Positions 1 to 64,000 of a stretch of 64,000 nt of DNA are shown here, piece after piece. Each line of letters starts with the position of its first letter. Within the stretch, counting starts at the first letter, position 1. The stretch covers positions 1 through 64,000 of the forward strand of contig NZ_LNTU01000012.1 of assembly GCF_001558695.1 (NCBI RefSeq), given 5' to 3'. A program made the position numbers and the translations under genes. This DNA is from Paramesorhizobium deserti (lineage in GTDB: Bacteria > Pseudomonadota > Alphaproteobacteria > Rhizobiales > Rhizobiaceae). Below the pieces are notes generated by a model that saw nothing but the letters and a program-made list of their open reading frames with translations, had not been told where the DNA came from and ran no database searches.

Positions 1-369
1 CAATACGGCAAGCAGAGTGAGAACCGTTTTCATAAAAACCCCCCATGGCTGAAAACAACCATAGGTAATCATGAATGCCGAGGGCTTGCAAGTAGAGGGC
101 ATTCCATGGGCGTGCGCCTAATCACTGCCTGTAGGAAGAGAGCGGTCTCCAGCCGCGCGTATAACCCGGTGACATGGCCCCGGCAGCTTCTTGATCTCGC
201 GCAGGAGAAAATCACAGTCCTTTAAAAGCGCCTTGATGGCGGTGCGTGTGGCCTCCCTGGTAGGGCAGCACTTCCTCTATCTCCTCTCGTCATATGCCAA
301 GCGCGCTTAGGAGTTGGCTGTTGCCGACGGATTGGCTTGCTTTTCGCCCGCACCGTAAGAAAATAGACC
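1..369. other. Left edge, no gene recognised
   Basis: I see no open frame with a recognisable protein family here on either strand. The stretch is upstream of the DUF3800 remnant and presumably holds its promoter. The first bases could belong to the start of a minus-strand gene lying outside the window, because a stop-free stretch reads off the left edge, but nothing supports an identification. Confidence 0.4.
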
Positions 370-1171
370 GTGGAGATTCGGGGGCACCGAAAATTGAACT
401 TCGGCGATTATATCATTTATGTAGACGAAAGCGGTGACCATAGCCTAACGTCGATAGACAAAAATTATCCCATATTTTCCCTAGCTTTTTGCATCTTCAA
501 GAAAGAAGAATACGTCAATTTAGCAGTACCAGCGATGCAAGCCTTTAAGTTTCGCTGGTTTGGTCACGACAATGTTGTTCTACACGAGTCTGATATAGTT
601 AAAAAACGCGGTCCTTTCCACTTCCTACAGTATGATAAAATCAAGGACAGGTTCCTTTGAAGACCTGAGTTCCGTTATGGACGCCATACCAATGACAGTT
701 GTGGCATCCGTTATCAGGAAGGAAAGCTTAAAGCGACGGTACGTCAATCCTGAAAACCCATACCAGTTGGGGCTGCTGTTCTGCATGGAAAAGGCCCATG
801 AATTCATCGAACACAATGCTGCCCATGAAAACAGATGCCATATTGTCTGTGAGTCCAGAAGCCCGAGAGAGAAAGCCGGAAAAGGAAAAGAAGACGCAGC
901 TTTGGAGCTTGAATTTAGACGTATCGTAGCTGGCGACCATTATTTACAAGCAAGGAACGGACGCAGGCCAATGCCGTGTTTTGATATCGTGTTCGCATCC
1001 AAGCTGGCAAACTCAACGGGGCTTCAAATTGCCGATTTAATTGCGCGCCCGATAGGCTTGAGGATATTCAAAGGAAAACAAGAAAACAGGGCCTTTGATA
1101 TTATTTCGAAAAAGCTTTGGCGCGGCCCTAAGTCACAAAGCATCTTTCATGGACTTAAAGTGTTCCCTTGA
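370..1171 (+). pseudogene. DUF3800 domain protein, frameshifted
   Basis: Two overlapping frames (GTG at 370 to the stop at 660, and about 650 to 1171) join into one DUF3800 protein. The first contains IYVDESGD and HESDI, the second FEDLSS, VCES and GLQIADLIARP, the conserved acidic motifs of the family, in the right order. Removing one C in the TTCCTTTGAA stretch near 652 restores KDRFFEDLSS. DUF3800 proteins are thought to be RNase H-like-fold proteins of mobile or defence regions with no well established activity. The stretch is visibly AT-richer than the neighbouring genes, which fits recent transfer. A sequencing error at the C run would make the gene intact. Confidence 0.75.
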
Positions 1172-1180
1172 AAAGCGAAA

Positions 1181-1201
1181 GGCCCCGGTGAAACCGAGGC
1201 C
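1181..1201 (+). terminator. Weak hairpin after the DUF3800 gene
   Basis: A nine-pair stem with one mismatch (GGCCCCGGT / ACCGAGGCC, loop GAA) begins ten bases after the DUF3800 stop. There is no U-run after it, so it is at best a weak or Rho-assisted terminator. Confidence 0.3.
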
Positions 1202-1768
1202 ATAACGCCGACCAGGAACAAACCCCAATCCATTTATTTATTATATAGCACGCTGAATTCCAGAATTCCAGAAATTCATTCCAATATTTCGACCCCAAAA
1301 CGGTAACACCACCCGCACGGTCATCGGCGTGGTCTTTCGCTGTTTACGTCGAAAATTATATCCTGAACCACGTTTTCGAGCGCTATGGATACCGATCCTA
1401 CCGTCCATTTGGCGGCTGATCTCCCGCGATATTCGTATCCGCTGAGGTAACCAGAACACTCGGCCTGCGGATTCCGAAGTTAACCGGCCGGATATTGATC
1501 GGAATCGTGGCTGGCTTCATTCTGGAATGGTGGCCGGCCGCGGCTGAACTTCCTTCGTTGCATTCATGCGCTCCAGTTTCATTGGAAACACCTTAACTCG
1601 GCGTCCATGAAACCGGCAGCAGGCCAAACAGCGTTTCCTCACTGAAAGCGGCGAAGCAACTTTATTGCCTAGAACGAGATAGCGGCTCATTTAATGCGCC
1701 GGAATAATCTCCTTGGCTCCCCTATTGGGGCATCCTACGCGTAATCTTCAATATCAATTGGAGATCAC
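1202..1768. other. Degenerate stretch without recognisable gene
   Basis: No frame longer than about 70 residues is present and none resembles a known family. A short plus-strand stretch near 1440 to 1530 encodes a hydrophobic segment (GIVAGFILEWW), but it lacks a start and a ribosome binding site. I read the region as decayed island DNA. Confidence 0.4.
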
Positions 1769-1918
1769 ATGACATCGATCCGGAAGCTCAGGCGACGCTG
1801 GCAAGCACAGATGCGTCGGCGCGGCATGAAACCTCGCTGCAAATCCTTCGAAACGCGTTCTCAGCCTTGGGCGCGGCAGGGGCAGGGGGCTCGGACTCTG
1901 ATCCATGACAGTGATTGA
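1769..1918 (+). pseudogene. Tyrosine integrase N-terminal fragment
   Basis: This 49-residue frame starts at an ATG preceded by GGAG. It begins MTSIRKLRRRWQAQMRRRG and continues with KSFETRSQ, the pattern of the arm-binding N-terminus of phage/shufflon-type site-specific integrases (SIRK..WQAQVRRRG..KSF.T..EA..WA). The core-binding and catalytic domains are absent; the frame ends at 1918, four bases before the stop of the convergent NTase-HEPN gene. It is a scrap of an integrase and marks an old integration or deletion event. Confidence 0.6.
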
Positions 1919-1921
1919 CGC

Positions 1922-3004
1922 TCAGGCCTCCTGATGGTCATGGCGTGGCTCGGCTTTCTCCATTCCCGCGAAGTCCACCCCATTGAGGCGTGCAGCACAG
2001 ATCGCGGTGGTGGTTTCCTGCTGCACCTTCACACGTTCGGTGAGCCAAACCAGTTCTTCACCGGTGATTTCGTAGCGGTGCGCATAGCGGGCCTCGACAT
2101 AGGCCCGCTCGAGGCGGGCAAGGCACTGCCTGGCAAAATGGCTGTCGCGGGGCCAGACCGCAGTCAGCAGGGGCGCCACCCGCTCCGCATGCGTGCGCAG
2201 GAAGGTCAGTCGGTGGGATTTCGGGCTATGGAGCAGGCGGGCAAGGCACTGCCTGGCAAAATGGCTGTCGCGGGGCCAGACCGCAGTCAGCAGGGGCGCC
2301 ACCCGCTCCGCATGCGTGCGCAGGAAGGTCAGTCGGTGGGATTTCGGGCTATGGAGCGTCAGGACATTGAGGGTGCCATGATAGAGCCGTTCGACGGTCT
2401 GATGCAGGTCAAAGGCTGCTTCCCTGTGGTAGCCACGCCCCATGGCCTCCTTCGCCAGTTCGAAGCGATGCGTGGCGCTCGGGAACCAGTGGTCGAAACG
2501 CCGGCGCGCCTCGGCCCTGGCGACCTCTGGATCCAGTGGCCTGGGTTCGACGAAGGGAAAACCCGGCGTGTCATGGAGGATGATGCCGTCGCGGACGATG
2601 TCCACGAAGAAGGGGCGACCGAGCACGAGCTGGTTGTTCAGGTCCATGATGGAATGAACGATGAAGTTGACCGGCGTCGCCAGATGCCTGGTGAGCGTCC
2701 GTTCCCGCAGCAGGCGATCCGTGGCCCGGTGCCAGAAACGCGGATCGGCGAAGGCTTTGGTGCTGACGACGACGAGCAGGTTATATGCGCAGCGATCATC
2801 ACCCTCGCACGCTCCGATCCGGTTACCGTGTCCACGGGAGCCAAAGAGCACCAGTTTCAGGATACTGCCGCCCTTCTCCCTGTCCGTCAGCCTGCCCTTT
2901 TGCGCCTCCTCGAATTCATCGAAGAGGATCCGTGCGATCCGTTCCAGTTCACGGCGCCTGTTCCCGGGAAGATGGCCGAGGCGTTCAGGCAGTGTCACGG
3001 ACAT
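1922..3004 (-). CDS. Nucleotidyltransferase-HEPN domain protein
   Basis: The 360-residue protein has an N-terminal MNT-type nucleotidyltransferase domain (LFGSRGHG around residue 53) and a C-terminal HEPN domain (AAFDLHQTVERLYHGTL around 195 to 215). Family members usually carry a D-x-D after the GS motif (SDYDLLVVV); here that site reads CAYNLLVVV, so the catalytic aspartates appear lost. In MNT/HEPN pairs the NTase modifies and controls a HEPN RNase; a single-chain fusion is a known rhizobial variant. A 41-residue segment of the HEPN part is present twice in tandem (DNA 2112 to 2357), disturbing the helical bundle. The protein is probably non-functional or recently altered. Confidence 0.75.
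   Translation of the reverse strand: MSVTLPERLGHLPGNRRRELERIARILFDEFEEAQKGRLTDREKGGSILKLVLFGSRGHGNRIGACEGDDRCAYNLLVVVSTKAFADPRFWHRATDRLLRERTLTRHLATPVNFIVHSIMDLNNQLVLGRPFFVDIVRDGIILHDTPGFPFVEPRPLDPEVARAEARRRFDHWFPSATHRFELAKEAMGRGYHREAAFDLHQTVERLYHGTLNVLTLHSPKSHRLTFLRTHAERVAPLLTAVWPRDSHFARQCLARLLHSPKSHRLTFLRTHAERVAPLLTAVWPRDSHFARQCLARLERAYVEARYAHRYEITGEELVWLTERVKVQQETTTAICAARLNGVDFAGMEKAEPRHDHQEA
2112..2357. repeat. 123-bp perfect tandem duplication inside NTase-HEPN gene
   Basis: Bases 2112 to 2234 and 2235 to 2357 are identical over 123 bp. The unit is 41 codons, so the frame is kept and the encoded segment beginning LHSPKSHRL is simply doubled. Identical copies imply a very recent duplication or an assembly error. 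Confidence 0.9.
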
Positions 3005-3067
3005 GGCAGCCTCCGGTGCAAGTGTGCCGTGGAGGGCTTCGCCGTCTTGTTTCCCCGAGCAGGCTTT

Positions 3068-3901
3068 TCATGATGCGCGCCCATTGGCTGCGGGGAAGCC
3101 CTTGACGTCGCAGCCGGGCATGAAGAGGCCCGGCTGCCAAGCCTGCCCGATGCGCACCAGATCGGCCAGCGCCGCGCGCAGCTGCGGCCAGGGGAAATCC
3201 GGGCCCGCCTCGAAATATTCGCCCCTGCGCAGGACCGCATCGAGCTTGCCCGCCACGCCGGCAAGCGTCGTGGCTGGCGTGGCCATCAGGGCGTCGGCCA
3301 GTTTCATTTCAGTGCGGTCAGCTCGTATCTCGGCTTTCTCGGCACGACTATATCCCAAGGCGTCATCCAGACGATCCCAGGCTTCCTGCCGTTGCCGGAA
3401 GGCTGCGATCGCTCGCGTCTTCACGGCCTGATGCCCGGATGCATCGCCGCATATCCGGTCTATGTCTTCCAGACTGAAAGCACGGACCGGCTGCCTTTCT
3501 CCGGGCAATGTGATTTCCACCCGCGGAAATCCAACCGCCGCGACCATCCTGCGTTCCCCGGATGCATCGCCGCATATCCGGTCTATGTCTTCCAGACTGA
3601 AAGCACGGACCGGCTGCTTCTTTCCGGGCAATGTCATTTCCACTTCCGGAAATCCAACCGCCGCAACCATCCTGCGTTCAAGGGCCAGCTGCCTTTTCCA
3701 AAGACGCTGCGTTTCATTATAGGCTGCCAGCCATTGCCGCCAAAGGTCCAGCGCGGGATCGGCAGTGGCATTGCCGGCCAGCGCCCCGGCGGCGTCCGCG
3801 CCAGTTTCAAACGGCCATGTCACTGTCGCTGCCATCGTGCCCGTCAGCAACATCCTGCGCGTGACGGAAGGCAAAGTCGTGGTATCGTCCGAATCAGCCA
3901 T
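3068..3901 (-). CDS. Hypothetical protein with Tat-like signal
   Basis: The 277-residue protein starts with a twin-arginine-like leader (TRRMLLTGTMAATVTWP, residues 15 to 31), suggesting export. The rest is helical and charged, without a family I recognise. Residues about 75 to 156 contain two 41-residue copies of a segment beginning GERRMVAAVGFP, encoded by the tandem repeat at 3435 to 3680; without the second copy the protein would be about 236 residues. It lies 63 bp upstream of the NTase-HEPN gene on the same strand, so the two may be co-transcribed. Confidence 0.55.
   Translation of the reverse strand: MADSDDTTTLPSVTRRMLLTGTMAATVTWPFETGADAAGALAGNATADPALDLWRQWLAAYNETQRLWKRQLALERRMVAAVGFPEVEMTLPGKKQPVRAFSLEDIDRICGDASGERRMVAAVGFPRVEITLPGERQPVRAFSLEDIDRICGDASGHQAVKTRAIAAFRQRQEAWDRLDDALGYSRAEKAEIRADRTEMKLADALMATPATTLAGVAGKLDAVLRRGEYFEAGPDFPWPQLRAALADLVRIGQAWQPGLFMPGCDVKGFPAANGRAS
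3435..3680. repeat. 123-bp imperfect tandem duplication
   Basis: Bases 3435 to 3557 and 3558 to 3680 are two copies of a 123-bp unit, differing at about nine positions clustered in the middle. The reading frame of the surrounding gene is preserved. The unit length equals that of the perfect duplication in the neighbouring gene at 2112 to 2357, although the sequences are unrelated. Confidence 0.9.
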
Positions 3902-4036
3902 TGATCCGAGCTCCTATCAGCTTGGGTTGTGGTCAGGCTGGATGGTGTGGGCAAACACATCGTCCAGCCGTCTAAGTGTTGGCAGAATACAAGTTGAAAT
4001 GCGGATGGGCAACAAAAATCACTACAGTGTTGTGAA

Positions 4037-4270
4037 ATGAAGCCGGTTCAGTGCAAGATGGCGCGTGTCGCACTGGGCTGGGGAGTTCGGGACCTCGCAA
4101 AAGCAGCTCAGGTTTCCACGCAAACTGTAGTTCGCCTCGAAAAGGGCGAACAGCTCAAATCGAGCACAATCGATCATCTACGCAACGTTTTAGAGGCTGC
4201 CGGCATCGAGTTCATCCCGGAGAACGGCGGCGGTCCGGGTATACGACTGGCGAAGACGACCACGCGTTGA
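4037..4270 (+). CDS. XRE-family HTH regulator
   Basis: This 77-residue protein is essentially one Cro/C1-type helix-turn-helix: MARVALGWGVRDLAKAAQVSTQTVVRLEKG covers helices 1 to 3 and HLRNVLEAAGIEFI the closing helix. Such one-domain XRE proteins are common in rhizobial plasmids and islands as repressors of a neighbouring gene or as antitoxins. It is followed by a broken toxin-antitoxin pair. The target is unknown. Confidence 0.75.
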   Translation: MKPVQCKMARVALGWGVRDLAKAAQVSTQTVVRLEKGEQLKSSTIDHLRNVLEAAGIEFIPENGGGPGIRLAKTTTR

Positions 4271-4298
4271 TGATAGGCAGTCCGGATGCGACCCGGTA

Positions 4299-4466
4299 TC
4301 ACGGGTGCTGTTCGCCTTAGCCTTCGATCTGGAGCGAAAGGCTGTGGTTCTCTGCGGTGGTGTGAAGAGCGGTGTGAACCAGAAGTTCTTCTACAAACGG
4401 CTGATCGATCTGGTGGGCAAACGGTACGACGAGCATTTGATCGAGTTGGAGAAGAGACATGGATGA
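4299..4466 (+). pseudogene. RelE/HigB (Gp49-like) toxin fragment
   Basis: In this frame the sequence reads SRVLFALAFDLERKAVV, then CGGVKSG, then FYKRLIDLVGKRYDEHL, the C-terminal half of Gp49-like (DUF891) HigB/RelE mRNA interferases. The N-terminal half, with the start codon, is missing: upstream in frame the sequence runs into the 3' end of the XRE gene without a family match. The stop overlaps the start of the antitoxin remnant, the usual toxin-antitoxin gene order. Confidence 0.6.
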
Positions 4467-4784
4467 TCTCGATAAGCTGATACAGACGCTGCCTGAGGAT
4501 GAACAGCGCGCCGTTGCGAAGCGTGCCGACGACCTCGTCACGGCGCACAATCTGCGGGAATTGCGGGCACTGCTGGACGGACGCAGGAAGATGTTTCTGC
4601 TGTAACCGGTTTCAAGCCGACCAACGTCTCAAGACTGGAGAAGCGCGCCGACATGAAGCTGTCGACGCTTCGCGATTATGTTGAATCCCTCGGTGGCACG
4701 TTGAAAATCGTCGCGGATGTCGCGGGCAAGAAGGTCGATCTTTCGAGCATCGCTGAGCGCTCGCGGCACGGTTCAAAGGTCTGA
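4459..4784 (+). pseudogene. HigA-like XRE antitoxin, frameshifted
   Basis: The first frame (ATG at 4459) encodes MDDLDKLIQTLPEDEQRAV, the usual N-terminal helix of HigA-type antitoxins, and stops at about 4605. The HTH continues in another frame from about 4581: TQEDVSAVTGF, NVSRLEKR, STLRDYVESLGG, to the stop at 4784. A small indel near 4575 to 4585 separates the two. With the truncated toxin just upstream, the whole module is dead. Confidence 0.65.
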
Positions 4785-4865
4785 GCAGTTTATGTCCGCA
4801 AAGCAGGGGCCCTATAGCCCGTACCGTCTTCGCCGCAAGCGCAGGTTCATGTCAGAGAGCCGCAA

Positions 4866-6017
4866 CTAGAGCATTCGAGTGGCCCGCCCGCTTCTACGCG
4901 TCGCATTGTTGTAGTAGCTCGATGCCTGCTGGACCGAGCGATGGCGCGATTGCTCCATCGCCTCCGGGAGGGGGATGCCGCGATTGGCGGCCTCCGTCAA
5001 ATAGCCCGACCGCAACCCGTGCGCGGAAAACTCCCCCGGCTCGAGGCCAGCCATTTTCACCCGCTGCTTGACGATATCGTTGACCGCCTTCGGATCGAGC
5101 GCCCGGCGCGAAACATTGCCCCAACGATCGATTGCCCGGAACACACTGCCGCTGTCAATCTTTGCCGCATCTAGCCAGGCGCTCAGAACCTCCACCGGCC
5201 GACCGGTCAGATAGACGACCTCGTCCTGGCTGGCGCCCGAATTCTTGGTGCGGCCGAGATGGATAGCGAGCGAGGGCAGGGCGCTCCCGTCCTCGCCGGC
5301 GACCGGCGCTTCGACCGCCAGTTGCTCCTTGCGCAGACCGGCGACCTCGCTGCGCCGGCGCCCCCCGGAGGCAAAGGCGAGCATCAGGATCGCCCGGTCG
5401 CGTAGATCGCGCAGGCTGCCGCTGTCACAGGTCGACAGCAGTTTGGCCAAGACGTCACCGGTCACCGCCTTGGCGCTCTTGCGACGACGTGGCCGCGGCA
5501 CGGCGCGGACCACGAGCCGGATCGCCGACTTCAAGGCAGGGGAGGCGAAAGCGCCGTCGAGCCCGCGCCATTTCGTCAGCGTTGACCAACTGGCCAGCCG
5601 CCGCCGTACCGTGTCGGGCGCGTGCGGCCCGGCTGAGCGGAGGAAGCCGCCGTCCCGCAATTCTCGGTCGACCTCGGCTGGCATGCCGTGCTCGGGATCG
5701 CTTTCACGCCGCGCCGGATCCCACAGATGATGGGCGACGAATTTCAGGAGCAGCGCTTCCGGCGCCGGCCAGGGGAGGGGGCTGCTGACGGCCGCCAGCG
5801 ACCAGGCTTCGAGATAGGCAAGATCAGAGGTCAGCGCGCGCAGGGTATTTGCGCCCATGCCTTGATTGACGAGATGGCGGAGGGTTTCGACATCCTGATC
5901 CGTCAGCAATTCGGCAAGCTTGTCGCGGCGGTCGATCGGCAGCACCGCGGCGATGGTGTCGAGCGCTTCGGTCCGGCGTGCGACATCGGCGGAAAGCGGG
6001 TCCGGCGACATTGCCAT
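4866..6017 (-). CDS. Tyrosine recombinase/integrase
   Basis: The 383-residue protein has a SAM-like core-binding N-terminal half and a C-terminal catalytic domain. Catalytic residues visible: Arg in GGRRRSEVAGL, His and Arg in SAHGLRSGY, the second His in QSRHRSVQQASSYYNNA and the nucleophilic Tyr in the same segment. It resembles recombinases of rhizobial plasmids and integrative elements rather than XerC/D. It overlaps the start of the next minus-strand gene by one base. It is the only full-length integrase seen and may serve this island or a smaller nested element. Confidence 0.85.
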   Translation of the reverse strand: MAMSPDPLSADVARRTEALDTIAAVLPIDRRDKLAELLTDQDVETLRHLVNQGMGANTLRALTSDLAYLEAWSLAAVSSPLPWPAPEALLLKFVAHHLWDPARRESDPEHGMPAEVDRELRDGGFLRSAGPHAPDTVRRRLASWSTLTKWRGLDGAFASPALKSAIRLVVRAVPRPRRRKSAKAVTGDVLAKLLSTCDSGSLRDLRDRAILMLAFASGGRRRSEVAGLRKEQLAVEAPVAGEDGSALPSLAIHLGRTKNSGASQDEVVYLTGRPVEVLSAWLDAAKIDSGSVFRAIDRWGNVSRRALDPKAVNDIVKQRVKMAGLEPGEFSAHGLRSGYLTEAANRGIPLPEAMEQSRHRSVQQASSYYNNATRRSGRATRML

Positions 6018-6304
6018 CAGGCGCTCTCCGCCTGTGGTCGCCAGCGTCCGATGATCTGTTCGATCTCGCTGCGATAGTCATAGGGATAAACGACATCGTC
6101 CTCGCGGGCGAGAAAGGTGAAGATCGTCGCCATGTCCTCGCCGATGTGCGGGTCGACGTTGGAGAGATCGGTCAGATCAAAGCCGCCATGCACCTCGGCG
6201 TTCCACCAGGCGAGCAGAAAATTGGCCACCCGGAGCCCCTGGCCGGTGTCCTCATGGGCGACGTTCAGCAGTTTTTCGAGGGCAAATCTGACGCGGTCTT
6301 CCAT
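6017..6304 (-). CDS. Small conserved protein (DUF7673-like)
   Basis: This 95-residue protein contains VANFLLAWWNAEVHGGFDL and DLSNVDPHIGEDM, a pattern I associate with DUF7673 proteins found beside integrases in rhizobial accessory DNA. Its function is not known. It lies directly upstream of, and touches, the recombinase gene on the same strand, so it is probably co-transcribed with it. Confidence 0.55.
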   Translation of the reverse strand: MEDRVRFALEKLLNVAHEDTGQGLRVANFLLAWWNAEVHGGFDLTDLSNVDPHIGEDMATIFTFLAREDDVVYPYDYRSEIEQIIGRWRPQAESA

Positions 6305-6335
6305 GGCATCCTCGGGCTTGATTGGCGATCTTTCT

Positions 6336-6737
6336 TCAGCCGGCTGATGCCGTATGAAGCTTCAGGTCCGTCTGGCCGAAATCATTGCCCTTGAACAGCA
6401 GCGGCGCCCTGGCGACCCAAGCCACCGCGTAGGAGAAGCAATCCCCCATATTCAGGCTGGCCGAATGCCGGCCCTTGCCGTAACGCTCCAGCGCTCGCTC
6501 GGCCGCATGGTAATGCTGTCCGTCAAAGGCGACGGCAGTGATGTTGGGCGCCTCGGAGAAACGCGCGACGATGTCGCCCGGGTTGGAAAACCGCTTGGCG
6601 GTCAGCACCGTTCGTGTTTCGAACAGTGTCGGCCAGCCGATGATGACCGTCTCCCGCCGCAATACCGCCTTGAATGTTTCGGATTCGGGCTCATCGAGCA
6701 TGATCGCGACAAGAACCGAGGTATCGAGAGCAATCAC
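6336..6737 (-). CDS. vapC: VapC-type PIN-domain toxin
   Basis: This 133-residue PIN-domain RNase has the expected acidic residues: Asp in MIALDTSVLVAIML, Glu in PTLFETRTVL, Asp in NMGDCFSYAVA and Asp in GNDFGQTDL. VapC toxins cleave tRNA or rRNA when the antitoxin is lost. Its start overlaps the end of the antitoxin gene by four bases, the usual coupled arrangement. No damage is visible. Confidence 0.85.
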   Translation of the reverse strand: MIALDTSVLVAIMLDEPESETFKAVLRRETVIIGWPTLFETRTVLTAKRFSNPGDIVARFSEAPNITAVAFDGQHYHAAERALERYGKGRHSASLNMGDCFSYAVAWVARAPLLFKGNDFGQTDLKLHTASAG

Positions 6738-6991
6738 TTTGGCAGCCCATTCTCGTCATAGAGATCGTCATGCGCCGACGTGGTGCCCGCCGGTACGCTC
6801 CGCCGGCCTTCGGCGGCGAGTTCCCAGACGGCATCCAGGGGATGGAGATTGCTCTGTTGTCGGAGTTCGACATCGTAGCGCTCGAGCGCCAATTCCACCA
6901 GTTTGTTGATCGGCTGGCCGGTGCGTTTGGCCAGAGCATGCGCTAGATCCCTTGCTTTTGTGCTACGCACGGAGAGTTGCGGTTCGGACAT
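6734..6991 (-). CDS. vapB: VapB-type antitoxin
   Basis: This 85-residue protein has an N-terminal ribbon-helix-helix-like segment (LSVRSTKARDLAHALAKRTG, then NKLVELALERY) and a C-terminal toxin-wrapping tail. It is the rhizobial transcription-factor type of VapB. It precedes and overlaps the PIN toxin gene by four bases; VapB normally represses the operon together with VapC. The pair would stabilise the island. Confidence 0.8.
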   Translation of the reverse strand: MSEPQLSVRSTKARDLAHALAKRTGQPINKLVELALERYDVELRQQSNLHPLDAVWELAAEGRRSVPAGTTSAHDDLYDENGLPK

Positions 6992-7170
6992 GACTTCCTC
7001 GCTGAAATTTTGCCTCCAATATAGCGATCGAGGCGCGAGATGGCAAGAAAGATGCGTTAGATGGCTGACTTCCGATAAGAAACTTATCGGAAGTGACTAC
7101 ATCAACCACCAATCATAACAAGTGGGGAACTGGAACTTCCTAATAGAGTTCTTTTAACAAATCATCTACC

Positions 7171-8310
7171 ATGATTTCAATGGCTTACGATTTCGCGAAA
7201 ATCAGCATGAACACCCTGATGCGGCCGGCTTTCGAAGCCGGTATCGCCTTGGCTCGTCTCGACGAGCGGATCGCCCGTTCGCCGGTCGGCCAAGGCTTCC
7301 TCGAACGATCCCAGTTCACCGACGCCTGCGCCTCGCTGTGGATCGATGGCGAACTGGTGCATCTCGAAGATCTCGTCCTCCACGATGCCACCCGCGATAT
7401 CCGCACCCCGACCCATGAGCTGACAATCGCCCGGGACGTGTTGCGCACCCGCCGGCGGATCGCCGGCCAATCCCCTGATTGGGCGCTCTCTGCCGACGGC
7501 ATCCGCTCGCTGCGGAAAACCTCGGAGATCGGGTCGGCTGACACGGAAGAGGCGCAGACGATCGATGCCATCCGGCGTGCGGTCACAATCGATCCGGAAG
7601 GGGAGGGGGATGGCGCCGACCTTGGCAAAAATCTCCCCGGCGTCGACTATGCGGCCATCGATGCAGTGCTGGCTCGGTCGGAGGCCGCGATCGAAAACGC
7701 AACGCGGCCCGGCCGCGCCACCTCGGCAGACAGAGACGCACTGGTCTATGATCTTGACTGGGACGAGGATGCCCGGCTGGAGGAATGGCGTGGCGTTTCG
7801 CGCCAGGCCGAAAACCTGCCGGCGGTGCTGCAGGCGATCATTGCCCTCGATGCCTGGAACGAGCTTTCCGTCCTTCAGCATGCGCCTTGGCTCGGCCGGC
7901 TGTTCGCCGCGTCGATCCTGCGTCAAGCCGGCATTACGTCAGGTGCCCATCTTGCGGCGGTCAACCTCGGCCTCAAAACCATTCCGGTCGATCAACGCCG
8001 GCATCGCGACCGGGAGACGCGGCTGTTCGCCATCGCCCACGGCTTGTTGGCTGCCGCCGAGATCGGCATCAAGGAACATGACCGACTGACGCTTGCTCGG
8101 CAGATGATGGAACGCAAATTGTCGGGAAGACGAACGTCTTCGAAATTGCCGGAGCTGGTCGAGCTCGTCATGGCCAAGCCGCTGGTGTCGGCCGGGATGG
8201 TCGCGAAAACGCTCGAGATGACGCCGCAGGCGGCGCGGCGGATCGTATTGGAGCTTGGCTTGAGGGAGATGACGGGGAGGGGGAGGTTTCGGGCATGGGG
8301 GGTGATCTGA
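7171..8310 (+). CDS. DUF1612 / RHE_PE00001-family protein
   Basis: The 379-residue protein matches the rhizobial RHE_PE00001 family (DUF1612 with a C-terminal winged-HTH domain). Recognisable parts are [20 protein letters not shown] near the N-terminus, [22 protein letters not shown], and the HTH-like end around [20 protein letters not shown]. Members are common on rhizobial plasmids; the function is unknown and DNA binding is inferred from the C-terminal domain. A second ATG three codons in (7180) is an equally possible start. Part of its 3' end is repeated about 1.2 kb downstream at 9487 to 9690. Confidence 0.75.
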
Positions 8311-8468
8311 CGTAGACTTTGATTTATTGAGTCTTGCTTCCGATCTCCCGGTTGACGCTGGTGGGCCAATTACGCCGCGATCAGCTGAAGCCCTTTCCAC
8401 GGCCGAAAACGGCATTTTTGATAAGTTCTAGTTATTAAAAGCAAATACGCCAGCATAAGGCCGGCGAA

Positions 8469-9662
8469 ATGGACAGAAAATTGCGTTTGAGGAAAAAGAC
8501 GAAAATGGACGCAAAGACCAGGGGAATAAAGCTGCTCGATATTTTTGCGAGCACGACATACCCGATCGTTTCCGCATTTGAATATGAATTTTTGAAAGAG
8601 GAAGCCGTTGTTCAAGCAAGAATGAACGCCTCGACAATCTATTTCATTCTGCAAAGGCCGCTCATTTACTTCGACAATCTTGTGCCGGAAGATGGAGCAT
8701 TGTCGTTCGATATCGTGGATGGGCTCAATGCGCCGCTGCAATGCGAAGTCAGACTCAGTGATCTTGGTGTTCCAAATGCTTCAGATTGCGAACTGGAAAT
8801 CCTTTGGTACCGTGATCCAGAAACCCGTGAGGTCCCATTCAAGGAGGTCGCTGGGTTCCGCCTGCTCGATGTAAATGGGAAACTTATCGTATGGGAAACA
8901 CCGCAGAAGCTTATTTATGAAAAATTCGCCAACGGCCTTCCTGTTTTCATCAAAGGTGACGTGACACCCTACCTGAACTATCATGTGCATTACATTGGTC
9001 AGGCCTTCTCCCAAAAAATATGGAAAAGGCTGACTGGTCACGAAAAACTGCAAAAGATTTTGACGCTAGAGGAGCCTTTGAGCGCTCTAACGACGCGACC
9101 TGCGCTAGAAATCTCGATCTTGATGTTGTCCATCGGGGGCATCAGTGACAATCCGCTGTTTCCATATAACGACGCGTTCGAACCAAAGCATGGCAATCCG
9201 ATCTTGTACGAGTTCGACTTTGACGACGCTAACGACTCATTCGAGCGGTTTTACAATCCGCAACTCCAGCCGGGCGCGGCCGAGTTAACGAACGAAGTCG
9301 AGGCTTTGCTAATCCACTTGTTCAAACCGGAGTACAACAAAAAACTCTTTCGGCATTACCCATTTTTCAAGAACGGTGCGCGTTCGGCTGGTTATTCAGA
9401 TACACACCTTGTGATCGAAAAGCTGCCAGCGATTCTCTCGACAAAGCATCACCAGCAAGGCGCCGTATTCAAATCATGTGCCCCGCATCGCCTACATGGC
9501 TACGTCGAAATTGCCGGAGCTGGTCGAGCTGGCGATGGCGAAACCACTTGTGTCGGCCGGGATGGTGGCGGAAATGCTCGACGACACGCCGCAAGCGGCG
9601 CGGCGGATCGTTTTGGAACTGGGCTTGAGGGAGATGACGGGGAGGGGAGGTTTCGGACATAG
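8469..9662 (+). CDS. GIY-YIG-like protein with aberrant C-terminal tail
   Basis: The first about 335 residues look genuine and are AT-richer than the surroundings. Near residues 175 to 195 the sequence YHVHYIGQAFSQKIWKRLTGH resembles the YIG-x(n)-R-x3-H signature of GIY-YIG nucleases, and EALLIHLFKPEYN near 275 to 290 resembles the later Glu and Asn motifs. From about 9480 the frame runs through a copy of the DUF1612 3' end in the wrong frame, so the last 60 residues are not native and the true C-terminus was lost. Start 8469 or the ATG at 8505. It could be a truncated effector nuclease; the GIY-YIG assignment is by motif only. Confidence 0.5.
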   Translation: MDRKLRLRKKTKMDAKTRGIKLLDIFASTTYPIVSAFEYEFLKEEAVVQARMNASTIYFILQRPLIYFDNLVPEDGALSFDIVDGLNAPLQCEVRLSDLGVPNASDCELEILWYRDPETREVPFKEVAGFRLLDVNGKLIVWETPQKLIYEKFANGLPVFIKGDVTPYLNYHVHYIGQAFSQKIWKRLTGHEKLQKILTLEEPLSALTTRPALEISILMLSIGGISDNPLFPYNDAFEPKHGNPILYEFDFDDANDSFERFYNPQLQPGAAELTNEVEALLIHLFKPEYNKKLFRHYPFFKNGARSAGYSDTHLVIEKLPAILSTKHHQQGAVFKSCAPHRLHGYVEIAGAGRAGDGETTCVGRDGGGNARRHAASGAADRFGTGLEGDDGEGRFRT

Positions 9663-9699
9663 GGGATTGTTTAGAAGCGTAGCCTTTGATCGACCGTAA
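9487..9699 (+). pseudogene. Fragment of DUF1612 gene, 3' end
   Basis: In its own frame this stretch encodes [19 protein letters not shown] and [19 protein letters not shown], nearly identical to residues 325 to 370 of the intact DUF1612 protein at 7171 to 8310, and the DNA similarity continues a little past the stop. It is the tail of a second DUF1612 gene whose body was replaced by the GIY-YIG-like gene. The IS66 element begins at 9696. Confidence 0.75.
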
Positions 9700-9923
9700 G
9701 CGACAAGCTGAGGCCGTTTAGGCGGCGTAGTTCCACGGCATGAGCGCGTCGATTTCGCTGCTCGGCCAGCCATTGGCAATGCGCTCGAGGGTTTGCGTGA
9801 GCCAGGCGAGTAAGCGACAAGCTGAGGCCGTTTAGGCGGCGTAGTTCCACGGCATGAGCGCGTCGATTTCGCTGCTCGGCCAGCCATTGGCAATGCGCTC
9901 GAGGGTTTGCGTGAGCCAGGCGA
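9696..9923. repeat. 114-bp tandem duplication of the IS66 left end
   Basis: Bases 9696 to 9809 and 9810 to 9923 are two copies of the terminal repeat plus the last coding bases of tnpC. The functional boundary could be at either copy. Confidence 0.85.
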
Positions 9924-11424
9924 GTGGATCGACGTTGTTCATCTTCGCCGTCTGCAGCAGTGTGGCGATGGTTGCCCAGGTCCTTCCACCGCCGTCGCTG
10001 CCGGCGAAGAGTGAGTTCTTTCTCGTGATGGCCTGGGGCCGGATTGCTCGTTCAACGATGTTGGAGTCGAGCTCGATGTGGCCGTCGGTCAGGAAGCGCT
10101 CGAAGATGGCGCGACGCGAGATGGCGTAGCGGATCGCCTCGGCGAGCTTCGATTTTCCGGAGATCCGCGGCAGGGTTTTCTGCCAGAGGGCAAAGAGCTC
10201 AGCAACGATCGCGGCTGAGGTTTGCTGACGCGCCGCGACGCGGGCCTCAGGGCTTTGCCCGCGCACGGTCTCCTCAATCTGCCAGAGCTTCGCCATCCGC
10301 TCGACTGCTTCCGTTGCGACCTTCGAGCTTTCCGCGACATGCAGCTCATAGAACTTGCGCCGACTGTGTGACCAGCAGCCAGCCAATGTGACGCCGTCAT
10401 TGCCGCGATCGGAGCGGACCAGCTTGTTGTAGGCGGCATACCCATCGACCTGGAGAATGCCGCGATAGCCGTTCAGATGACGGGCTACGCACTCGCCGGC
10501 TCGACTATCCTCGAAGCGATAGGCCACCATCGGCGGACCGCTGCCGCCAAATGGTCGGTCATCCCTGGCATAGGCCCAAAGCCAGGCTGTCTTCGTCGAT
10601 CCGGAGCCGGGAGCGAGCGTCGGCAAGGTGGTTTCGTCGGCGAAGATCCGCCCCCCCTTCTTGATCTCATCAAAGAGGTAGTCGACGAGGATCTCCAGCT
10701 CGAACCCGAGCTTGCCCATCCATTGCGCCATCAGCTTGCGGTCGAGCTCGACCTTGTCGCGGGCGTAGATCGCTTCCTGCCGATAGAGCGGCAGGCCATC
10801 GGCATATTTGGAGACGGCGATCTGGGCCAGAAGCGCTTCCGTGGGAATGCCGCCTTCGATGATGTGCGCCGGGGCCGCCGCCTGGATGACGCCGTCTTCG
10901 TTTTTGAAGGCATATTTCGGCCGCCGGGTGACGATGACGCGGAACCTCGCCGGCACCACATCCAGCCGCTCCGACACATCCTCGCCGATCAGCACCTTCC
11001 GTTTGCCGGCATGCTCGGGCAGATCTTCCGGCTCGATCACCACTTCGACCCGCTCAAGATGGGGTGCGAAGCCCTTGCGCGGCCGCGGCGGACGTTTGAC
11101 ATCCGGGCGCTCGCGGCCCTTGTTGATCTGTGCCTTGATCGCGGCGATGCCGGTCTCGATCTCCTCGAAGACAAAGACCTGCTGCTCGTCGTCAATGGTG
11201 GAGGAGCCGAGTTTTTCCGATCGCCGGCCGAAGCGGGCACGATCAAAGGCCTTCAGGATCTGCGTCAGCCGCTCGATGCGCTCATCGGCATCGGCGTTGC
11301 GGGCCTTCAGATCGGCGACCTCACTCTCCAGGACATCGGCGCGCGCCGCCTTCTCGGCCATGGCAAGCGCAAAAGCTTTCAGCGCTTCAATGTCGTCTGG
11401 AAGGTTGAGATCGGGTGGCGTCAT
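9832..11424 (-). CDS. tnpC: IS66 transposase TnpC
   Basis: The 530-residue protein is a full-length IS66 transposase. It has an N-terminal coiled-coil/zinc-finger region (FDRARFGRRSEKL), the central DDE domain with FADETTLPTLAPGSG, VDGYAAYNKLV and the Glu-containing C-terminal part (NIVERAIRPQAITRKNSLFAGSDGGG), and the usual C-terminal helical tail ending PWNYAA. The final codons lie in the duplicated left terminus. No disruption is visible. Confidence 0.95.
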   Translation of the reverse strand: MTPPDLNLPDDIEALKAFALAMAEKAARADVLESEVADLKARNADADERIERLTQILKAFDRARFGRRSEKLGSSTIDDEQQVFVFEEIETGIAAIKAQINKGRERPDVKRPPRPRKGFAPHLERVEVVIEPEDLPEHAGKRKVLIGEDVSERLDVVPARFRVIVTRRPKYAFKNEDGVIQAAAPAHIIEGGIPTEALLAQIAVSKYADGLPLYRQEAIYARDKVELDRKLMAQWMGKLGFELEILVDYLFDEIKKGGRIFADETTLPTLAPGSGSTKTAWLWAYARDDRPFGGSGPPMVAYRFEDSRAGECVARHLNGYRGILQVDGYAAYNKLVRSDRGNDGVTLAGCWSHSRRKFYELHVAESSKVATEAVERMAKLWQIEETVRGQSPEARVAARQQTSAAIVAELFALWQKTLPRISGKSKLAEAIRYAISRRAIFERFLTDGHIELDSNIVERAIRPQAITRKNSLFAGSDGGGRTWATIATLLQTAKMNNVDPLAWLTQTLERIANGWPSSEIDALMPWNYAA

Positions 11425-11497
11425 CGGTTCGACCAGAGCACATTTTGCGCCGGTTTTCCTGCCCTTTCAGGCCACTGATTCACTTCGCCGCAAGGCT

Positions 11498-11842
11498 TTA
11501 CCCAACAATCTCCGGCGGCTTGACCGGTACGGCGCGGACCCGCTTCCAGTCCATGCCATCGATGAGCGCCAGAAGCTGGGCATGATTGAGCTGGATCCGG
11601 TTATGCCCGATGCGGGGCCAGCAGAACTGCGCCTTCTCCAGTCGCTTGGAATAGAGACAGACCCCTGATCCATCCCACCAGACGATCTTGACCCTGTCTA
11701 CACGTTTGGCCCGGAAGACGTAAAGCGCACCGTTGAACGGATCATTGCCGGCATCCCGCACCAGCGACAGCAAGCTGTCCGGACCCTTGCGGAAGTCGAC
11801 AGGATGACTGGCCAGGAACACCTTCACGCCGGAGGGGATCAT
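11498..11842 (-). CDS. tnpB: IS66 accessory protein TnpB
   Basis: This 114-residue protein carries the IS66 Orf2 signature: SGVKVFLASHPVDFRKG, ALYVFRAKRVDRVKIVWWDG and GVCLYSKRLEK. IS66 TnpB assists transposition by an unknown mechanism. The ATG at 11842 overlaps the tnpA stop, indicating translational coupling. Confidence 0.92.
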   Translation of the reverse strand: MIPSGVKVFLASHPVDFRKGPDSLLSLVRDAGNDPFNGALYVFRAKRVDRVKIVWWDGSGVCLYSKRLEKAQFCWPRIGHNRIQLNHAQLLALIDGMDWKRVRAVPVKPPEIVG

Positions 11843-12222
11843 GCCGATCGCACCGCCCGGATCACCCGCTGCAAGTGCGCCTCGTCGACGTCCGCGCCGG
11901 CGCGCACGACAACATCGCCAATGACGACCTCGACCACCGCGCCTGCCGCCTGCACCACGGCCGCTTCGCAACTCGAAAGCCGCGATGAAGCACGTCGCCT
12001 GTTCCGAACATCACGACGCCAGGTGAAGAGTTGCGACGGGTGAATGCCAACCCGATGCGCGATCGCCGAGACGCTCGCGCCAGGCTCCATTGCCTCCGCC
12101 ACAACCTGCGCCTTGAACGCATCCGACCAACGCCGGCGAAGTTGCCGTGGGGCGCCCTCGAGGCGCTCAGCAACCGCTTCAATCATGTGGAAGGTTCTAG
12201 TTTCAGAACTAGGCGCAGACAT
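11839..12222 (-). CDS. tnpA: IS66 accessory protein TnpA (HTH)
   Basis: This 127-residue protein contains a transposase-type helix-turn-helix (RRRWSDAFKAQVVAEAMEPG, then VSAIAHRVGIHPSQLFTWRR), as in IS66 Orf1 proteins, which probably bind the IS ends. It is the first gene of the element and its stop overlaps the tnpB start. Confidence 0.9.
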   Translation of the reverse strand: MSAPSSETRTFHMIEAVAERLEGAPRQLRRRWSDAFKAQVVAEAMEPGASVSAIAHRVGIHPSQLFTWRRDVRNRRRASSRLSSCEAAVVQAAGAVVEVVIGDVVVRAGADVDEAHLQRVIRAVRSA

Positions 12223-12500
12223 AGAAGCTCACAGCAGCTCATCGTGTCCGCTACCAATATACGACCGCTCACTCCCTACGCCAGACGGGGTCTCCTTGTC
12301 GCTTACAATTCACCTCGATCAAGGCTAAGATAATCACAGCATAGACTGCTTCACTTTTGTCGATCCAGCCCGCAACCGGAAGCGCTTTTACCGTCGCTAG
12401 ATACCCCGGTTATAATGTATGCGTTTAGCGTCAATGTTAGCTCCCGGGCGCCGGATGAGCAGACTTTGCGCCCGCTAATGAGACGGGCTCATCCCCACGC

Positions 12501-12743
12501 TCACAGCTCGCCGGTCTCGGTCCCAACGGTATCGAAAGGAAGATGTCGCGTGCGTTGGCATACGACGAGGTTTGAACGGTCCCAGCGATCTAGCTCATCG
12601 ATTGGGTATAGGACTGCTTTGCCAATTTTGATGAACGATGGCCCGATCCTCTTAGATCGCCAATTGCGCAGCGTGCCGTCGCTGATTTGATTGCGATAAC
12701 GTTCGACGACCTCATCCAGCGTTAGATAAATAGGAACAGACAC
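12501..12743 (-). CDS. Excisionase-like small HTH protein
   Basis: I choose the GTG at 12743, which has AGGAG six bases upstream, over the longer frame from 12818. The 80-residue product reads IYLTLDEVVERYRNQISDGTL then NWRSKRIGPSFIKIGKAVLY and LDRWDRSN, the winged-helix pattern of MerR/AlpA-type excisionases and prophage regulators. Such proteins act as recombination directionality factors or regulators of mobile elements. It stands alone between the IS66 element and a divergent pseudogene. Confidence 0.65.
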   Translation of the reverse strand: MSVPIYLTLDEVVERYRNQISDGTLRNWRSKRIGPSFIKIGKAVLYPIDELDRWDRSNLVVCQRTRHLPFDTVGTETGEL

Positions 12744-12892
12744 AAAATACTCCTGGGCTTTCGCAATTGTGCGGCAGCCTGTTGCACAATAACGGATGAT
12801 GAAACTAGGCGATGCCAAGGAGGATTCTATGATGCTTGAAGCGGCATTGGACCTCTGAGGGGGCAGACAGAGAGAGCATCGAAGGAATCACC

Positions 12893-14119
12893 GTGGCACA
12901 AGTTTTTACGCGCGAAGAATTTTACGAACTCGTCTGGTCCAAGCCGTTGACACATTTAGCAAAGGACTTCGCGATCTCCGATGTCGCGCTTCACAAGATT
13001 TGCAGGAAGCATGACATCCCCAATCCACCGCTTGGCTGGTGGGCGAAGAAGGCAGCCGGGAAGAAGGTGAAGCAAACGCCGCTGCCGAAGGCCAAGGCGG
13101 GAAGTGCTGACAGGATCACAATTGCCAGTGCAGACCTCAGCCGTGAAGCTGCCGCGCTCGCGGGCGTGCGCGAACAGGCACGTATTCTCGCGTCTGAAGG
13201 CGATGATAGCCAGGCAGCCCCGCCGCACCCGGTCATCGAGCGGACGCTCGCATGGCTCAGAAAGGCGAAGCCATCCGATATCGGTATCGTCGCTGCTGAC
13301 AGGCCTGGGCTCATCAAGTGTGAGGTGGCGTCGTCGTCGATCGACCGTCTTGCCGTCGCCCTGCCGCGGATTGTCCGGGCAGCATCACTCCAAGGCTTCG
13401 AGCTCGTTGCAGGCGAGGGCTTGGCGAAATTCAAATCCGAAACTGAGACCGTCGGCTTCTCGATCACAGAAACGATCAGGCGGGAGAAACATGTACTGAC
13501 TGATGCTGAGCGGGCCAAAGAGGAGGCCTGGGAACGAAAGAGAGATCGCGCGGCGAGGCGAAACTCTTGGGACGACGTTTTCTTCGACAGACCTCGTTTT
13601 CCGGAATGGGACTACCGTCCGACCGGTCAGCTCTCGTTTGAATTCGAGCAGGTCTATGTTTTCCGGGGGCACTGCGCCGCGCCGGAGTTTCCGCGACGCC
13701 AAAGTTCAGCGGCTGGAGAATATGGCCAGTGATATCGCTGTAGGCCTCGCGGTGCTCGCAGCGGCGAAGACGGAAGAGCGGCTCAGGCGTGAAGCGGAGC
13801 AGCGGAGGATCGAGGAGGAACGCCGTCGCCGCGAACTGGCTGCGCGCATCAAACATGTTGAGGATCGCCGTACCACCGGCCTGGGAGCGATTCTCTCCGA
13901 ACTCGACGAACTGGATCGGCTTCGTCGTCTCATTGCCATGCTCACGGAGGAGGTTTGGCTGAGCCGCGCCCCCGGTTGTCGGCGTTCCTGACCTGGGCGA
14001 GGGAGCATTTAGCGAAGCGTGAGGCTCGCCTATCACCGCAGGCGATGGAGGAGCGGTTCGAGGCGGAGCGTCTATTCGGCGATGATGATGATCACGGCTT
14101 CGCGCCCTCGCGGTGGTAG
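12893..14119 (+). pseudogene. Hypothetical protein, two frameshifts
   Basis: The gene starts at a GTG at 12893 preceded by AAGGA and encodes VAQVFTREEFYELVWSKPL and HLAKDFAISDVALHKICRKH, a HTH-like N-terminus found in a family of long hypothetical proteins. Near 13660 the frame shifts to RSFRDAKVQRLENMASDIA and a coiled coil rich in Arg and Glu (LRREAEQRRIEEERRRR). Near 13965 it shifts again to LSAFLTWAREHLAKREARL, ending FAPSRWW at 14119. The pieces fit one protein of about 405 residues. I do not recognise a function; DNA binding is plausible. Confidence 0.65.
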
Positions 14120-14147
14120 GCTGGCGAGGTGAGGAAGTCTCGATAGG

Positions 14148-14321
14148 TTATTGATGGCGCGGCAGGCGAGGGCCGATGCTTTTGGCTGCAGGCGGGTTGT
14201 CTGGCACCTTGTCGCGCTGCGGGGGTGGCAGGACTTGACGCAACGCGTGATATCGCCTCTCGATTTCCTCCTGCTGGGCCGGTGGAAGATCGGCCATGAC
14301 TTCGTCGATCGTGCGAGGCAT
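14148..14321 (-). pseudogene. Possible HigA-like antitoxin N-terminal fragment
   Basis: The 57-residue minus-strand frame starts MPRTIDEVMADLPPAQQEEI then ERRYHALRQ, like the N-terminal helix of HigA-type XRE antitoxins. The helix-turn-helix that should follow is absent; the frame ends in a Pro-rich, unrelated stretch. No toxin partner is visible upstream. It is a weak call based on about 30 residues. Confidence 0.35.
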
Positions 14322-14361
14322 GCGGGTTGCTTTCGTTGAAGTGCCGGGAAATGGATACGGG

Positions 14362-14463
14362 TCAGCCCGGCGATTTCTTGGGACGACTCGCGCCGTCTTT
14401 GGTCAGATCCCACCGATCCTTCTTCTCGTTATGGATAAGCATGAATTTCGGCAGCTTGGCCAT
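14362..14463 (-). pseudogene. DUF2188 protein fragment
   Basis: After a good ribosome binding site (GGAGGAGG) the frame reads MAKLPKFMLIHNEKKDRWDL then TKDGASRPKKSPG and stops. The N-terminus matches DUF2188 proteins, which usually continue with a second half of the same length. The 3' part is missing, so this is a truncated remnant. Confidence 0.5.
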
Positions 14464-14515
14464 TTCCTCCTCCAGAAGCGCTCCATCTCTCTGGTTTGAA
14501 TATTGCGCTTTTATG

Positions 14516-14599
14516 CCTACCATTGATGGGTCGAAAATGCGAAACCCCGAACTTGTCCTTCGGTTTAGACTCATGCTATTTTCACCCACTAATGGTAGG
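14516..14599 (+). promoter_or_regulatory. AbiE promoter with inverted-repeat operators
   Basis: CCTACCATTGATGGGT (14516 to 14531) and ACCCACTAATGGTAGG (14584 to 14599) are inverted copies with two mismatches, 52 bp apart. Between them is a sigma70-like promoter, TTGTCC (14553 to 14558) and TATTTT (14577 to 14582), spacer 18. AbiEi antitoxins are known to repress their own operon by binding two inverted repeats in the promoter. The downstream copy covers the abiEi start codon and the predicted start site is only a few bases upstream, so the mRNA may be leaderless. Confidence 0.65.
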
Positions 14600-15383
14600 T
14601 CAAAAGAACGAAAAGATAAACCAATTGCATCGCCTGCTCCCCGAGGGGCTGGTGGTTGACACCGCTTGGCTGGAAAAGCACGGCTACCGTCGGCAGTGGC
14701 GCGAAAAGTACGTGGCGCAGGGCTGGCTCGAAGGTGTCGTTCGTGGCGTCTATCAGCGACCGACCGGCAACGTTGATCAGGCGATAGCGTGGCAGCGCGT
14801 GATCATCTCGCTCCAGCGACTTCTGGACAAATCCGTGCACGTCGGTGGCCGCAGTGCCCTCGAGCTACAAGGCCTGACGCACTACCTCCGCTTTTCGGGC
14901 AAGCCAGAAGTCCATCTGTATGCCTATGGCAGCTTGCCTGGCTGGGTCGAGCGAATACCGACCGACGCTCAGTTTGTCGAACACAAGGCAGACAAGCTCT
15001 TCGATGCCGACGCACCTGGAAGGACGCGCCTGGCATGGGGACACTGGGGGTGGGAGCTTGATGTCTCCGCGCCGGAGCGAGCATTTTGCGAGCTTCTCGA
15101 CCTGCTCCCGTCCCGGGAGACCTTCCATCAAGCGGACGTCCTAATGGAGTCGGTTCGCACTCTAAGCCCGAAGCGAGTTCAGGCCGTGCTGGAAGCGTGC
15201 CGTAGCGTGAAGGTGAAGCGGCTGTTCCTCTGGTTCGCCGAGCGGCACGCCCATCCATGGTTCGGCCGGCTCGATCTCAAACGTATCGACCTCGGTCGTG
15301 GCAAGCGCCAGATCGAGGTGGGTGGTCGGCTGGACAGCAAGTATCAGATCACTGTGCCGGAGACACTCGATGCCGGCGTCTGA
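14592..15383 (+). CDS. abiEi: AbiEi-type antitoxin/repressor
   Basis: The 263-residue protein begins, from the ATG at 14592, with the AbiEi winged-helix: LHRLLPEGLVVDTAWLEKHG, WREKYVAQGWLEGVVRGVY. The C-terminal antitoxin domain follows (ALELQGLTHYLRFSGKPEV, APERAFCELLDLLP). AbiEi is a type IV antitoxin that represses the operon and antagonises AbiEii. Its stop overlaps the abiEii start by 14 bases. AbiE systems abort phage infection. No damage is visible. Confidence 0.88.
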   Translation: MVGQKNEKINQLHRLLPEGLVVDTAWLEKHGYRRQWREKYVAQGWLEGVVRGVYQRPTGNVDQAIAWQRVIISLQRLLDKSVHVGGRSALELQGLTHYLRFSGKPEVHLYAYGSLPGWVERIPTDAQFVEHKADKLFDADAPGRTRLAWGHWGWELDVSAPERAFCELLDLLPSRETFHQADVLMESVRTLSPKRVQAVLEACRSVKVKRLFLWFAERHAHPWFGRLDLKRIDLGRGKRQIEVGGRLDSKYQITVPETLDAGV

Positions 15384-16287
15384 AGCCTATCGCGCGCAAG
15401 TCGGCCTCCTTGTTCGAGTTCTTCCGCTCGTTGCAGAGGAGAACGTTTTTGCATTGAAGGGTGGCACGGCCATCAATCTTTTCGTTAGAGACCTTCCACG
15501 TCTGTCGGTCGATATCGATCTGACCTATCTGCCGGTCGAAGATCGCGCGACTTCTCTCGCCAATATCGATGCCGCCATACGACGGATTGCTGCCCGAATA
15601 GCCGAGAATGTACCGCACAGCCGCACCCAGGTCGTGCCGCTGCACAGCGAAGGCACTGCAACAAAGGTGCTGGTTACCTCCGACGGTGTGCAGATCAAGA
15701 TCGAGGTGACGCCTGTCATTCGTGGCTGCGTCTACTCTCCTGAAACACGGGCGGTTTGCGACCGGGTCGAAGAGCTCTTCGGCTATGCCGAGGTGCCCGT
15801 TGTGTCCTTCCCGGACCTCTACGCTGGCAAGATCGTCGCCGCTTTGGATCGGCAGCATCCGCGAGATTTGTTCGATGTCAGGGATCTGCTCGCGAATGAG
15901 GGAATATCCGATGAGCTGCGGCGTGCCTTCATTGTCTACATCCTGAGCCACAACAGGCCGATGGGCGAGGTCTTGGCGCCGACGCGCAAGGACTTGCGCC
16001 ACGAATTTGACGCGGGGTTTGCCGGCATGACGGAAGAGCCCGTGACCCTGGAGGCGCTGTACGATGCTCGTGAAGCTCTAATCGTCGAGGTCGTTGGCAA
16101 GATGCCCGCCGAGCACCGGCGCTTTCTTCTCTCCTTCAAAGCCAGCGAGCCAGAGTGGGACTTGCTAGGCGTGCCTGGAGCCGCTGACTTGCCGGCGGTG
16201 CGCTGGAAGGTCGACAACTTGGCCAAACTTTCGGAGGGCCGACGCGAAAAGCTGTTGTCTGATCTCAGGCGGGTGCTCGCGACATGA
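15370..16287 (+). CDS. abiEii: AbiEii-type nucleotidyltransferase toxin
   Basis: I use the ATG at 15370, giving 305 residues. DUF1814/AbiEii motifs are present: KGGTAINLF (GG-S/T motif), the D-x-D in SVDIDLTYL, the Lys in VQIKIEV, and the late motif FPDLYAGKIVAALDRQHPRD. AbiEii-type toxins are nucleotidyltransferases (in the related MenT, tRNA is the substrate) that arrest growth. The 14-base overlap with abiEi indicates coupled translation. Confidence 0.88.
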   Translation: MPASEAYRAQVGLLVRVLPLVAEENVFALKGGTAINLFVRDLPRLSVDIDLTYLPVEDRATSLANIDAAIRRIAARIAENVPHSRTQVVPLHSEGTATKVLVTSDGVQIKIEVTPVIRGCVYSPETRAVCDRVEELFGYAEVPVVSFPDLYAGKIVAALDRQHPRDLFDVRDLLANEGISDELRRAFIVYILSHNRPMGEVLAPTRKDLRHEFDAGFAGMTEEPVTLEALYDAREALIVEVVGKMPAEHRRFLLSFKASEPEWDLLGVPGAADLPAVRWKVDNLAKLSEGRREKLLSDLRRVLAT

Positions 16288-16445
16288 GACACGAGGGACG
16301 CGTGGGGAGCGCCGAAGTGAAAAGGAACAAAACGACGATCTGCAGGCTATGCTCCGCAGTAGTTGGCTCTCAGGCTGCAGCGCTGACGATGTGGATTGCC
16401 AGAACGTCGGCGCTTCAAAACACAGCCGAGCTGAGAGGCTAGACC

Positions 16446-17378
16446 ATGGTCCGTCTCTTCGTCGGCGTTACGGACAAGGCTTGGTTCGATCAGTTGAGCG
16501 CCTCTGTTCCACATGACGAAGTCAATTTCTGGCAACCCAGCGGGACGACGCAGTTTCGCGCGCTTCAGCCCGGCGAGCTGTTCCTCTTCAAGCTGCATTC
16601 GCCAAACAACTTCATCGTTGGAGGCGGCATCTTCGGTCACGCGTCAATCGCGCCACTGTCTCTGGCCTGGGAAGCCTTTGGCCTTAAGAACGGCGTTTCC
16701 AGTCGCTCTGAAATGCGGGCGCGAATTGCGAGCTATCGCCGCGATCCGATTGCCCTGGACGATCGACAGGATCCCGTCATCGGTTGTCGGATACTGACCC
16801 AGCCGTTCTTTTGGCCGAAAGAGCTCTGGCTGCCTGTTCCGGAGAGCTGGTCGCCAAACATCGTGACCGGTAAGGGATTCAACGCGGAGGAAGGGGAGGG
16901 ACAATATCTATGGTCCGCAGTCACAGATCGATTGAACTCGGTTCCTGAGATTCGCAATACAGAGCCGGTGATGGTTGAGCGCTTCGGTAATCCGACGCTG
17001 ATCAAGCCGAGATTAGGGCAGGGCGCGTTTCGCCTGACGATCACCGATAACTATGAACGCCGTTGCGCTGTCTCGGGTGAAAAGACCCTGCCGATTTTGG
17101 ATGCCGCCCACATCCGTGCTTTCGAGGCTGGTGGAGAGCACGCAGCTTCGAACGGTTTGCTCCTTCGCACTGACATCCATCGGCTTTTCGACCTCGGATA
17201 TGTGACTGTCTCACCGGATGGCCGGTTCGAGGTCAGTGGCCGTCTGAAAGCTGATTTTGATAACGGTCGGCACTACTATGATCTTCAGGGAACGCCCATT
17301 CGCCCTCCCAAGAACCGACATGCTGCGCCGTCAGCCGACGCGCTGTCGTGGCATCGAGAGCACCGGTATCTGGGATGA
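16446..17378 (+). CDS. HNH endonuclease with PUA/EVE-like N-terminus
   Basis: The 310-residue protein has a C-terminal HNH domain: CAVSGEKTLPILDAAHIRAF, ASNGLLLRTDIHRLFD, GYVTVSPDG. The first about 150 residues (MVRLFVGVTDKAWFDQL, NFWQPSG, LQPGELFLFKLH, NFIVGGGIF) look like a PUA-superfamily fold of the EVE/ASCH type. EVE-HNH proteins are known modification-dependent restriction enzymes, so cleavage of modified phage DNA is a reasonable inference; the reader domain assignment is by pattern. It is 45 bp upstream of a second HNH gene on the same strand. Confidence 0.7.
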   Translation: MVRLFVGVTDKAWFDQLSASVPHDEVNFWQPSGTTQFRALQPGELFLFKLHSPNNFIVGGGIFGHASIAPLSLAWEAFGLKNGVSSRSEMRARIASYRRDPIALDDRQDPVIGCRILTQPFFWPKELWLPVPESWSPNIVTGKGFNAEEGEGQYLWSAVTDRLNSVPEIRNTEPVMVERFGNPTLIKPRLGQGAFRLTITDNYERRCAVSGEKTLPILDAAHIRAFEAGGEHAASNGLLLRTDIHRLFDLGYVTVSPDGRFEVSGRLKADFDNGRHYYDLQGTPIRPPKNRHAAPSADALSWHREHRYLG

Positions 17379-17423
17379 ACGCCTCTCTCATAACCGGCCT
17401 TTTGCTGCCGACTGGACGATGCC

Positions 17424-18350
17424 ATGAGTGAGGCTCCGATAGATACGCGCATTCGATTGGCAGCGGTCGAGCACATCAAACGTGCGAGCGCCGGTGGGGT
17501 GATCACAGCAGACGATTTACGGGCGGGATTCCTTATAGACGGGCAGCGAGTTCCGCTGATCAACCCCCAGCGAGGAATATTCAAGCCGGCGTCCATGAAG
17601 TATTTGCTCAGTGTGCGGACCGTCTATCCGCGAACTGGCGCGCGTGTCTGGTATGACGACCAACGTACGGTTCATGCACAAATTGAGCGTGGCGATGAAC
17701 TCATTGACTATGCATTCATGGGTACGGACGCAGGTGCCGCTGACAATCGGTGGCTGCGCGAAGCACGAGATGGTCAAATTCCCATCCTCTACTTCCTTGG
17801 TGTGGCGCCTCAGCGCTACACATTCATCTGGCCAACTTATGTCGCCGAATGGTCAGCAACGGATTTGAAGGTACGCCTTGCCTTCGGCGCTCCAGCCACA
17901 ACGAATAAGGATTGGTCCATTCCAGATGCACCGGAGCGACGATACGGTTTGCGGCTGGTCCGGCAGCGTCTTCATCAAGCCACGTTCCGTGAGGCAATTT
18001 TAAGCGCGTACGGCAATAAGTGTGCGATTACAGGATTGCCGGAAGCGCGACTGCTCGACGCTGCCCACATCATGCCAGACAAAGACGAAGAACTCGGACA
18101 ACCGATCGTCCAAAACGGCCTTCCGCTCTCGAAAATTCATCATGCGGCGTTTGATGCCAATTTGATTGGCATCGATGCAGATTACCGGATCCATGTGAGC
18201 GACGCTCTGCTTTCGATAAACGATGGCCCCATGTTCGAGTATGGGCTTAAAGCTATGGCAGGGCAGCTTATCAAGCTGCCGACCCGTGGTCAGGACTATC
18301 CCGACAGAGGCCGTCTCGAAGAAAGGTTTTCGCAGTTTCGAGATCGATAG
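17424..18350 (+). CDS. HNH endonuclease (COG3440-like)
   Basis: The 308-residue protein has a C-terminal HNH nuclease (NKCAITGLPEARLLDAAHI, QNGLPLSKIHHAAFDANLIG) and a separate N-terminal domain (KYLLSVRTVYPRTGARVWYD, DYAFMGTD, ADNRWLREA, PILYFLGVAP). This matches predicted restriction endonucleases of COG3440. Some family members read DNA modifications, including phosphorothioate in sulfur-binding-domain HNH enzymes; I cannot tell which applies here. With the preceding gene it forms a likely two-gene restriction unit. Confidence 0.75.
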   Translation: MSEAPIDTRIRLAAVEHIKRASAGGVITADDLRAGFLIDGQRVPLINPQRGIFKPASMKYLLSVRTVYPRTGARVWYDDQRTVHAQIERGDELIDYAFMGTDAGAADNRWLREARDGQIPILYFLGVAPQRYTFIWPTYVAEWSATDLKVRLAFGAPATTNKDWSIPDAPERRYGLRLVRQRLHQATFREAILSAYGNKCAITGLPEARLLDAAHIMPDKDEELGQPIVQNGLPLSKIHHAAFDANLIGIDADYRIHVSDALLSINDGPMFEYGLKAMAGQLIKLPTRGQDYPDRGRLEERFSQFRDR

Positions 18351-18516
18351 GTTGAATGTTGAGCACAGCTTAGTGTTGTCAGCTATTGGTTTCTCTCGAA
18401 AAAAATTGCTTCCGTGGTCGTGAAGTAGAGATTTGGGCAAGCTTCACCATGCTATAAAAGTGCGGTGCCTTATTATAACAAATTCTGGCTGAAACATATT
18501 GGGCGGGGCGGTGGAT

Positions 18517-20457
18517 ATGAAGCTAGTGCGGTTGCGTATAAGCAACTTCAGATCGTTTGAAGCGGATTCAACAGAATTAGAACTTGACGATTTGACTTTC
18601 CTGCTCGGGCCAAACGGTGCTGGCAAGACTGCGGTTCTACAAGCATTGGCCAGACTGTTCAGTCTGGATCCGGCGCAACGCAAGGTCAGGAAATCCGATT
18701 TTCACGTTCCGCATGACGAGAAGCCCGATAAGTTGCCTGCCGAACGAGAGCTTTGGATCGAGGCTGATTTTGAGTTCCCCGAACTGTTAGGTAAAGGCGA
18801 AAAGGAAGCTCCTGCGGTTCCTGGAAATTTCGCCCACATGCAGCTAATGGGGATTGAGGGGCCGGCGCAGGTCCGATTCCGGCTGCATGCCAAGATCGAC
18901 CAGGATGATGACATCGAAGAGACCTTCACCTTCGTCATGAAGGTGGACGGCGACGGGAAGCCCCTGGAGCAGAGCCGGGTCGCAAAGCACGATCGCAATG
19001 CCATTCAGGTGCATTACCTGCCCGCCCGTCGTGACCCTGCGGATCATATTTCCTACTCGGCCAATGCGCTGTTGGGTCGTGCGTTGCGTTCTGCGGATTG
19101 GGCAGGGGAGCGCGACAAGATATCCGATCTAACTGAGGAGATCAGCGCGACCCTCGCCGGGAACAGCGCGATCGAGGGAATGACAGACACGCTGTCGACC
19201 CAGTGGGGCAAGCTGCACAAGGGCGACTATTTCGTGGACCCGGCGATTTCATTCGACCGGAGCGAGGTTGAAAACCTTCTGCGCCACATGAGCGTAGGCT
19301 TCACACCAGGCCACGGCGAGCAATTGGTCGACTTCTCCCGGCTGAGCGACGGGCAGCAGTCGCTCCTCTATTTGTCGATTGTGCTGGGCATGCACCAGAT
19401 CGGGGTCGAGGTACTCAGTGGCAAACTGGGGGATGCTTTTGATATCGACAAGCTGCGACCCGCAGTTTTCACACTGATCGCAGTAGAGGAGCCGGAGAAC
19501 AGCCTTTCGCCGCACTATCTGGGCCGCGTCGTCCGAACACTCGAACAATTCGCTGGTGGGCAGGACGCTCAGGCGGTGCTCGCCACGCACTCTCCTTCAT
19601 TGATGCGGCGGGTTCAGCCGGAATCCGTCCGATATATGCGGCTTGATGAAAAACGCACCACGGTTGTCAGATGCATCCAGTTGCCTGAGGACGAGGAGGC
19701 GCACAAATTCGTTCGCGAGGCGGTGCAAGCCTTTCCTGAACTCTATTTCTCGCGCTTCGTGGTTCTGGGCGAAGGTGACAGCGAGGAGGTTGTCCTGCCG
19801 AGGCTACTGGCTGCCGGAGGGATACTCGCCGACGATGCATCGATATCGGTCGTGCCCTTGGGCGGACGACACGTTAACCACTTTTGGCGACTTCTACATG
19901 GCCTAGGAATACCCCATGTCACGCTGCTGGACTTGGATCTCGCACGGTACCAAGGCGGGTGGGGGAGAATCAAATACGCGGCGAAGCAATTGCGGGCATA
20001 TCGCGACGTGGAGAAGATTGGATTCGACGGCGCGCAGGTTAAATCAATCCCCGACTGGAATAGCGAGCAGGGACTGATGTTGGCCGACGATGGCTGGTTC
20101 GAACTCCTTGAAGAGCACAGTGTGTTCTTCTCTTCGCCGCTTGATCTCGATTTTCTTATGATGACTGCCTATCCCGGCGCGTATGGCGTGGAGGACGACG
20201 AGCTTGAGGCTCCGGACGAGGGTGCGCTCAAGGCCGTGCTCGGCAAGAAACGCGATACTGTCAAAGGTCAATACAAGGATGACCAACTCAAATTCTTTGA
20301 CGCTTACAACACGCGATTTAAGCTCGGCAGCAAGCCTGCGTGGCATATTCAGGCGATGGCAAACCTGACGGACAAAGATCTAGCAGACGACTTGCCGGAC
20401 GTTCTCAAGCGCCTGCTGGAGCGCATCCGCGAAGATCTGAAGGCGTTGCCCGAATGA
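18517..20457 (+). CDS. Class 2 OLD-family ATPase/nuclease (GajA-like)
   Basis: From the ATG at 18517 the protein is 646 residues. The ABC-type ATPase has Walker A GPNGAGKT (residues 31 to 38), signature LSDGQQSLL, Walker B LIAVEEPEN and H-loop ATHSPSLM. The C-terminal TOPRIM domain shows FVVLGEGDSEEVVLPRL (about 413) and LLDLDLARY (about 470). OLD proteins next to a UvrD helicase are class 2 OLDs; GajA of Gabija is the best known, an ATP-controlled DNA nickase. It is somewhat longer than GajA. Its stop overlaps the helicase start. Confidence 0.85.
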   Translation: MKLVRLRISNFRSFEADSTELELDDLTFLLGPNGAGKTAVLQALARLFSLDPAQRKVRKSDFHVPHDEKPDKLPAERELWIEADFEFPELLGKGEKEAPAVPGNFAHMQLMGIEGPAQVRFRLHAKIDQDDDIEETFTFVMKVDGDGKPLEQSRVAKHDRNAIQVHYLPARRDPADHISYSANALLGRALRSADWAGERDKISDLTEEISATLAGNSAIEGMTDTLSTQWGKLHKGDYFVDPAISFDRSEVENLLRHMSVGFTPGHGEQLVDFSRLSDGQQSLLYLSIVLGMHQIGVEVLSGKLGDAFDIDKLRPAVFTLIAVEEPENSLSPHYLGRVVRTLEQFAGGQDAQAVLATHSPSLMRRVQPESVRYMRLDEKRTTVVRCIQLPEDEEAHKFVREAVQAFPELYFSRFVVLGEGDSEEVVLPRLLAAGGILADDASISVVPLGGRHVNHFWRLLHGLGIPHVTLLDLDLARYQGGWGRIKYAAKQLRAYRDVEKIGFDGAQVKSIPDWNSEQGLMLADDGWFELLEEHSVFFSSPLDLDFLMMTAYPGAYGVEDDELEAPDEGALKAVLGKKRDTVKGQYKDDQLKFFDAYNTRFKLGSKPAWHIQAMANLTDKDLADDLPDVLKRLLERIREDLKALPE

Positions 20458-22115
20458 TGCGCGTTGACCGATGGACGCCGTCGGATAATCTCAAGCTCGA
20501 GCCGAATGCCCTTGTCGCGGCAACCGAAATTGATCGAAACTTGGCACTGACCGCAGGTCCGGGAGCTGGCAAGACAGAAACGCTTGCGCAGCGGGCGGAC
20601 TTCCTCCTTCGCACGGGCAGCTGTCGATATCCCAAGCGAATTCTAGCGATCTCGTTTAAGGTGGACGCGAGCCAGAACCTCAAGGCAAGAGTTCGGAAGC
20701 GGTGCGGTCACGAGCTAGCAGCGCGGTTCGACAGCCATACGTTTCACGCCTTCGCCAAGCGGATCATTGACCGCTTCCGGCTGGCACTGACGGGAAAGGA
20801 TGCTCTCGATCCAGACTATAGTATCGGGCCAGCGCGGGTCCAAAGGCAGTCGATCACGTTCCAAGACATGGTTCCGCTGGCGGTAACAATCATCGAGTCC
20901 AGTGATATTGCGAGGAACGCCATCCGACAGACCTATAGCCATGTCTTTCTCGATGAGTTCCAGGATTGCAACAAAGAGCAGTACGCACTGATCACAGCCT
21001 GCTTCCTAGACTCTGGCGCTAAGTTAGTTGCAGTCGGCGACACCAAGCAGAGGATCATGGGCTGGGCCGGAGCGCTGGAGGGTATCTTTGAGACCTATGC
21101 AGCAGATTTCGAAGCAGAACCGCTGAACCTCTATCAGAACTTTCGGTCAGCCCCCCGGCTTCGTCGTATGCAAAATGCGATGGTGCGCGTCATGGATCCT
21201 CCCGCTGCGCTCGACGATGCGGAGCTGCCGGGCGAAGATGGCGAGATCGAAATTCTTCACTTCAAGGATGCCACCGCGGAAGCCTCGTATCTTGCTGACG
21301 CGATCAGCGGCTGGATAGAGAAGGATGCCATCGAGCCCTCCGAAATCGCAGTGCTCGTCAGCAAGCAGCAGAACCTCTATTGCCAAGAACTGCGTGTTGC
21401 TCTGCGAGAGCTAAAGGTCCCATTCCGTGAGGAAGACCAGGCGCAGGATTTCGCCTCCGAGCCGGCCGTGAGGCTGCTAACTGACTTTCTCCTCGTGGTC
21501 AGCGGTGGCGCGCAACCGGAGGCGTTTCGGCGGTTGCTGGAAGCCGTCATTTACAGCGAAAGTCTCGATGATGAGCAGGAATACCGTGCTCGTTCTCGGT
21601 GGGACCGCTATGTTGGCGACGTTCGCCAGCAAATAGCGACAGGGCAGATCAATCCTGGCGACTACGATGCGCTGACAAAACTCGCCCAGGAGCTCATCGA
21701 CATGATCGGTCGAGATGCTGTTGTGGCTTTTTCACCGGACTATGCGCAAGGCAACAGGCTAGATCAGTTGATCGAGGGCACGGTAGCCCGAATTTCCGAT
21801 TTGCTTGACGATGGAAGTGACCTCTCCGCGGCGCTGACTGCCTTTTCGGCAGATCGCGCCGTCAGGATCATGTCGATCCACAAGAGCAAGGGCCTGGAAT
21901 TCCACACCGTGATAGTGATGGGCATCGAGAAGGAGACCTTCTGGGGAAAGATCGAAGAGGAACGCGCCGCATATTTCGTCGGGATTTCGCGCGCCAAGCA
22001 AAGGCTCGTGCTCACTGCGTGCGATCGTCGCGACAAGCCAGAAGGGGCGTCACGGTGGACTTCAGAACGGACGGATCAGACGGAGTTTCTCGGCTATGCG
22101 GAAGCTTACGCCTAG
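20454..22115 (+). CDS. UvrD/Rep-type helicase (GajB-like)
   Basis: The start ATGATG at 20454 overlaps the OLD gene stop, giving 553 residues. Superfamily 1A motifs are clear: LTAGPGAGKTET (I), FDSHTFHAFAKR (Ic), VFLDEFQDCN (II), VAVGDTKQRIMGW (III), LYQNFRS (IV), VRIMSIHKSKGLEFHTVIV (V) and YFVGISRAKQRLVLT (VI). In Gabija GajB is the partner of GajA and works as an NTP hydrolase that lets GajA act after phage entry. The coupling supports a two-protein complex. Confidence 0.87.
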   Translation: MMRVDRWTPSDNLKLEPNALVAATEIDRNLALTAGPGAGKTETLAQRADFLLRTGSCRYPKRILAISFKVDASQNLKARVRKRCGHELAARFDSHTFHAFAKRIIDRFRLALTGKDALDPDYSIGPARVQRQSITFQDMVPLAVTIIESSDIARNAIRQTYSHVFLDEFQDCNKEQYALITACFLDSGAKLVAVGDTKQRIMGWAGALEGIFETYAADFEAEPLNLYQNFRSAPRLRRMQNAMVRVMDPPAALDDAELPGEDGEIEILHFKDATAEASYLADAISGWIEKDAIEPSEIAVLVSKQQNLYCQELRVALRELKVPFREEDQAQDFASEPAVRLLTDFLLVVSGGAQPEAFRRLLEAVIYSESLDDEQEYRARSRWDRYVGDVRQQIATGQINPGDYDALTKLAQELIDMIGRDAVVAFSPDYAQGNRLDQLIEGTVARISDLLDDGSDLSAALTAFSADRAVRIMSIHKSKGLEFHTVIVMGIEKETFWGKIEEERAAYFVGISRAKQRLVLTACDRRDKPEGASRWTSERTDQTEFLGYAEAYA

Positions 22116-22221
22116 TCCATCGCCGAAGCGCTGCTCCGCGATTCCGTCCCCGGCCGCACTTGATGAGGCGGTGGTTGGATAGAGGACAGGGGTGACGTGC
22201 GATAATGGATGAGGAATATCG

Positions 22222-24873
22222 ATGGCTGCTGCCATTCTGAGGGAACAAGCGCGATCTGAACTTTTCCGGACCGTTGTTGTAGACGGTCCGCTCGCCCTGC
22301 GCATGGCTCGGCTAAAAGCCGCACGTGCGGGCGTGGTCGGCCTTCAGATCATGACCCTTCCGCAGTTGGCCGCTCGGTTGGCGGGAGGGTTCGTGCGCCC
22401 AGCTCAACGAGAAGAGTTAGAGCCCGTGCTCGCCGATGCGCTTGCCGAAGGCGGGTTCGCGGAGCTGACGCCACTACAGAGTCTGCCAGGGACAGTGCGT
22501 GCCCTGGTGCGGACCTTCGAGCGGCTGTGGTCCGCTGGGGTCGATTTGGCTTCGTTGAGCCCTGAGCCGCGGATTTCAGACCTCGCCCTCATCGACCGCA
22601 GGGTCAGGACGCGGCTCGGGCCTGGCGTCCTCACACCCCCCGACCTGGTGGCGGCTGCCAAAGCGCGGGTCCACCTTGCCGCCGATCTGCTCGGGCCCGT
22701 CGCTTTCGAACACATCGTCTGGGTCGCTCCGGTCTGGCGGAGTCTCGTTGCGGCCGTCGGTGGGGTGACGAGCATGATGAAGCTCCCCGCTGAAGAGGTG
22801 GGCGGCGCGCCGTCCGCCATAGCCGCCTGGGTCTGTGCCGATCCCCATTCGGAAGTGGTCGAGGCCTTGCGATGGGCGCGCGAACTGATCGCGACTGGCA
22901 GGGCCAAGCCCGAGGAGATCGCGATCGCCACCGCCGCCCCCGGTGCTTGGGACGAATCCATGCAGACTCTGGTGGCGAGCGCCGAGTTGCCTGTCCATTT
23001 CTCCCACGGAACGCCGATCCTTTCGACGGTCGATGGGCAGGCATGCGCGGCTCTGGCCGAGCTCTTGGGACAAGGGCTCTCGCAGGAGCGAGTGCGGCGC
23101 TGGCTGGCCCATAGCGCGGGGCGCTGTGCAGCCTTGGCGGCACTTCCCGAGCATCCGCTGGCTGGAATCCAGGCCCAAGTCCATCTTAACGACTTGGTCC
23201 ATTGGCGGCGCGCGCTCGACTTGGCTCAGGGACAGCGGACCGATGGTGCGCGGCCGGCGCTCTCGCTCCTGCCGGCTCTGGAACTGACGAGCAGAGGATG
23301 GGCGGCAGCTGAAGAGGCGGGACAAAGACTATTGCCGGCCTCCGCAGCGCGGGTCTGGAGCGTGGCCCTGCGCGCCGGGCCGGCGGAAGCGCTCGCCTTC
23401 TCGCTGGCGGCATTGCGGATCCCTGACGGCGCCGAACCGGGCAATAGTGTCGTCTGGTGCCCGGCCGCGCATCTGGCGGGCGCCCCACGACGCTTCGTGC
23501 GGCTGATCGGTCTCACTGCCGGAGGTTGGCCCCGAGGCGTTTCCTCCGATCCGCTCCTGCCTGACCACATCCTCTCACTGGACGACGATCAAGCGCCGAC
23601 GCGGCCACAGCTCGATCGGCGGTCGTTCGCCTCGATCGTGCGCCACGCCGAGAATCTTTCCCTCTCCTATAGTCGGCGCAATGGCCGCGGAGGGTTGCAG
23701 ACGCCCAGTCCGCTGTTGCCCGCGAACCTGACACCGGTTCGGCTGGCCCGTCAGCGTGTTCCAGAGCATGCGTTCAGCGAGGCAGACCGGCTGGCCGCTC
23801 GGCCCGAGGAGGCCCGGCAGAGCCCGCGCATCGCCCGCGCCGTCGGATGCTGGCAGGCCCGCCGCTCGGCGGAAGCCAGTGCGCATGACGGTATCATTCA
23901 AGCCGACCATCCGGTGGTGATCCGCGCGTTGGACCAGCCGCAATCGGCGACCTCCTTGCGGCGGCTGCTGCGCGACCCGCAGGGATTCGTGTGGCGCTAC
24001 GCCCTCGGCTGGCGGGAGGCCGTTGTCACCGACCAGGCGTTCGACCTGGACCCACGAGCCTTTGGCGACCTGGTTCACTCGTTGCTCCAGCGGACTGTGA
24101 ATGTTCTCGAGCAAGGATCCGGCTTCGGCCGGGCGTCCGCGGACGAGGTCGAGGCCGCCCTAGACACGGCCCGCGACGCGGTCCTTGTCGAGTGGCCGCT
24201 CGAACGATCGGCGCCGCCGCCGCTGCTGTGGCGCTACACCCTCGATCACGCTTGGACGGTGGCGTTGCGAGCCCTACAGCTGGATCCGAGCTTCGAGGCG
24301 GGGACGCGCAGCTGGACAGAAGTGCGATTCGGTGACCCCGAGGGCGACGCGGCGGACCCGAGGGCGCCATGGGATCCGCACGAGATCGTTCCGGTTCCTG
24401 GCACGCCGCTCACGATCCGCGGCGCCATTGATCGCCTCGAACTCGATACCGGCGACCGGCGAGCCCGGGTCACCGATTACAAGACCGGAGCGGTCCCCAA
24501 GACGCCCCAAGACCTGCGGCTCGGAGGCGGCGCCGAGCTGCAGCGTGTGTTGTACGCTGTCGCGGTGGCCCACCATCGGCCGGAGACCCGGATCCAGGCG
24601 CGACTGGTCTTCTTGGCGGAGGAGACCCCGCAGCCTTACCCGCTTCGGGGCGAAGATCTGGACCAAGCCCTTGCTGCCGCTACTCAGCATCTCAACGCGG
24701 GCGTAGCCCTCGCCCGGGCGGGGACCAGTTTGCCAGGTCCGACCGATCCCTGGGAGGAGTGGAACGAGCTGCGTATCGCCCTGCCGGCGATCGGTGAGCC
24801 TTTCATCAGGATCAAGGACGCGGCCTTCCGTCGCGCATTCGGCGACTTCGCCGCAGTCTGGCGGGCGCGATGA
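22222..24873 (+). CDS. AddB-like PD-(D/E)XK nuclease
   Basis: The start at 22222 has GAGGAA six bases upstream. The 883-residue protein has an AddB-type inactive helicase-like N-terminus (LPQLAARLAGGFVRPAQ; LPGTVRALVRTFERLW) and a RecB-type nuclease domain at the C-terminus: FGDLVHSLLQ (His), GAIDRLEL (Asp) and VTDYKTG (Asp 752, Lys 754). It is shorter than housekeeping rhizobial AddB (about 1,050 residues), and I do not see the AddB iron-sulfur cysteines. AddA follows with a four-base overlap, so they probably form one complex. I take it as an accessory paralogue, since the genome should have its own addAB elsewhere. Confidence 0.75.
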   Translation: MAAAILREQARSELFRTVVVDGPLALRMARLKAARAGVVGLQIMTLPQLAARLAGGFVRPAQREELEPVLADALAEGGFAELTPLQSLPGTVRALVRTFERLWSAGVDLASLSPEPRISDLALIDRRVRTRLGPGVLTPPDLVAAAKARVHLAADLLGPVAFEHIVWVAPVWRSLVAAVGGVTSMMKLPAEEVGGAPSAIAAWVCADPHSEVVEALRWARELIATGRAKPEEIAIATAAPGAWDESMQTLVASAELPVHFSHGTPILSTVDGQACAALAELLGQGLSQERVRRWLAHSAGRCAALAALPEHPLAGIQAQVHLNDLVHWRRALDLAQGQRTDGARPALSLLPALELTSRGWAAAEEAGQRLLPASAARVWSVALRAGPAEALAFSLAALRIPDGAEPGNSVVWCPAAHLAGAPRRFVRLIGLTAGGWPRGVSSDPLLPDHILSLDDDQAPTRPQLDRRSFASIVRHAENLSLSYSRRNGRGGLQTPSPLLPANLTPVRLARQRVPEHAFSEADRLAARPEEARQSPRIARAVGCWQARRSAEASAHDGIIQADHPVVIRALDQPQSATSLRRLLRDPQGFVWRYALGWREAVVTDQAFDLDPRAFGDLVHSLLQRTVNVLEQGSGFGRASADEVEAALDTARDAVLVEWPLERSAPPPLLWRYTLDHAWTVALRALQLDPSFEAGTRSWTEVRFGDPEGDAADPRAPWDPHEIVPVPGTPLTIRGAIDRLELDTGDRRARVTDYKTGAVPKTPQDLRLGGGAELQRVLYAVAVAHHRPETRIQARLVFLAEETPQPYPLRGEDLDQALAAATQHLNAGVALARAGTSLPGPTDPWEEWNELRIALPAIGEPFIRIKDAAFRRAFGDFAAVWRAR

Positions 24874-27800
24874 CGGAGCTTCGAGACGCCGCTGCTCGGG
24901 TGCGGGCCTTGTCGGACTTCGGCTCGACCCTGCTGGTGGAGGCGGCCGCCGGTACGGGCAAGACCTCGCTGCTAGCCGGGCGGATAGCGCTACTGCTGGC
25001 GAGCGGCGTGTCGCCGCCGTCCATTGCCGCCATCACCTTCACGCGGCTCGCGGCCGACGAACTCGCAGGTCGGGTGCGCGAGACCATCGACGAGCTCTTG
25101 GCGAAGAGGGTCCCGCGTCCGCTGCAGGCGGTTCTCCCGGGAGGGCTCACCGACGACCAGCGTAGGGCGCTGGAAGCGGCGTCCGCGGGACTCGACGGCC
25201 TGACGACCACCACCATCCACGGTTTTTGCCAGGAAATTCTGCGTCGCTACGCCGTCGAGGCCGATGTCGACCCCGGCGCGGACGTCTTGGACAGGGACGG
25301 GGAAGACCTGGCATTCGGACAGGTGTTTGAGGCCTGGCTCGGCCGTCGGCTTGGCGACGGCCGGCGGGCGGAAGATCCAATCGCAATCCTGGCGCAGCGA
25401 GATCCGCGCAAGTCCACAAAAACCTTGCGGCAGATGGCCGATTTCCGTCGCAAACACCGTGACGCGACGGCGCCCTTGCTTGACCTGACTGATCGGCCGG
25501 ACTCCGTGTTCAGCAGCGCCGTGGACGCGTTCAGACGGGCCGTGGCCGCTGGGCCGCCTGACAATCGCAACACTGTTGTTTTGGAGAATCTGGAGGCGCT
25601 GGACCTTCACTTTCGGGACGGCTTCGCCGTCACTCCGGACTTCGCCCGTCTGTGGCGACTTGCCCATCCGCCGCAGCTGAGCTGTATGGCTAAGGACTCA
25701 TTCGACCTCCAGCGCCCGCGACACCTTGGGGCGCCGGGGCCAAATGCTGCAGCCGAGCATCTCCAGCTGGTAACGGCCTATGAGGAGACCGAAGCTGCCT
25801 ATCGGCAGTTGATGGGCGGCATCGGCAGCGGCGTTTTCGCCACCCTGTTCCCGGAGTTGGACGAGGTGCTGGCCGACTATGAGGCCTACAAGCGACGGGC
25901 AGCGCTCCTCGATTTCGACGATCTTCTAATTCGCACCCGGCGCCTGTTGCGCACCCATGAACCGGTTCGGCAGCATTTGGCGGCGTGCTATTGCTACCTG
26001 CTCGTGGATGAATTCCAGGATACCGATCCAGGGCAGTGCGACATCATTTTCCGGATTGCGGCGGCCGAGCCGGCGGAGGAATGGACAGAACTCACGCCCC
26101 GCGCGGGCGCTCTCTTTCTGGTTGGCGACCCCAAGCAGGCAATCTTCCAGTTCCGCGGCGCTCACATCGCCAACTACGAGCTCGCGAAGGCGCTGATCGT
26201 GCGCACGTGGCCCGACAACGTCCTCCAGATAAGCGCGAATTTCCGCTCACGTGAGGGCGTGCTGACTTATGTCAACGGCGCTTTTCGCGCAGCCCTCAAC
26301 GCGGCGTCGCAGCCGGGTTATGTCGAGCTGGAGGCCACCCGCAGAGACGATCCTGCGCGGCCGAGCGCTGCTCGTCTGACGATCGGCGCGCCTCCTGCTT
26401 CCAAACGCGAAGTTCTGCAGATCGAGGAGGCTGATGCCGTTGCGGCAGTCTGCGCGAAGTTGGTGGGCGCGCGGCTCCTGCGGGATGCCGAGGGCCGCAT
26501 TCGGCCGGTGGCGGCGCGCGATATCGCTTTGCTTGCGCCGACCAGCAACAGCCTCTGGCTGTTCGAGCGCGCGCTGCGCCGTGTCGGACTTCCCATCACC
26601 TCGCAAGCGGGCAAGGGACTCTATCGCCGCCAAGAGACCCAGGATATCATAACGCTGCTGCGGGTGCTGGCCGACGCCAAGGACACTGTCGCGTTCGGCG
26701 CCTTGATGCGAGGCCCGCTGGTCGGCTTCACCGATCAGACCTTGCTCGACATTACGGCAGCTCTGCCTGAGCGGAACGGGCGGCCCGGTGTCTTCACGGT
26801 GGCCACCCCGCTCGACGACATCGCCGATACGGAAGCGCGTGCGGTGGTAGCTGAGCTGGTGGCGCTTCGCCGTCGCGCGCGGTTCACCAGTCCCGCCCAG
26901 CTCCTCGGTGAGGCGATCGAGCGTCTGGGCGTGCGCGTCGTGCTTTCCCTACGCGACGATCCGCGCCACGCGGCGGCGGCCACCGCCAATATCGACGTGA
27001 TCCTGGAGCGTGCGGCCCGCTACGGGGTCCGCGGGCTCCGCCGGTTAGCCGCGGACCTGCACGCAGACTGGCGGGACAACCGCGAGGCGTCCGAGGGTTG
27101 GGGCGAGGTCGATGGCGACGCAATTTCGATCGTTACTATGCATAGTGCCAAGGGGCTCGAGTGGCCGGTTGTGATCCCCATCAACGGGGTCGTGCAGCTG
27201 CGCTCGCCTGAGCGGTTCGTCCGCCATCCAGATCTTGGTACGCTCCACTGGCTGGTCGGGGACATCTCTGCTCCGGAGCTCGCCGAGACGGTCCGGCAGG
27301 ACACTGCAAGCCAGCAGCGTGAAAGGGTGCGACTCTGGTACGTGGCGTGCACGCGCGCCCGGGATTTCTTGATCTTGCCGCATCACCCGGACGCGAATGC
27401 GCGGTCTTGGGGACGAGTACTCGATCTCGGCGCTGCCGGTCTGCCGGAGATCGATCTGGGCGCGTTTGCAGGAAACCCACCGGCCCCCGACGCAACGCCC
27501 GCTAACAGCCAGGACGCTGCGACCTTCGCAGATGAGGCCGAACGCATCGCCGCGGCGAGTCCGCCCATCACCTGGCTGCGGCCCAGCGACCATGATGCCG
27601 ATCGAGCCCAGAGGGTGGAGATGGTGTCGGACTCCCTCGATGAGGAGGCCGAGGCATGGATCGCCACCGGCGGGCGCCTGAGGGGCCTCGTGCTGCACAA
27701 GCTGATGGAGGAAATCCTGGAAGAGGGGTTGGCCGAAGAGACCAGCGCGCTGACCGGGCGAGCGCGGGAGCTGAGCGCGCAGATCCTCGCTCCGGGCGAG

Positions 27801-28157
27801 ACCGACGAGAGCCTCGCGGATATCTCCGAGCTCGCTCAGACCGTACTTCGCACGCTCGCATTGCCCGATGTCGCGGCCTTGCGGCCGCGGCTGCGCGCGG
27901 AGCTGCCGATCTACGCTCTCATCGGAGCAGCCGGCGAGGCCCAGCCGATGGCCGGCAGGGTGGACGCAGCGACACGCGCGGAGAACGGCGCGTTTGAGGC
28001 GGTCGTCGATTGGAAGAGCGACATCGCGCCGGGGCCGCAGCAACTGGCCGATCATGTGGACCAGCTGCGGCTATACCTGGAGGCGACTGGCGCTCCGCGT
28101 GGTGCCTTGGTGTATATGAGCCTCGGAAGGGTCAGGTGGGTCGAGTCCTCGACTTGA
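24870..28157 (+). CDS. AddA/RecB-like helicase-nuclease
   Basis: The 1,095-residue protein is an SF1A helicase with C-terminal nuclease. Motifs: LVEAAAGTGKTS (I, residues about 23 to 34), TTTIHGFCQEILRRYA (Ic), LLVDEFQDTDPGQ (II), FLVGDPKQAIFQFRGA (III), ISANFRS (IV), AISIVTMHSAKGLEWPVV (V), LWYVACTRARDFLIL (VI), then RGLVLHKLMEEIL, MAGRVDA and VVDWKSD (about 1,047), the RecB-type nuclease. The ATGA overlap with the AddB-like gene supports an AddAB-type complex that processes DNA ends. Its stop is 7 bp from the stop of the convergent pPIWI_RE gene. Confidence 0.82.
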   Translation: MTELRDAAARVRALSDFGSTLLVEAAAGTGKTSLLAGRIALLLASGVSPPSIAAITFTRLAADELAGRVRETIDELLAKRVPRPLQAVLPGGLTDDQRRALEAASAGLDGLTTTTIHGFCQEILRRYAVEADVDPGADVLDRDGEDLAFGQVFEAWLGRRLGDGRRAEDPIAILAQRDPRKSTKTLRQMADFRRKHRDATAPLLDLTDRPDSVFSSAVDAFRRAVAAGPPDNRNTVVLENLEALDLHFRDGFAVTPDFARLWRLAHPPQLSCMAKDSFDLQRPRHLGAPGPNAAAEHLQLVTAYEETEAAYRQLMGGIGSGVFATLFPELDEVLADYEAYKRRAALLDFDDLLIRTRRLLRTHEPVRQHLAACYCYLLVDEFQDTDPGQCDIIFRIAAAEPAEEWTELTPRAGALFLVGDPKQAIFQFRGAHIANYELAKALIVRTWPDNVLQISANFRSREGVLTYVNGAFRAALNAASQPGYVELEATRRDDPARPSAARLTIGAPPASKREVLQIEEADAVAAVCAKLVGARLLRDAEGRIRPVAARDIALLAPTSNSLWLFERALRRVGLPITSQAGKGLYRRQETQDIITLLRVLADAKDTVAFGALMRGPLVGFTDQTLLDITAALPERNGRPGVFTVATPLDDIADTEARAVVAELVALRRRARFTSPAQLLGEAIERLGVRVVLSLRDDPRHAAAATANIDVILERAARYGVRGLRRLAADLHADWRDNREASEGWGEVDGDAISIVTMHSAKGLEWPVVIPINGVVQLRSPERFVRHPDLGTLHWLVGDISAPELAETVRQDTASQQRERVRLWYVACTRARDFLILPHHPDANARSWGRVLDLGAAGLPEIDLGAFAGNPPAPDATPANSQDAATFADEAERIAAASPPITWLRPSDHDADRAQRVEMVSDSLDEEAEAWIATGGRLRGLVLHKLMEEILEEGLAEETSALTGRARELSAQILAPGETDESLADISELAQTVLRTLALPDVAALRPRLRAELPIYALIGAAGEAQPMAGRVDAATRAENGAFEAVVDWKSDIAPGPQQLADHVDQLRLYLEATGAPRGALVYMSLGRVRWVESST

Positions 28158-28164
28158 TGGCTTC

Positions 28165-30822
28165 CTAGAGTGTCACGCCACCGCCTAGCTTACGAAGTTC
28201 GTGCAAGGGGAAAGGGCGAGCGGTGTCGGCGTCGTATTGTGCATGCGCGCCACGCAAGCGGTGGACCAAAGTCGCCAAAGTCAGAGGATCATCCCCCTCC
28301 TGGTGGAAGGCAATGCAGATCTCGTCCATTTGCGAACTGACCCGGCCTAAATTCTCCTTTGGCGGGCGGACGCCCTCTTCCAACTCGGTGTGCCTGGAGA
28401 CGCGGGCGGCGAAATGCTGAGCATTGGAGACCGTAATCGGCTTCTGCTTCAGAGCGTAGTAGGTGCGCTTCGCCGCGCCCCAGCTGAAGAGACCGCTCGG
28501 CCAGCTGTTGTTCGTATCGTGGTGATAGTAGGGCTGCCGCTTAGGATCGGGGCTCGTGCGAACCATCCGCAGATTAGGCAGGTCGTTCGGCGTGAGCGTT
28601 CTATTGGCGATCGTCAGCTGGTCGAAGACCAACCTTCCGTTCGCCAGCGCCGAAAACTTGTGCGTCAGGGTTTCACCCTCGCAAATCACTAGAGCGGGGC
28701 CGACTCGATTGATATCCTCCATTGCCATGGTGAAGAAGGTCTCGAACTTGGCGAGGTTCTCTTCCTGACGGCCTCGACCGAACTTGCCATAGTCGCCCTT
28801 CAGAATCCGCAGAACGGCGACCGCATAGGGCGCCCATTGTGGCGTCCCGGCTTCGTCCGGAATTGCACACTCCAGGTGTCCCTCCTTAGTGCGGGCGGCA
28901 AGCGGGAAGGCGTGACCCTTGCGCTGCTGGCCTGCCACGAAGTCTGCATTTCTTTGGATGACCGTCAGAGCGGCCGGCTGCAAGTCCTGCGGCAGGTCCT
29001 CCACGGGCAGAACGCCCAGCATGCGCAGGCAGTCGCTGAGGGCCGATCCATATTTGGCTTTCATCGTGTTTTCGGACAGCGCCTCGACGGAGGTCAGCAC
29101 GATCTGAGGCAGAAGATTTGCATATGCGAGCACCCGTCGGGCAAGCTGAAACGGATCGCCCATGCGTCCCTTCAATGCCTCGGGCATTTCCAAAATGGCC
29201 CAGCCGATTCCAGTCGTTCCGGCGCGGGCCGCGGCCACGTATGCCGCCATCGCCTTTTGCGCTTCGTCGAACGCCTGCGAGCGGTTCAACTCGCGAATGC
29301 TGCGCAGTTGGGCAGGGTTGAGGACTTTTGCCTCTTCTATCGTCGCCTCGTCCCACGAGATTTCCTCTGCCAAAACGCTGGCGTTGACTGAACGTAGTCG
29401 GACTGTGAGCCCGCAGCTCCACGATAGCACACCGGGCTCCTGTATCTCCGGCGGGCCGAGCTCATCGAGGAGGGCGCTGGCGAGCCGTTGGGGTGCGTCC
29501 TCCCGCCGCTGGAAAATGAAGAGATCGACCTCGGCGGTGGGCGCACCCGCCGCCTCTAGGGCCATGCGGACAGCGCGCCGGCGCGCGGCGAAGATCTCTC
29601 CGTCCGCCTTGCTGTTGAACGGTTTGTCGAGCGGCATCACGACTCGGGCGCGCGTCATCGGCTCAACCGCCGCAAAGCCCGCTTTGGAAAGGGCCTGGTT
29701 CAAAGACTCACCGATGTCGTGGCGGTCTGGCCAGGAGATACCGGTGCCGCCAGGCAGCCAGTCATCGCCATGTACGGTTCCGAGGCGCGGCAACACCCAT
29801 AGGCCGTCCTCGTCGACTACGGGTTGGGCCAACTCATGCGGAGCGAGGGCGGCCCGGCCGGTGAGGCGACGGACCAGGTCAAAGACCTTCTGATCGTCCT
29901 TGTGCGGCCAATAGGCAACAGTTGGCCCGTATCCGCCTTCAGCGGGTGCCGGGCCGGCCTTGGCACGAAAGTCGAAGGACGTGTGGCGATAGGTGTCGCC
30001 AGAGGCGATCTCCATTGCGGGCATGAAGACGTCAAGCGCGCGATTCGGATCGTTGCGACCCGTCCATCGGCTCACCGAACCCCAATTGCGGATGGAAGGC
30101 CGCGCCAACAGGTGGAGTCGAGCACGTTCGGGATAAGTGGGCGTGTAGAGAGTGATGACTTCACTCCAAAGGCCTCGTTGGGTCTGGCGCGGCGGAAAGG
30201 CGACCAGCTCCACCCCTGTAAAGGCATCCGCTTGTGCGGCTTTGGCCACGAGCACGCGCTGCGTGCCACTTTTGAAGCGCAGGTCTTGTCCGGCTAATGC
30301 GTACAGGGCGTGCGCGGCGATTGCATCGAACATCAAACTGTCTGCCGGACTCGGACAGGCGCTTACCTGCTGCTGAAGCGCGCCATTAACCGACAGTCTG
30401 CTCCAGCTGGCGGCGTCCATAGCGGTCGCTGCGATCGCTGCGCGCGTGGGAGCAGGCTTGTCGGGATAGATCAGGGTCAGCCACAGGCCGATAGCCGCTT
30501 GGACCCGGAGACGCAGTCCCTCGTTGGCGGCGACATCGCCTACCAGAAAGAAGGAAAGAGGTTTGCTCTGGGTCTCGGGGTCCCAATGATGGCGCCGCAT
30601 GAAAGCGATCTCAGGTACAAACCAGGCTAAGATTTCCGAAAGCCCATCGAGGCGTAAGGTCGACGGGGCGTCATCCGCGCGCTTGGACTTCTCCCGTGAC
30701 CAGGCCTGAAGGGTCTCCTGCGCGTCCGGAGAGAGGCGGTAGCGTGTCAGGATCAGGGTGTCCTGAGCCGTGAAGCTGGCCTCCCAGACATTTAGATTGA
30801 GCGAATTCACGTTGCTAGCCAT
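28165..30822 (-). CDS. pPIWI_RE protein (Argonaute/PIWI-like)
   Basis: I start at the ATG at 30822, which overlaps the helicase stop by eight bases, giving 885 residues. The protein matches the pPIWI_RE family (DUF3962 and RNase H-type PIWI module). The C-terminal module (about 600 to 885) shows ALVICEGETLTHKFSALAN (710 onward, with the family Glu), QPYYHHDTNNSWPSGLF, LFSWGAAKRTYYALKQ and ATLVHRLRG. I do not see an obvious first-strand Asp, so catalysis is uncertain. The family has been predicted to work against invasive DNA with a REase and DinG-type helicase, exactly the two genes upstream. It is the third gene of that operon. Confidence 0.82.
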   Translation of the reverse strand: MASNVNSLNLNVWEASFTAQDTLILTRYRLSPDAQETLQAWSREKSKRADDAPSTLRLDGLSEILAWFVPEIAFMRRHHWDPETQSKPLSFFLVGDVAANEGLRLRVQAAIGLWLTLIYPDKPAPTRAAIAATAMDAASWSRLSVNGALQQQVSACPSPADSLMFDAIAAHALYALAGQDLRFKSGTQRVLVAKAAQADAFTGVELVAFPPRQTQRGLWSEVITLYTPTYPERARLHLLARPSIRNWGSVSRWTGRNDPNRALDVFMPAMEIASGDTYRHTSFDFRAKAGPAPAEGGYGPTVAYWPHKDDQKVFDLVRRLTGRAALAPHELAQPVVDEDGLWVLPRLGTVHGDDWLPGGTGISWPDRHDIGESLNQALSKAGFAAVEPMTRARVVMPLDKPFNSKADGEIFAARRRAVRMALEAAGAPTAEVDLFIFQRREDAPQRLASALLDELGPPEIQEPGVLSWSCGLTVRLRSVNASVLAEEISWDEATIEEAKVLNPAQLRSIRELNRSQAFDEAQKAMAAYVAAARAGTTGIGWAILEMPEALKGRMGDPFQLARRVLAYANLLPQIVLTSVEALSENTMKAKYGSALSDCLRMLGVLPVEDLPQDLQPAALTVIQRNADFVAGQQRKGHAFPLAARTKEGHLECAIPDEAGTPQWAPYAVAVLRILKGDYGKFGRGRQEENLAKFETFFTMAMEDINRVGPALVICEGETLTHKFSALANGRLVFDQLTIANRTLTPNDLPNLRMVRTSPDPKRQPYYHHDTNNSWPSGLFSWGAAKRTYYALKQKPITVSNAQHFAARVSRHTELEEGVRPPKENLGRVSSQMDEICIAFHQEGDDPLTLATLVHRLRGAHAQYDADTARPFPLHELRKLGGGVTL

Positions 30823-33800
30823 AGGCGAGACCCTTGGTCTTGGAGAGCGCATCGCGGAAGGGCTGGTAGAGCAATTTCGCGAGGGTTCTGGCGGTGAGAT
30901 CGGATGATGCCATTGCGACGTCGAGCTGGCGAAGCGCTTGAACGAGGACGCTGCTGTCGGAGGAATCGGTGGCACCGTCGAAAGAAAGTGGCGCGAACTG
31001 GCGATCCACAAAACCGATGTGCACGGGACAGCCGTTGCGAATGCCGCGGCCGATGGTCTGCCAGAGTGGGGTCAGCATGTCCCAGGCGAACTGGGCTTTG
31101 TACTCAGTGGACAGGCTACTGTAGCCGCTGCGCGAATAGAGGCTGTAGCGAACGATGTTGGTCGCGGCGTAACGCATTCGGCGAGCGCGTTGGGACAACC
31201 GCTCGTCCGGCTGTTCCGGATTCTCGGCCATACCGCGGTCAAAGCGTTCCACGCCGTAGCGGTTCAGACGGCCGATCACTGCGGCAAGGTCGTCTGGCCG
31301 CGGATGGGGTCGGTGCAGAAAATAGACCGAAGCAATCGCCGCACGACTTTGGCTGTTGAGGATGTTGTGGCCACGGGCGACCACCTGCATCGGTGCGACC
31401 AAAATCGATTTTTCGGGTTCCTCGCCGAAGCGTTCGATCAAGGAGCGGGGGAGGGGCCGGGCACGCCGCAAGCGCTGATCGTCTGGCGCGTCGGCGTCAT
31501 CGGCTTGGTCCCGGGTCAGGCCGAACACCCGCCAGTCGGCGAAGCCGTGAGTCTCGAGACTCTCTAGCAGGATGTCAGCGACGATCGCAGCATCGGCATA
31601 GGAATTGGTGACCAGGAGGGCTCGGCGACGCCCCCGCAAGTGCTCCTCGCCCCATTCACGAGCCATGCGCAGCCAGTTCTCCTCGATGAGGTTCAGGTTG
31701 TCGCGGCGCGTGGATAGGCGCACGGCTACGCCGCTCAAAGCCTTGCGACGGTCTGCTTCCCGCAGACCGGAAATCCGGACCTGCTTTCCCTCCTCGTTGC
31801 GTAGGCTCACCAGCTCAAACACCGACCGCCCGATCGCATCGAGTTCGGCCTGCGGCTGCAGCAGCACTCCTTGGGCTGGGATTTGCACGTCGAAGCTCGG
31901 CGAGGCGCAGTCCATGGGTTTGCCAGTGCGCGGATTGAACTGACGTTGGGAACCGCCGGCCCAGCTCGTGCCGCTAAGCATCAGTACATGGGGCCCCGCC
32001 TGTCCTTCGCTGGCAAGCAGGTCATGTAGGTGGGTGAGTAGGTGGCGGCCGACCCCCAGGTGGTTGATGAGGGTCAGCTTGCCACCCATCGTGTCGCGCC
32101 GGTCCTCACTAGGCTCGTCATAGAGCAGCCCGAACACCGCTCCGGCCGGGTTTGATGGCAGTAGGGTACGGTAATGGCGAATTAGGTTGTTGGCCTGGCT
32201 CAGCAGCTGAGCGTCGTCGATCCCGAGGTCTGTGGCCACCGCTGGCTGGGCCTTTACCAGCCAGTAGTAGTGGGACAGGACTAGGTCAGTGACAACAGCC
32301 AATACCAACGCGAGCGCATTGCCGCGAGGGCTCATGGCTGCCTTGTTGTCGGGGGCGGTGGCGTTGAAGGCCGCGAGTGGACCATCCAATAGATCCTGGA
32401 CCCGTTCGGCCAGGTCCTCATAGTAGTCGCTGACCACCATGTCTCTGGCGATGCCCTGCAGGGCTTCGCTGGCTGACTGAAAGGTAGCGTCACGGAAAGC
32501 CTGGTGCGCCTCGTCGGCCTGTTCCTCAGTCTCATCCCGGCTGACGGCGGAGCCCTGCGAGTAACGCGAGATGCTCGCCGCGACCTTGATGACCTCCAGG
32601 AAGTCCTCTTCAAAGTCCGGATCGTCGAAGCTGCGACCGGGACGTGCGAGGCCCTTCACGTCCTGCCGCCGACGCCAGATCTCGTAGAGGATTCCACCGG
32701 CGGTGAAGGGGCTGTTACGATAGAAGTCGGCCACATAGGCCTGCTCGTTCTGGAGAAGAGCGTAGAGGGTCCCGATCAGGCGATAGAAAATGTGGAAGTT
32801 TGCTTGCCAACGGGCGTTCACTTGGCGACGGAACTGCACGCCACTGCGCTCGCGTAGCGCCTCGGACGACTTGGCGCCGATGGCCGGCGCGTAAACGTCG
32901 CGCTCGTCGCCCATGATCGGAGAGCGAGGGGCGAAGATGTCATCGAGGGTCTTCTGCACGGAATCGACTTCGTCGACGATCATCAGGTCAAGGGTGTGTT
33001 GGAACAGTTCCGGCAGGGTGAGGTGCCGCGCCGAGGTCCATTTGTCTGGCGTCATGTGAACGAAGGCCTGGGGCGTCAGGGCGATGACCTTGGCGGTGAC
33101 GGCACTGCGCTGCTGTCCCTGAGCCGGGCATTGTGCCCAAAGGGGACACGACCGCTCGGCGCCGACATCGGCGTTGTCGTCGATCTCCGCGTCATCGGCG
33201 AGCTCGGCATCCCGGCGACGCTGATAGATGCGGTGGCAGGGCTTTTCCTTGAAGGTTGGGAAGGCAGGCCGCTGGCTCGATCCGCGGACGACGACCGGAT
33301 CGCGCTGGAAGCCGTCGAGCGGACAAGCGACGCTGAAGTTCTCGGCGACGTCGCCGAGGGCCGCCACCGACCAGCCCGAGGACGACAGGCCCTGCTGCCA
33401 GTGAATGGAGTTCAGGTGGCGGTCGCGATTGTAGAAGCTTGAGAGCACAGTCGCGTCGACACCGTGCATCCGCAGTCGGGCGATAAGGGTCGCACCCTGG
33501 ATGGTGTCGGTGACCAGGATGCCGATGCGTTTCCCTCCGCCGCCGAGGGTCAGGGCCATTACGACAAGCCACACCAGGGTGGATTTGCCGGAGGACAACA
33601 TGCCGAGAACATGTACAGCGCCGTCTAGGGTCAGGGTCTCACCGTCAAAGAAACCGTCCTTAAGGCCTTCGAGCTTGAGTTTAGTGAGGCGGTCGCGCAG
33701 CCGAAGCGGCGGGAGTGTCGAGGGCCAGTCCGGCTGCGCTTCTCGCGCGTCGACCGTTTCGGCGGTGGCTTGCAGCTGCGCCAAGGTCAAGGTGATCGGC

Positions 33801-34375
33801 GGATTCAGGCGCCGGCGCGGCAGGGTGTGCTCGGTCGTGGTTGTCGCCTCCGGGTCGACCGGCGGGATCTGGTAGGCCAGCAGCGTCTCACCGCGGTTGG
33901 TACGTACCAGTGCCTCGCCCGCGCTGGCCGGCTGCAGGATACGGCTTACCCAAGGCGCCGGGGTCTCCAGATGTTCGGCAAGGACGGCGAGCACGCCATC
34001 GGGAGCGCTACGCCGCAGGGTCGGGATGCGACCATTGACGGCGTAGCAGCGCATCGTCTCGGGGGTGAGGCTGTGTAGCCGGCAGGCGTCTAGCCAGGCC
34101 GACGCTGACATGTAGCGGCTCGCCAAGTGCCGCAAGCTGGTCAGATCCCGCAGGAAGACTGAATCGGCACCGTCCGCCATAACCTTCGCATAGCCAAGCA
34201 ACAGATAGGGAAGAGCCGATACGTCCTCGTCCGGACAATGACGGGCGAGGAAATGAAGGCAGAGCTCGGTGAGCCCCAGCGTGCGGTCCTCGGTCGCGGA
34301 CAGGTTCCGTGCAGCAGGGTCGGCGCTTCGTAGCGCCTTGCGGTAGGCTGCCACGAAGGTGCGATCGGTTCTCAT
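30815..34375 (-). CDS. DinG/XPD-type Fe-S helicase of the pPIWI_RE module
   Basis: The 1,186-residue protein starts with a pPIWI_RE_Z-like HTH region (SASAWLDACRLHSLTPETMR). The helicase part has Walker A GMLSSGKST (258 to 266), Walker B IVDEVD (466 to 471) and late motifs IGRLNRYG and QTIGRGIRNG. Cysteines at 351, 380, 410 and 416 (SVACPLD, EKPCHR, RSCPLWAQCP) sit where XPD/DinG helicases bind a 4Fe-4S cluster. It overlaps the upstream REase gene by four bases and the downstream pPIWI_RE gene by eight. It likely remodels DNA or guide-target duplexes for the PIWI protein. Confidence 0.82.
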   Translation of the reverse strand: MRTDRTFVAAYRKALRSADPAARNLSATEDRTLGLTELCLHFLARHCPDEDVSALPYLLLGYAKVMADGADSVFLRDLTSLRHLASRYMSASAWLDACRLHSLTPETMRCYAVNGRIPTLRRSAPDGVLAVLAEHLETPAPWVSRILQPASAGEALVRTNRGETLLAYQIPPVDPEATTTTEHTLPRRRLNPPITLTLAQLQATAETVDAREAQPDWPSTLPPLRLRDRLTKLKLEGLKDGFFDGETLTLDGAVHVLGMLSSGKSTLVWLVVMALTLGGGGKRIGILVTDTIQGATLIARLRMHGVDATVLSSFYNRDRHLNSIHWQQGLSSSGWSVAALGDVAENFSVACPLDGFQRDPVVVRGSSQRPAFPTFKEKPCHRIYQRRRDAELADDAEIDDNADVGAERSCPLWAQCPAQGQQRSAVTAKVIALTPQAFVHMTPDKWTSARHLTLPELFQHTLDLMIVDEVDSVQKTLDDIFAPRSPIMGDERDVYAPAIGAKSSEALRERSGVQFRRQVNARWQANFHIFYRLIGTLYALLQNEQAYVADFYRNSPFTAGGILYEIWRRRQDVKGLARPGRSFDDPDFEEDFLEVIKVAASISRYSQGSAVSRDETEEQADEAHQAFRDATFQSASEALQGIARDMVVSDYYEDLAERVQDLLDGPLAAFNATAPDNKAAMSPRGNALALVLAVVTDLVLSHYYWLVKAQPAVATDLGIDDAQLLSQANNLIRHYRTLLPSNPAGAVFGLLYDEPSEDRRDTMGGKLTLINHLGVGRHLLTHLHDLLASEGQAGPHVLMLSGTSWAGGSQRQFNPRTGKPMDCASPSFDVQIPAQGVLLQPQAELDAIGRSVFELVSLRNEEGKQVRISGLREADRRKALSGVAVRLSTRRDNLNLIEENWLRMAREWGEEHLRGRRRALLVTNSYADAAIVADILLESLETHGFADWRVFGLTRDQADDADAPDDQRLRRARPLPRSLIERFGEEPEKSILVAPMQVVARGHNILNSQSRAAIASVYFLHRPHPRPDDLAAVIGRLNRYGVERFDRGMAENPEQPDERLSQRARRMRYAATNIVRYSLYSRSGYSSLSTEYKAQFAWDMLTPLWQTIGRGIRNGCPVHIGFVDRQFAPLSFDGATDSSDSSVLVQALRQLDVAMASSDLTARTLAKLLYQPFRDALSKTKGLAYG

Positions 34376-35661
34376 GGCGCTAACCCTTCGAGGAAGTCGG
34401 ACACGGCGGCGAGCGAGACGGTAGGACGGCCGTTGGCCGCGCGCAGAGCCTCGAATCGAGCCTCAAAGCGAGGATCCGTCTCGATGATATAGTCGGGGAT
34501 CACGAGGTAGCAGTGGTGGTCGGCCTCAAAAGTCTTGAAGCCATTGAAACGACTGGCAAGGCGCGCCGGCGAAATATAGTCCTTAACGTCGATGGCCAAC
34601 CGTCGGCTGCCGTCCGGTGCGATTGCTATAAGGTCAACTCGATCTAGGGCTGGCCATAGGTTGGTCGTCCAACCGAGCGCGTCCAACCGGCGCTTGAGTT
34701 CAAGCTCCGTCAGGCCCGGAAGCGCCCAGAAGGTGCGGAAAGCGCGCTTCAAGTAGAGCATGCCAGGGCGGTACTTGAGCCTTCCATGTACGCCTTCGCG
34801 GGCCCTGCGGATTGCCTCAGGCTGGCGACACTCGGTGTGGAAGGCGCGCCCGTCACGCCGTAGAATCGTCCCGCTTATAGTGCAGGTCGGCAGCTCACCG
34901 TTAATCGCGAAGCTCTCGGGGATCCGGTCATAGAAAGCCTCGACGATTTCGTCCGATCGTTCGAGGGTGGCGAGCAACGGGTCCATGAGGATGGCTGTGG
35001 ACCAGCTCGTCATGACCACATTCTCGATGACGGTCTTCCGCCAGGTCCGGTAGAGCTCCTCACCATCGACCCGGTCGCGGCAGAGGCCTACCAGCATCTC
35101 ATAGCCCAGGTTCTCCTCGATCTCGGATTCAGGATCCCCCCCAGGCAGGGCCAAGGCACGGCACGCAGTGCTCGCCTCACCGGACTCCACCAACCGCACG
35201 GCAAGGTAGTCGCCGCCAACATCCCAGCTAATATCCGGAAGCCACCGGAAGAGAGGTTCCTGAGCTCGGCGCATCAGTCCGTGAAGATCAGTAGGCCAGA
35301 CGTCACCTCCGTCCGCGAGGTTGCGGGCAGCGCCCAGGTCGAACACACGCCGGACGGACATCGGATACGGCGCCCTCAACCACCCTTCGGCGTCGATACA
35401 GGTCTGAATTTGGATGATGGCACTGGCGATCAGAGTGACCATTTCGCGAACGGCGTGGACGGGCGCCTGGGGACCTTCAAGCTGCGAGAGTTTGGCAAGT
35501 ACATCCGGCGCCACGCCCGCTGGATCATCGAGATAGCGGTAAAGGGTCGCGCGGCCGATGCCGAGTTGCTCGGCAGCGGCCGTCTTCCAGCGGCGGCCAT
35601 AGCCGAGCTTCTCCGAGAAGAGCGCCTGGGCGCGCTGGGGAAAGGGTGGTGTATCGACCAA
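34372..35661 (-). CDS. pPIWI_RE-associated REase with N-terminal HTH
   Basis: I choose the TTG at 35661, eight bases after GGAG and about 20 bases after the predicted transcription start; a TTG at 35682 would coincide with that start. The 429-residue protein has an N-terminal HTH (KTAAAEQLGIGRATLYRYLD), a middle pPIWI_RE_Y-like region, and a C-terminal restriction-endonuclease fold: ELKRRLDALGW, VDLIAIAPDG (Asp 343), LAIDVKDY (Asp 358, Lys 360). This matches REase_pPIWI_RE proteins. As the first gene, with a DNA-binding domain, it may also autoregulate the operon. Confidence 0.8.
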   Translation of the reverse strand: MVDTPPFPQRAQALFSEKLGYGRRWKTAAAEQLGIGRATLYRYLDDPAGVAPDVLAKLSQLEGPQAPVHAVREMVTLIASAIIQIQTCIDAEGWLRAPYPMSVRRVFDLGAARNLADGGDVWPTDLHGLMRRAQEPLFRWLPDISWDVGGDYLAVRLVESGEASTACRALALPGGDPESEIEENLGYEMLVGLCRDRVDGEELYRTWRKTVIENVVMTSWSTAILMDPLLATLERSDEIVEAFYDRIPESFAINGELPTCTISGTILRRDGRAFHTECRQPEAIRRAREGVHGRLKYRPGMLYLKRAFRTFWALPGLTELELKRRLDALGWTTNLWPALDRVDLIAIAPDGSRRLAIDVKDYISPARLASRFNGFKTFEADHHCYLVIPDYIIETDPRFEARFEALRAANGRPTVSLAAVSDFLEGLAP

Positions 35662-35673
35662 AGAATCATCTCC

Positions 35674-35716
35674 GTGAGACAAATGGGATAGTAGCGTCTC
35701 AAGTGTCTCACATCAA
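35674..35716 (-). promoter_or_regulatory. Promoter-operator of the pPIWI_RE operon
   Basis: Read on the minus strand: -35 TTGATG (35716 to 35711), 17-bp spacer, -10 TACTAT (35693 to 35688). The spacer holds two direct copies of TGAGAC ten bases apart, and an inverted copy lies just after the -10; GTGAGACA (35704 to 35711 complement) and TGTCTCAC (35674 to 35681 complement) are perfect 8-bp arms. This is a textbook repressor arrangement. The natural candidate regulator is the HTH domain of the first gene product. Confidence 0.65.
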
Positions 35717-36563
35717 GTGGGTGCGATTATTGGCTGGCGAGCGGAAGCTGTCCTGGCACCGTGATTATGACGGCGAGTTTGACCTTGGGTGATACGTCCT
35801 CAGAAGGATGTATGCGCCGTGCCTCTGGTGTCCGTTCGACTCGCACAAGTGACCAGCAAACGGGCATGACCCAGGTTATCGGCACAAATCGTCTTGAAAC
35901 GCAGCTTGTCGCTGGCGAATTCTGAAAGTTCGCCGATGTAACGCGTTGGCTCGCGGCTGTTCCAAGCAGGAGTTCGCCCGAACGCGCGTGGCGACCTAGG
36001 AGAGGCGTGCGGCTGCCTTGCTAAGGAAGAGACGATTGGTCAGCCGCGCGATCGGCTTTCGACGAACCTCGGTCCGACAACCCGTACGCAATCAGAGCGG
36101 CTCGTACCGTCTTGCGAAGTCTTCATCTCTCGCATGCCCGCGTTTCTTCAGGCCGCCTGGAGGACCTCACTGAATGTTCAGATGCTGGTCGAGGTGCGAA
36201 AATGTCAGCCATCGGATAGGCGGGCCGGAAACGGCTACCCGGCAAATAGTCAACCGGCCAAGTTCAAGCCGCTCTACATTGAGGGTGATGGAAACAAACT
36301 TGGCGGTCGAGAGATAGAAGTGATGTTCTCGTTCCGGTCGCTTTCAATGTTTTCAGGAATTCCCAAAATGGTTTGTTTAGATTAAAAAAATTCTTATTGT
36401 CGGTAGTGAAAGCACTGCTTTGGGAACATGGACGAAAACTGGTAATTGATCATCCCACTCAGCTTGAGGCATGCCGCCAGTAACATGCTGAAAATACATC
36501 ATTTCCGTGATCGTCCGGGATCGTACATGCGCCCCCCATGCACGAAGGGTGTCGAGCGGGATA
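35717..36563. other. Island right end, no gene recognised
   Basis: Between the pPIWI_RE promoter and the radC junction I see no convincing gene. A plus-strand frame at 36134 to 36385 has no family signature and no good ribosome binding site. A minus-strand stretch near 35860 to 35960 reads SREPTRYIGELSEFASDKLR, perhaps a protein fragment, unrecognised. An AT-rich block lies near 36370. The region is probably decayed island DNA ending at the recombination point. Confidence 0.45.
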
Positions 36564-37193
36564 GTTGTGCACCAGAATAATAGCTGAGGACGAAAGTTCC
36601 AGCGCACGGCGGACGATTTCACGGGGATAGACAGGCGTATGGTCGACAGTGCCGACCTGCTGCACCTCGTCGGCGATCAATCCGTTCTTCTTGTCGAGGA
36701 ACAGGATACGGAATTGCTCACGGTCTTCGTAAGCCATGGCCGCCGTGCAATATTCGATGACCTTGCTCCAGGAACCAAGCACCTCCCGACCCTTTATCGT
36801 GCTTCTGCCCATGCGATGGGCGGCGGCGGCAACAATTTTAATGTCGGCGGCGATCGACGGGCCACAGCCGGGCACCTCCATCAGCAGTCGCTCCGGTGCC
36901 CCGAGCACCTCGGCAAAGGAGCCGAAGCGCGCAAGCAGCGCCTTGGCGAGCGGCTTGGTATCGGCGCGAGGGATGGTACGAAAGAGCAGGAGCTCTAGCA
37001 GCTCGTAATCAGCGAGCGCATCGCCGCCGCTTTCGCGAAAGCGTTGCCGCAGCCGCTCGCGATGGCCTGCATAATGGGGACGGGATGGCTTGATCGCAGT
37101 GACTGGTGAAACGGATTCGACGGCAGTTTCTTCAAACTTGCTCCGTGTGCTTTCCTCGAGAAAGCCACCTTCGCGATCCTTGTCGTCCGCCAT
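36459..37193 (-). pseudogene. radC: RadC, 3' end replaced at island junction
   Basis: The first about 210 residues are a normal UPF0758/RadC protein: helix-hairpin-helix [17 protein letters not shown] and the JAB domain up to [14 protein letters not shown]. Where other RadC proteins read HNHPSGDPTPSRAD (metal ligands His, His, Asp), this one reads [13 protein letters not shown] and runs to a stop at 36459 without similarity. The last about 50 codons are therefore lost and the JAB metal site destroyed. The break at about 36564 is the island/core boundary. The N-terminal part begins 43 bp downstream of map on the same strand. Confidence 0.85.
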
Positions 37194-37235
37194 TCCTTAC
37201 CGCCCCCCCGAAAACGAATAGCTGGATTTACCCCG

Positions 37236-38063
37236 TCAAGATGCCTGCTTTGGGCCGAATATTCCAGCGGGCGAAAGCGTGAAAATCTCGCATCCGTCCT
37301 TCGTCACGCCCACCGTATGCTCATACTGGGCGGAAAGCGACCGGTCGCGTGTTACCGCCGTCCAGCCATCGGCAAGCACCTTCACATGCGGTTTGCCGAG
37401 ATTGATCATCGGCTCGATCGTGAAGATCATGCCTTCTCGCATCTCTACGCCCTCGTTCGGAGAGCCGTAGTGGAGAATGTTCGGTGCGTCGTGGAAGAGC
37501 CGACCGACGCCGTGGCCGCAGAAATCGCGGACGACGGAGCAGCGCTCTGCCTCCGCATAAGTCTGGATAGCTGCGCCGATCGCTCCGGTGCGTGCACCGG
37601 GCCTGACTGCCGCGATGCCGCGCATCAGCGATTCATGCGTTACCTCGAGCAGGCGTTCCGCCGCACGCTTGATTTCGCCGACCGCATACATGCGGCTCGA
37701 ATCCCCGTGCCAGCCATCGAGAAGATAGGTGACGTCGATATTGACGATATCGCCCTCGCGCAATGGCTTTTCATTGGGGATGCCGTGGCAGACCACATGA
37801 TTGATCGAGGTGCAGACTGATTTGGTGAAGCCGCGATAGTTGAGCGTGGCGGGGATCGCGCCGTGATCAGCACCGAATTCGCGAACGAAGCGGTCGATCT
37901 CGTCGGTGGCCAGGCCCGGCCTGACAATCGATGCGAGCTCGTCGAGGCAGCGCGCCGTCAGATTGCATGCCTTGCGCATGCCCTCGAACGCCTCCTCATC
38001 GTAAAGGCGTATCTGGCCGGTGAATTTCAGAGGTGCGCTTGCCGCGTCGAGATAGGTGACCAT
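37236..38063 (-). CDS. map: Methionine aminopeptidase, type I
   Basis: The 275-residue enzyme removes N-terminal Met from new proteins. Metal ligands are visible: the Asp pair in NIDVTYLLDGWHGDSSRM, His in GHGVGRLFHDAP, Glu in IFTIEPMI and Glu in QYEHTVGV. An N-terminal extension of about 25 residues is usual in rhizobia. It is 11 bp downstream of sfsA on the same strand and upstream of radC, a known rhizobial gene order. Confidence 0.96.
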   Translation of the reverse strand: MVTYLDAASAPLKFTGQIRLYDEEAFEGMRKACNLTARCLDELASIVRPGLATDEIDRFVREFGADHGAIPATLNYRGFTKSVCTSINHVVCHGIPNEKPLREGDIVNIDVTYLLDGWHGDSSRMYAVGEIKRAAERLLEVTHESLMRGIAAVRPGARTGAIGAAIQTYAEAERCSVVRDFCGHGVGRLFHDAPNILHYGSPNEGVEMREGMIFTIEPMINLGKPHVKVLADGWTAVTRDRSLSAQYEHTVGVTKDGCEIFTLSPAGIFGPKQAS

Positions 38064-38074
38064 TGCTTATCCGT

Positions 38075-38782
38075 TTACAATCTTTCGTCGATCGGCACCA
38101 CGCAGTCTGCGGCAATGCCCTCCGGCGTTATGTGGCATCGTATCGCATATGCCTCAACCCCACGCTGTCGTGCCCGGTCGAATGCCCTGACATAGGTAGG
38201 ATCGAGATCCTGGCAAAGGCGAAAGCTGCTGCAATCATTACGCTGTATGACGAACAGCATAACACCTCGATGGCCAGCTTCCACCATGTCGCCAAGTTCG
38301 TCCAGATGTTTTGCACCGCGCGCCGTCACCGTATCGGGAAATTCGGCAAGGCCGGGCTCGCGCATGAAATGCACGTTCTTCACCTCGACATAGGACATGG
38401 GGCGTGCATCATCGGAAAGCAGGATGTCGATGCGGGAGTTGCGACCATATCTCTGTTCGCGCTTGAGATCGGCATAGCCTGAGAGCGAGGGCAGCATGCC
38501 GGCAAGGATTGCCTCCTCGGCGATCCGGTTGGGAAGGCCCGTATTGATTCCGACAAGCGTCCCGTCCGCCTCAACGATCTGCAGCGCATGGGCATATTTG
38601 CGCTTCTGGCCGTCAGATACGCTGAGCCAGACGCGGGAGCCGGGCGCATTGAGGCCCAGCATCGAGCCGGTATTTGGTACCGACGCCGTTATGAAACGTC
38701 CGTCATCAAGGGTGACATCGGCGAGGAAGCGCTTGTAACGGCGTTCGAGCCGTCCGGAAACCATCGGGAGAATGAACTGCAT
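38075..38782 (-). CDS. sfsA: SfsA family protein
   Basis: This 235-residue protein matches Sfs[20 protein letters not shown] near the N-terminus, [30 protein letters not shown]-type nuclease-like core ([20 protein letters not shown]), and [16 protein letters not shown]. SfsA was first linked to maltose gene expression in E. coli and has a nuclease-like fold, but its role is unsettled. It is probably co-transcribed with map. Confidence 0.92.
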
Positions 38783-38900
38783 GAGATGCAGTTAGTCGAG
38801 CGTGAGACGTTCTGCAACGGTTGCTGGCGCAAACCGGCATATCTTCATCGATTATTGAAGAGGAGAATTGAACCTGCGGAGCCTAAGGGCTTGAAACTGT

Positions 38901-38976
38901 TGGTACGCCCAAGGGGAATCGAACCCCTGTTTCCGCCGTGAAAGGGCGGCGTCCTAGACCGCTAGACGATGGGCGC
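38901..38976 (-). tRNA. tRNA-Glu (anticodon TTC)
   Basis: On the minus strand the 76-base gene folds as a cloverleaf: acceptor GCGCCCA / TGGGCGT (one G-U pair), D-arm CTAGCGGTCTAG, anticodon stem-loop CCGCC CTTTCAC GGCGG with anticodon TTC, T-arm GGGGTTCGATTCCCC, and an encoded CCA. TTC reads GAA/GAG. Confidence 0.96.
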
Positions 38977-39150
38977 CCCGCAGGTGAGGTGGCTTATAGA
39001 GAGGAAGTTTTTTTCCCGCAACAGCTAAAAGTGATTTTTCTGGAAAAAAATGCGGGTCGCCCCCGTCATGATGCGCCGGTGTGTAAATGGCCAATTTCCG
39101 CCGCTCTTTGGAGCCAGCTTGTGCGTGTTTGATGACAAGGAGATTTGAGA

Positions 39151-39447
39151 ATGAAAATCATTGCGGTTGTAATTTCGCTGTTTCTGACAGCAAGCGCCAC
39201 GCAAAACACTTGGGCGGGCTCCGGCGAGGCCGGTGGAAAGGGTGGTGCCGGCGGGCAAGGCATCGACAGCGGAGCCCGTGGCGCCGAGGGCCAGGACGGC
39301 CGCCCGGGATTGCCGGGATGTGACGGCGGAACAGATCCGTCCCCGGACGGGAAATTCTACATTCCGGGGACCGACCGGGAGTGCAATCCCAGCGATGATG
39401 ACAGGAAAAAACTAACGGCCCAACCGGCGCCGAAAACGAAGCAATAG
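39151..39447 (+). CDS. Secreted Gly-rich collagen-like small protein
   Basis: The ATG at 39151 follows AAGGAG by eight bases. The 98-residue product has a signal peptide (MKIIAVVISLFLTASATQNTWA) and then a Gly-rich stretch with loose G-x-y periodicity (GAGGQGIDSG, GAEGQDGRPGLPG), ending in a charged tail. It is similar in style to short collagen-like exported proteins, but I know no family. It is probably periplasmic or secreted. It stands alone between tRNA-Glu and the convergent DUF882 gene. Confidence 0.6.
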   Translation: MKIIAVVISLFLTASATQNTWAGSGEAGGKGGAGGQGIDSGARGAEGQDGRPGLPGCDGGTDPSPDGKFYIPGTDRECNPSDDDRKKLTAQPAPKTKQ

Positions 39448-39491
39448 TCGCAAAAAGCCATGCCGCAGTGATGATCTGAGGATCGGCTGGC

Positions 39492-40691
39492 CTAATTCCT
39501 GCGCATGCAACGCCAGTTCCAGTCGCGCTCCGGGCCGATATCGACGTGGACGGAGTTCGTATGGCAATAGGTGCCGACGCCGCCACGCTTGGGCATGTTG
39601 CGGACGAAACGGGCAATTTCCCATTTGGAGACGCCATCGACCTGGATGTCGGCCGCGGCACACATCATGTGCAACGATCGTCTCGCCCCATTCACGGCGC
39701 GGTTATGCGAAGGGCTGCGATAGCCCGACGTAACCATGACGGGGCGTCCGAAGCGGCGTTCGATCGTCTTGAGCATGGCCACGAGCTGCGGCTTCAGGCA
39801 GGCCACGTCGACCGATTCGCGCTGCGTTTTCAGACCGTTCGGCGCCAATCGGGCGAGACCGCCGGCCGATGCCAGCTGGATTGGAAAGGCATCATCCTCT
39901 TCATGCGCATCGATATCGCTGTCGTCGTCGAGGCTGGCGCGCCGCTTGATTTCAATGCCGAAATTTTCCCGCACACCAGGCAAGGCATCGTTAAATTGAC
40001 GTTTGGGCGTATCGCTCGCCTTCGATGCCAAAGACATCACGGCGGCTTTCTTCTCCACCGACTTGTTCAATATTTTCGCCGATTCGTTCTTTTTCGTACG
40101 GTCGGAGAAAAGGCGCATGATCGTGCCGCCCGATTGCGACGTCCGGCTGGGCGGCGTTGCAAAGGCGACCTGACGCGGCGAAGTTGCAAACGAAACAGCC
40201 TCGGTGCCCTTTGCCTCGGGCTTGGATGCCGTTGTCTGGGCGATTTCTTTCTGCTCGGCGTCTTGCGCGGCATTTGCCACGATTGGCGAGGGCGTCGGGT
40301 TCGGTTCGGTGGCAGGTGGTGTGGCGGCTGCGACGGCAGCGGTCTCAGCCGTGTCCGGCTTGACCTGTTCCGTTGACGCAGTTTCCTGGGCGCGGCTCTG
40401 TTCAGCCGGATTGTCAGGCTTGGCTTCCGCCATCGCCAATGTCGCGTCGCCGGCAGGCTTTTCGGAGGATTTGTCGGTGGTGGCGGATGCGGATTTTTCG
40501 GCGCTTTCCGCTGCACTCGCCATGGTATCGGCAAGGAGGGACGATTCCTCGCCCTGGGACTGCAGCTGTGGGGTTAGTCCCGGACCGGTGGACGTGCAGG
40601 AGGTGACGGCGAACGAAAGCATGGCGATCAGCCATGCGACAGAACGGCGTCTTCCGGTCCCCGCATGTTTCGTCAGTCCGCTCAATGCCAT
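39492..40691 (-). CDS. DUF882 (YcbK-like, peptidase M15) protein
   Basis: From the ATG at 40691 the protein is 399 residues, with an export signal (SVAWLIAMLSFAVTSC, possibly a lipoprotein), a long Ala/Thr/Lys-rich linker (about 40 to 170) and a C-terminal peptidase_M15_3/DUF882 domain: VMVTSGYRSPSHNRAVNG, RSLHMMCAAADIQV, THVD-type zinc ligand HTNSVHVDIG. Relatives such as YcbK are thought to bind or cleave peptidoglycan. The start is uncertain because AGGGG lies too close to the ATG; a longer frame exists from 40913. Confidence 0.8.
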   Translation of the reverse strand: MALSGLTKHAGTGRRRSVAWLIAMLSFAVTSCTSTGPGLTPQLQSQGEESSLLADTMASAAESAEKSASATTDKSSEKPAGDATLAMAEAKPDNPAEQSRAQETASTEQVKPDTAETAAVAAATPPATEPNPTPSPIVANAAQDAEQKEIAQTTASKPEAKGTEAVSFATSPRQVAFATPPSRTSQSGGTIMRLFSDRTKKNESAKILNKSVEKKAAVMSLASKASDTPKRQFNDALPGVRENFGIEIKRRASLDDDSDIDAHEEDDAFPIQLASAGGLARLAPNGLKTQRESVDVACLKPQLVAMLKTIERRFGRPVMVTSGYRSPSHNRAVNGARRSLHMMCAAADIQVDGVSKWEIARFVRNMPKRGGVGTYCHTNSVHVDIGPERDWNWRCMRRN

Positions 40692-40957
40692 CCCCTGGGC
40701 TTTATTCCGGACTGGCACAGAACTGGGTCCGGATGGGTCGTTCTTAGGAGGGCAGAAACCCTTGCGACGTTTGCTTCGAATTTGCCGAAAGCCGAAAATT
40801 CCACCTTCGCAACAGCACCTGCACGCGCTTGTTAAGGTGCAAGCGTCTGGATTGATATTACTTTTCCCGAAAAATCGCAATGACCCCGGGCAAGATCGGA
40901 GCGCGGCAAACATCGTCGTGTCACGGAATCGACATCAAAGGTCGATCACGAATAGTT

Positions 40958-42790
40958 TCAGATGCGTATCATTACGTAAGATCCGGGCGCATCTCCAAGC
41001 ACGTCCGAATCGTTATCGCGGATATGTCGAGGCGATACTTTTTTCGCGCTTTGGGCTTCTATCCAATCCTGCCAGTGCAGCCACCATGATCCCGGATGTT
41101 CTTCGGCGTTATCAAGCCAGTCGCTCAGATTGCCTTCGGCCTTGCCGCCGGTCCAATACTGGTATTTCTGCTTTTCGGGCGGGTTGATGACCCCGGCGAT
41201 ATGGCCGGACCCGGCAAGCACATAGGTGACATCGCCGCCGAAACACTGGCTCCCGACAAAGACCGATAGCGCCGGCGCGATGTGGTCTTCCTTCGCTGCG
41301 AGGCTGTAAACCGGGATATTGATGTCAGCGAGCGAAATCCTGTGCCGCGCCAGCATCATCTTTCCTCGCGAAAGCCGGTTCTCGAGATAGCAGTTGCGCA
41401 GATAATAGGAATGGTTGGCCGCGCTCATCCGCGTGGCGTCGGCGTTCCAGTAGAGAAGGTCGAAGGGAAGGGGGCTTTTCCCTTTCATGTAGTTGTTAAC
41501 GACATAAGGCCAGATGAGATCGCTTGATCGCAACATATTGAACGCGCTCAGCATTTTTGTTCCGTCAAGGTACCCATCGCGGAACATCGCCTCTTCGAGC
41601 GCGCTGATCTGCTCCTCGTCGACGAAGACCTTGAGGTCTCCGGCATGCTCGAAATCGACCTGTGTGGTGAAGAAGGTCGCGCTTTTGACCCGGTTGTCGC
41701 CCTCCTTCGCCATCAGGGCGAGGGCGGCGGCAAGCAGGGTGCCGCCGACGCAATAGCCGGCGGCATTGATCTTCTTCTCGCCGGTTCTCCTCTCGATCGT
41801 ATCCAGCGCAAACTGGATGCCTTCGCGGATATAGGCTTCCCAATCCTTGTGCGCATGACGGGCGTCGGGATTGATCCAGGAGATCACGAACACGGTGTGC
41901 CCCTGTCCGACGAGCCAGCGTATGAAGGATCTCTCCGGGCTAAGATCGAGAATGTAGAATTTGTTGATCCATGGCGGGCAGATGAGGAGAGGCTGCTTGA
42001 AGACCTTGTCCGTCGCGGGCGCATACTGGATGATCTCCGCCAGATCGTTACGCGCCACGACCTTGCCCGGCGTCGTCGCCACGTTCTCGCCGAGCCGGAA
42101 ATGCGTGTGATCTGCCTGGCGCAGCCGCAGATCGCCCTGGCCGGCGATGATGTCCTCAGTCAGCATCCGCATGCCGTTGACGAGGTTCATACCGTTGGAG
42201 GTGACCGTCTCCTTGAAGAGCTCAGGATTGGTCAGAACGAAATTGGTGGGTGAGGCGGCGTTGACGAGTTGGCGCACGTAGAAGGCGGCCTTGCGGCGGG
42301 TGTGGTCGTCGAGCCCTTCCGCCTTTTCCACCAGATCGAGGCCCCATTTGGCGGTGACGAGATAGACCTGCTTGAGGAAATCGAAAAAGGCGTTCTTCGA
42401 CCAGTCCTCGTCCTGAAAGCGCTTGTCTTTCGGATCGGGCGCTGCGATATCTTCGGTCGGCTCGCCTGTCATACGGCGAATGGAATTCGTCCAGATGGCG
42501 AGATAGTTTGAAAAGAGGAGCGTCTGCGCCTCGACGGCGCGCGCGGGATCGGAAAGCCAGTACTCCGACAGCTTGGAAAGCGTCCTGACCATGTCGGTCA
42601 GCGGCTCCGCGAGAAGATCGCTCTTCAGCCCCTTTTCGCGCGGTTCGATCCAGGCGGCCGCAGCCTTTCCCGCCTGCTCGACCATGCGGGCAAGATTGAG
42701 CGCAAAGCTGCTGGGATCCTTGATAAGATAATCATCAAGGGAAGGTTCGTCAGTCGGCTTTTTCCGGCTGCGATCCCCGGTATCAGACAT
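40958..42790 (-). CDS. phaC: Class I polyhydroxyalkanoate synthase
   Basis: From the ATG at 42790 (GGAGG upstream) the enzyme is 610 residues, typical of class I PhaC. It polymerises (R)-3-hydroxyacyl-CoA on the granule surface. The catalytic triad is visible: Cys in the lipase-like box AGYCVGGT, Asp in AAKEDHIAP and His in GSGHIAGVINPP. The PhaC N-terminal region (DLAEIIQYAPATDKV, PLLICPPWINKFYILDL) is complete. It is divergent from the lipoprotein gene at 42887. Confidence 0.95.
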   Translation of the reverse strand: MSDTGDRSRKKPTDEPSLDDYLIKDPSSFALNLARMVEQAGKAAAAWIEPREKGLKSDLLAEPLTDMVRTLSKLSEYWLSDPARAVEAQTLLFSNYLAIWTNSIRRMTGEPTEDIAAPDPKDKRFQDEDWSKNAFFDFLKQVYLVTAKWGLDLVEKAEGLDDHTRRKAAFYVRQLVNAASPTNFVLTNPELFKETVTSNGMNLVNGMRMLTEDIIAGQGDLRLRQADHTHFRLGENVATTPGKVVARNDLAEIIQYAPATDKVFKQPLLICPPWINKFYILDLSPERSFIRWLVGQGHTVFVISWINPDARHAHKDWEAYIREGIQFALDTIERRTGEKKINAAGYCVGGTLLAAALALMAKEGDNRVKSATFFTTQVDFEHAGDLKVFVDEEQISALEEAMFRDGYLDGTKMLSAFNMLRSSDLIWPYVVNNYMKGKSPLPFDLLYWNADATRMSAANHSYYLRNCYLENRLSRGKMMLARHRISLADINIPVYSLAAKEDHIAPALSVFVGSQCFGGDVTYVLAGSGHIAGVINPPEKQKYQYWTGGKAEGNLSDWLDNAEEHPGSWWLHWQDWIEAQSAKKVSPRHIRDNDSDVLGDAPGSYVMIRI

Positions 42791-42886
42791 GATCTGCTTT
42801 TCCTCCGACACCTCTTATTGACATAGTAGCATGAGTTGATGCTATCGGTTCAACACTCAAAAGCATTCCTGCAGGGGTAAGATATT

Positions 42887-43234
42887 ATGTCACAGCACGC
42901 AGGGCTTTCCGCCCGTTTCCTCATGATATCCCTCGTGCTGGCCGGTCTTTCCGCCTGCGCGCGCGGGCCCGAGTTCCAGGGCGTGCCGCAACAGGGTGCA
43001 GCCAATACGGGCGCCTTTCCCACATTTGCCCGCACGCCGCGCGGCGAAACCAAGCAGCTGACGGCGCAGGAGACCGCAAGCGTCACCTCCGCGCTCGACG
43101 CCGACAAGCGGCTTCAGCAGGGCGTTGCCGCGCCGCCTCCGGCAACCCAGGCGCAATTGGATGCGGCGCGCCGCCAAGCCCAGCAAGCGGCCGAGGAGAC
43201 GCTGAAGGAAATCGAGAAGACCGGCAGCAACTAG
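42887..43234 (+). CDS. Small lipoprotein
   Basis: The 115-residue protein has a lipoprotein signal peptide with lipobox LAGLSAC (Cys about 24). The mature part is Ala/Gln-rich and helical (QAQLDAARRQAQQAAEETLK). Rhizobiaceae carry such a protein between phaC and the aminotransferase gene. No function is known. It should be anchored to the outer or inner membrane. Confidence 0.75.
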   Translation: MSQHAGLSARFLMISLVLAGLSACARGPEFQGVPQQGAANTGAFPTFARTPRGETKQLTAQETASVTSALDADKRLQQGVAAPPPATQAQLDAARRQAQQAAEETLKEIEKTGSN

Positions 43235-43372
43235 GGCATAGGTTTTCCATTTGCAGCCAGGCAGAATCGCTTGGTGCCGCATAATGCAGTGAAGAAACAC
43301 TGATCTATCGACCCCCGGCGCGAACAGGTGTATAGCGAAAACGCAATTTCAACCCGCACCGGAACCAGGACA

Positions 43373-44593
43373 ATGTCTGAAGAGTTTCATAAAGTTCGCC
43401 GTCTGCCGCCCTATGTCTTCGAACAGGTCAATCGCCTGAAGGCCAGCGCGCGAGCCGCCGGTGCGGATATCATCGATCTCGGCATGGGCAATCCTGATCT
43501 TCCGACGCCTCAGAGCATCGTCGACAAGCTGTGCGAGGCGGTGCAGGACCCGCGCACGCACCGCTATTCCGCTTCCAAGGGCATTCCCGGACTGCGGCGC
43601 GCCCAGGCGCAATATTATGCGCGCCGCTTCGGCGTGAAGCTTAATCCTGAAACACAGATCGTCGCCACGCTCGGCTCCAAGGAAGGCTTCGCCAACATGG
43701 CGCAGGCGATCACCGCGCCGGGCGATGTGGTGCTGTGTCCAGACCCGACCTATCCGATCCATGCGTTCGGCTTCATCATGTCCGGCGGCGTCATCCGTTC
43801 GATCCAGGCAAAGCCGGATGAGAATTTCATCCCGGCGCTGGAGCGTGCGGTGCGCCATTCGATCCCGAAGCCTCTGGCGCTGATCCTCAATTATCCATCC
43901 AATCCGACCGCGCATGTCGCCACGCTCGACTTCTATCGGGATGTGGTGGCTTTCGCGCGCAAGCACGAGATCATCATCCTTTCCGATCTCGCCTATTCGG
44001 AAATCTATTTTGACGATACGCCGCCGCCGTCGGTGCTGCAGATACCGGGCGCGATGGATGTCGCCGTCGAGTTCACCTCCATGTCGAAGACCTTCTCCAT
44101 GCCCGGCTGGCGCATGGGCTTCGCCGTCGGCAACGAGCGGCTGATCGCGGCGTTGACGCGGGTGAAATCCTATCTCGATTATGGCGCGTTCACGCCGATC
44201 CAGGTGGCGGCGACGGCCGCGCTTAACGGCGACGGCTCGGACATCGCGGAAGTCCGCGCCGTCTACAAGCGCCGTCGCGATGTGCTGGTGGACAGTTTCG
44301 CGCGGGCGGGGTGGGACATCCCGTCTCCCGCCGCCACAATGTTCGCCTGGGCGCCCATTCCGGAGCGTTTCCGGTCGCTCGGTTCGCTTGAGTTTTCGAA
44401 GCTTCTCATTGAGATGGCGGATGTCGCCGTTGCTCCTGGCGTCGGTTTCGGCGAGCATGGCGACGATTACGTCCGCATCGCGCTCGTCGAGAACGAGCAC
44501 CGCATCCGTCAGGCCGCGCGCAATATCAAGCGCTTCCTTGCCACAAAGGAAGAAAACCTGCACAACGTCATCCCGCTTGATGCGCACCGCTGA
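43373..44593 (+). CDS. Class I aminotransferase (AlaC/LL-DAP-AT-like)
   Basis: I use the ATG at 43373 (MSEEFHKVRRLPPYVF), giving 406 residues. Fold type I PLP motifs are clear: DLGMGNPDLPTP, NYPSNPTAHVA, LSDLAYSEIYFDD, the PLP lysine in TSMSKTFSMPGWRMGFAVG, and a C-terminal Arg (DDYVRIALVENE). It resembles AlaC-type alanine transaminases, often misnamed LL-diaminopimelate aminotransferase. It lies 50 bp upstream of hom, so it is likely part of amino acid synthesis, but the substrate is not fixed by sequence. Confidence 0.85.
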   Translation: MSEEFHKVRRLPPYVFEQVNRLKASARAAGADIIDLGMGNPDLPTPQSIVDKLCEAVQDPRTHRYSASKGIPGLRRAQAQYYARRFGVKLNPETQIVATLGSKEGFANMAQAITAPGDVVLCPDPTYPIHAFGFIMSGGVIRSIQAKPDENFIPALERAVRHSIPKPLALILNYPSNPTAHVATLDFYRDVVAFARKHEIIILSDLAYSEIYFDDTPPPSVLQIPGAMDVAVEFTSMSKTFSMPGWRMGFAVGNERLIAALTRVKSYLDYGAFTPIQVAATAALNGDGSDIAEVRAVYKRRRDVLVDSFARAGWDIPSPAATMFAWAPIPERFRSLGSLEFSKLLIEMADVAVAPGVGFGEHGDDYVRIALVENEHRIRQAARNIKRFLATKEENLHNVIPLDAHR

Positions 44594-44643
44594 CCCGGTG
44601 GTGCGCTTTCAGCTGACATTCGGATAATTTCAGAGGCACGATC

Positions 44644-45960
44644 ATGACTGATGCATTGCGGATCGGCGTTGCCGGACTCGGCACCGTGGGCGGTTCGGTC
44701 TTACGCATTTTGCGCGACAAGGCCGAGATGCTGACCCGTCAATGCGGCAAGGAAATAGTCGTTGCAGCCGTCTCGGCCCGCGACCGCTCCCGCGATCGAG
44801 GGGTCGATCTCTCCTCGGTTGAATGGTTCGACGATCCGGTTGCGTTGGCCAAATCAGGCGACATCGACGTCTTCGTGGAACTGATCGGCGGTGATGACGG
44901 CCCCGCCAGGGCATCGGTCGAGGCGGCGCTGAAGGCCGGGCATCATGTCGTAACGGCCAACAAGGCGCTGCTTGCCAAACATGGCGTGGCGCTTGCGAAA
45001 ATCGCCGAGGACAAGGGCGTGCTCTTGAATTTCGAGGCGGCGGTCGCCGGCGGCATTCCCGTCATCAAGGCGATGCGCGAATCGCTGACCGGCAATACGG
45101 TCTCGCGCGTCTATGGCATCATGAACGGTACCTGTAATTACATCCTGACACGGATGTGGGACGAGGGCATATCGTTCGAGGACTGCCTGAAGGACGCGCA
45201 GCGCCTGGGCTATGCCGAGGCCGATCCGACTTTCGATATCGAGGGCAATGACACCGCGCACAAGCTGGCTCTCCTGACGAGCCTCGCCTTCGGCACGCAG
45301 ATCGCCGCCGACGATATCTATCTGGAAGGCATCAGCAACATCTCGCTCGCCGATATCCATGCCGCAGACGAGCTTGGCTACCGTATCAAGCTCCTGGGCG
45401 TTGCGCAGAAGACCGATACCGGTATCGAGCAGCGCGTCCACCCGACGATGGTTCCGACCTCTTCGGTGATCGCGCAGGTGCATGGCGTCACCAATGCGGT
45501 GGCGATCGAAACCGATCTCCTGGGCGAGCTGTTGCTTTCCGGCCCCGGCGCCGGCGGCAATGCCACGGCATCGGCAGTGCTTGGCGATATCGCCGACATC
45601 GCCAAGAGCCGCCCCGGTTTCCAGCACGGACCTGTCTTCGGCACGCCGGCCAAGGCGCTGAAGCCTTATAAGCGGGCCAAGATGCGCTCGCACGCAGGTG
45701 GTTATTTCATCCGCCTGACGGTTGAGGACCGCACCGGCGTCTTCGCCGCGATCGCGAAGCGCATGGCGGAGAACGACATCTCGCTCGAATCCATCGTGCA
45801 GCGTCCGCCCATGAATGGTGCAAGCGAGGTCAGCAAGACCGTGATTCTGGTGACGCACGAGACCACGGAAGCGGCGGTGAAGAAGGCGCTCGACGCCATT
45901 CTGCGCGATGGCCATCTGGTGGACAAGCCGCAGATGATCCGCATCGAGCGAGCCGGCTGA
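44644..45960 (+). CDS. hom: Homoserine dehydrogenase
   Basis: The 438-residue enzyme reduces aspartate semialdehyde to homoserine for Thr and Met synthesis. It has the NAD(P) fold (GVAGLGTVGGSVLRIL), HVVTANKALL, the catalytic region EAAVAGGIPVIKAMRESLTG, GIMNGTCNYILTRM, YAEADPTFDIEG, and a C-terminal ACT domain (FIRLTVEDRTGVFAAIAKRM) for feedback control. It is downstream of the aminotransferase gene and probably co-transcribed. Confidence 0.96.
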   Translation: MTDALRIGVAGLGTVGGSVLRILRDKAEMLTRQCGKEIVVAAVSARDRSRDRGVDLSSVEWFDDPVALAKSGDIDVFVELIGGDDGPARASVEAALKAGHHVVTANKALLAKHGVALAKIAEDKGVLLNFEAAVAGGIPVIKAMRESLTGNTVSRVYGIMNGTCNYILTRMWDEGISFEDCLKDAQRLGYAEADPTFDIEGNDTAHKLALLTSLAFGTQIAADDIYLEGISNISLADIHAADELGYRIKLLGVAQKTDTGIEQRVHPTMVPTSSVIAQVHGVTNAVAIETDLLGELLLSGPGAGGNATASAVLGDIADIAKSRPGFQHGPVFGTPAKALKPYKRAKMRSHAGGYFIRLTVEDRTGVFAAIAKRMAENDISLESIVQRPPMNGASEVSKTVILVTHETTEAAVKKALDAILRDGHLVDKPQMIRIERAG

Positions 45961-46139
45961 TCGGCGGGCTTGCCCCGCCTAACCCATTTAATCGATTAAG
46001 ATTTTGGCTGTGCCGGATTTCTGCTCGTCCGGCACTTGCGGCCCCTTTGCGACTTTGACAAAAGGTTTGCATGGCCCTGATATGGTCCATGTTCCAGTGC
46101 AGGTGTTAGCAACGAAATTCGAGTTAGGACATTCCCCAC

Positions 46140-47126
46140 ATGGCAAAACCCGCTGAGCAGACTTCCCACGGTCTCGATCGTATCCTGACGCTTGAACTCG
46201 TCCGCGTGACCGAGCGCGCGGCGGTCGCCGCAGCAAGGCTGCGCGGTAGGGGCGATGAGAAGGCCGCGGATCAGGTGGCGGTCGATGCCATGCGGCAGGA
46301 ATTGAACCGTCTGCCGATTAACGGAACGGTGGTGATCGGCGAGGGCGAGCGCGACGAGGCGCCTATGCTCTATATCGGCGAGGAGGTCGGCACCCGACAG
46401 GGGCCAGAGGTAGATATTGCGCTCGACCCGCTCGAGGGCACGACGATCTGCGCCAAGAACCTGCCCAACTCGCTTGCGGTCATCGCGATCGCCGAGAAGG
46501 GCAATCTGCTCTATGCGCCCGACGTCTATATGGAGAAGATCGCCGTTGGCCCCGGCTATCCCGCTGGCGTCGTCGATATCGACGCGTCTCCGACCGATAA
46601 CATCCACGCCATCGCCAAGGCCAAGGGCGTTCCTGTCCATGAGATCACGGCCTGCATCATGGACCGTCCGCGCCATGCGCGCCTCATCGAGGAAGTTCGC
46701 GCCACGGGTGCGGCGATCCGCCTGATCGGCGATGGCGATGTGGCGGGCGTCATCCACACGACCGATCCTGATGAAACGGGCATCGACATCTATCTCGGCA
46801 TTGGCGGCGCGCCGGAGGGCGTGCTGGCGGCCGCCGCATTGCGCTGCATCGGCGGCCAGATGCAGGGGCGCCTTCAGCTCAACACCGACGAAAAGGTCGC
46901 ACGTGCGGCGAAGATGGGTATTTCCGATCCCAACAAGGTCTATACGATGGAGGAGATGGCGAAGGGCGACGTGCTGTTCGCCGCCACCGGCGTCACCGAC
47001 GGCAACATGCTGTCGGGCGTCAAATTCGCCCGCGACTATATCCAGACTCACACCATCGTCATGCGCGCCCATTCCCAGACGGTGCGCGAGATCAAGGCGC
47101 GCCACCAGGATCTGACGAAGTTCTAG
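46140..47126 (+). CDS. glpX: Class II fructose-1,6-bisphosphatase
   Basis: The 328-residue enzyme hydrolyses fructose-1,6-bisphosphate in gluconeogenesis. GlpX signatures are present: VIGEGERDEAPMLYIGEEVG, the metal site DPLEGTTICAKNLPNS, and FAATGVTDGNMLSGVKF. It follows hom by 179 bp, so it may have its own promoter. The hom-glpX-recJ order is common in Rhizobiaceae. Confidence 0.96.
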   Translation: MAKPAEQTSHGLDRILTLELVRVTERAAVAAARLRGRGDEKAADQVAVDAMRQELNRLPINGTVVIGEGERDEAPMLYIGEEVGTRQGPEVDIALDPLEGTTICAKNLPNSLAVIAIAEKGNLLYAPDVYMEKIAVGPGYPAGVVDIDASPTDNIHAIAKAKGVPVHEITACIMDRPRHARLIEEVRATGAAIRLIGDGDVAGVIHTTDPDETGIDIYLGIGGAPEGVLAAAALRCIGGQMQGRLQLNTDEKVARAAKMGISDPNKVYTMEEMAKGDVLFAATGVTDGNMLSGVKFARDYIQTHTIVMRAHSQTVREIKARHQDLTKF

Positions 47127-47177
47127 CGAGCGATCCGATCGGGCGTCTTACGCTGGCATTGAACTTTCGCCTGCGAG

Positions 47178-47205
47178 GTAATACCTTATTTAAAACTGGT
47201 ATTAC
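47178..47205 (+). promoter_or_regulatory. Inverted repeat upstream of AbrB/PIN pair
   Basis: GTAATACC (47178 to 47185) and GGTATTAC (47198 to 47205) are perfect 8-bp inverted arms around an AT-rich 12-bp centre, 14 bp before the antitoxin start. This is the expected place for the autorepressor site of a toxin-antitoxin operon. Confidence 0.6.
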
Positions 47206-47219
47206 TTTGAGGTGCAAAC

Positions 47220-47453
47220 ATGGCTACGAAAGCGACTGCAAAGGGACAGGTCACCATCCCAAAAGCAGTTCGGGACTATCTTGGGATCACCCCAGGTACC
47301 GAAGTGGTGTTTCGTCGCAATGCTGACGGGCAGATCGTGATCGCCAGGGCAGACGGAAAAAAGATACCGAGCCGATTTGAAAAGGCTCTTGGCCATGCGG
47401 GGCCGGGGCCGACCACCGACGAACTCATGGAACTGTTGCGCGGTGAAACGTGA
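47220..47453 (+). CDS. AbrB/MazE-type antitoxin
   Basis: The 77-residue protein has an N-terminal swapped-hairpin AbrB domain (KATAKGQVTIPKAVRDYLGI, GTEVVFRRN) and a C-terminal tail. It is the antitoxin of the following PIN toxin, whose GTG start overlaps its stop by four bases, and it should repress the pair through the inverted repeat upstream. The pair is inserted between glpX and recJ. Confidence 0.85.
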   Translation: MATKATAKGQVTIPKAVRDYLGITPGTEVVFRRNADGQIVIARADGKKIPSRFEKALGHAGPGPTTDELMELLRGET

Positions 47454-47857
47454 TCCTTGTCGATACCAATATTCTATTTGATATCGCAACGCTGGATCCA
47501 CATTGGGCGGAATGGTCCTTCGGAGAGCTTCAAGATGCGCGCATGATTGGTCGCTTGTTGATCAATGATGTGATCTATGCGGAACTTGCTGCTCGTTATA
47601 ACCATATCCGCGACCTGGAGAATTTCATCGAAACGGTCGGCGTTGAAATGGAGGCCATTCCCCGTGAAGCGCTGTTTCTGGCTGGAAAGGTTTTTACCCG
47701 ATATCGCAAGGCAGGCGGCACACGGACTGGCGTCTTGTCTGATTTTTTCATCGGCGCTCACGCAGCGGTTCTGAACCTGTCGTTACTGACGCGTGATGAA
47801 GGCCGTTACCGGACCTATTTTCCAACAGTTACGCTGATCACACCCAGTTTGTCATGA
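47450..47857 (+). CDS. PIN-domain toxin (VapC-like)
   Basis: The 135-residue PIN RNase starts at GTG 47450 and shows ILVDTNILFDIA (Asp), NDVIYAELAARY (Glu), TGVLSDFFIGAHAAV (Asp) and LTRDEGRYRTYFP (Asp). It probably cleaves RNA when its antitoxin is degraded. It is intact. Confidence 0.85.
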   Translation: MILVDTNILFDIATLDPHWAEWSFGELQDARMIGRLLINDVIYAELAARYNHIRDLENFIETVGVEMEAIPREALFLAGKVFTRYRKAGGTRTGVLSDFFIGAHAAVLNLSLLTRDEGRYRTYFPTVTLITPSLS

Positions 47858-47901
47858 TCTCGCAGGTAACAGAGGATTACCCCGGACGCGCCATTGCCTA
47901 G

Positions 47902-49740
47902 ATGCCGCCTCTCGTGTTTGAACGGAGCATGCCAAGCTCTGCTACCCTCGTTCAGGAACGTTTCTTTCTCGGCGTCAGCCAGTCGGTCACCGGCTATAGA
48001 TGGGTTGACCGCCTCGGTCTGCGGGAGGCCAATATCGCGCTGGCGATCGCGCAGAACCACGGCATGCCCGATCTCGTGGCGCGGGTGCTCGCTGGACGCG
48101 GCGTTTCGCTCGACGAGGCGCCGCTATTCGTCGAGCCGACGATCAAATCGCTGATGCCTGATCCGGCATCCCTGACAGACATGGAGCGGGCGGCGGGGCG
48201 CATTGCCGATGCCATTGCCAAGCGCGAACGCGTGGCGATCTTCGGCGATTATGATGTCGATGGAGCCTGTTCGTCGGCGCTTCTGTCGCGCTTTCTCACC
48301 CATTACGGCGTCGCCAACGCCATCTATATTCCCGACCGCATCTTTGAAGGCTATGGGCCGAATAGCCAGGCGATGCGCGAGCTGGCGGAGAAGGGCGCAT
48401 CCCTGATCGTCACCGTCGATTGCGGGACGAACAGCGCCGCAGCCATCGAGGCGGCGCGCGAGGCGGGCAGCGACGTCGTCGTCATTGACCATCACCAGGT
48501 CGGCGGCCTCTTGCCGCAGGCGGCCTTCGCGGTGGTGAACCCCAATCGCGATGACGATATTTCGGGACAGGGGCATCTGTGTGCGGCGGGCGTGACATTT
48601 CTGACGCTGGTACAGGTGCTGCGGACCTTGCGCGAACGGCGGATCGCCGCCGATATCAGTGCGCCGGATCTGCTCGGCCTTCTCGATCTGGTGGCGCTTG
48701 CCACGGTCTGCGACGTGGTGCCGCTTAAAGGGGTGAACCGGGCCTTTGTCGTCAAAGGCCTTATGGTGGCGCGTGCGCAGCAGAATGCCGGGTTGGCGGC
48801 GCTGGCGCGTGTGGCGCGAATCGGCGAGCCGCTGAACAGCTTTCATCTGGGCTTCCTTATCGGGCCGCGTATCAATGCCGGCGGCCGTATCGGCGATGCC
48901 GGGCTCGGCGCTCGCCTGTTGACCCTGGACGATCCGGTTGAGGCGGAGCGCATCGCGCAGGAACTAGACCGACTCAATCAGGAACGCCAGGCGATGGAAC
49001 TGCAGATGCTGGCGCAAGCGGAGGCCGAAGCCGCCGTGGAGATGAGCGGAGGGCCGGGCCCGGCGATCATCGTCACCGCAAGCGAGGACTGGCATCCGGG
49101 CATTGTCGGGCTGATCGCCGCACGGCTGAAGGAGCGGACGCGGCGCCCGGCTTTTGCAATCGCCTTCAATCAGAACGGCATCGGCACCGGCTCGGGCCGC
49201 TCCATCACCGGCTTCGATCTCGGGCGGATGGTGCGCGGCGCGGTGGAAAAGGGGCTGCTGGTGAAAGGCGGGGGCCATGCAATGGCGGCAGGCATCACCG
49301 TCGAACGCGACAAGCTCGGTGCGCTGCGCGCCTATTTCGAGGAAGCGGCCGGCGAGGCCGTGGCCAGGCTGCGTGACAATCAGAGCCTCGCCATAGATGG
49401 CGCGCTCTCCGCCGCCGGCGCGACGCTTGCCCTGCATGATGCGCTGGAAAGAGCGGGTCCCTACGGCTCGGGCCATCCGCAGCCGGTGCTGGTGCTGCCG
49501 CATCATCGTCTCATTGGTGCCAGCGTCGTCGGCAAGGACCATATCCGCGCGACGCTTGCAGGTGCGGACGGCAGGCGTGTCAACGCCATCGCGTTCCGTT
49601 CCGCAGGAAGCGCGCTCGGTGAGTTCCTCTTGAGACAGTCCGGCCAGTCGATCCATATCGCGGGCAACCTCTCGATCAACCACTGGAACGGATCGTCAGC
49701 CGCGCAGATCCGCATCATGGATGCGGCCGTAGCGGTTTAG
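47902..49740 (+). CDS. recJ: Single-stranded-DNA-specific exonuclease RecJ
   Basis: The 612-residue protein is a complete RecJ, 5' to 3' exonuclease of recombination and mismatch repair. DHH motifs are visible: IFGDYDVDGACSSA, VTVDCGTNS, VVIDHHQV, VNPNRDDD, LVALATVCDVVPL, and the DHHA1 end LVKGGGHAMAAG. The start may also be the ATG at 47929; neither has a clear ribosome binding site. Confidence 0.95.
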   Translation: MPPLVFERSMPSSATLVQERFFLGVSQSVTGYRWVDRLGLREANIALAIAQNHGMPDLVARVLAGRGVSLDEAPLFVEPTIKSLMPDPASLTDMERAAGRIADAIAKRERVAIFGDYDVDGACSSALLSRFLTHYGVANAIYIPDRIFEGYGPNSQAMRELAEKGASLIVTVDCGTNSAAAIEAAREAGSDVVVIDHHQVGGLLPQAAFAVVNPNRDDDISGQGHLCAAGVTFLTLVQVLRTLRERRIAADISAPDLLGLLDLVALATVCDVVPLKGVNRAFVVKGLMVARAQQNAGLAALARVARIGEPLNSFHLGFLIGPRINAGGRIGDAGLGARLLTLDDPVEAERIAQELDRLNQERQAMELQMLAQAEAEAAVEMSGGPGPAIIVTASEDWHPGIVGLIAARLKERTRRPAFAIAFNQNGIGTGSGRSITGFDLGRMVRGAVEKGLLVKGGGHAMAAGITVERDKLGALRAYFEEAAGEAVARLRDNQSLAIDGALSAAGATLALHDALERAGPYGSGHPQPVLVLPHHRLIGASVVGKDHIRATLAGADGRRVNAIAFRSAGSALGEFLLRQSGQSIHIAGNLSINHWNGSSAAQIRIMDAAVAV

Positions 49741-49746
49741 GGGCTT

Positions 49747-50367
49747 TCAGCTGCTCTTCTCTGCGTCTGGCACATAAAGTTTGCAAAACAGGTTGAAGGC
49801 CCGCTCCGATCGGCGCTCGACTTCCTGCTGCGAGAGTTCGCCGATCGTGCCGATCACCCGTCTGATCTGAAGATCGCCGATCAGAAGATGGAAATAGATT
49901 TCCGCCGCATCCGCCGGGTCGTCGCAGTCGATCAGGCCTTTTTGCAGTGCGCCGTCCAAGAGTTTGCGAAGCAATGGTGCGATGATATCACGGCCGGCCT
50001 TGGCGATCGCCTTGCCCAATGTGCCCGTGTCGCTGACATCGCCGGCCGCTGCACGATTGAGGATAACGGCCCGCTCGCCGGTTACCAGCGCAAGGAGCGC
50101 CGGGCCAAGCTGCGCCAGCGCCTCAAGCGGATCGCTTCCTTCCCCCAGCGCTTTTTCCAGTATGGATCTGGCTTTGCTGGCATTGGCCTCGACCAGGGAA
50201 CGGAACAGGGTCTGCTTGTTGCCGTACCATTTATAGAGCGTCTCGTTGGACGCCGACGCCCGCTTGGCAATCGTCAAGAGGGAGGCGCTGTTGTAGCCCA
50301 CTTCGCTGAGCACCTCATAGGCGGCCTGCTCGATCCGCGCCCGCCGGGCGGCCTGTTTCGGCGTCAT
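49747..50367 (-). CDS. TetR-family regulator
   Basis: The 206-residue protein has a TetR HTH (YEVLSEVGYNSASLLTIAKR, NETLYKWYGNKQTLFRSLVE) and an AefR-like C-terminal ligand domain. It overlaps the membrane protein gene upstream by four bases, so the two form an operon, and it probably controls that operon through the repeats near 50757 to 50793. The ligand is unknown. Confidence 0.88.
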   Translation of the reverse strand: MTPKQAARRARIEQAAYEVLSEVGYNSASLLTIAKRASASNETLYKWYGNKQTLFRSLVEANASKARSILEKALGEGSDPLEALAQLGPALLALVTGERAVILNRAAAGDVSDTGTLGKAIAKAGRDIIAPLLRKLLDGALQKGLIDCDDPADAAEIYFHLLIGDLQIRRVIGTIGELSQQEVERRSERAFNLFCKLYVPDAEKSS

Positions 50368-50735
50368 CCGGCTCGCTTCCCCGGGAAGGCTTCGACAATG
50401 AGAACAGCCGCGGCGATCTCCGCCACGAGCACGGCCGGCCAGATCTCGCCGATAGATGGATCACCCCATTTCTGCGGCCCGAAAGAGACAAGGGCGAGCA
50501 TCGCCGTCAAAAGGCTGGCAATCGTTCCCTGTCGCGTCGCCATGGCGCCCAGCACCATGGCTGCCGCGGCTATCGCTATGGATGCGCCGAGAAACGGGCC
50601 GAGCGCGAATAAAGCAATCGCCCGTGGTGGATGCGGCGGCGTCTGCGTGTAGAGCGCGGCCAGCATGACGATCTGCAAGATGATGAGTGCGAGCAACGCC
50701 GCGTGGGCGCGGGCATATGGTCGGGTTGCAGCCAT
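50364..50735 (-). CDS. Small membrane protein
   Basis: The ATG at 50735 follows GGAGG well. The 123-residue protein has four probable membrane segments (LLALIILQIVMLAALY, FALGPFLGASIAIAAAAMVL, IASLLTAMLALVSF, IWPAVLVAEIAAAVLIV). No family is recognised. It is the first gene of the operon with the TetR regulator and therefore its likely target, perhaps a transporter accessory or a stress protein. Confidence 0.65.
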   Translation of the reverse strand: MAATRPYARAHAALLALIILQIVMLAALYTQTPPHPPRAIALFALGPFLGASIAIAAAAMVLGAMATRQGTIASLLTAMLALVSFGPQKWGDPSIGEIWPAVLVAEIAAAVLIVEAFPGKRAG

Positions 50736-50756
50736 CGGGAACCTCCAAACCGTATT

Positions 50757-50801
50757 GATGCGTACGGAAATAATTCGTATAGATGCGTACGGATTTGTCA
50801 A
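50757..50801 (-). promoter_or_regulatory. Promoter with repeated TCCGTACGCATC sites
   Basis: On the minus strand a -35-like TTGACA (50801 to 50796) is followed by two identical 12-mers TCCGTACGCATC at 50793 to 50782 and 50768 to 50757, 25 bp apart. Each contains the palindrome CGTACG. The lower copy lies downstream of the expected -10 (TACGAA). This is a plausible TetR operator pair. Confidence 0.55.
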
Positions 50802-50941
50802 GGACAATTGTCCTGCAATACGCATCATCAAAAATGGGCACGCGCTACGAAACGGCCTCGCACGTGCGATAGGTCCAACGGTGATGGAATATCAGGAGCA
50901 GCAACGTCCCACCCATTGCGTACCGGCGGGTTCTTTAAACG

Positions 50942-50967
50942 AAATCCGGGCCTTTCGGCCCGGATTT
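50942..50967 (-). terminator. Rho-independent terminator of nrdJ
   Basis: An 11-bp perfect stem AAATCCGGGCC / GGCCCGGATTT with a TTTC loop lies 30 bp beyond the nrdJ stop. Both sides have T-rich flanks, so it could work in either direction; nrdJ is the only gene that reads into it closely. Confidence 0.85.
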
Positions 50968-50996
50968 TTGTGATTTCTGATAATAATTTCGACCAA

Positions 50997-53900
50997 TCAG
51001 CTGCACCCGCTCGTCGCGCCGCAGGTGTCGCATTTCAGGCAGGTGCCGTTGCGAACCATGGTGAAGTTCTGGCATTCGGAGCAGCTGTCTCCGGTATAGC
51101 CCTGCATGATCGATTTCATCCGGCGGTCGGCTTCGACCTTCTTGGCGGCGGTCTGCGCTTCCGTCTTTGCGCTCGCCGCTTCGGCATCCGCCCGGTCGGA
51201 GAAGAGCGCCGTCGCGTCCTCCGGAGCATCCTCGGCAAAGCCTGCAGCGGACTTTTCGGCCTGCTCCTCATAATCGCGCTTGAAGGCGGTGGCGCCGTCG
51301 GTCACGAGACCGATGGCCGGGCGGTTGCCCGACGTTGCCGTCGCGGACGCGGATTTCAGCGCCGTCACATTGGAGGCCTTCGGGGCCGGGGAGGCGGCTG
51401 CCGATCCCTTCGGCTCGGTGCTGGCGGAGACCAGCGTCGGCTTGTAGCCGCGGGTCCAGCCGGTGGAGACGAGGTTGGTCTTGCCTTCCTTGATGCCCTT
51501 GCCCAGCGATGTGTTGGTGAAATCGCTGGTATCGACATGAGCGAGGTCGTGGCGGCCGAGATAGGAGACGGCGAGCTCGCGGAACACATAGTCGAGGATC
51601 GACGTGGCGTTCTTGATCGCGTCATTGCCCTGGACGATGCCGGCCGGCTCGAACTTGGTGAAGGTGAAGGCCTCCACATATTCCTCCAGCGGCACGCCAT
51701 ATTGCAGGCCGAGCGAGATGGCGATGGCGAAATTGTTCATCATCGCGCGGAAGGCCGCGCCTTCCTTGTGCATGTCGATGAAGATTTCGCCGATGCGGCC
51801 ATCACCGAACTCGCCGGTTCTGAGGTAGACCTTGTGGCCGCCGACGACCGCCTTCTGGGTGTAGCCCTGGCGGCGGTTGGGGAGCTTCTCGCGCTCGCGC
51901 ACCACCTTCTCGACGATCTTCTCGACGATCTTTTCGGTTACCTGCACCGCGCGGGCGCTGGCCGGCGCCTCGATCAGCGCCTCGACCGCATCGTCCTCGT
52001 CCTCCTCGTCATCGGCGATGAGGGCGCTGTTCAGCGGCTGCGACAGCTTGGAGCCGTCGCGATAAAGGGCGTTCGCCTTGAGTGCCAGCTTCCAGGACAG
52101 CATATAGGCGTTCTTGCAATCCTCGACGGTCGCCTCGTTCGGCATGTTGATCGTCTTGGAGATCGCGCCCGATATGAAGGGTTGCGCCGCCGCCATCATG
52201 CGGATGTGGCTTTCCACCGAGAGATAGCGCTTGCCGATCTTGCCGCACGGATTGGCGCAATCGAAGACCGGATAGTGCTCTTCCTTCAGGAACGGCGCGC
52301 CTTCCAGCGTCATGGCGCCACAGACATGGATATTGGCCGCTTCGATATCCTTCCTGGAGAAACCCAGCGCCGGGAGCAGTTCGAAGGAGAAATCGTCGAG
52401 CTGCTCCTGGGTGAAGCCGAAGTTCTCTTTCAGCCAGTCGGCGCCGAGCGTCCACTGGTTGAAGGCGAACTTGATGTCGAAGGCGGATTTCAGCGCCACG
52501 TTCAGCGCCTCGATCTTCTCGTCGGTGAAACCCTTGGCCTTGAGCGAGCCGGGGTTGATCGCCGGCGCCTGGTTCAGATTGCCATGGCCGACGGCATAGA
52601 CCTCGATCTCGGCGATCTGGCTCTCGGAGTACCCGAGGGTACGCAGCGCCTCCGGCACGGCGCGGTTGATGATCTTGAAATAGCCGCCGCCGGCGAGCTT
52701 CTTGAACTTCACCAGCGCGAAATCGGGCTCGATGCCTGTCGTGTCGCAATCCATGACGAGGCCGATCGTGCCGGTCGGCGCGATCACGGTCGTCTGCGCG
52801 TTGCGGTAGCCATGCTTCTGGCCGAGCTCCAGCGCCTTGTCCCAGGCGGCGCGGGCATGGGTGATGAGCGCCTGATCCGGACAATCCTCGGCCTTCAGCG
52901 GCACGGGATTGACGGCAAGGCCTTCATAGCCCTGAGACTCGCCATGGGCGGCACGGCGATGGTTGCGAATGACGCGCAGCATGTTGGCCGCATTCGGCTC
53001 ATAGCCGGGGAAGGTGCCGAGCTCGCTCGCCATTTCGGCTGACGTGGCATAGGAGATGCCGGTCATGATCGCCGTCAGCGAACCGCCGATGGCGCGACCC
53101 TCGTCGGAATCATAGGGGATGCCCGAGGTCATCAGGAGGCCGCCGATATTGGCGTAGCCCAGGCCGAGCGTGCGGTATTCATAGGAGAGGCGGGCGATTT
53201 CCTTCGACGGGAACTGCGCCATCATCACCGAGATCTCGAGGACGATGGTCCACAGACGCACCGTATGCTCGTAAGCCTCGATGTCGAAGGTGCCGTCCGC
53301 CCGGCGATAGGTCAGAAGGTTGATGGAAGCCAGATTGCAGGCCGTATCGTCGAGGAACATATATTCCGAGCACGGGTTCGACGCGCGGATCGGGCCGGCG
53401 GCGGGGCAGGTGTGCCAGTCGTTCATCGTGGTGTTGAAGTGCAGGCCCGGATCGGCGGAGGCCCAGGCGGCATAGCCGATCTTCTCCCAGAGGTCGCGGG
53501 CCTTCAGCGTCTTCAGCACCCTGCCGTCCTTGCGGGCGGTGAGATTCCAGTCGCCGTCATTCTCCACGGCACGCAGGAATTCATCCTTGAGCGAGACGGA
53601 ATTGTTCGAGTTCTGGCCCGAAACGGTGAGATAGGCTTCCGAATCCCAATCCGTGTCGTAGGTCTTGAACTGGATGTCGGTATAGCCCTGACGCGCGAAC
53701 TGGATGACGCGCTTGATGTAGTTTTCCGGCACCTGGTTCTTCTTGGCGGCCTTGATCTCGCGCTTCAGCGCCGGGTTCTTGGCCGGTTCGTAGCAATCGC
53801 CATTATCCGCCTCGCAATTGACGCAGGCCTTCATGATGGCGGTCAGGTGCTGCTTGACGATCTTGGAGCCGGTGACGAGGGCGGCGACCTTCTGCTCCTC

Positions 53901-54797
53901 CTTCACCTTCCAGTCGATATATTCTTCGATATCCGGATGGTCGATATCGACCACCACCATCTTGGCGGCGCGGCGCGTGGTGCCGCCCGATTTGATGGCG
54001 CCCGCCGCGCGGTCTCCGATCTTGAGGAACGACATGAGGCCGGAGGACTTGCCGCCGCCGGAAAGCTTTTCGCCTTCGCCGCGCAGATAGGAGAAGTTGG
54101 AGCCTGTGCCGGAGCCATATTTGAACAGGCGCGCCTCGCGCACCCAGAGGTCCATGATGCCGCCTTCGTTGACGAGGTCGTCGCCGACGGACTGGATGAA
54201 GCAGGCATGCGGCTGCGGATGCTCATAGGCCGATTTGGATTTCGTCAGCTTGCCGGTCTGCCAGTCGACATAGAAATGGCCCTGGCCGGGACCGTCGATG
54301 CCATAGGCCCAATGAAGGCCGGTGTTGAACCATTGCGGTGAGTTGGGCGCGACGCGCTGGGTGGCGAGCATATAGGCAAGCTCGTCGCGGAAGGCGAGGG
54401 CATCGGCTTCGCTCTCGAAATAGCCGCCCTTCCAGCCCCAATAGGTCCAGGTGCCGGCGAGACGATCGAATACCTGACGGGCGTCCATTTCCGAGCCGTA
54501 GCGCTCGTCCTCGGGGAGGGCCGCCAGCGCTTCTTCGTCCGCCACGGAGCGCCACAGCCAGGAGGGAACGGAATTCTCCTCGACTTTCTTCAGCCGTGCA
54601 GGCACGCCGGCCTTGCGGAAATATTTCTGCGCCAGAATATCGGCCGCGACCTGGCTAAACTGGGCGGGCACGTCGATGCCTTCCAGGCGGAACACCACGG
54701 AACCGTCGGGATTCTTGATCTCACTCGTCGCCTTACGGAATGCGATATCCGCATAGGCCGACTGATTCTCCTTCGTGAAACGACGTTCGATCTTCAT
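50997..54797 (-). CDS. nrdJ: B12-dependent ribonucleotide reductase, class II
   Basis: From the ATG at 54797 ([20 protein letters not shown]) the enzyme is 1,266 residues, the usual size for alphaproteobacterial NrdJ. It reduces ribonucleoside di/triphosphates using adenosylcobalamin. The catalytic barrel motif [20 protein letters not shown] and [15 protein letters not shown] are present, and a C-terminal zinc-ribbon-like CSECQNF / [15 protein letters not shown], which probably relays electrons. No cobalamin riboswitch is visible upstream, where four ATCTTGT-like boxes occur instead. Confidence 0.97.
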
Positions 54798-55504
54798 TGG
54801 TCCCATCCATATCTTGTATATATAGCGGCTTTCCCATGTCATTTATATCCCTGACACGGGGCGGCCGCATGTCCGCCGCATCCGGCATCGCACCCGCGAA
54901 ACCGGCTCTCCCTTACCGCGCCTCGTCATCCAGCCCATGAAGGCCGTCGTCGGAGGCCGCGCGGGCCCATCTGTCGACACCTGATATTTTGTGATCCCGT
55001 CAACGGGACGCCTACATTATCTGGTGCTTATTATCGATGCAAATACTAAATCTTGTATTAACGCATCGTTCCCCGTCCATTTTAAGCAGGCGATCCTCGT
55101 TTATCGCATGCCCGAAAACCGACACAAAGAACCCCGCACGAAAACTGCATGTACGAACATGCATTTCCCGTCGATAAGGCTCTGATATCGGATGAAAAGC
55201 CGGCTTTTCGAATATCCGGCCACGTCACAAACTCAACGTAAAAACCATAAAAGGTGACTCGGACCCGAGCGTCAAGGGTTGGTTTGTTTCAAATTTGTGA
55301 CCTCAATATCTTGTGTGTGGCTGGTGTGGATAACGGGGAGAAGGGATAGGTGACAAGGGGCGAGGATTGCTATTGCGCGAAGCGCTGATTTCCCGAAAAC
55401 TGGAGGCAGTGGAACGGGTCGACCTGTGCTCGGCGTCGGCGATTTTTCGTCCTGAACCTGTTTTTAAGTATTCTCAAATATGCTCGTCCGGCAATGGCCG
55501 GAAC
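54798..55504. other. Long intergenic region upstream of nrdJ
   Basis: No gene is visible. Four elements resembling NrdR boxes (ATATCTTGT-type) occur near 54805 to 54823, 54977 to 54995, 55043 to 55058 and 55300 to 55317. The spacing between the middle two TTGT cores is 64 bp. The first overlaps the nrdJ leader. The region also serves the divergent GGDEF gene. Confidence 0.45.
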
Positions 55505-56248
55505 ATGCACATGGAAATGAAATTAAGGGCGGGTGAGATCGCCAAGAACGTCGTTATCTGGTTCGCCTGCATTCTGGCGGGGGTGGAGTTGCTGGTTTAT
55601 CTCTACTATGCCCCGATGGGCGCGGAGCGGCTGCGCTCGGAATTTCTCATTTCCGGCCTGATCACCGCGGCGGTCTCGCTGCCTGCCATCATCTACGGCA
55701 TGATTCTGCGCGAGCGGCTGACACTCGCCAACGCCGCCATGCACGAGCTTCTGCAAAGCGACCGGATGAGCGGTCTTCTCAACCGCAAGGTCTTCATGGA
55801 ACGCCTGAGCGTTTTCCTCAGGGATGCGGATCGCAGCGTCGGCGTGCTGGCTTATATCGACGCCGATCATTTCAAGATCATCAACGACCGGTTCGGTCAT
55901 CAGGCGGGAGATGCCGCCATCCGGCTGATCGGTGACTGCATTCGCCACAATTCGCGGTCAAGCGATCTGATGGGGCGGCTCGGTGGGCAGGAGTTCGGGG
56001 TGTTTCTGGAAGGGGCCAATCTCAAGCAGGCGGTGATCATCGCCGAAAGGCTGCGGACGCAGGTCTCCCAGGCGTCCTCGGAACTCGGAATCAAGGGGTT
56101 GGAGCTGTCGGTCTCGATCGGGCTTGCCGTGCACAAGCCGGGGCAGAGCGTGGAAGTGCTGATGAGCCAGGCCGACCGCAATCTGGGGGTGGCCAAGGAG
56201 AGCGGGCGCAACGCGGTGGTGGCCGATCTTCAGCGCTATACGGCATGA
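55505..56248 (+). CDS. GGDEF-domain protein with degenerate GGQEF
   Basis: The 247-residue protein has two membrane helices (VVIWFACILAGVELLVYLYY, SGLITAAVSLPAIIYGMIL) and a GGDEF domain (DRMSGLLNRKVF, YIDADHFKIINDRFGHQAGD). The active-site loop reads GGQEF instead of GG[D/E]EF, at a residue needed for catalysis, so c-di-GMP synthesis is doubtful. It may be a c-di-GMP binding or dead signalling protein. The start could also be the ATG at 55511. Confidence 0.85.
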   Translation: MHMEMKLRAGEIAKNVVIWFACILAGVELLVYLYYAPMGAERLRSEFLISGLITAAVSLPAIIYGMILRERLTLANAAMHELLQSDRMSGLLNRKVFMERLSVFLRDADRSVGVLAYIDADHFKIINDRFGHQAGDAAIRLIGDCIRHNSRSSDLMGRLGGQEFGVFLEGANLKQAVIIAERLRTQVSQASSELGIKGLELSVSIGLAVHKPGQSVEVLMSQADRNLGVAKESGRNAVVADLQRYTA

Positions 56249-56261
56249 ACCGCGACCCGGC

Positions 56262-56774
56262 CTATTCGGCTGCCATTGCCCTGGCTGCCCCGAATGAACG
56301 CAGAAGGGCCTTGAGCTCGGGTTCATCTACCCGCTCCGCCGCTTCCTCCGGCGTCACCCATTCGTCCTGCCGTTCGCCGCGTTCGGGAAATTTTTCTTCC
56401 TGATGGGAGAAATGGACGGGAAAAACGTCGACCGTGAAAGCACCATTGGCCTGGGGCGGGAGATCTGTCTTCTCATAGGTGTAGCTGCCGATCGGCTGCA
56501 GGGCGACGGCGCCGCGCACGCCCGCTTCCTCGTAAGCCTCGCGAAGGGCGGCCTGCGAAAGCGTCCTGCCGACCTGCGGCCAGCCCTTGGGGATGATCCA
56601 GCGGCCCGTACCGCGGCTGGTGATGAGGAGCACGTCCATCCTGCCGTCGTGATAACGGTAGACGAGCGCCGCGACCTGCCGCAAGCGGCCGGAAGGCGTT
56701 TCGATCCGTTTGTCTCTGGCAATGATGTGAGCCGGGTCCATTTTCACCGCAGTTTCTTTCCACTTATCCTTCAC
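56262..56774 (-). CDS. Nudix hydrolase
   Basis: The 170-residue protein has a Nudix box beginning GWPQVGRTLSQAAL and ending REAYEEAGV. The first Glu of the canonical box is Arg here, as in many KGWP-type relatives acting on (di)phosphoinositol or dinucleotide phosphates. The substrate is not known. It is convergent with the GGDEF gene, 13 bp apart. Confidence 0.85.
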   Translation of the reverse strand: MKDKWKETAVKMDPAHIIARDKRIETPSGRLRQVAALVYRYHDGRMDVLLITSRGTGRWIIPKGWPQVGRTLSQAALREAYEEAGVRGAVALQPIGSYTYEKTDLPPQANGAFTVDVFPVHFSHQEEKFPERGERQDEWVTPEEAAERVDEPELKALLRSFGAARAMAAE

Positions 56775-56890
56775 AACATGGGTCGATTCGTTAGGATAAC
56801 AATGCGGTAAATGAAAAAACCGCTAAGAATACGCCGAAAAATCTAGGATTTGCGCCGTTTTGGTTCGATTTTAGTTGAAAAATCCGGCGT

Positions 56891-57388
56891 TCAGCCGCGA
56901 TGCGACTTCGAAATCGGCTCCTGATAGGTGAAGCCCATATCCCAGGGGAAGTAGATCCAGGTGTCCTGGCTTACCTCGGTGATGAAGGTATCGACCAGCG
57001 GACGGCCGAGCGGCTTGGCGTAGACCGTGGCGAAATGCGCCCTTGGCATCATCTCGCGCACGATGGCCGCGGTCTTGCCCGTATCGGTGAGATCGTCGAT
57101 GATCAGAACGCCTTCACCGCCATTTTCCAGAAGGCTTTCGCCGATGCCTTTCAGGATCTTGAGTTTTCCCTGCTCGGTATAGTCATGATAGGAGGCGACA
57201 CAGACGGTCTCGATGAGGCGGATGCCGAGTTCCCGGCAGATAATGGCGGCCGGTACCAGGCCTCCGCGGGTGATGGCGACCATGGCGCGCCATTCGCGCT
57301 GCATGCCGGCGATGCGCCAGGCGAGGGCGCGCGCGTCGCGGTGGAACTGGTCCCAGGAAACGGGAAAGGCTTTTTCGGGCAGGGACAT
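56891..57388 (-). CDS. gpt: Xanthine phosphoribosyltransferase
   Basis: The ATG at 57388 gives 165 residues, the size of Gpt. The enzyme makes XMP or GMP from xanthine or guanine and PRPP in purine salvage. The PRPP site [14 protein letters not shown] and the N-terminal [18 protein letters not shown] are clear, with the C-terminal IYFPWDMGF loop. Confidence 0.93.
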
Positions 57389-57645
57389 CGACGCGCTCCA
57401 ACACACAAATTCACGATTGCGGTAAAACCGCCGGGGATTGGCTGGTGTTAACCGGAAAAATCCGCCCGTTGCAAGTCCCGCTGGCGGTTGAAGATGCCGA
57501 CCGGCGCTCCCGCCGGGAGGGGCTTTAACATTCTTGCCGCCATGAGCTTGCGGAGGCGGAACCAAATCGCCGAGCCGACGTTCGAGAGAAGTTCCTTAGC
57601 GCGCGGGGCTGAAGGCAGTTCCACAACCAAAAGAAAGGTACGGTC

Positions 57646-58149
57646 ATGGGCTTTTTCTCAAAAGACATCCATTCGATGGACGACCTCTTCGTTCATACCA
57701 TGCGGGACATCTACTACGCGGAAAAACAGATCACCAAGGCGCTTCCGGAGATGATGGAAAAGACCACCAATCCGGAACTGAAGATGAATTTCGAGAAGCA
57801 TCTGGGCGAGACGCAGGGCCATGTGCGGCGGCTGGAGGAAGCTTTCGAACTCTATGGCATCGAGGCCAAGGGCGTCGATTGCCCGGCGATCGACGGCATC
57901 ATCGAGGAGACCAACGAGATCGCGGGGGAGGTCGACGATCCGACCGTGATGGACGCCGCGCTCATCGCTGCCGCCCAGGCCGTCGAGCATTACGAGATCA
58001 CGCGCTACGGCACGCTGATCGCCTGGGCAAACGAACTGGGACGTTCGGATTGCGCGGCGCTTTTCGAGCAGAATCTGGCTGAGGAGAAGGCGACCGACCA
58101 GAAGCTCACCGCGCTTGCGGAAGACAACGTCAACCGAAGAGCCGCCTGA
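57646..58149 (+). CDS. DUF892 (YciE-type) ferritin-like protein
   Basis: The 167-residue four-helix protein carries the DUF892 pattern: MDDLFVHTMRDIYYAEKQIT, EKHLGETQGHVRRLEEAF, AQAVEHYEITRYGTL and EQNLAEEKATDQKL, with Glu/His residues for a possible di-iron site. Family members are stress-induced. It follows a long untranslated stretch after gpt and has AAAGAAAGG before the ATG. Confidence 0.88.
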   Translation: MGFFSKDIHSMDDLFVHTMRDIYYAEKQITKALPEMMEKTTNPELKMNFEKHLGETQGHVRRLEEAFELYGIEAKGVDCPAIDGIIEETNEIAGEVDDPTVMDAALIAAAQAVEHYEITRYGTLIAWANELGRSDCAALFEQNLAEEKATDQKLTALAEDNVNRRAA

Positions 58150-58238
58150 TCCCGGCTGTAGGAAGGCTGCGCTCTCCAGCCGTTCCCATGCCGTGATGGG
58201 GTTCCCGCTTTTCCTGGTGAGGGGCGGGAACCGTTCGT

Positions 58239-59132
58239 ATGCACGTCGATGAGGCAGGCTATATCGCGGCTATCCGGTTTGCACAGCATGGTGCCGCAAG
58301 GGCGTTCTGGTACTGCAAGAACAGGGACGGCTCCTATGTTCGCCGCCGGCTGGCGCTGACGCCGGCGGCACAGGCTGCGCATAAGGTGTTCAACACTGCC
58401 TTCTGGCTGGAAAGCCTTTCGGTGGCGGATCCGGCGCATGGCAGCGGCGCGCTCTCACTGGTTTATGTGATGCTTGCCCTCACCGGCCTCTTTCCACGGG
58501 TGGGGCGTGGCCTGGCGCCGTTATCGGACGCGCCCGGAGGCGATCCCTATGAGGCCCATATCGCCAATATCCGCAACGATCCCCGATTGCTGGCCGGCGT
58601 GATCGACATCCTGCCGCAATTGATGCTGCAGCCGTCCGGAAGCGAAATTTTGCCGTCATCAACCCGGCCGGCCTGTTCCTGCAGCGCTATCACGCCGAAC
58701 AGGCTCCGAATCCGGAAAGCAGGGTGCGGCTGAGCGCCGAGCAGGATGGGCGGCCGCTCCCCCGGCTGGATGTCGATTTCCGTTTCCTGCGGGAGGATGT
58801 CGCCTCGGTGGTGAATGAAGTCGCACGCAGTGCTGGATCGTGGTCCGCAGGCCAGCGGGATCGGCCGGCTGGAATATCTCCAGACGCCCGACCGCTGCGA
58901 CCAGCATGTGCTCGACCAGGCACTGGACGGCTATCATCAACTCGGGATCACCCGGATGTCGGAAAGCGGCAGGGATGGGGTGGTCGATCCCGATTGCCGC
59001 GTGCATGACGTTTCCAACCTGTTTGTCGCCGGCAGTTCCGTCTTTCCCACGGCGGGACAGGCAAATCCGACGCTTCCCGCCGTCGCCCTGTCGCTCAGGC
59101 TGGGCGATCATCTTCAGCGGTTCTGCAGGTAG
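58239..59132 (+). pseudogene. GMC oxidoreductase remnant
   Basis: Three frames join into the C-terminal part of a GMC oxidoreductase: (1) MHVDEAGYIAAIRFAQHGAA to about 58640; (2) NPAGLFLQRYHAEQAP and LDVDFRFLREDVASVV to about 58815; (3) HAVLDRGPQASGIGRLEYLQ through VDPDCRVHDVSNLFVAGSS and FPTAGQANPTLPAVALSLRL. The N-terminal FAD-binding domain is missing and there are at least two frameshifts. It was probably a sugar or alcohol dehydrogenase. Confidence 0.8.
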
Positions 59133-59230
59133 CCAAATATCGACAATATCAATACTTAAGATTGAATGTAACCAGATCTTCAGAACTGGCGGTTTTTCTA
59201 TGGTTTCGTCCATTGAAGCCGGCGTCATCA

Positions 59231-60412
59231 ATGAAGAACTGGACACGAACAGCAGCCATCCTGATCGGCCTCGTTGCCCTCATCGTCGCGCTCTATATCG
59301 GTATCGTCGAACGGCAGGAGGATTTCTATTATGCCAGCCCGGCCGATCTGGCGGCCGGTAAGCCGGGAAGCCTCATCCGCAGCGAGCGCATGGATACGGA
59401 CATCGAGGAGGCGACGACCTGGCGGGTGCTCTACCGCTCGACCGGGCTGAATGGCGAGCCGGTCGCCGTGTCCGGGGTGGTGGTCGTGCCGACCGGCGAT
59501 GCGCCCGTTGGCGGCTTTCCCGTTGTCGCGTGGGCGCATCCGACCACCGGTATCGCGCAGAAATGCGCGCCCTCGCTGGGGACGAGCATTGCACCAACGA
59601 TCGCGGGCTTCAGTGGATTGGTGAAAAGGGGCTTTGTCATCGCCGCGACGGATTATCTCGGGCTCGGCACTCCCGGGCCGCATCCCTATCTCGTGGGGCG
59701 GAGCGCCGCCCACTCCGTGCTCGATTCGGTGCGGACGGCAGGAGAATTGACTGAAACGAGTCGCCGATTCGCGGTATGGGGTCATTCGCAGGGCGGCCAT
59801 GCGGTGCTGTGGGCCGGACAACTGGCGACAGAATATGCGCCCGAGCTCACGCCCGCCGGCATTGCCGCGGCAGCTCCCGCGACTCGTCTCGCCACGCTTT
59901 TTGAGGAGGATCGCGACACGCCGGGCGGAAAAGCCTTTTCGGCGCTGGCGCTTCTCTCCTGGTCGAAGGTCTACGGGCTGGATCCCGCAACGGTGATCGA
60001 ACCGGCAGCTCTGACAAATGCACGGATCATCGGCGAGGAATGCATGACCAATCGCTTCGATCTCCTGATCGACGGCTGGGCATTGCATGGCCTCCCCAGC
60101 ACATTTCTGAAGACCGACCCAACCAAGGCGCCGCCCTGGAGCGGTATCATTGCTGAGAACACGCCGAGCGGCGGCAAGCCGGGACTGCCGGTTCTCATCC
60201 TTCAGGGCACCCGCGATTCGGTTGTCCTGCCTCCGGTGACGCGCGGCTTCGCCCGCGGCCTCTGTCTGGCGGGTGCGCCGGTCGAGCTGGTGGAGATGAA
60301 CGCGGATCACCTCTCCGTCGCGGCATTGGGCGCGGATATCGCTGTCCAATGGATGGCGGACAGGCTCTCCGGAAAACCGTCCGGCGGTAATTGTCCGACG
60401 CCTGCGGAGTAA
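59231..60412 (+). CDS. Secreted lipase-like alpha/beta hydrolase
   Basis: The 393-residue protein has a membrane-leading N-terminus (AAILIGLVALIVALYIGIV) and the secretory-lipase fold with nucleophile elbow GHSQGG, an oxyanion region AWAHPTTGIA and C-terminal acid/His region (LQGTRDSVVL, NADHLSVAAL). It should hydrolyse esters in the periplasm or outside the cell. The next gene is convergent, 4 bp away. Confidence 0.85.
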   Translation: MKNWTRTAAILIGLVALIVALYIGIVERQEDFYYASPADLAAGKPGSLIRSERMDTDIEEATTWRVLYRSTGLNGEPVAVSGVVVVPTGDAPVGGFPVVAWAHPTTGIAQKCAPSLGTSIAPTIAGFSGLVKRGFVIAATDYLGLGTPGPHPYLVGRSAAHSVLDSVRTAGELTETSRRFAVWGHSQGGHAVLWAGQLATEYAPELTPAGIAAAAPATRLATLFEEDRDTPGGKAFSALALLSWSKVYGLDPATVIEPAALTNARIIGEECMTNRFDLLIDGWALHGLPSTFLKTDPTKAPPWSGIIAENTPSGGKPGLPVLILQGTRDSVVLPPVTRGFARGLCLAGAPVELVEMNADHLSVAALGADIAVQWMADRLSGKPSGGNCPTPAE

Positions 60413-60416
60413 GGAT

Positions 60417-60872
60417 TCAACGTCGCGATTGGGCAGCGAGGCCGCCCAGCGCGAGACCGAGCGCCATCGCGCCGAAGGCAGCGGCGACCGAGCGTTTCGG
60501 TAATGCCAGTTCCCAGCCCGGTGTCAGGCGCTTCGGCATCAGGAGATAATCGACGGCCGCCGCGACAGATGCCATCAGCGTTGCATCGCGCAACATGGCC
60601 GAGGCATCGCGGGAAGGGCGGCTAGCGAGCCAGGCGCCGAAAGGCATGCCCCAGAACATGGCTGCCAACTGATTGGTCAGGAGGCCGAGCAGCGTGTGCC
60701 GCATGTCGGCCCGCTCTCTCGATCCGGCATCGTCGCCCCAGATCCAATGGCTGGTCGCATTGGCCGGCTGCCATGGGCTGTGGCCTTCAAGCCGGGCAAG
60801 CAGCATGAGCGCCATTGTCGATGTCAAGCCTGCCAGGGTGCCGCAGTACAGGGCATAGCGCATGGTTTGCAT
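60417..60872 (-). CDS. Hypothetical membrane protein
   Basis: The 151-residue protein has about four hydrophobic segments (LYCGTLAGLTSTMALMLL; LTNQLAAMFWGMPFGAWL; DATLMASVAAAVDYLLM; VAAAFGAMALGLALGGL). No family is recognised. Its start has weak upstream signals. Confidence 0.6.
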   Translation of the reverse strand: MQTMRYALYCGTLAGLTSTMALMLLARLEGHSPWQPANATSHWIWGDDAGSRERADMRHTLLGLLTNQLAAMFWGMPFGAWLASRPSRDASAMLRDATLMASVAAAVDYLLMPKRLTPGWELALPKRSVAAAFGAMALGLALGGLAAQSRR

Positions 60873-61026
60873 ATCACTGAGCCGTTATCTCGCGATCTTC
60901 TTGAGCGCAGTCTCTTGTTCCTCATCCGAACACCGGATTCGTTTGGGTGTTCCCACAGGAGCCGGCATAGGGAGGTGCGGCAGGTGGAAACCGATTGCGG
61001 CCGGACGAGCGGCGAACAGGCTGCGA

Positions 61027-61104
61027 TCAGAAGAAGAAATACCAAATCAGTATCACCACGATGAGCGGGACGCCCATCATCCATAAAATGGCCGCGCGAA
61101 GCAT
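61027..61104 (-). CDS. Small membrane protein, 25 residues
   Basis: After a strong ribosome binding site (AAGGAGAGCAAC) the ATG at 61104 opens MLRAAILWMMGVPLIVVILI then WYFFF and stop. The product is a single hydrophobic helix, like small inner-membrane proteins common in rhizobia. The coding call rests on the ribosome binding site and hydrophobicity. Confidence 0.55.
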   Translation of the reverse strand: MLRAAILWMMGVPLIVVILIWYFFF

Positions 61105-61341
61105 GTTGCTCTCCTTTTTTCGATGGGAGCACAACGCGCTGTTGGGGGTTTTCGTTCCCACATCGCCAGCTACCCGCCGGCTGATGGTCGAGGCGGGGTT
61201 TTCGGACACCAGGAAAGAAATTAACGATGAAGACCAATCATCCGTATATGCCGGGACTGGCCGCACGCCTCGCTGCATGCGAGAGATACCAAAAGAGCAT
61301 CCGCAAATTCAGCGTTTCATTATATCGATATTTGGAAGAAA

Positions 61342-61416
61342 TGGCTCCCCGGGCCGGATTCGAACCAGCGACCAACCGGTTAACAGCCGGTTGCTCTACC
61401 GCTGAGCTACCGGGGA
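61342..61416 (-). tRNA. tRNA-Asn (anticodon GTT)
   Basis: The 75-base minus-strand gene folds with acceptor TCCCCGG / CCGGGGA, anticodon stem-loop ACCGG CTGTTAA CCGGT (anticodon GTT), T-arm and an encoded GCCA end. Confidence 0.96.
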
Positions 61417-61592
61417 ACAGGCGCTCATTCGTCAGCGATGTGGCCTATAGCAAAAGGGTTTCGCTTTTGCAAAGGGCCTATTCCGTTTTTTTCCATCTTT
61501 TTGGCATGGAGATGACGGCGACCTATATATTCTGGCCAGGTCTGCTGTCCGCATGGAGGCGGGCCGCTCCTATATCGGCGGAAACATAAAGC

Positions 61593-61862
61593 GTGGATGA
61601 ACCAAACGAATTGAAGTCTTCCTTTCAGCGCAAGAAGGCCGTGCACGTCCTGGGGCGGCGGATTCCGATTCCCCGATCCGTCCTCATGCGGCGGATTCTC
61701 GGCATCGTGCTCATAGTCGGCGGCATCCTGGGTTTTCTTCCCGTGCTCGGCTTCTGGATGGTGCCGCTCGGGCTTCTGGTGCTTTCTCATGATTCTGCAA
61801 TCATCCGCCGCTGGCGGCGAAAGCTGGAAGTACGCTATGGACGCAAGTGGCGGAAGAAATAA
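61593..61862 (+). CDS. PGPGW-like small membrane protein
   Basis: This 89-residue protein starts at GTG 61593 and has a hydrophobic core (ILGIVLIVGGILGFLPVLGF, MVPLGLLVLS) followed by a charged tail (RRWRRKLEVRYGRKWRKK). It resembles PGPGW-type transmembrane proteins. Its function is unknown. It sits between tRNA-Asn and tRNA-Cys. Confidence 0.6.
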   Translation: MDEPNELKSSFQRKKAVHVLGRRIPIPRSVLMRRILGIVLIVGGILGFLPVLGFWMVPLGLLVLSHDSAIIRRWRRKLEVRYGRKWRKK

Positions 61863-62020
61863 CGGCTGGATCAAACCAAAAGCGCGGGAAAGCGCGAATG
61901 TGGACGGTTGTTTCCCTGACGATGCGAAATGCCGCGGAGAATTCACCTGCAATCCCATCGGAACGGCTTGACGGGCGAAAAGCCATAACCTATTGACGCC
62001 TCACAAACGCTTGTGCGGAA

Positions 62021-62094
62021 GGCCTCGTGGCGGAGTGGTTACGCAGAGGACTGCAAATCCTTGCACCCCGGTTCGATTCCGGGCGAGGCCTCCA
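62021..62094 (+). tRNA. tRNA-Cys (anticodon GCA)
   Basis: The 74-base plus-strand gene has acceptor GGCCTCG / CGAGGCC, anticodon stem-loop AGGA CTGCAAA TCCT (anticodon GCA), T-arm CCCGGTTCGATTCCGGG and an encoded TCCA end. Confidence 0.96.
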
Positions 62095-62175
62095 GCGCAA
62101 CCGGTTCCTGCGGGCGTTCATATCATCCGACAAGCGTTCCACCCCGCGTTTTGCGCGAAAGGAAAGCTTGGGACA

Positions 62176-62853
62176 ATGACTGCCGATTTCCACGATCTCC
62201 GTACCAAAATGGTCGATAATCAGATCCGAACCACGGATGTGACTAACATCGCCGTTCTCGACGCCTTCCTGGCTGTTCCGCGCGAAGAGTTCGTTCCATC
62301 GGCCCGGCGCGACTTGGCCTATATCGACGAAGATATCCTGGTGAAACCGGCATCGCCCGTGGGCGAGGCGGCGCGTTATCTCATGGAGCCTTCGCCTTTC
62401 GCCAAGCTGGTGCAGCTCGCAGCCATCGAGCCCGGCGACGTGGTCCTCGATATCGGCACGGGAACCGGCTATTCGGCGGCGGTGCTGTCGCGGCTGGCAA
62501 GCTCCATCATCGCAGTCGAAAGTGATTCCGACCTGGCGGCCGAAGCGACGGCAAAACTCTCCGAACTTGGCTATGACAATGTCGTGATCGTCACAGCGCC
62601 ATTGACGGAGGGCTATCCCTCCGAGGCGCCTTATGACGTGATCATCCTCGAGGGCGCTGTCGATTTCGTTCCGGACGCGCTTTTCGACCAGTTGAAGGAT
62701 GGTGGCCGCCTCGTCGCCGTCGAAGGGTATGGAAATGCCGGGGTTGCCAAGCTTTACGTCAAGGATGACGGTATCACGTCCGGCCGCCGGGCATTCAACC
62801 TGGCGGTGAAGCCTCTACCTGGATTTGCGCGTGCGCCGCAGTTCGAATTCTGA
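62176..62853 (+). CDS. pcm: Protein-L-isoaspartate O-methyltransferase
   Basis: I use the ATG at 62176, giving 225 residues. The family repairs isoaspartyl residues with SAM. Motifs are DNQIRTTDV, FVPSARRDLAYID, the SAM motif VVLDIGTGTGYSAAVLSRL and LFDQLKDGGRLVAVEG. The TEG- and PCMT-type signature is close to the rhizobial pcm that precedes tolC. Some members of this subgroup lack the Ser/Thr motif of E. coli Pcm, so activity is not certain. Confidence 0.9.
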   Translation: MTADFHDLRTKMVDNQIRTTDVTNIAVLDAFLAVPREEFVPSARRDLAYIDEDILVKPASPVGEAARYLMEPSPFAKLVQLAAIEPGDVVLDIGTGTGYSAAVLSRLASSIIAVESDSDLAAEATAKLSELGYDNVVIVTAPLTEGYPSEAPYDVIILEGAVDFVPDALFDQLKDGGRLVAVEGYGNAGVAKLYVKDDGITSGRRAFNLAVKPLPGFARAPQFEF

Positions 62854-62990
62854 TTTTTCCGAAATGGTTACATATCTGCAACGCTTCTGACTTTGTTTGT
62901 GCATGCGCCTATGGCACAGATAGAAAAGGAGAAATTTACCGGTTATTAAATGCGTGCCCGAACCGCTCGGTTCGGTCAAAAAAGATTCGA

Positions 62991-64000
62991 ATGATTCATA
63001 TGAGGTTCACTGTGTTCAAAGTATGCAAGGGATGGTTGGCGGCGGCATTACTTTCGGGCACGGTTTTGACGGGAAATCCAGCCTTGGCCGAGACGCTTAC
63101 CGGTGCGCTGGCCAAGGCCTATCAAAACAATGCAACGCTCAACTCTTCGCGTGCTGGCGTTCGGGTCACGGATGAAGGTGTCGCGATTGCCAAATCCGGC
63201 TATCGTCCGACGATCACCGCCACGGGGGATTTCGGCCGTGCCCGTTCGGGCCAGTCAAATAGAACCGCCACCACGGGCAGTGTCGGCATCCAGCTCAATC
63301 AGACGCTTTTCGACGGGTTTCAGACCAAGAACAATGTCGCAGCCGCTGAAACGCAGGTCTACGCGCAGCGCGAAAACCTGCGCAACGAGGAACTGAACAG
63401 GCTGTTCGATGCGGTCCAGGCCTATATGGATGTCTACCGGAACCGCCAGATCGCGGTTCTGCGCGAGCAGAACCTTGCCGCCTTGAACGAACAGGTGCGC
63501 GCCGCACGCGCCCGCCTCGACGTGGGCGAGGGAACCCGCACCGACGTGGCGCAGGCGGAAGCCAGCCGCTCGATCGCTGTCGCGCAGCTCAACCAGGCGC
63601 GCGCCGACGTCAAATCGGCCGAGGCGGTGTATCGTCAGGTCATCGGCACCCCGCCGGGCAAGTTGCAGGCCGCAGCCGCCCCGTCCAGGACCCTGCCGCG
63701 CTCGATCGATACGGCCTATCAGATCGCCGCGGCTGCTCACCCGGCAATCCTTGCCACGAAATATGCGGTCGATGCCGCCGGCTACAACGTCAAGGCCAGG
63801 GAAGGCACATTGCTGCCGACCCTCGGGCTCAGCGCCTCTGCCAGCCATAGCGAGACCTTCGCCGGTGAAACGAGCTTGGGCGACGGCAATTCGGCTTCTG
63901 TCGGCGTGCAGCTTTCGGTTCCGATCTATCAGGGCGGGCGGGCTTCGGCGCAGGTGCGCCAGTCCAAGGAGCAACTGGGGCAAGCGCGGATCGAGGTCGA
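62991..64000 (+). CDS. tolC: Outer membrane efflux protein TolC, 5' part
   Basis: The frame runs off the window at 64000, so only about 336 residues are visible. It starts with a signal peptide (GWLAAALLSGTVLTGNPALA) and continues with the TolC repeat: ETLTGALAKAYQNNATLNSS, QLNQTLFDGFQTKNNVAAAE, RLDVGEGTRTDVAQAEASRS, then the second repeat beginning IDTAYQIAAAAHPAILATKY. TolC is the trimeric outer membrane channel of type I secretion and RND efflux. The start may be the ATG at 63000. Confidence 0.93.
   Translation, partial: MIHMRFTVFKVCKGWLAAALLSGTVLTGNPALAETLTGALAKAYQNNATLNSSRAGVRVTDEGVAIAKSGYRPTITATGDFGRARSGQSNRTATTGSVGIQLNQTLFDGFQTKNNVAAAETQVYAQRENLRNEELNRLFDAVQAYMDVYRNRQIAVLREQNLAALNEQVRAARARLDVGEGTRTDVAQAEASRSIAVAQLNQARADVKSAEAVYRQVIGTPPGKLQAAAAPSRTLPRSIDTAYQIAAAAHPAILATKYAVDAAGYNVKAREGTLLPTLGLSASASHSETFAGETSLGDGNSASVGVQLSVPIYQGGRASAQVRQSKEQLGQARIEV

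Follow-up and report, generated by a model that had tools for sequence, protein, structure and literature searches.

An accessory AddAB-type gene pair beside Gabija-type and pPIWI_RE genes in Paramesorhizobium deserti

In a 64,000-nucleotide stretch of Paramesorhizobium deserti DNA (the window), seven nuclease, helicase and PIWI genes appear to form two adjacent units: one is a Gabija pair, the other a five-gene cassette joining an AddAB-type pair (AddBA) to a pPIWI_RE triad. AddBA may serve as a DNA-end-processing module shared by exchangeable defence modules, a reading we favour at a little less than even confidence. It draws on gene content, catalytic motifs, the predicted AddB fold, block boundaries and repeated close adjacency, from which we infer every functional step.

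The open reading frames, Pfam and PADLOC all bear out seven long intact genes in the order and on the strands given by an earlier note on this DNA (Table 1). The overlaps of 4 to 8 bases that it reported inside each pair or triad can be read from the sequence: 4 bp between gajA and gajB (20454-20457), addB and addA (24870-24873) and the REase gene and dinG (34372-34375), and 8 bp between dinG and ppiwi (30815-30822, with the ATG at 30822 as the pPIWI start). The addB gene starts 106 bp past the gajB stop, and the convergent ppiwi stops 7 bp from the addA stop. AbiE, HNH and HEPN genes are also found within the window. Promoter and terminator scans gave chance-level results only.

Table 1. Genes and shared blocks of the window.
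Feature	Position	Strand	Evidence or remark
gajA-like class 2 OLD nuclease (ABC ATPase + TOPRIM), 646 aa	18517..20457	+	Pfam AAA_21, OLD-like_TOPRIM
gajB-like UvrD helicase	20454..22115	+	PADLOC GajB E 7.3e-222, 736 bits
AddB-like protein, 883 aa	22222..24873	+	helicase-like region without Walker A; C-terminal PD-(D/E)XK nuclease
AddA-like SF1 helicase + C-terminal PD-(D/E)XK nuclease, 1095 aa	24870..28157	+	Pfam
pPIWI_RE protein (X, MID, RNaseH-like domains)	28165..30822	-	Pfam, PADLOC
DinG-type helicase with pPIWI_RE_Z domain	30815..34375	-	Pfam, PADLOC; Walker A-like 258, DEAH 621
pPIWI_RE_Y + REase protein	34372..35682	-	Pfam, PADLOC; weak N-terminal HTH matches
Gabija pair as separate unit	18515..22117	+	same block, 74.5% nt, in Bradyrhizobium nanningense L074
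AddBA + pPIWI_RE triad cassette	22211..35716	.	single block common with Bradyrhizobium sp. 141, 83.4% nt

The first two genes have the make-up of Gabija: an OLD protein with ABC ATPase and TOPRIM domains (PADLOC GajA E 1.5e-266, 884 bits; motifs also read by eye in the translation) and an adjacent UvrD-type GajB. The triad runs in the order REase-DinG-pPIWI, its gene ends overlapping or close, and its pPIWI_RE protein has the MID and RNaseH-like domains (PF18157, 76.1 bits; PF13032, 105.5 bits). The conserved R and E of the PIWI module and the catalytic Asp pair (the latter occurring in few members) could not be placed from a four-protein alignment and the spacing in PsPIWI-RE. Sequence searches of the PDB at E 0.01 returned zero matches for pPIWI_RE, the DinG-type helicase and AddB.

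The AddB-like protein had no PADLOC match, and Pfam identifies its C-terminus as PDDEXK_1 (E 1.7e-23). Its AF2 model (pLDDT 86.7, pTM 0.59) had B. subtilis AddB as top Foldseek match (4cei_B, E 1.8e-23, TM 0.59/0.47), which gives it a predicted AddB fold and on that ground bears out the note's label 'AddB-like'. The AddA-like protein matches the UvrD-type helicase (E 3.3e-51) and, in its tail, PDDEXK_1 (E 1.3e-5). Its motor and nuclease residues are kept in all 77 alignment rows, as are D737, K754 and Q774 of the AddB nuclease in the 83 rows having a letter there; AddA carries the SF1 motor, and each subunit has its PD-(D/E)XK residues. Fe-S cysteines were not found in AddB, where Cys occurs only at 205, 275, 302, 413 and 543 and nowhere around the nuclease domain. 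Fe-S cluster cysteines are typical of AddB, not universal.

Is this pair simply the housekeeping AddAB of the host? This was rejected. The AddA-like protein is 27% identical to the host's own AddA over 545 columns, and the AddB-like protein resembles the host's own AddB only around the nuclease motif. On TIGR02784, the alphaproteobacterial AddA equivalog, the AddA-like protein scores 176.6 bits, far below the cut-off of 860.75. The canonical AddA sits elsewhere (C1), with 1530 bits on the same model and a neighbouring ORF of 1066 aa. Since an ordinary AddAB is present elsewhere in the host, the AddBA of the window is accessory.

The AddBA family is uncommon, occurring in 13 of 397 genomes of the host's order (window genome included). 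It is present in 61 plasmid records, 40 of them predicted conjugative, and phage records held no AddB relative at E 1e-5. In the window, AddBA is located on a contig of 710 kb, with radC, map and sfsA as neighbours. Among the scanned records L053 and L083 are titled chromosome; most others are contigs of unspecified replicon. Our locus set comprises the best 80 of 183 relatives from a scan of all species genomes plus four plasmid loci added by hand, 84 in total. As L055 lacks an AddB ORF belonging to the AddB cluster, 83 loci form the base of the adjacency counts; L076 ends at a contig edge and contributes its AddB part only. Clustered counts were used because of near-duplicates such as L042, L044, L047 and L054, identical over 22 kb; L068 and L073 (99.5%) and L060 and L034 (98.9%) are also alike over long stretches. 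ORF starts were taken as the first ATG, GTG or TTG, and gaps of a few bp therefore depend on the start chosen: at L035 the deposited annotation has a 2-bp gap where our ORFs overlap. The AddB tree was built by a quick method; it has flagged long branches, among them L064 and L048, the latter next to the clade of the window, and its partner labels were assigned manually, with L036 taken as OLD and L089 as TerB.

The limits of the two units come from comparison with other genomes. Over 50 kb, Bradyrhizobium sp. 141 and the window have in common one sharp-ended block of 13.5 kb and no other similarity. Its block contains AddBA and the triad without the window's Gabija pair; the five genes therefore make up one cassette, and Gabija is a separate one. 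The GajAB block of the window is again found next to AddBA, in another orientation, in L074, where it is convergent to a different AddBA without nucleotide similarity to that of the window, and also in plasmid p1S06B.

By the earlier note's own yardstick, the composite idea falls if AddBA-like pairs are rarely beside pPIWI_RE or OLD/UvrD genes. AddBA and pPIWI_RE adjoin in only 2 of the 83 loci (best 80 of 183 relatives plus four plasmid loci), and the PIWI label changes once on the AddB tree. The pPIWI_RE-AddBA link is of single origin. Two further pPIWI_RE loci (one on an Azospirillum plasmid, the other in genome G237) lack a neighbouring AddB, and OLD-UvrD pairs and pPIWI_RE triads are also found without AddBA. 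Among the loci examined, AddBA, a Gabija-type pair and pPIWI_RE come together only in the window and L037. Given this, the rarity of pPIWI_RE beside AddBA and the many other neighbours, no fixed AddBA-PIWI-OLD machine is conserved, and we rejected that candidate. What stands of the composite system that the note proposed is a discrete AddBA-triad block found in two settings and an enriched OLD-UvrD adjacency; a fixed three-part machine does not.

The check it suggested, AddBA with OLD/UvrD against a random-neighbour baseline, was run with control defence loci. An OLD-UvrD pair lies within 500 bp of AddBA in 16 of the 83 loci (best 80 of 183 relatives plus four plasmid loci), against 0/40 AbiEii and 0/40 SIR2_2 control loci, in a comparison tilted towards AddBA, because the window and the neighbours of AddBA supplied the sequences for the OLD and UvrD models and because loci were picked for likeness to the window's AddB. 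These 16 pairs lie within about 110 bp of AddBA and are of several subtypes and orientations. Counted by AddB cluster, the adjacency is 10/47 at 90% identity and 5/17 at 70%, against 0/80 controls (pooled Fisher 2.5e-5 and 9.6e-5, respectively). Anywhere in the flanks, it is 11/47 (90% clusters) against 3/40 AbiEii loci, which is not significant (p 0.077). Only close adjacency of OLD-UvrD stands out, not whole-flank presence relative to AbiEii; chance is thus rejected at short range and not for whole flanks against AbiEii. The OLD label shows at least six changes on the AddB tree, counting L036, which is near and not adjacent. A first pass had counted 18/84, including L111 (UvrD piece of 151 aa), and stricter passes 17. 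In the less selected sample of the order, 1 of 13 genomes, that of the window, has an OLD close to AddB according to PF20469, and this model misses the OLD-III of G396, which adjoins AddB in L067. GajA relatives occur in 57 plasmid records, one of which is among the 60 AddB plasmid records listed.

The controls, 40 AbiEii and 40 SIR2_2 loci with one per genome within each set, came from the top of hit lists for the 397 genomes of the order, whereas AddBA loci were drawn from the whole set of species genomes. Roughly a dozen SIR2_2 hits were skipped manually, most of which lay close to the end of a contig or were a genome's second hit, and contig ends truncate some of the control loci (for example L138 and L191). 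The window's own AbiEii and SIR2_2 hits were excluded from both sets; its Gabija pair is about 2.2 kb from the AbiEii gene, inside the flanks and beyond the 1500-bp adjacency limit.

Shared blocks of other types are found around AddBA, with sharp ends and differing flanks. UvrD-OLD is divergent from AddBA in eight loci, that is, 28 pairwise comparisons (pieces >300 bp): 20 share a single block of ~9.6 kb, from the UvrD stop to the AddA stop, at 73-87% nt, six share this block and one further piece, and two (L053-L065 and L060-L034) share a longer block. AddBA is joined to a convergent OLD-III in L067/L068 and to a convergent GajBA-II in L074/L075. Other abutting genes are SIR2-HerA, TerB-BrxC/D-helicase, JetD-like, BilD-like, Hhe-like and Zac; HerA, DEAD725 and a JetD-like gene are joined upstream within a few bp. 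Clustered controls were applied to OLD-UvrD adjacency only, so that SIR2-HerA (7/84 AddBA loci against 1/40 controls) and TerB-BrxC/D (4/84 against 0/40) are raw flank counts. DUF1403 and ScpB genes are in the flanks of seven loci. In L033 and L039 they immediately precede AddB, and these two loci share DUF1403-ScpB-AddBA-AbiE at about 87-90%; repABC genes are near AddBA in L033.

It is possible, if rather unlikely, that all this is plain defence-island clustering, with AddBA, Gabija and the triad autonomous and the shared blocks reflecting only recent common ancestry of neighbours. The separate occurrence of the parts elsewhere, the very diverse neighbours of AddBA, the AbiE, HNH and HEPN genes of the window and the OLD-UvrD pairs flanking 3/40 AbiEii loci all agree with this. 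It fits less well with the contrast between 16/83 and 0/80 in close OLD-UvrD adjacency, with several sharp-ended block types in different flanks, or with upstream partners that are at most a few bp away.

AddBA might instead serve a mobile element rather than immunity, by repairing DNA ends, by recombination or by standing in for host AddAB when a plasmid or ICE becomes established. The plasmid records, the DUF1403/ScpB flanks with their AbiE-containing block and the repABC genes argue for this role; the setting of the window copy beside radC, map and sfsA, the two loci chromosomal by title, and the nuclease or helicase defence genes in most shared blocks examined make it improbable. Least probable, and in our view very unlikely, is the note's idea that AddBA generates short DNA or ends used by pPIWI_RE as guides. 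The five-gene cassette would suit it, and published work offers precedents on both sides: guide-DNA patterns of pAgos around Chi sites are described as pointing to RecBCD processing, yet the same report gives RecBCD as dispensable for guide biogenesis (PMC10269773), and PsPIWI-RE is described as able to use DNA guides, on RNA, but as cleaving DNA with RNA guides (PMC10991935). Moreover, 81 of the 83 AddBA loci (best 80 of 183 relatives plus four plasmid loci) have no adjoining pPIWI_RE, and two pPIWI_RE loci lack AddBA.

In the shared-module reading that we prefer, AddBA belongs to an accessory AddAB-type family, plasmid-borne and chromosomal, with one motor and two nuclease sites. The enzyme would load onto free double-stranded ends of invading DNA, whether injected or cut by a partner nuclease, then unwind and degrade this DNA, recognition coming from the partner. 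With an OLD-UvrD partner, AddBA may also be what occupies the ends, so that DNA lacking it would be marked for attack, by analogy with RecBCD in Pseudomonas Gabija; we suggest this pairing because RecBCD action on DNA ends is reported to control Gabija in P. aeruginosa (PMC12407980). A cassette carrying its own AddBA would be independent of the enzyme of a new host, and a phage anti-AddAB/RecBCD protein would become a trigger. It counts against a shared module that partners of the BilD and SIR2 types do not obviously require DNA ends. With more reserve, we suggest that AddBA is the constant core of modular composite immune systems with swappable sensor/effector modules, in which blocking this portable AddAB would itself set off the attached effector. 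Judging from gene neighbourhoods, candidate modules are OLD-UvrD (at least three subtypes), the pPIWI_RE triad, SIR2-HerA, TerB-BrxC/D-helicase, JetD-like, BilD-like, Hhe-like and Zac. If true, RecBCD/AddAB-type enzymes are not only host repair machines under watch, but are also carried with their watcher on transferable cassettes. This would explain how Gabija-type systems could work after transfer to hosts with other repair enzymes, offer an easy genetic way to test the guard model, and make the gene pair a marker by which composite defence cassettes could be found in alphaproteobacteria.

The open-access literature, as far as our search covered it, yielded no OLD-UvrD + AddBA cassettes. The pair at 18517-22115 matches PADLOC GajA and GajB over almost the full length, and differs from known Gabija, an anti-phage system with a GajA:GajB 4:4 complex, in sitting 106 bp from an accessory AddBA. 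The triad has the domains of the three-gene pPIWI_RE system (Burroughs 2013, PMC3702460), whose main text does not bring in AddAB or RecB; unlike that system, its shared block also includes a convergent AddBA. With AddAB, AdnAB and RecBCD the window pair shares the predicted AddB fold, the AddA motor and nuclease motifs in both subunits, but it is accessory, lies beside defence modules, falls short of TIGR02784 (176.6 versus 860.75 bits) and lacks nuclease-side cysteines. Enzymes of the AddAB type are further marked by end resection under the control of Chi. A link between OLD or Gabija proteins and an end-processing enzyme has precedents, as P2 Old, PA14 Gabija and retron Ec48 are reported to watch RecBCD (PMC12407980, PMC12904381, PMC10568477), and P2 Old to kill recBC cells (PMC10568477). 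In those systems the watched enzyme is the host's, whereas here an enzyme of AddAB type moves together with the OLD-UvrD pair.

The seven genes described in the earlier note were all recovered, with the positions, strands and families it gave them, and reading of the sequence gave overlaps of 4, 4, 4 and 8 bp, as announced. PADLOC assigned the first pair to GajA and GajB (the Gabija pair). The AddB-like protein, which has a C-terminal PD-(D/E)XK domain, had no PADLOC match; the AddA-like gene encodes a helicase-nuclease, and the pPIWI_RE triad carries X, MID, RNaseH-like, Z, Y and REase domains. AbiEi/AbiEii, two HNH proteins, an IS66 transposase, an integrase and a HEPN protein flank the cluster on one side, and radC, map and sfsA on the other. 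The GTGTCTCA-like repeats next to the REase gene are a candidate operator for its product's HTH-like N-terminus; the pPIWI protein of the Azospirillum locus with similar repeats is 43% identical to that of the window.

Coordinates of the features discussed
Feature	Sequence	Coordinates	Remark
AddBA-triad block	window	22211-35716	single block shared with Bradyrhizobium sp. 141, 83.4% over 13,519 columns
Larger island	window	14381-37076	93.0% nucleotide identity to the Tardiphaga MAG
Tardiphaga copy	L037 (G397:C125)	19631-42371	
Gabija block	window	18515-22117	recurs in Bradyrhizobium nanningense (L074), 74.5%
Tandem HNH_2 proteins	window	16446-18350	two, ~310 aa each, between AbiE and Gabija pair
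GTGTCTCA-like repeats	window	35660-35716	immediately upstream of REase gene; by eye
GTGTCTCA-like look-alikes	Azospirillum (L119)	about 7040-7220	upstream of pPIWI_RE triad; by eye
Gabija pair convergent to AddBA	plasmid p1S06B (L211)	7284-13565	gajA and gajB parted by IS66 element
AddB start few bp from JetD-like (Wadjet) gene	L041	988-4940	
pPIWI_RE MID domain in long frame	L124 (G237)	3184-16322	2868-aa open frame
SIR2_2 match ~4 kb from AddB match	G092:C3	109908-117070	sample of the window's order

The window's AddBA is an extra copy from a different branch, since an ordinary AddA lies elsewhere in the host genome (5.48 Mb, 41 contigs) and likeness to it is low: against TIGR02784 (cut-off 860.75) the ordinary AddA scores 1530 bits and the window's 176.6, and a 1066-aa ORF beside the former resembles the window's AddB around the nuclease motif only. 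An AlphaFold model of AddB built from an alignment of 39 (pLDDT 86.7, pTM 0.59) has B. subtilis AddB as its best structural match (4cei_B, E 1.8e-23). No Walker A motif was found in the N-terminal region of this AddB, which has just five, scattered cysteines. Among loci with a full AddA, all 77 aligned rows retain the Walker A Lys-Thr, the DExQD residues (x being Phe or Tyr) and the nuclease Asp/Asp/Lys/Gln/Tyr; AddB Asp737, Lys754 and Gln774 are kept in all 83 rows having a letter there, and Asp752 in 82 of 83. The enzyme is thus of the AddAB type, with one motor and two nucleases, and looks active across its partner settings.

Bradyrhizobium sp. 141 shares one block with the window, running from 11 bp before the addB start to 34 bp past the REase start, and the remainder of the 50 kb compared showed no similarity at an E cut-off of 1e-8. 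With ends this sharp, AddBA and the triad travel together as a unit. The Tardiphaga copy occupies the same radC-map-sfsA site, and its map and sfsA pieces beside the island are only 72% and 64% alike, for which reason we read it as the recent transfer of the larger island; the site is likely an integration hot spot. The window's Gabija block recurs in B. nanningense convergent to an AddBA that has no nucleotide similarity to the window's, an arrangement also found on p1S06B, and the pair is a separate unit.

AddB relatives (E 1e-10) occur in 13 of the 397 genomes from the order, counting that of the window, and on 61 of 72,556 plasmid records, 40 of them predicted conjugative; none was found on the phage records searched. 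A scan of 84,980 species, each represented by one genome, yielded 183 relatives, the best 80 of which were analysed. Locus titles are mostly alphaproteobacterial, with the exceptions of L050 (Gammaproteobacteria) and L108 (Pigmentiphaga), and one plasmid record is from Desulfosarcina. The pPIWI_RE MID domain was found in two of the 397 genomes, again counting the window's, and one plasmid record encodes a relative of the pPIWI_RE protein. The long frame of L124, which has a distant REase relative and a second long ORF on its upstream side, is a fusion or read-through frame.

An OLD-UvrD pair lies in the fetched flanks of 17 of the 83 AddBA loci and within 500 bp in 16, with a gap of at most 107 bp (in L076 the two overlap under the ORF starts used). 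Subtype OLD-I is divergent from AddBA (8 loci); OLD-II is co-directional in the Tardiphaga copy, as in the window, and convergent in L074 and L075; OLD-III is convergent in L067, L068, L069 and L073 and co-directional in L076. Considering pieces over 300 bp, 20 of the 28 pairs formed by the eight OLD-I loci have nothing in common but a block of about 9.6 kb (73-87%), from the UvrD stop to the AddA stop, and six have this block plus one further piece; longer stretches join L053 to L065 (13.5 kb, 93%) and L060 to L034 (17 kb, 99%).

Adjacent OLD-UvrD pairs were found for 10 of 47 AddB clusters at 90% identity and 5 of 17 at 70%, against 0 of 40 AbiEii and 0 of 40 SIR2_2 control anchors, although limits for the controls were looser (1500 and 2700 bp); Fisher tests against the pooled controls gave 2.5e-5 and 9.6e-5, respectively. 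Co-occurrence with OLD-UvrD, one of the two asked for in the earlier note, is enriched as adjacency, but the contrast weakens over whole flanks (11 of 47 clusters versus 3 of 40 AbiEii, p 0.077). These counts are biased in favour of AddBA, since its loci were selected by similarity to the window's AddB and the OLD and UvrD models derive from AddBA neighbours and the window. On plasmids, where positions were matched by hand for 60 of the 61 AddB records and the top 40 OLD matches, all five records listed with full-length OLD-I at 80% identity or more have AddB 112-119 bp away, and none of the ten listed at 60-80% is adjacent, the only one of these with AddB being B. barranii (pair 3.1 kb from AddA). 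Of the eight OLD-III matches listed at 64% or more, six are convergent and 4.75-4.79 kb from AddB, like L067 (4.7 kb), one is 5.8 kb away and one far. PF20469 occurs in 98 of the 397 genomes, near AddB in the window only. The coupling is a trait of certain clades, not of every OLD-UvrD pair.

Other partners recur. The AddB start lies a few bp from HerA of a SIR2-HerA pair in five near-identical copies (L042, L044, L047, L051, L054) and from DEAD725 of a TerB-BrxC/D-DEAD725 row in L035, L105 and L113; L078 and L103 have SIR2-HerA downstream of AddBA, and L089 has a convergent TerB row. A BilD-like cluster gene stands 187-244 bp upstream in L040, L046, L057 and L072 (model match for L046 only), L052 (12 bp; model match) and L071 (70 bp) have a convergent Hhe/PDC-S37-like gene, and DUF1403-ScpB immediately precedes AddB in L033 and L039. 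ZacA immediately follows AddBA in 9 loci, a 1113-aa helicase follows 14 bp downstream in 12, and a divergent WYL gene immediately precedes it in 26, many of which have HmaA or methylase genes farther out. For some neighbours no defence match was obtained. Partner labels on the AddB tree change at least six times for OLD, three for SIR2-HerA, twice for TerB and once for PIWI. L077-L116 form a large, more distant branch, often neighboured by a divergent WYL regulator, HmaA, Zac, methylase and the 1113-aa helicase, and may constitute a separate, defined multi-gene system. The G092 locus is a possible further SIR2-AddBA neighbour.

Gabija, pPIWI_RE, AddAB and defence islands are already known; the accessible part of the open-access literature yielded no description of AddAB-like genes that recurrently accompany Gabija, pPIWI_RE or other defence modules, and an accessory, partner-swapping AddBA appears to be new. 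Its coupling to partners is well supported, its function not yet.

From the gene content, motifs, block boundaries and repeated close adjacency observed, we infer what the cassettes may do. In the pPIWI_RE cassette, AddBA would most likely degrade DNA from ends, with recognition left to the triad, which was proposed to target DNA-RNA hybrids (PMC3702460, in part). That AddBA makes guides for pPIWI_RE is less likely, because PsPIWI-RE uses RNA guides to cleave DNA and DNA guides to cleave RNA (PMC10991935, in part) and RecBCD is dispensable for pAgo guide biogenesis (PMC10269773, in part). For OLD-UvrD, the point of comparison is Pseudomonas aeruginosa: according to the available portion of Hong et al. 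2025 (PMC12407980), Gabija acts there on linear DNA without RecBCD activity, RecBCD protects the host, and phage end-binding proteins that exclude RecBCD license Gabija. P2 Old kills recBC cells (PMC10568477, in part). An OLD-UvrD pair with its own AddAB-type enzyme would hold both halves of such a circuit. In P. aeruginosa, however, the watched enzyme is the host's own RecBCD, whereas here it would be an AddAB-type enzyme in one unit with OLD-UvrD.
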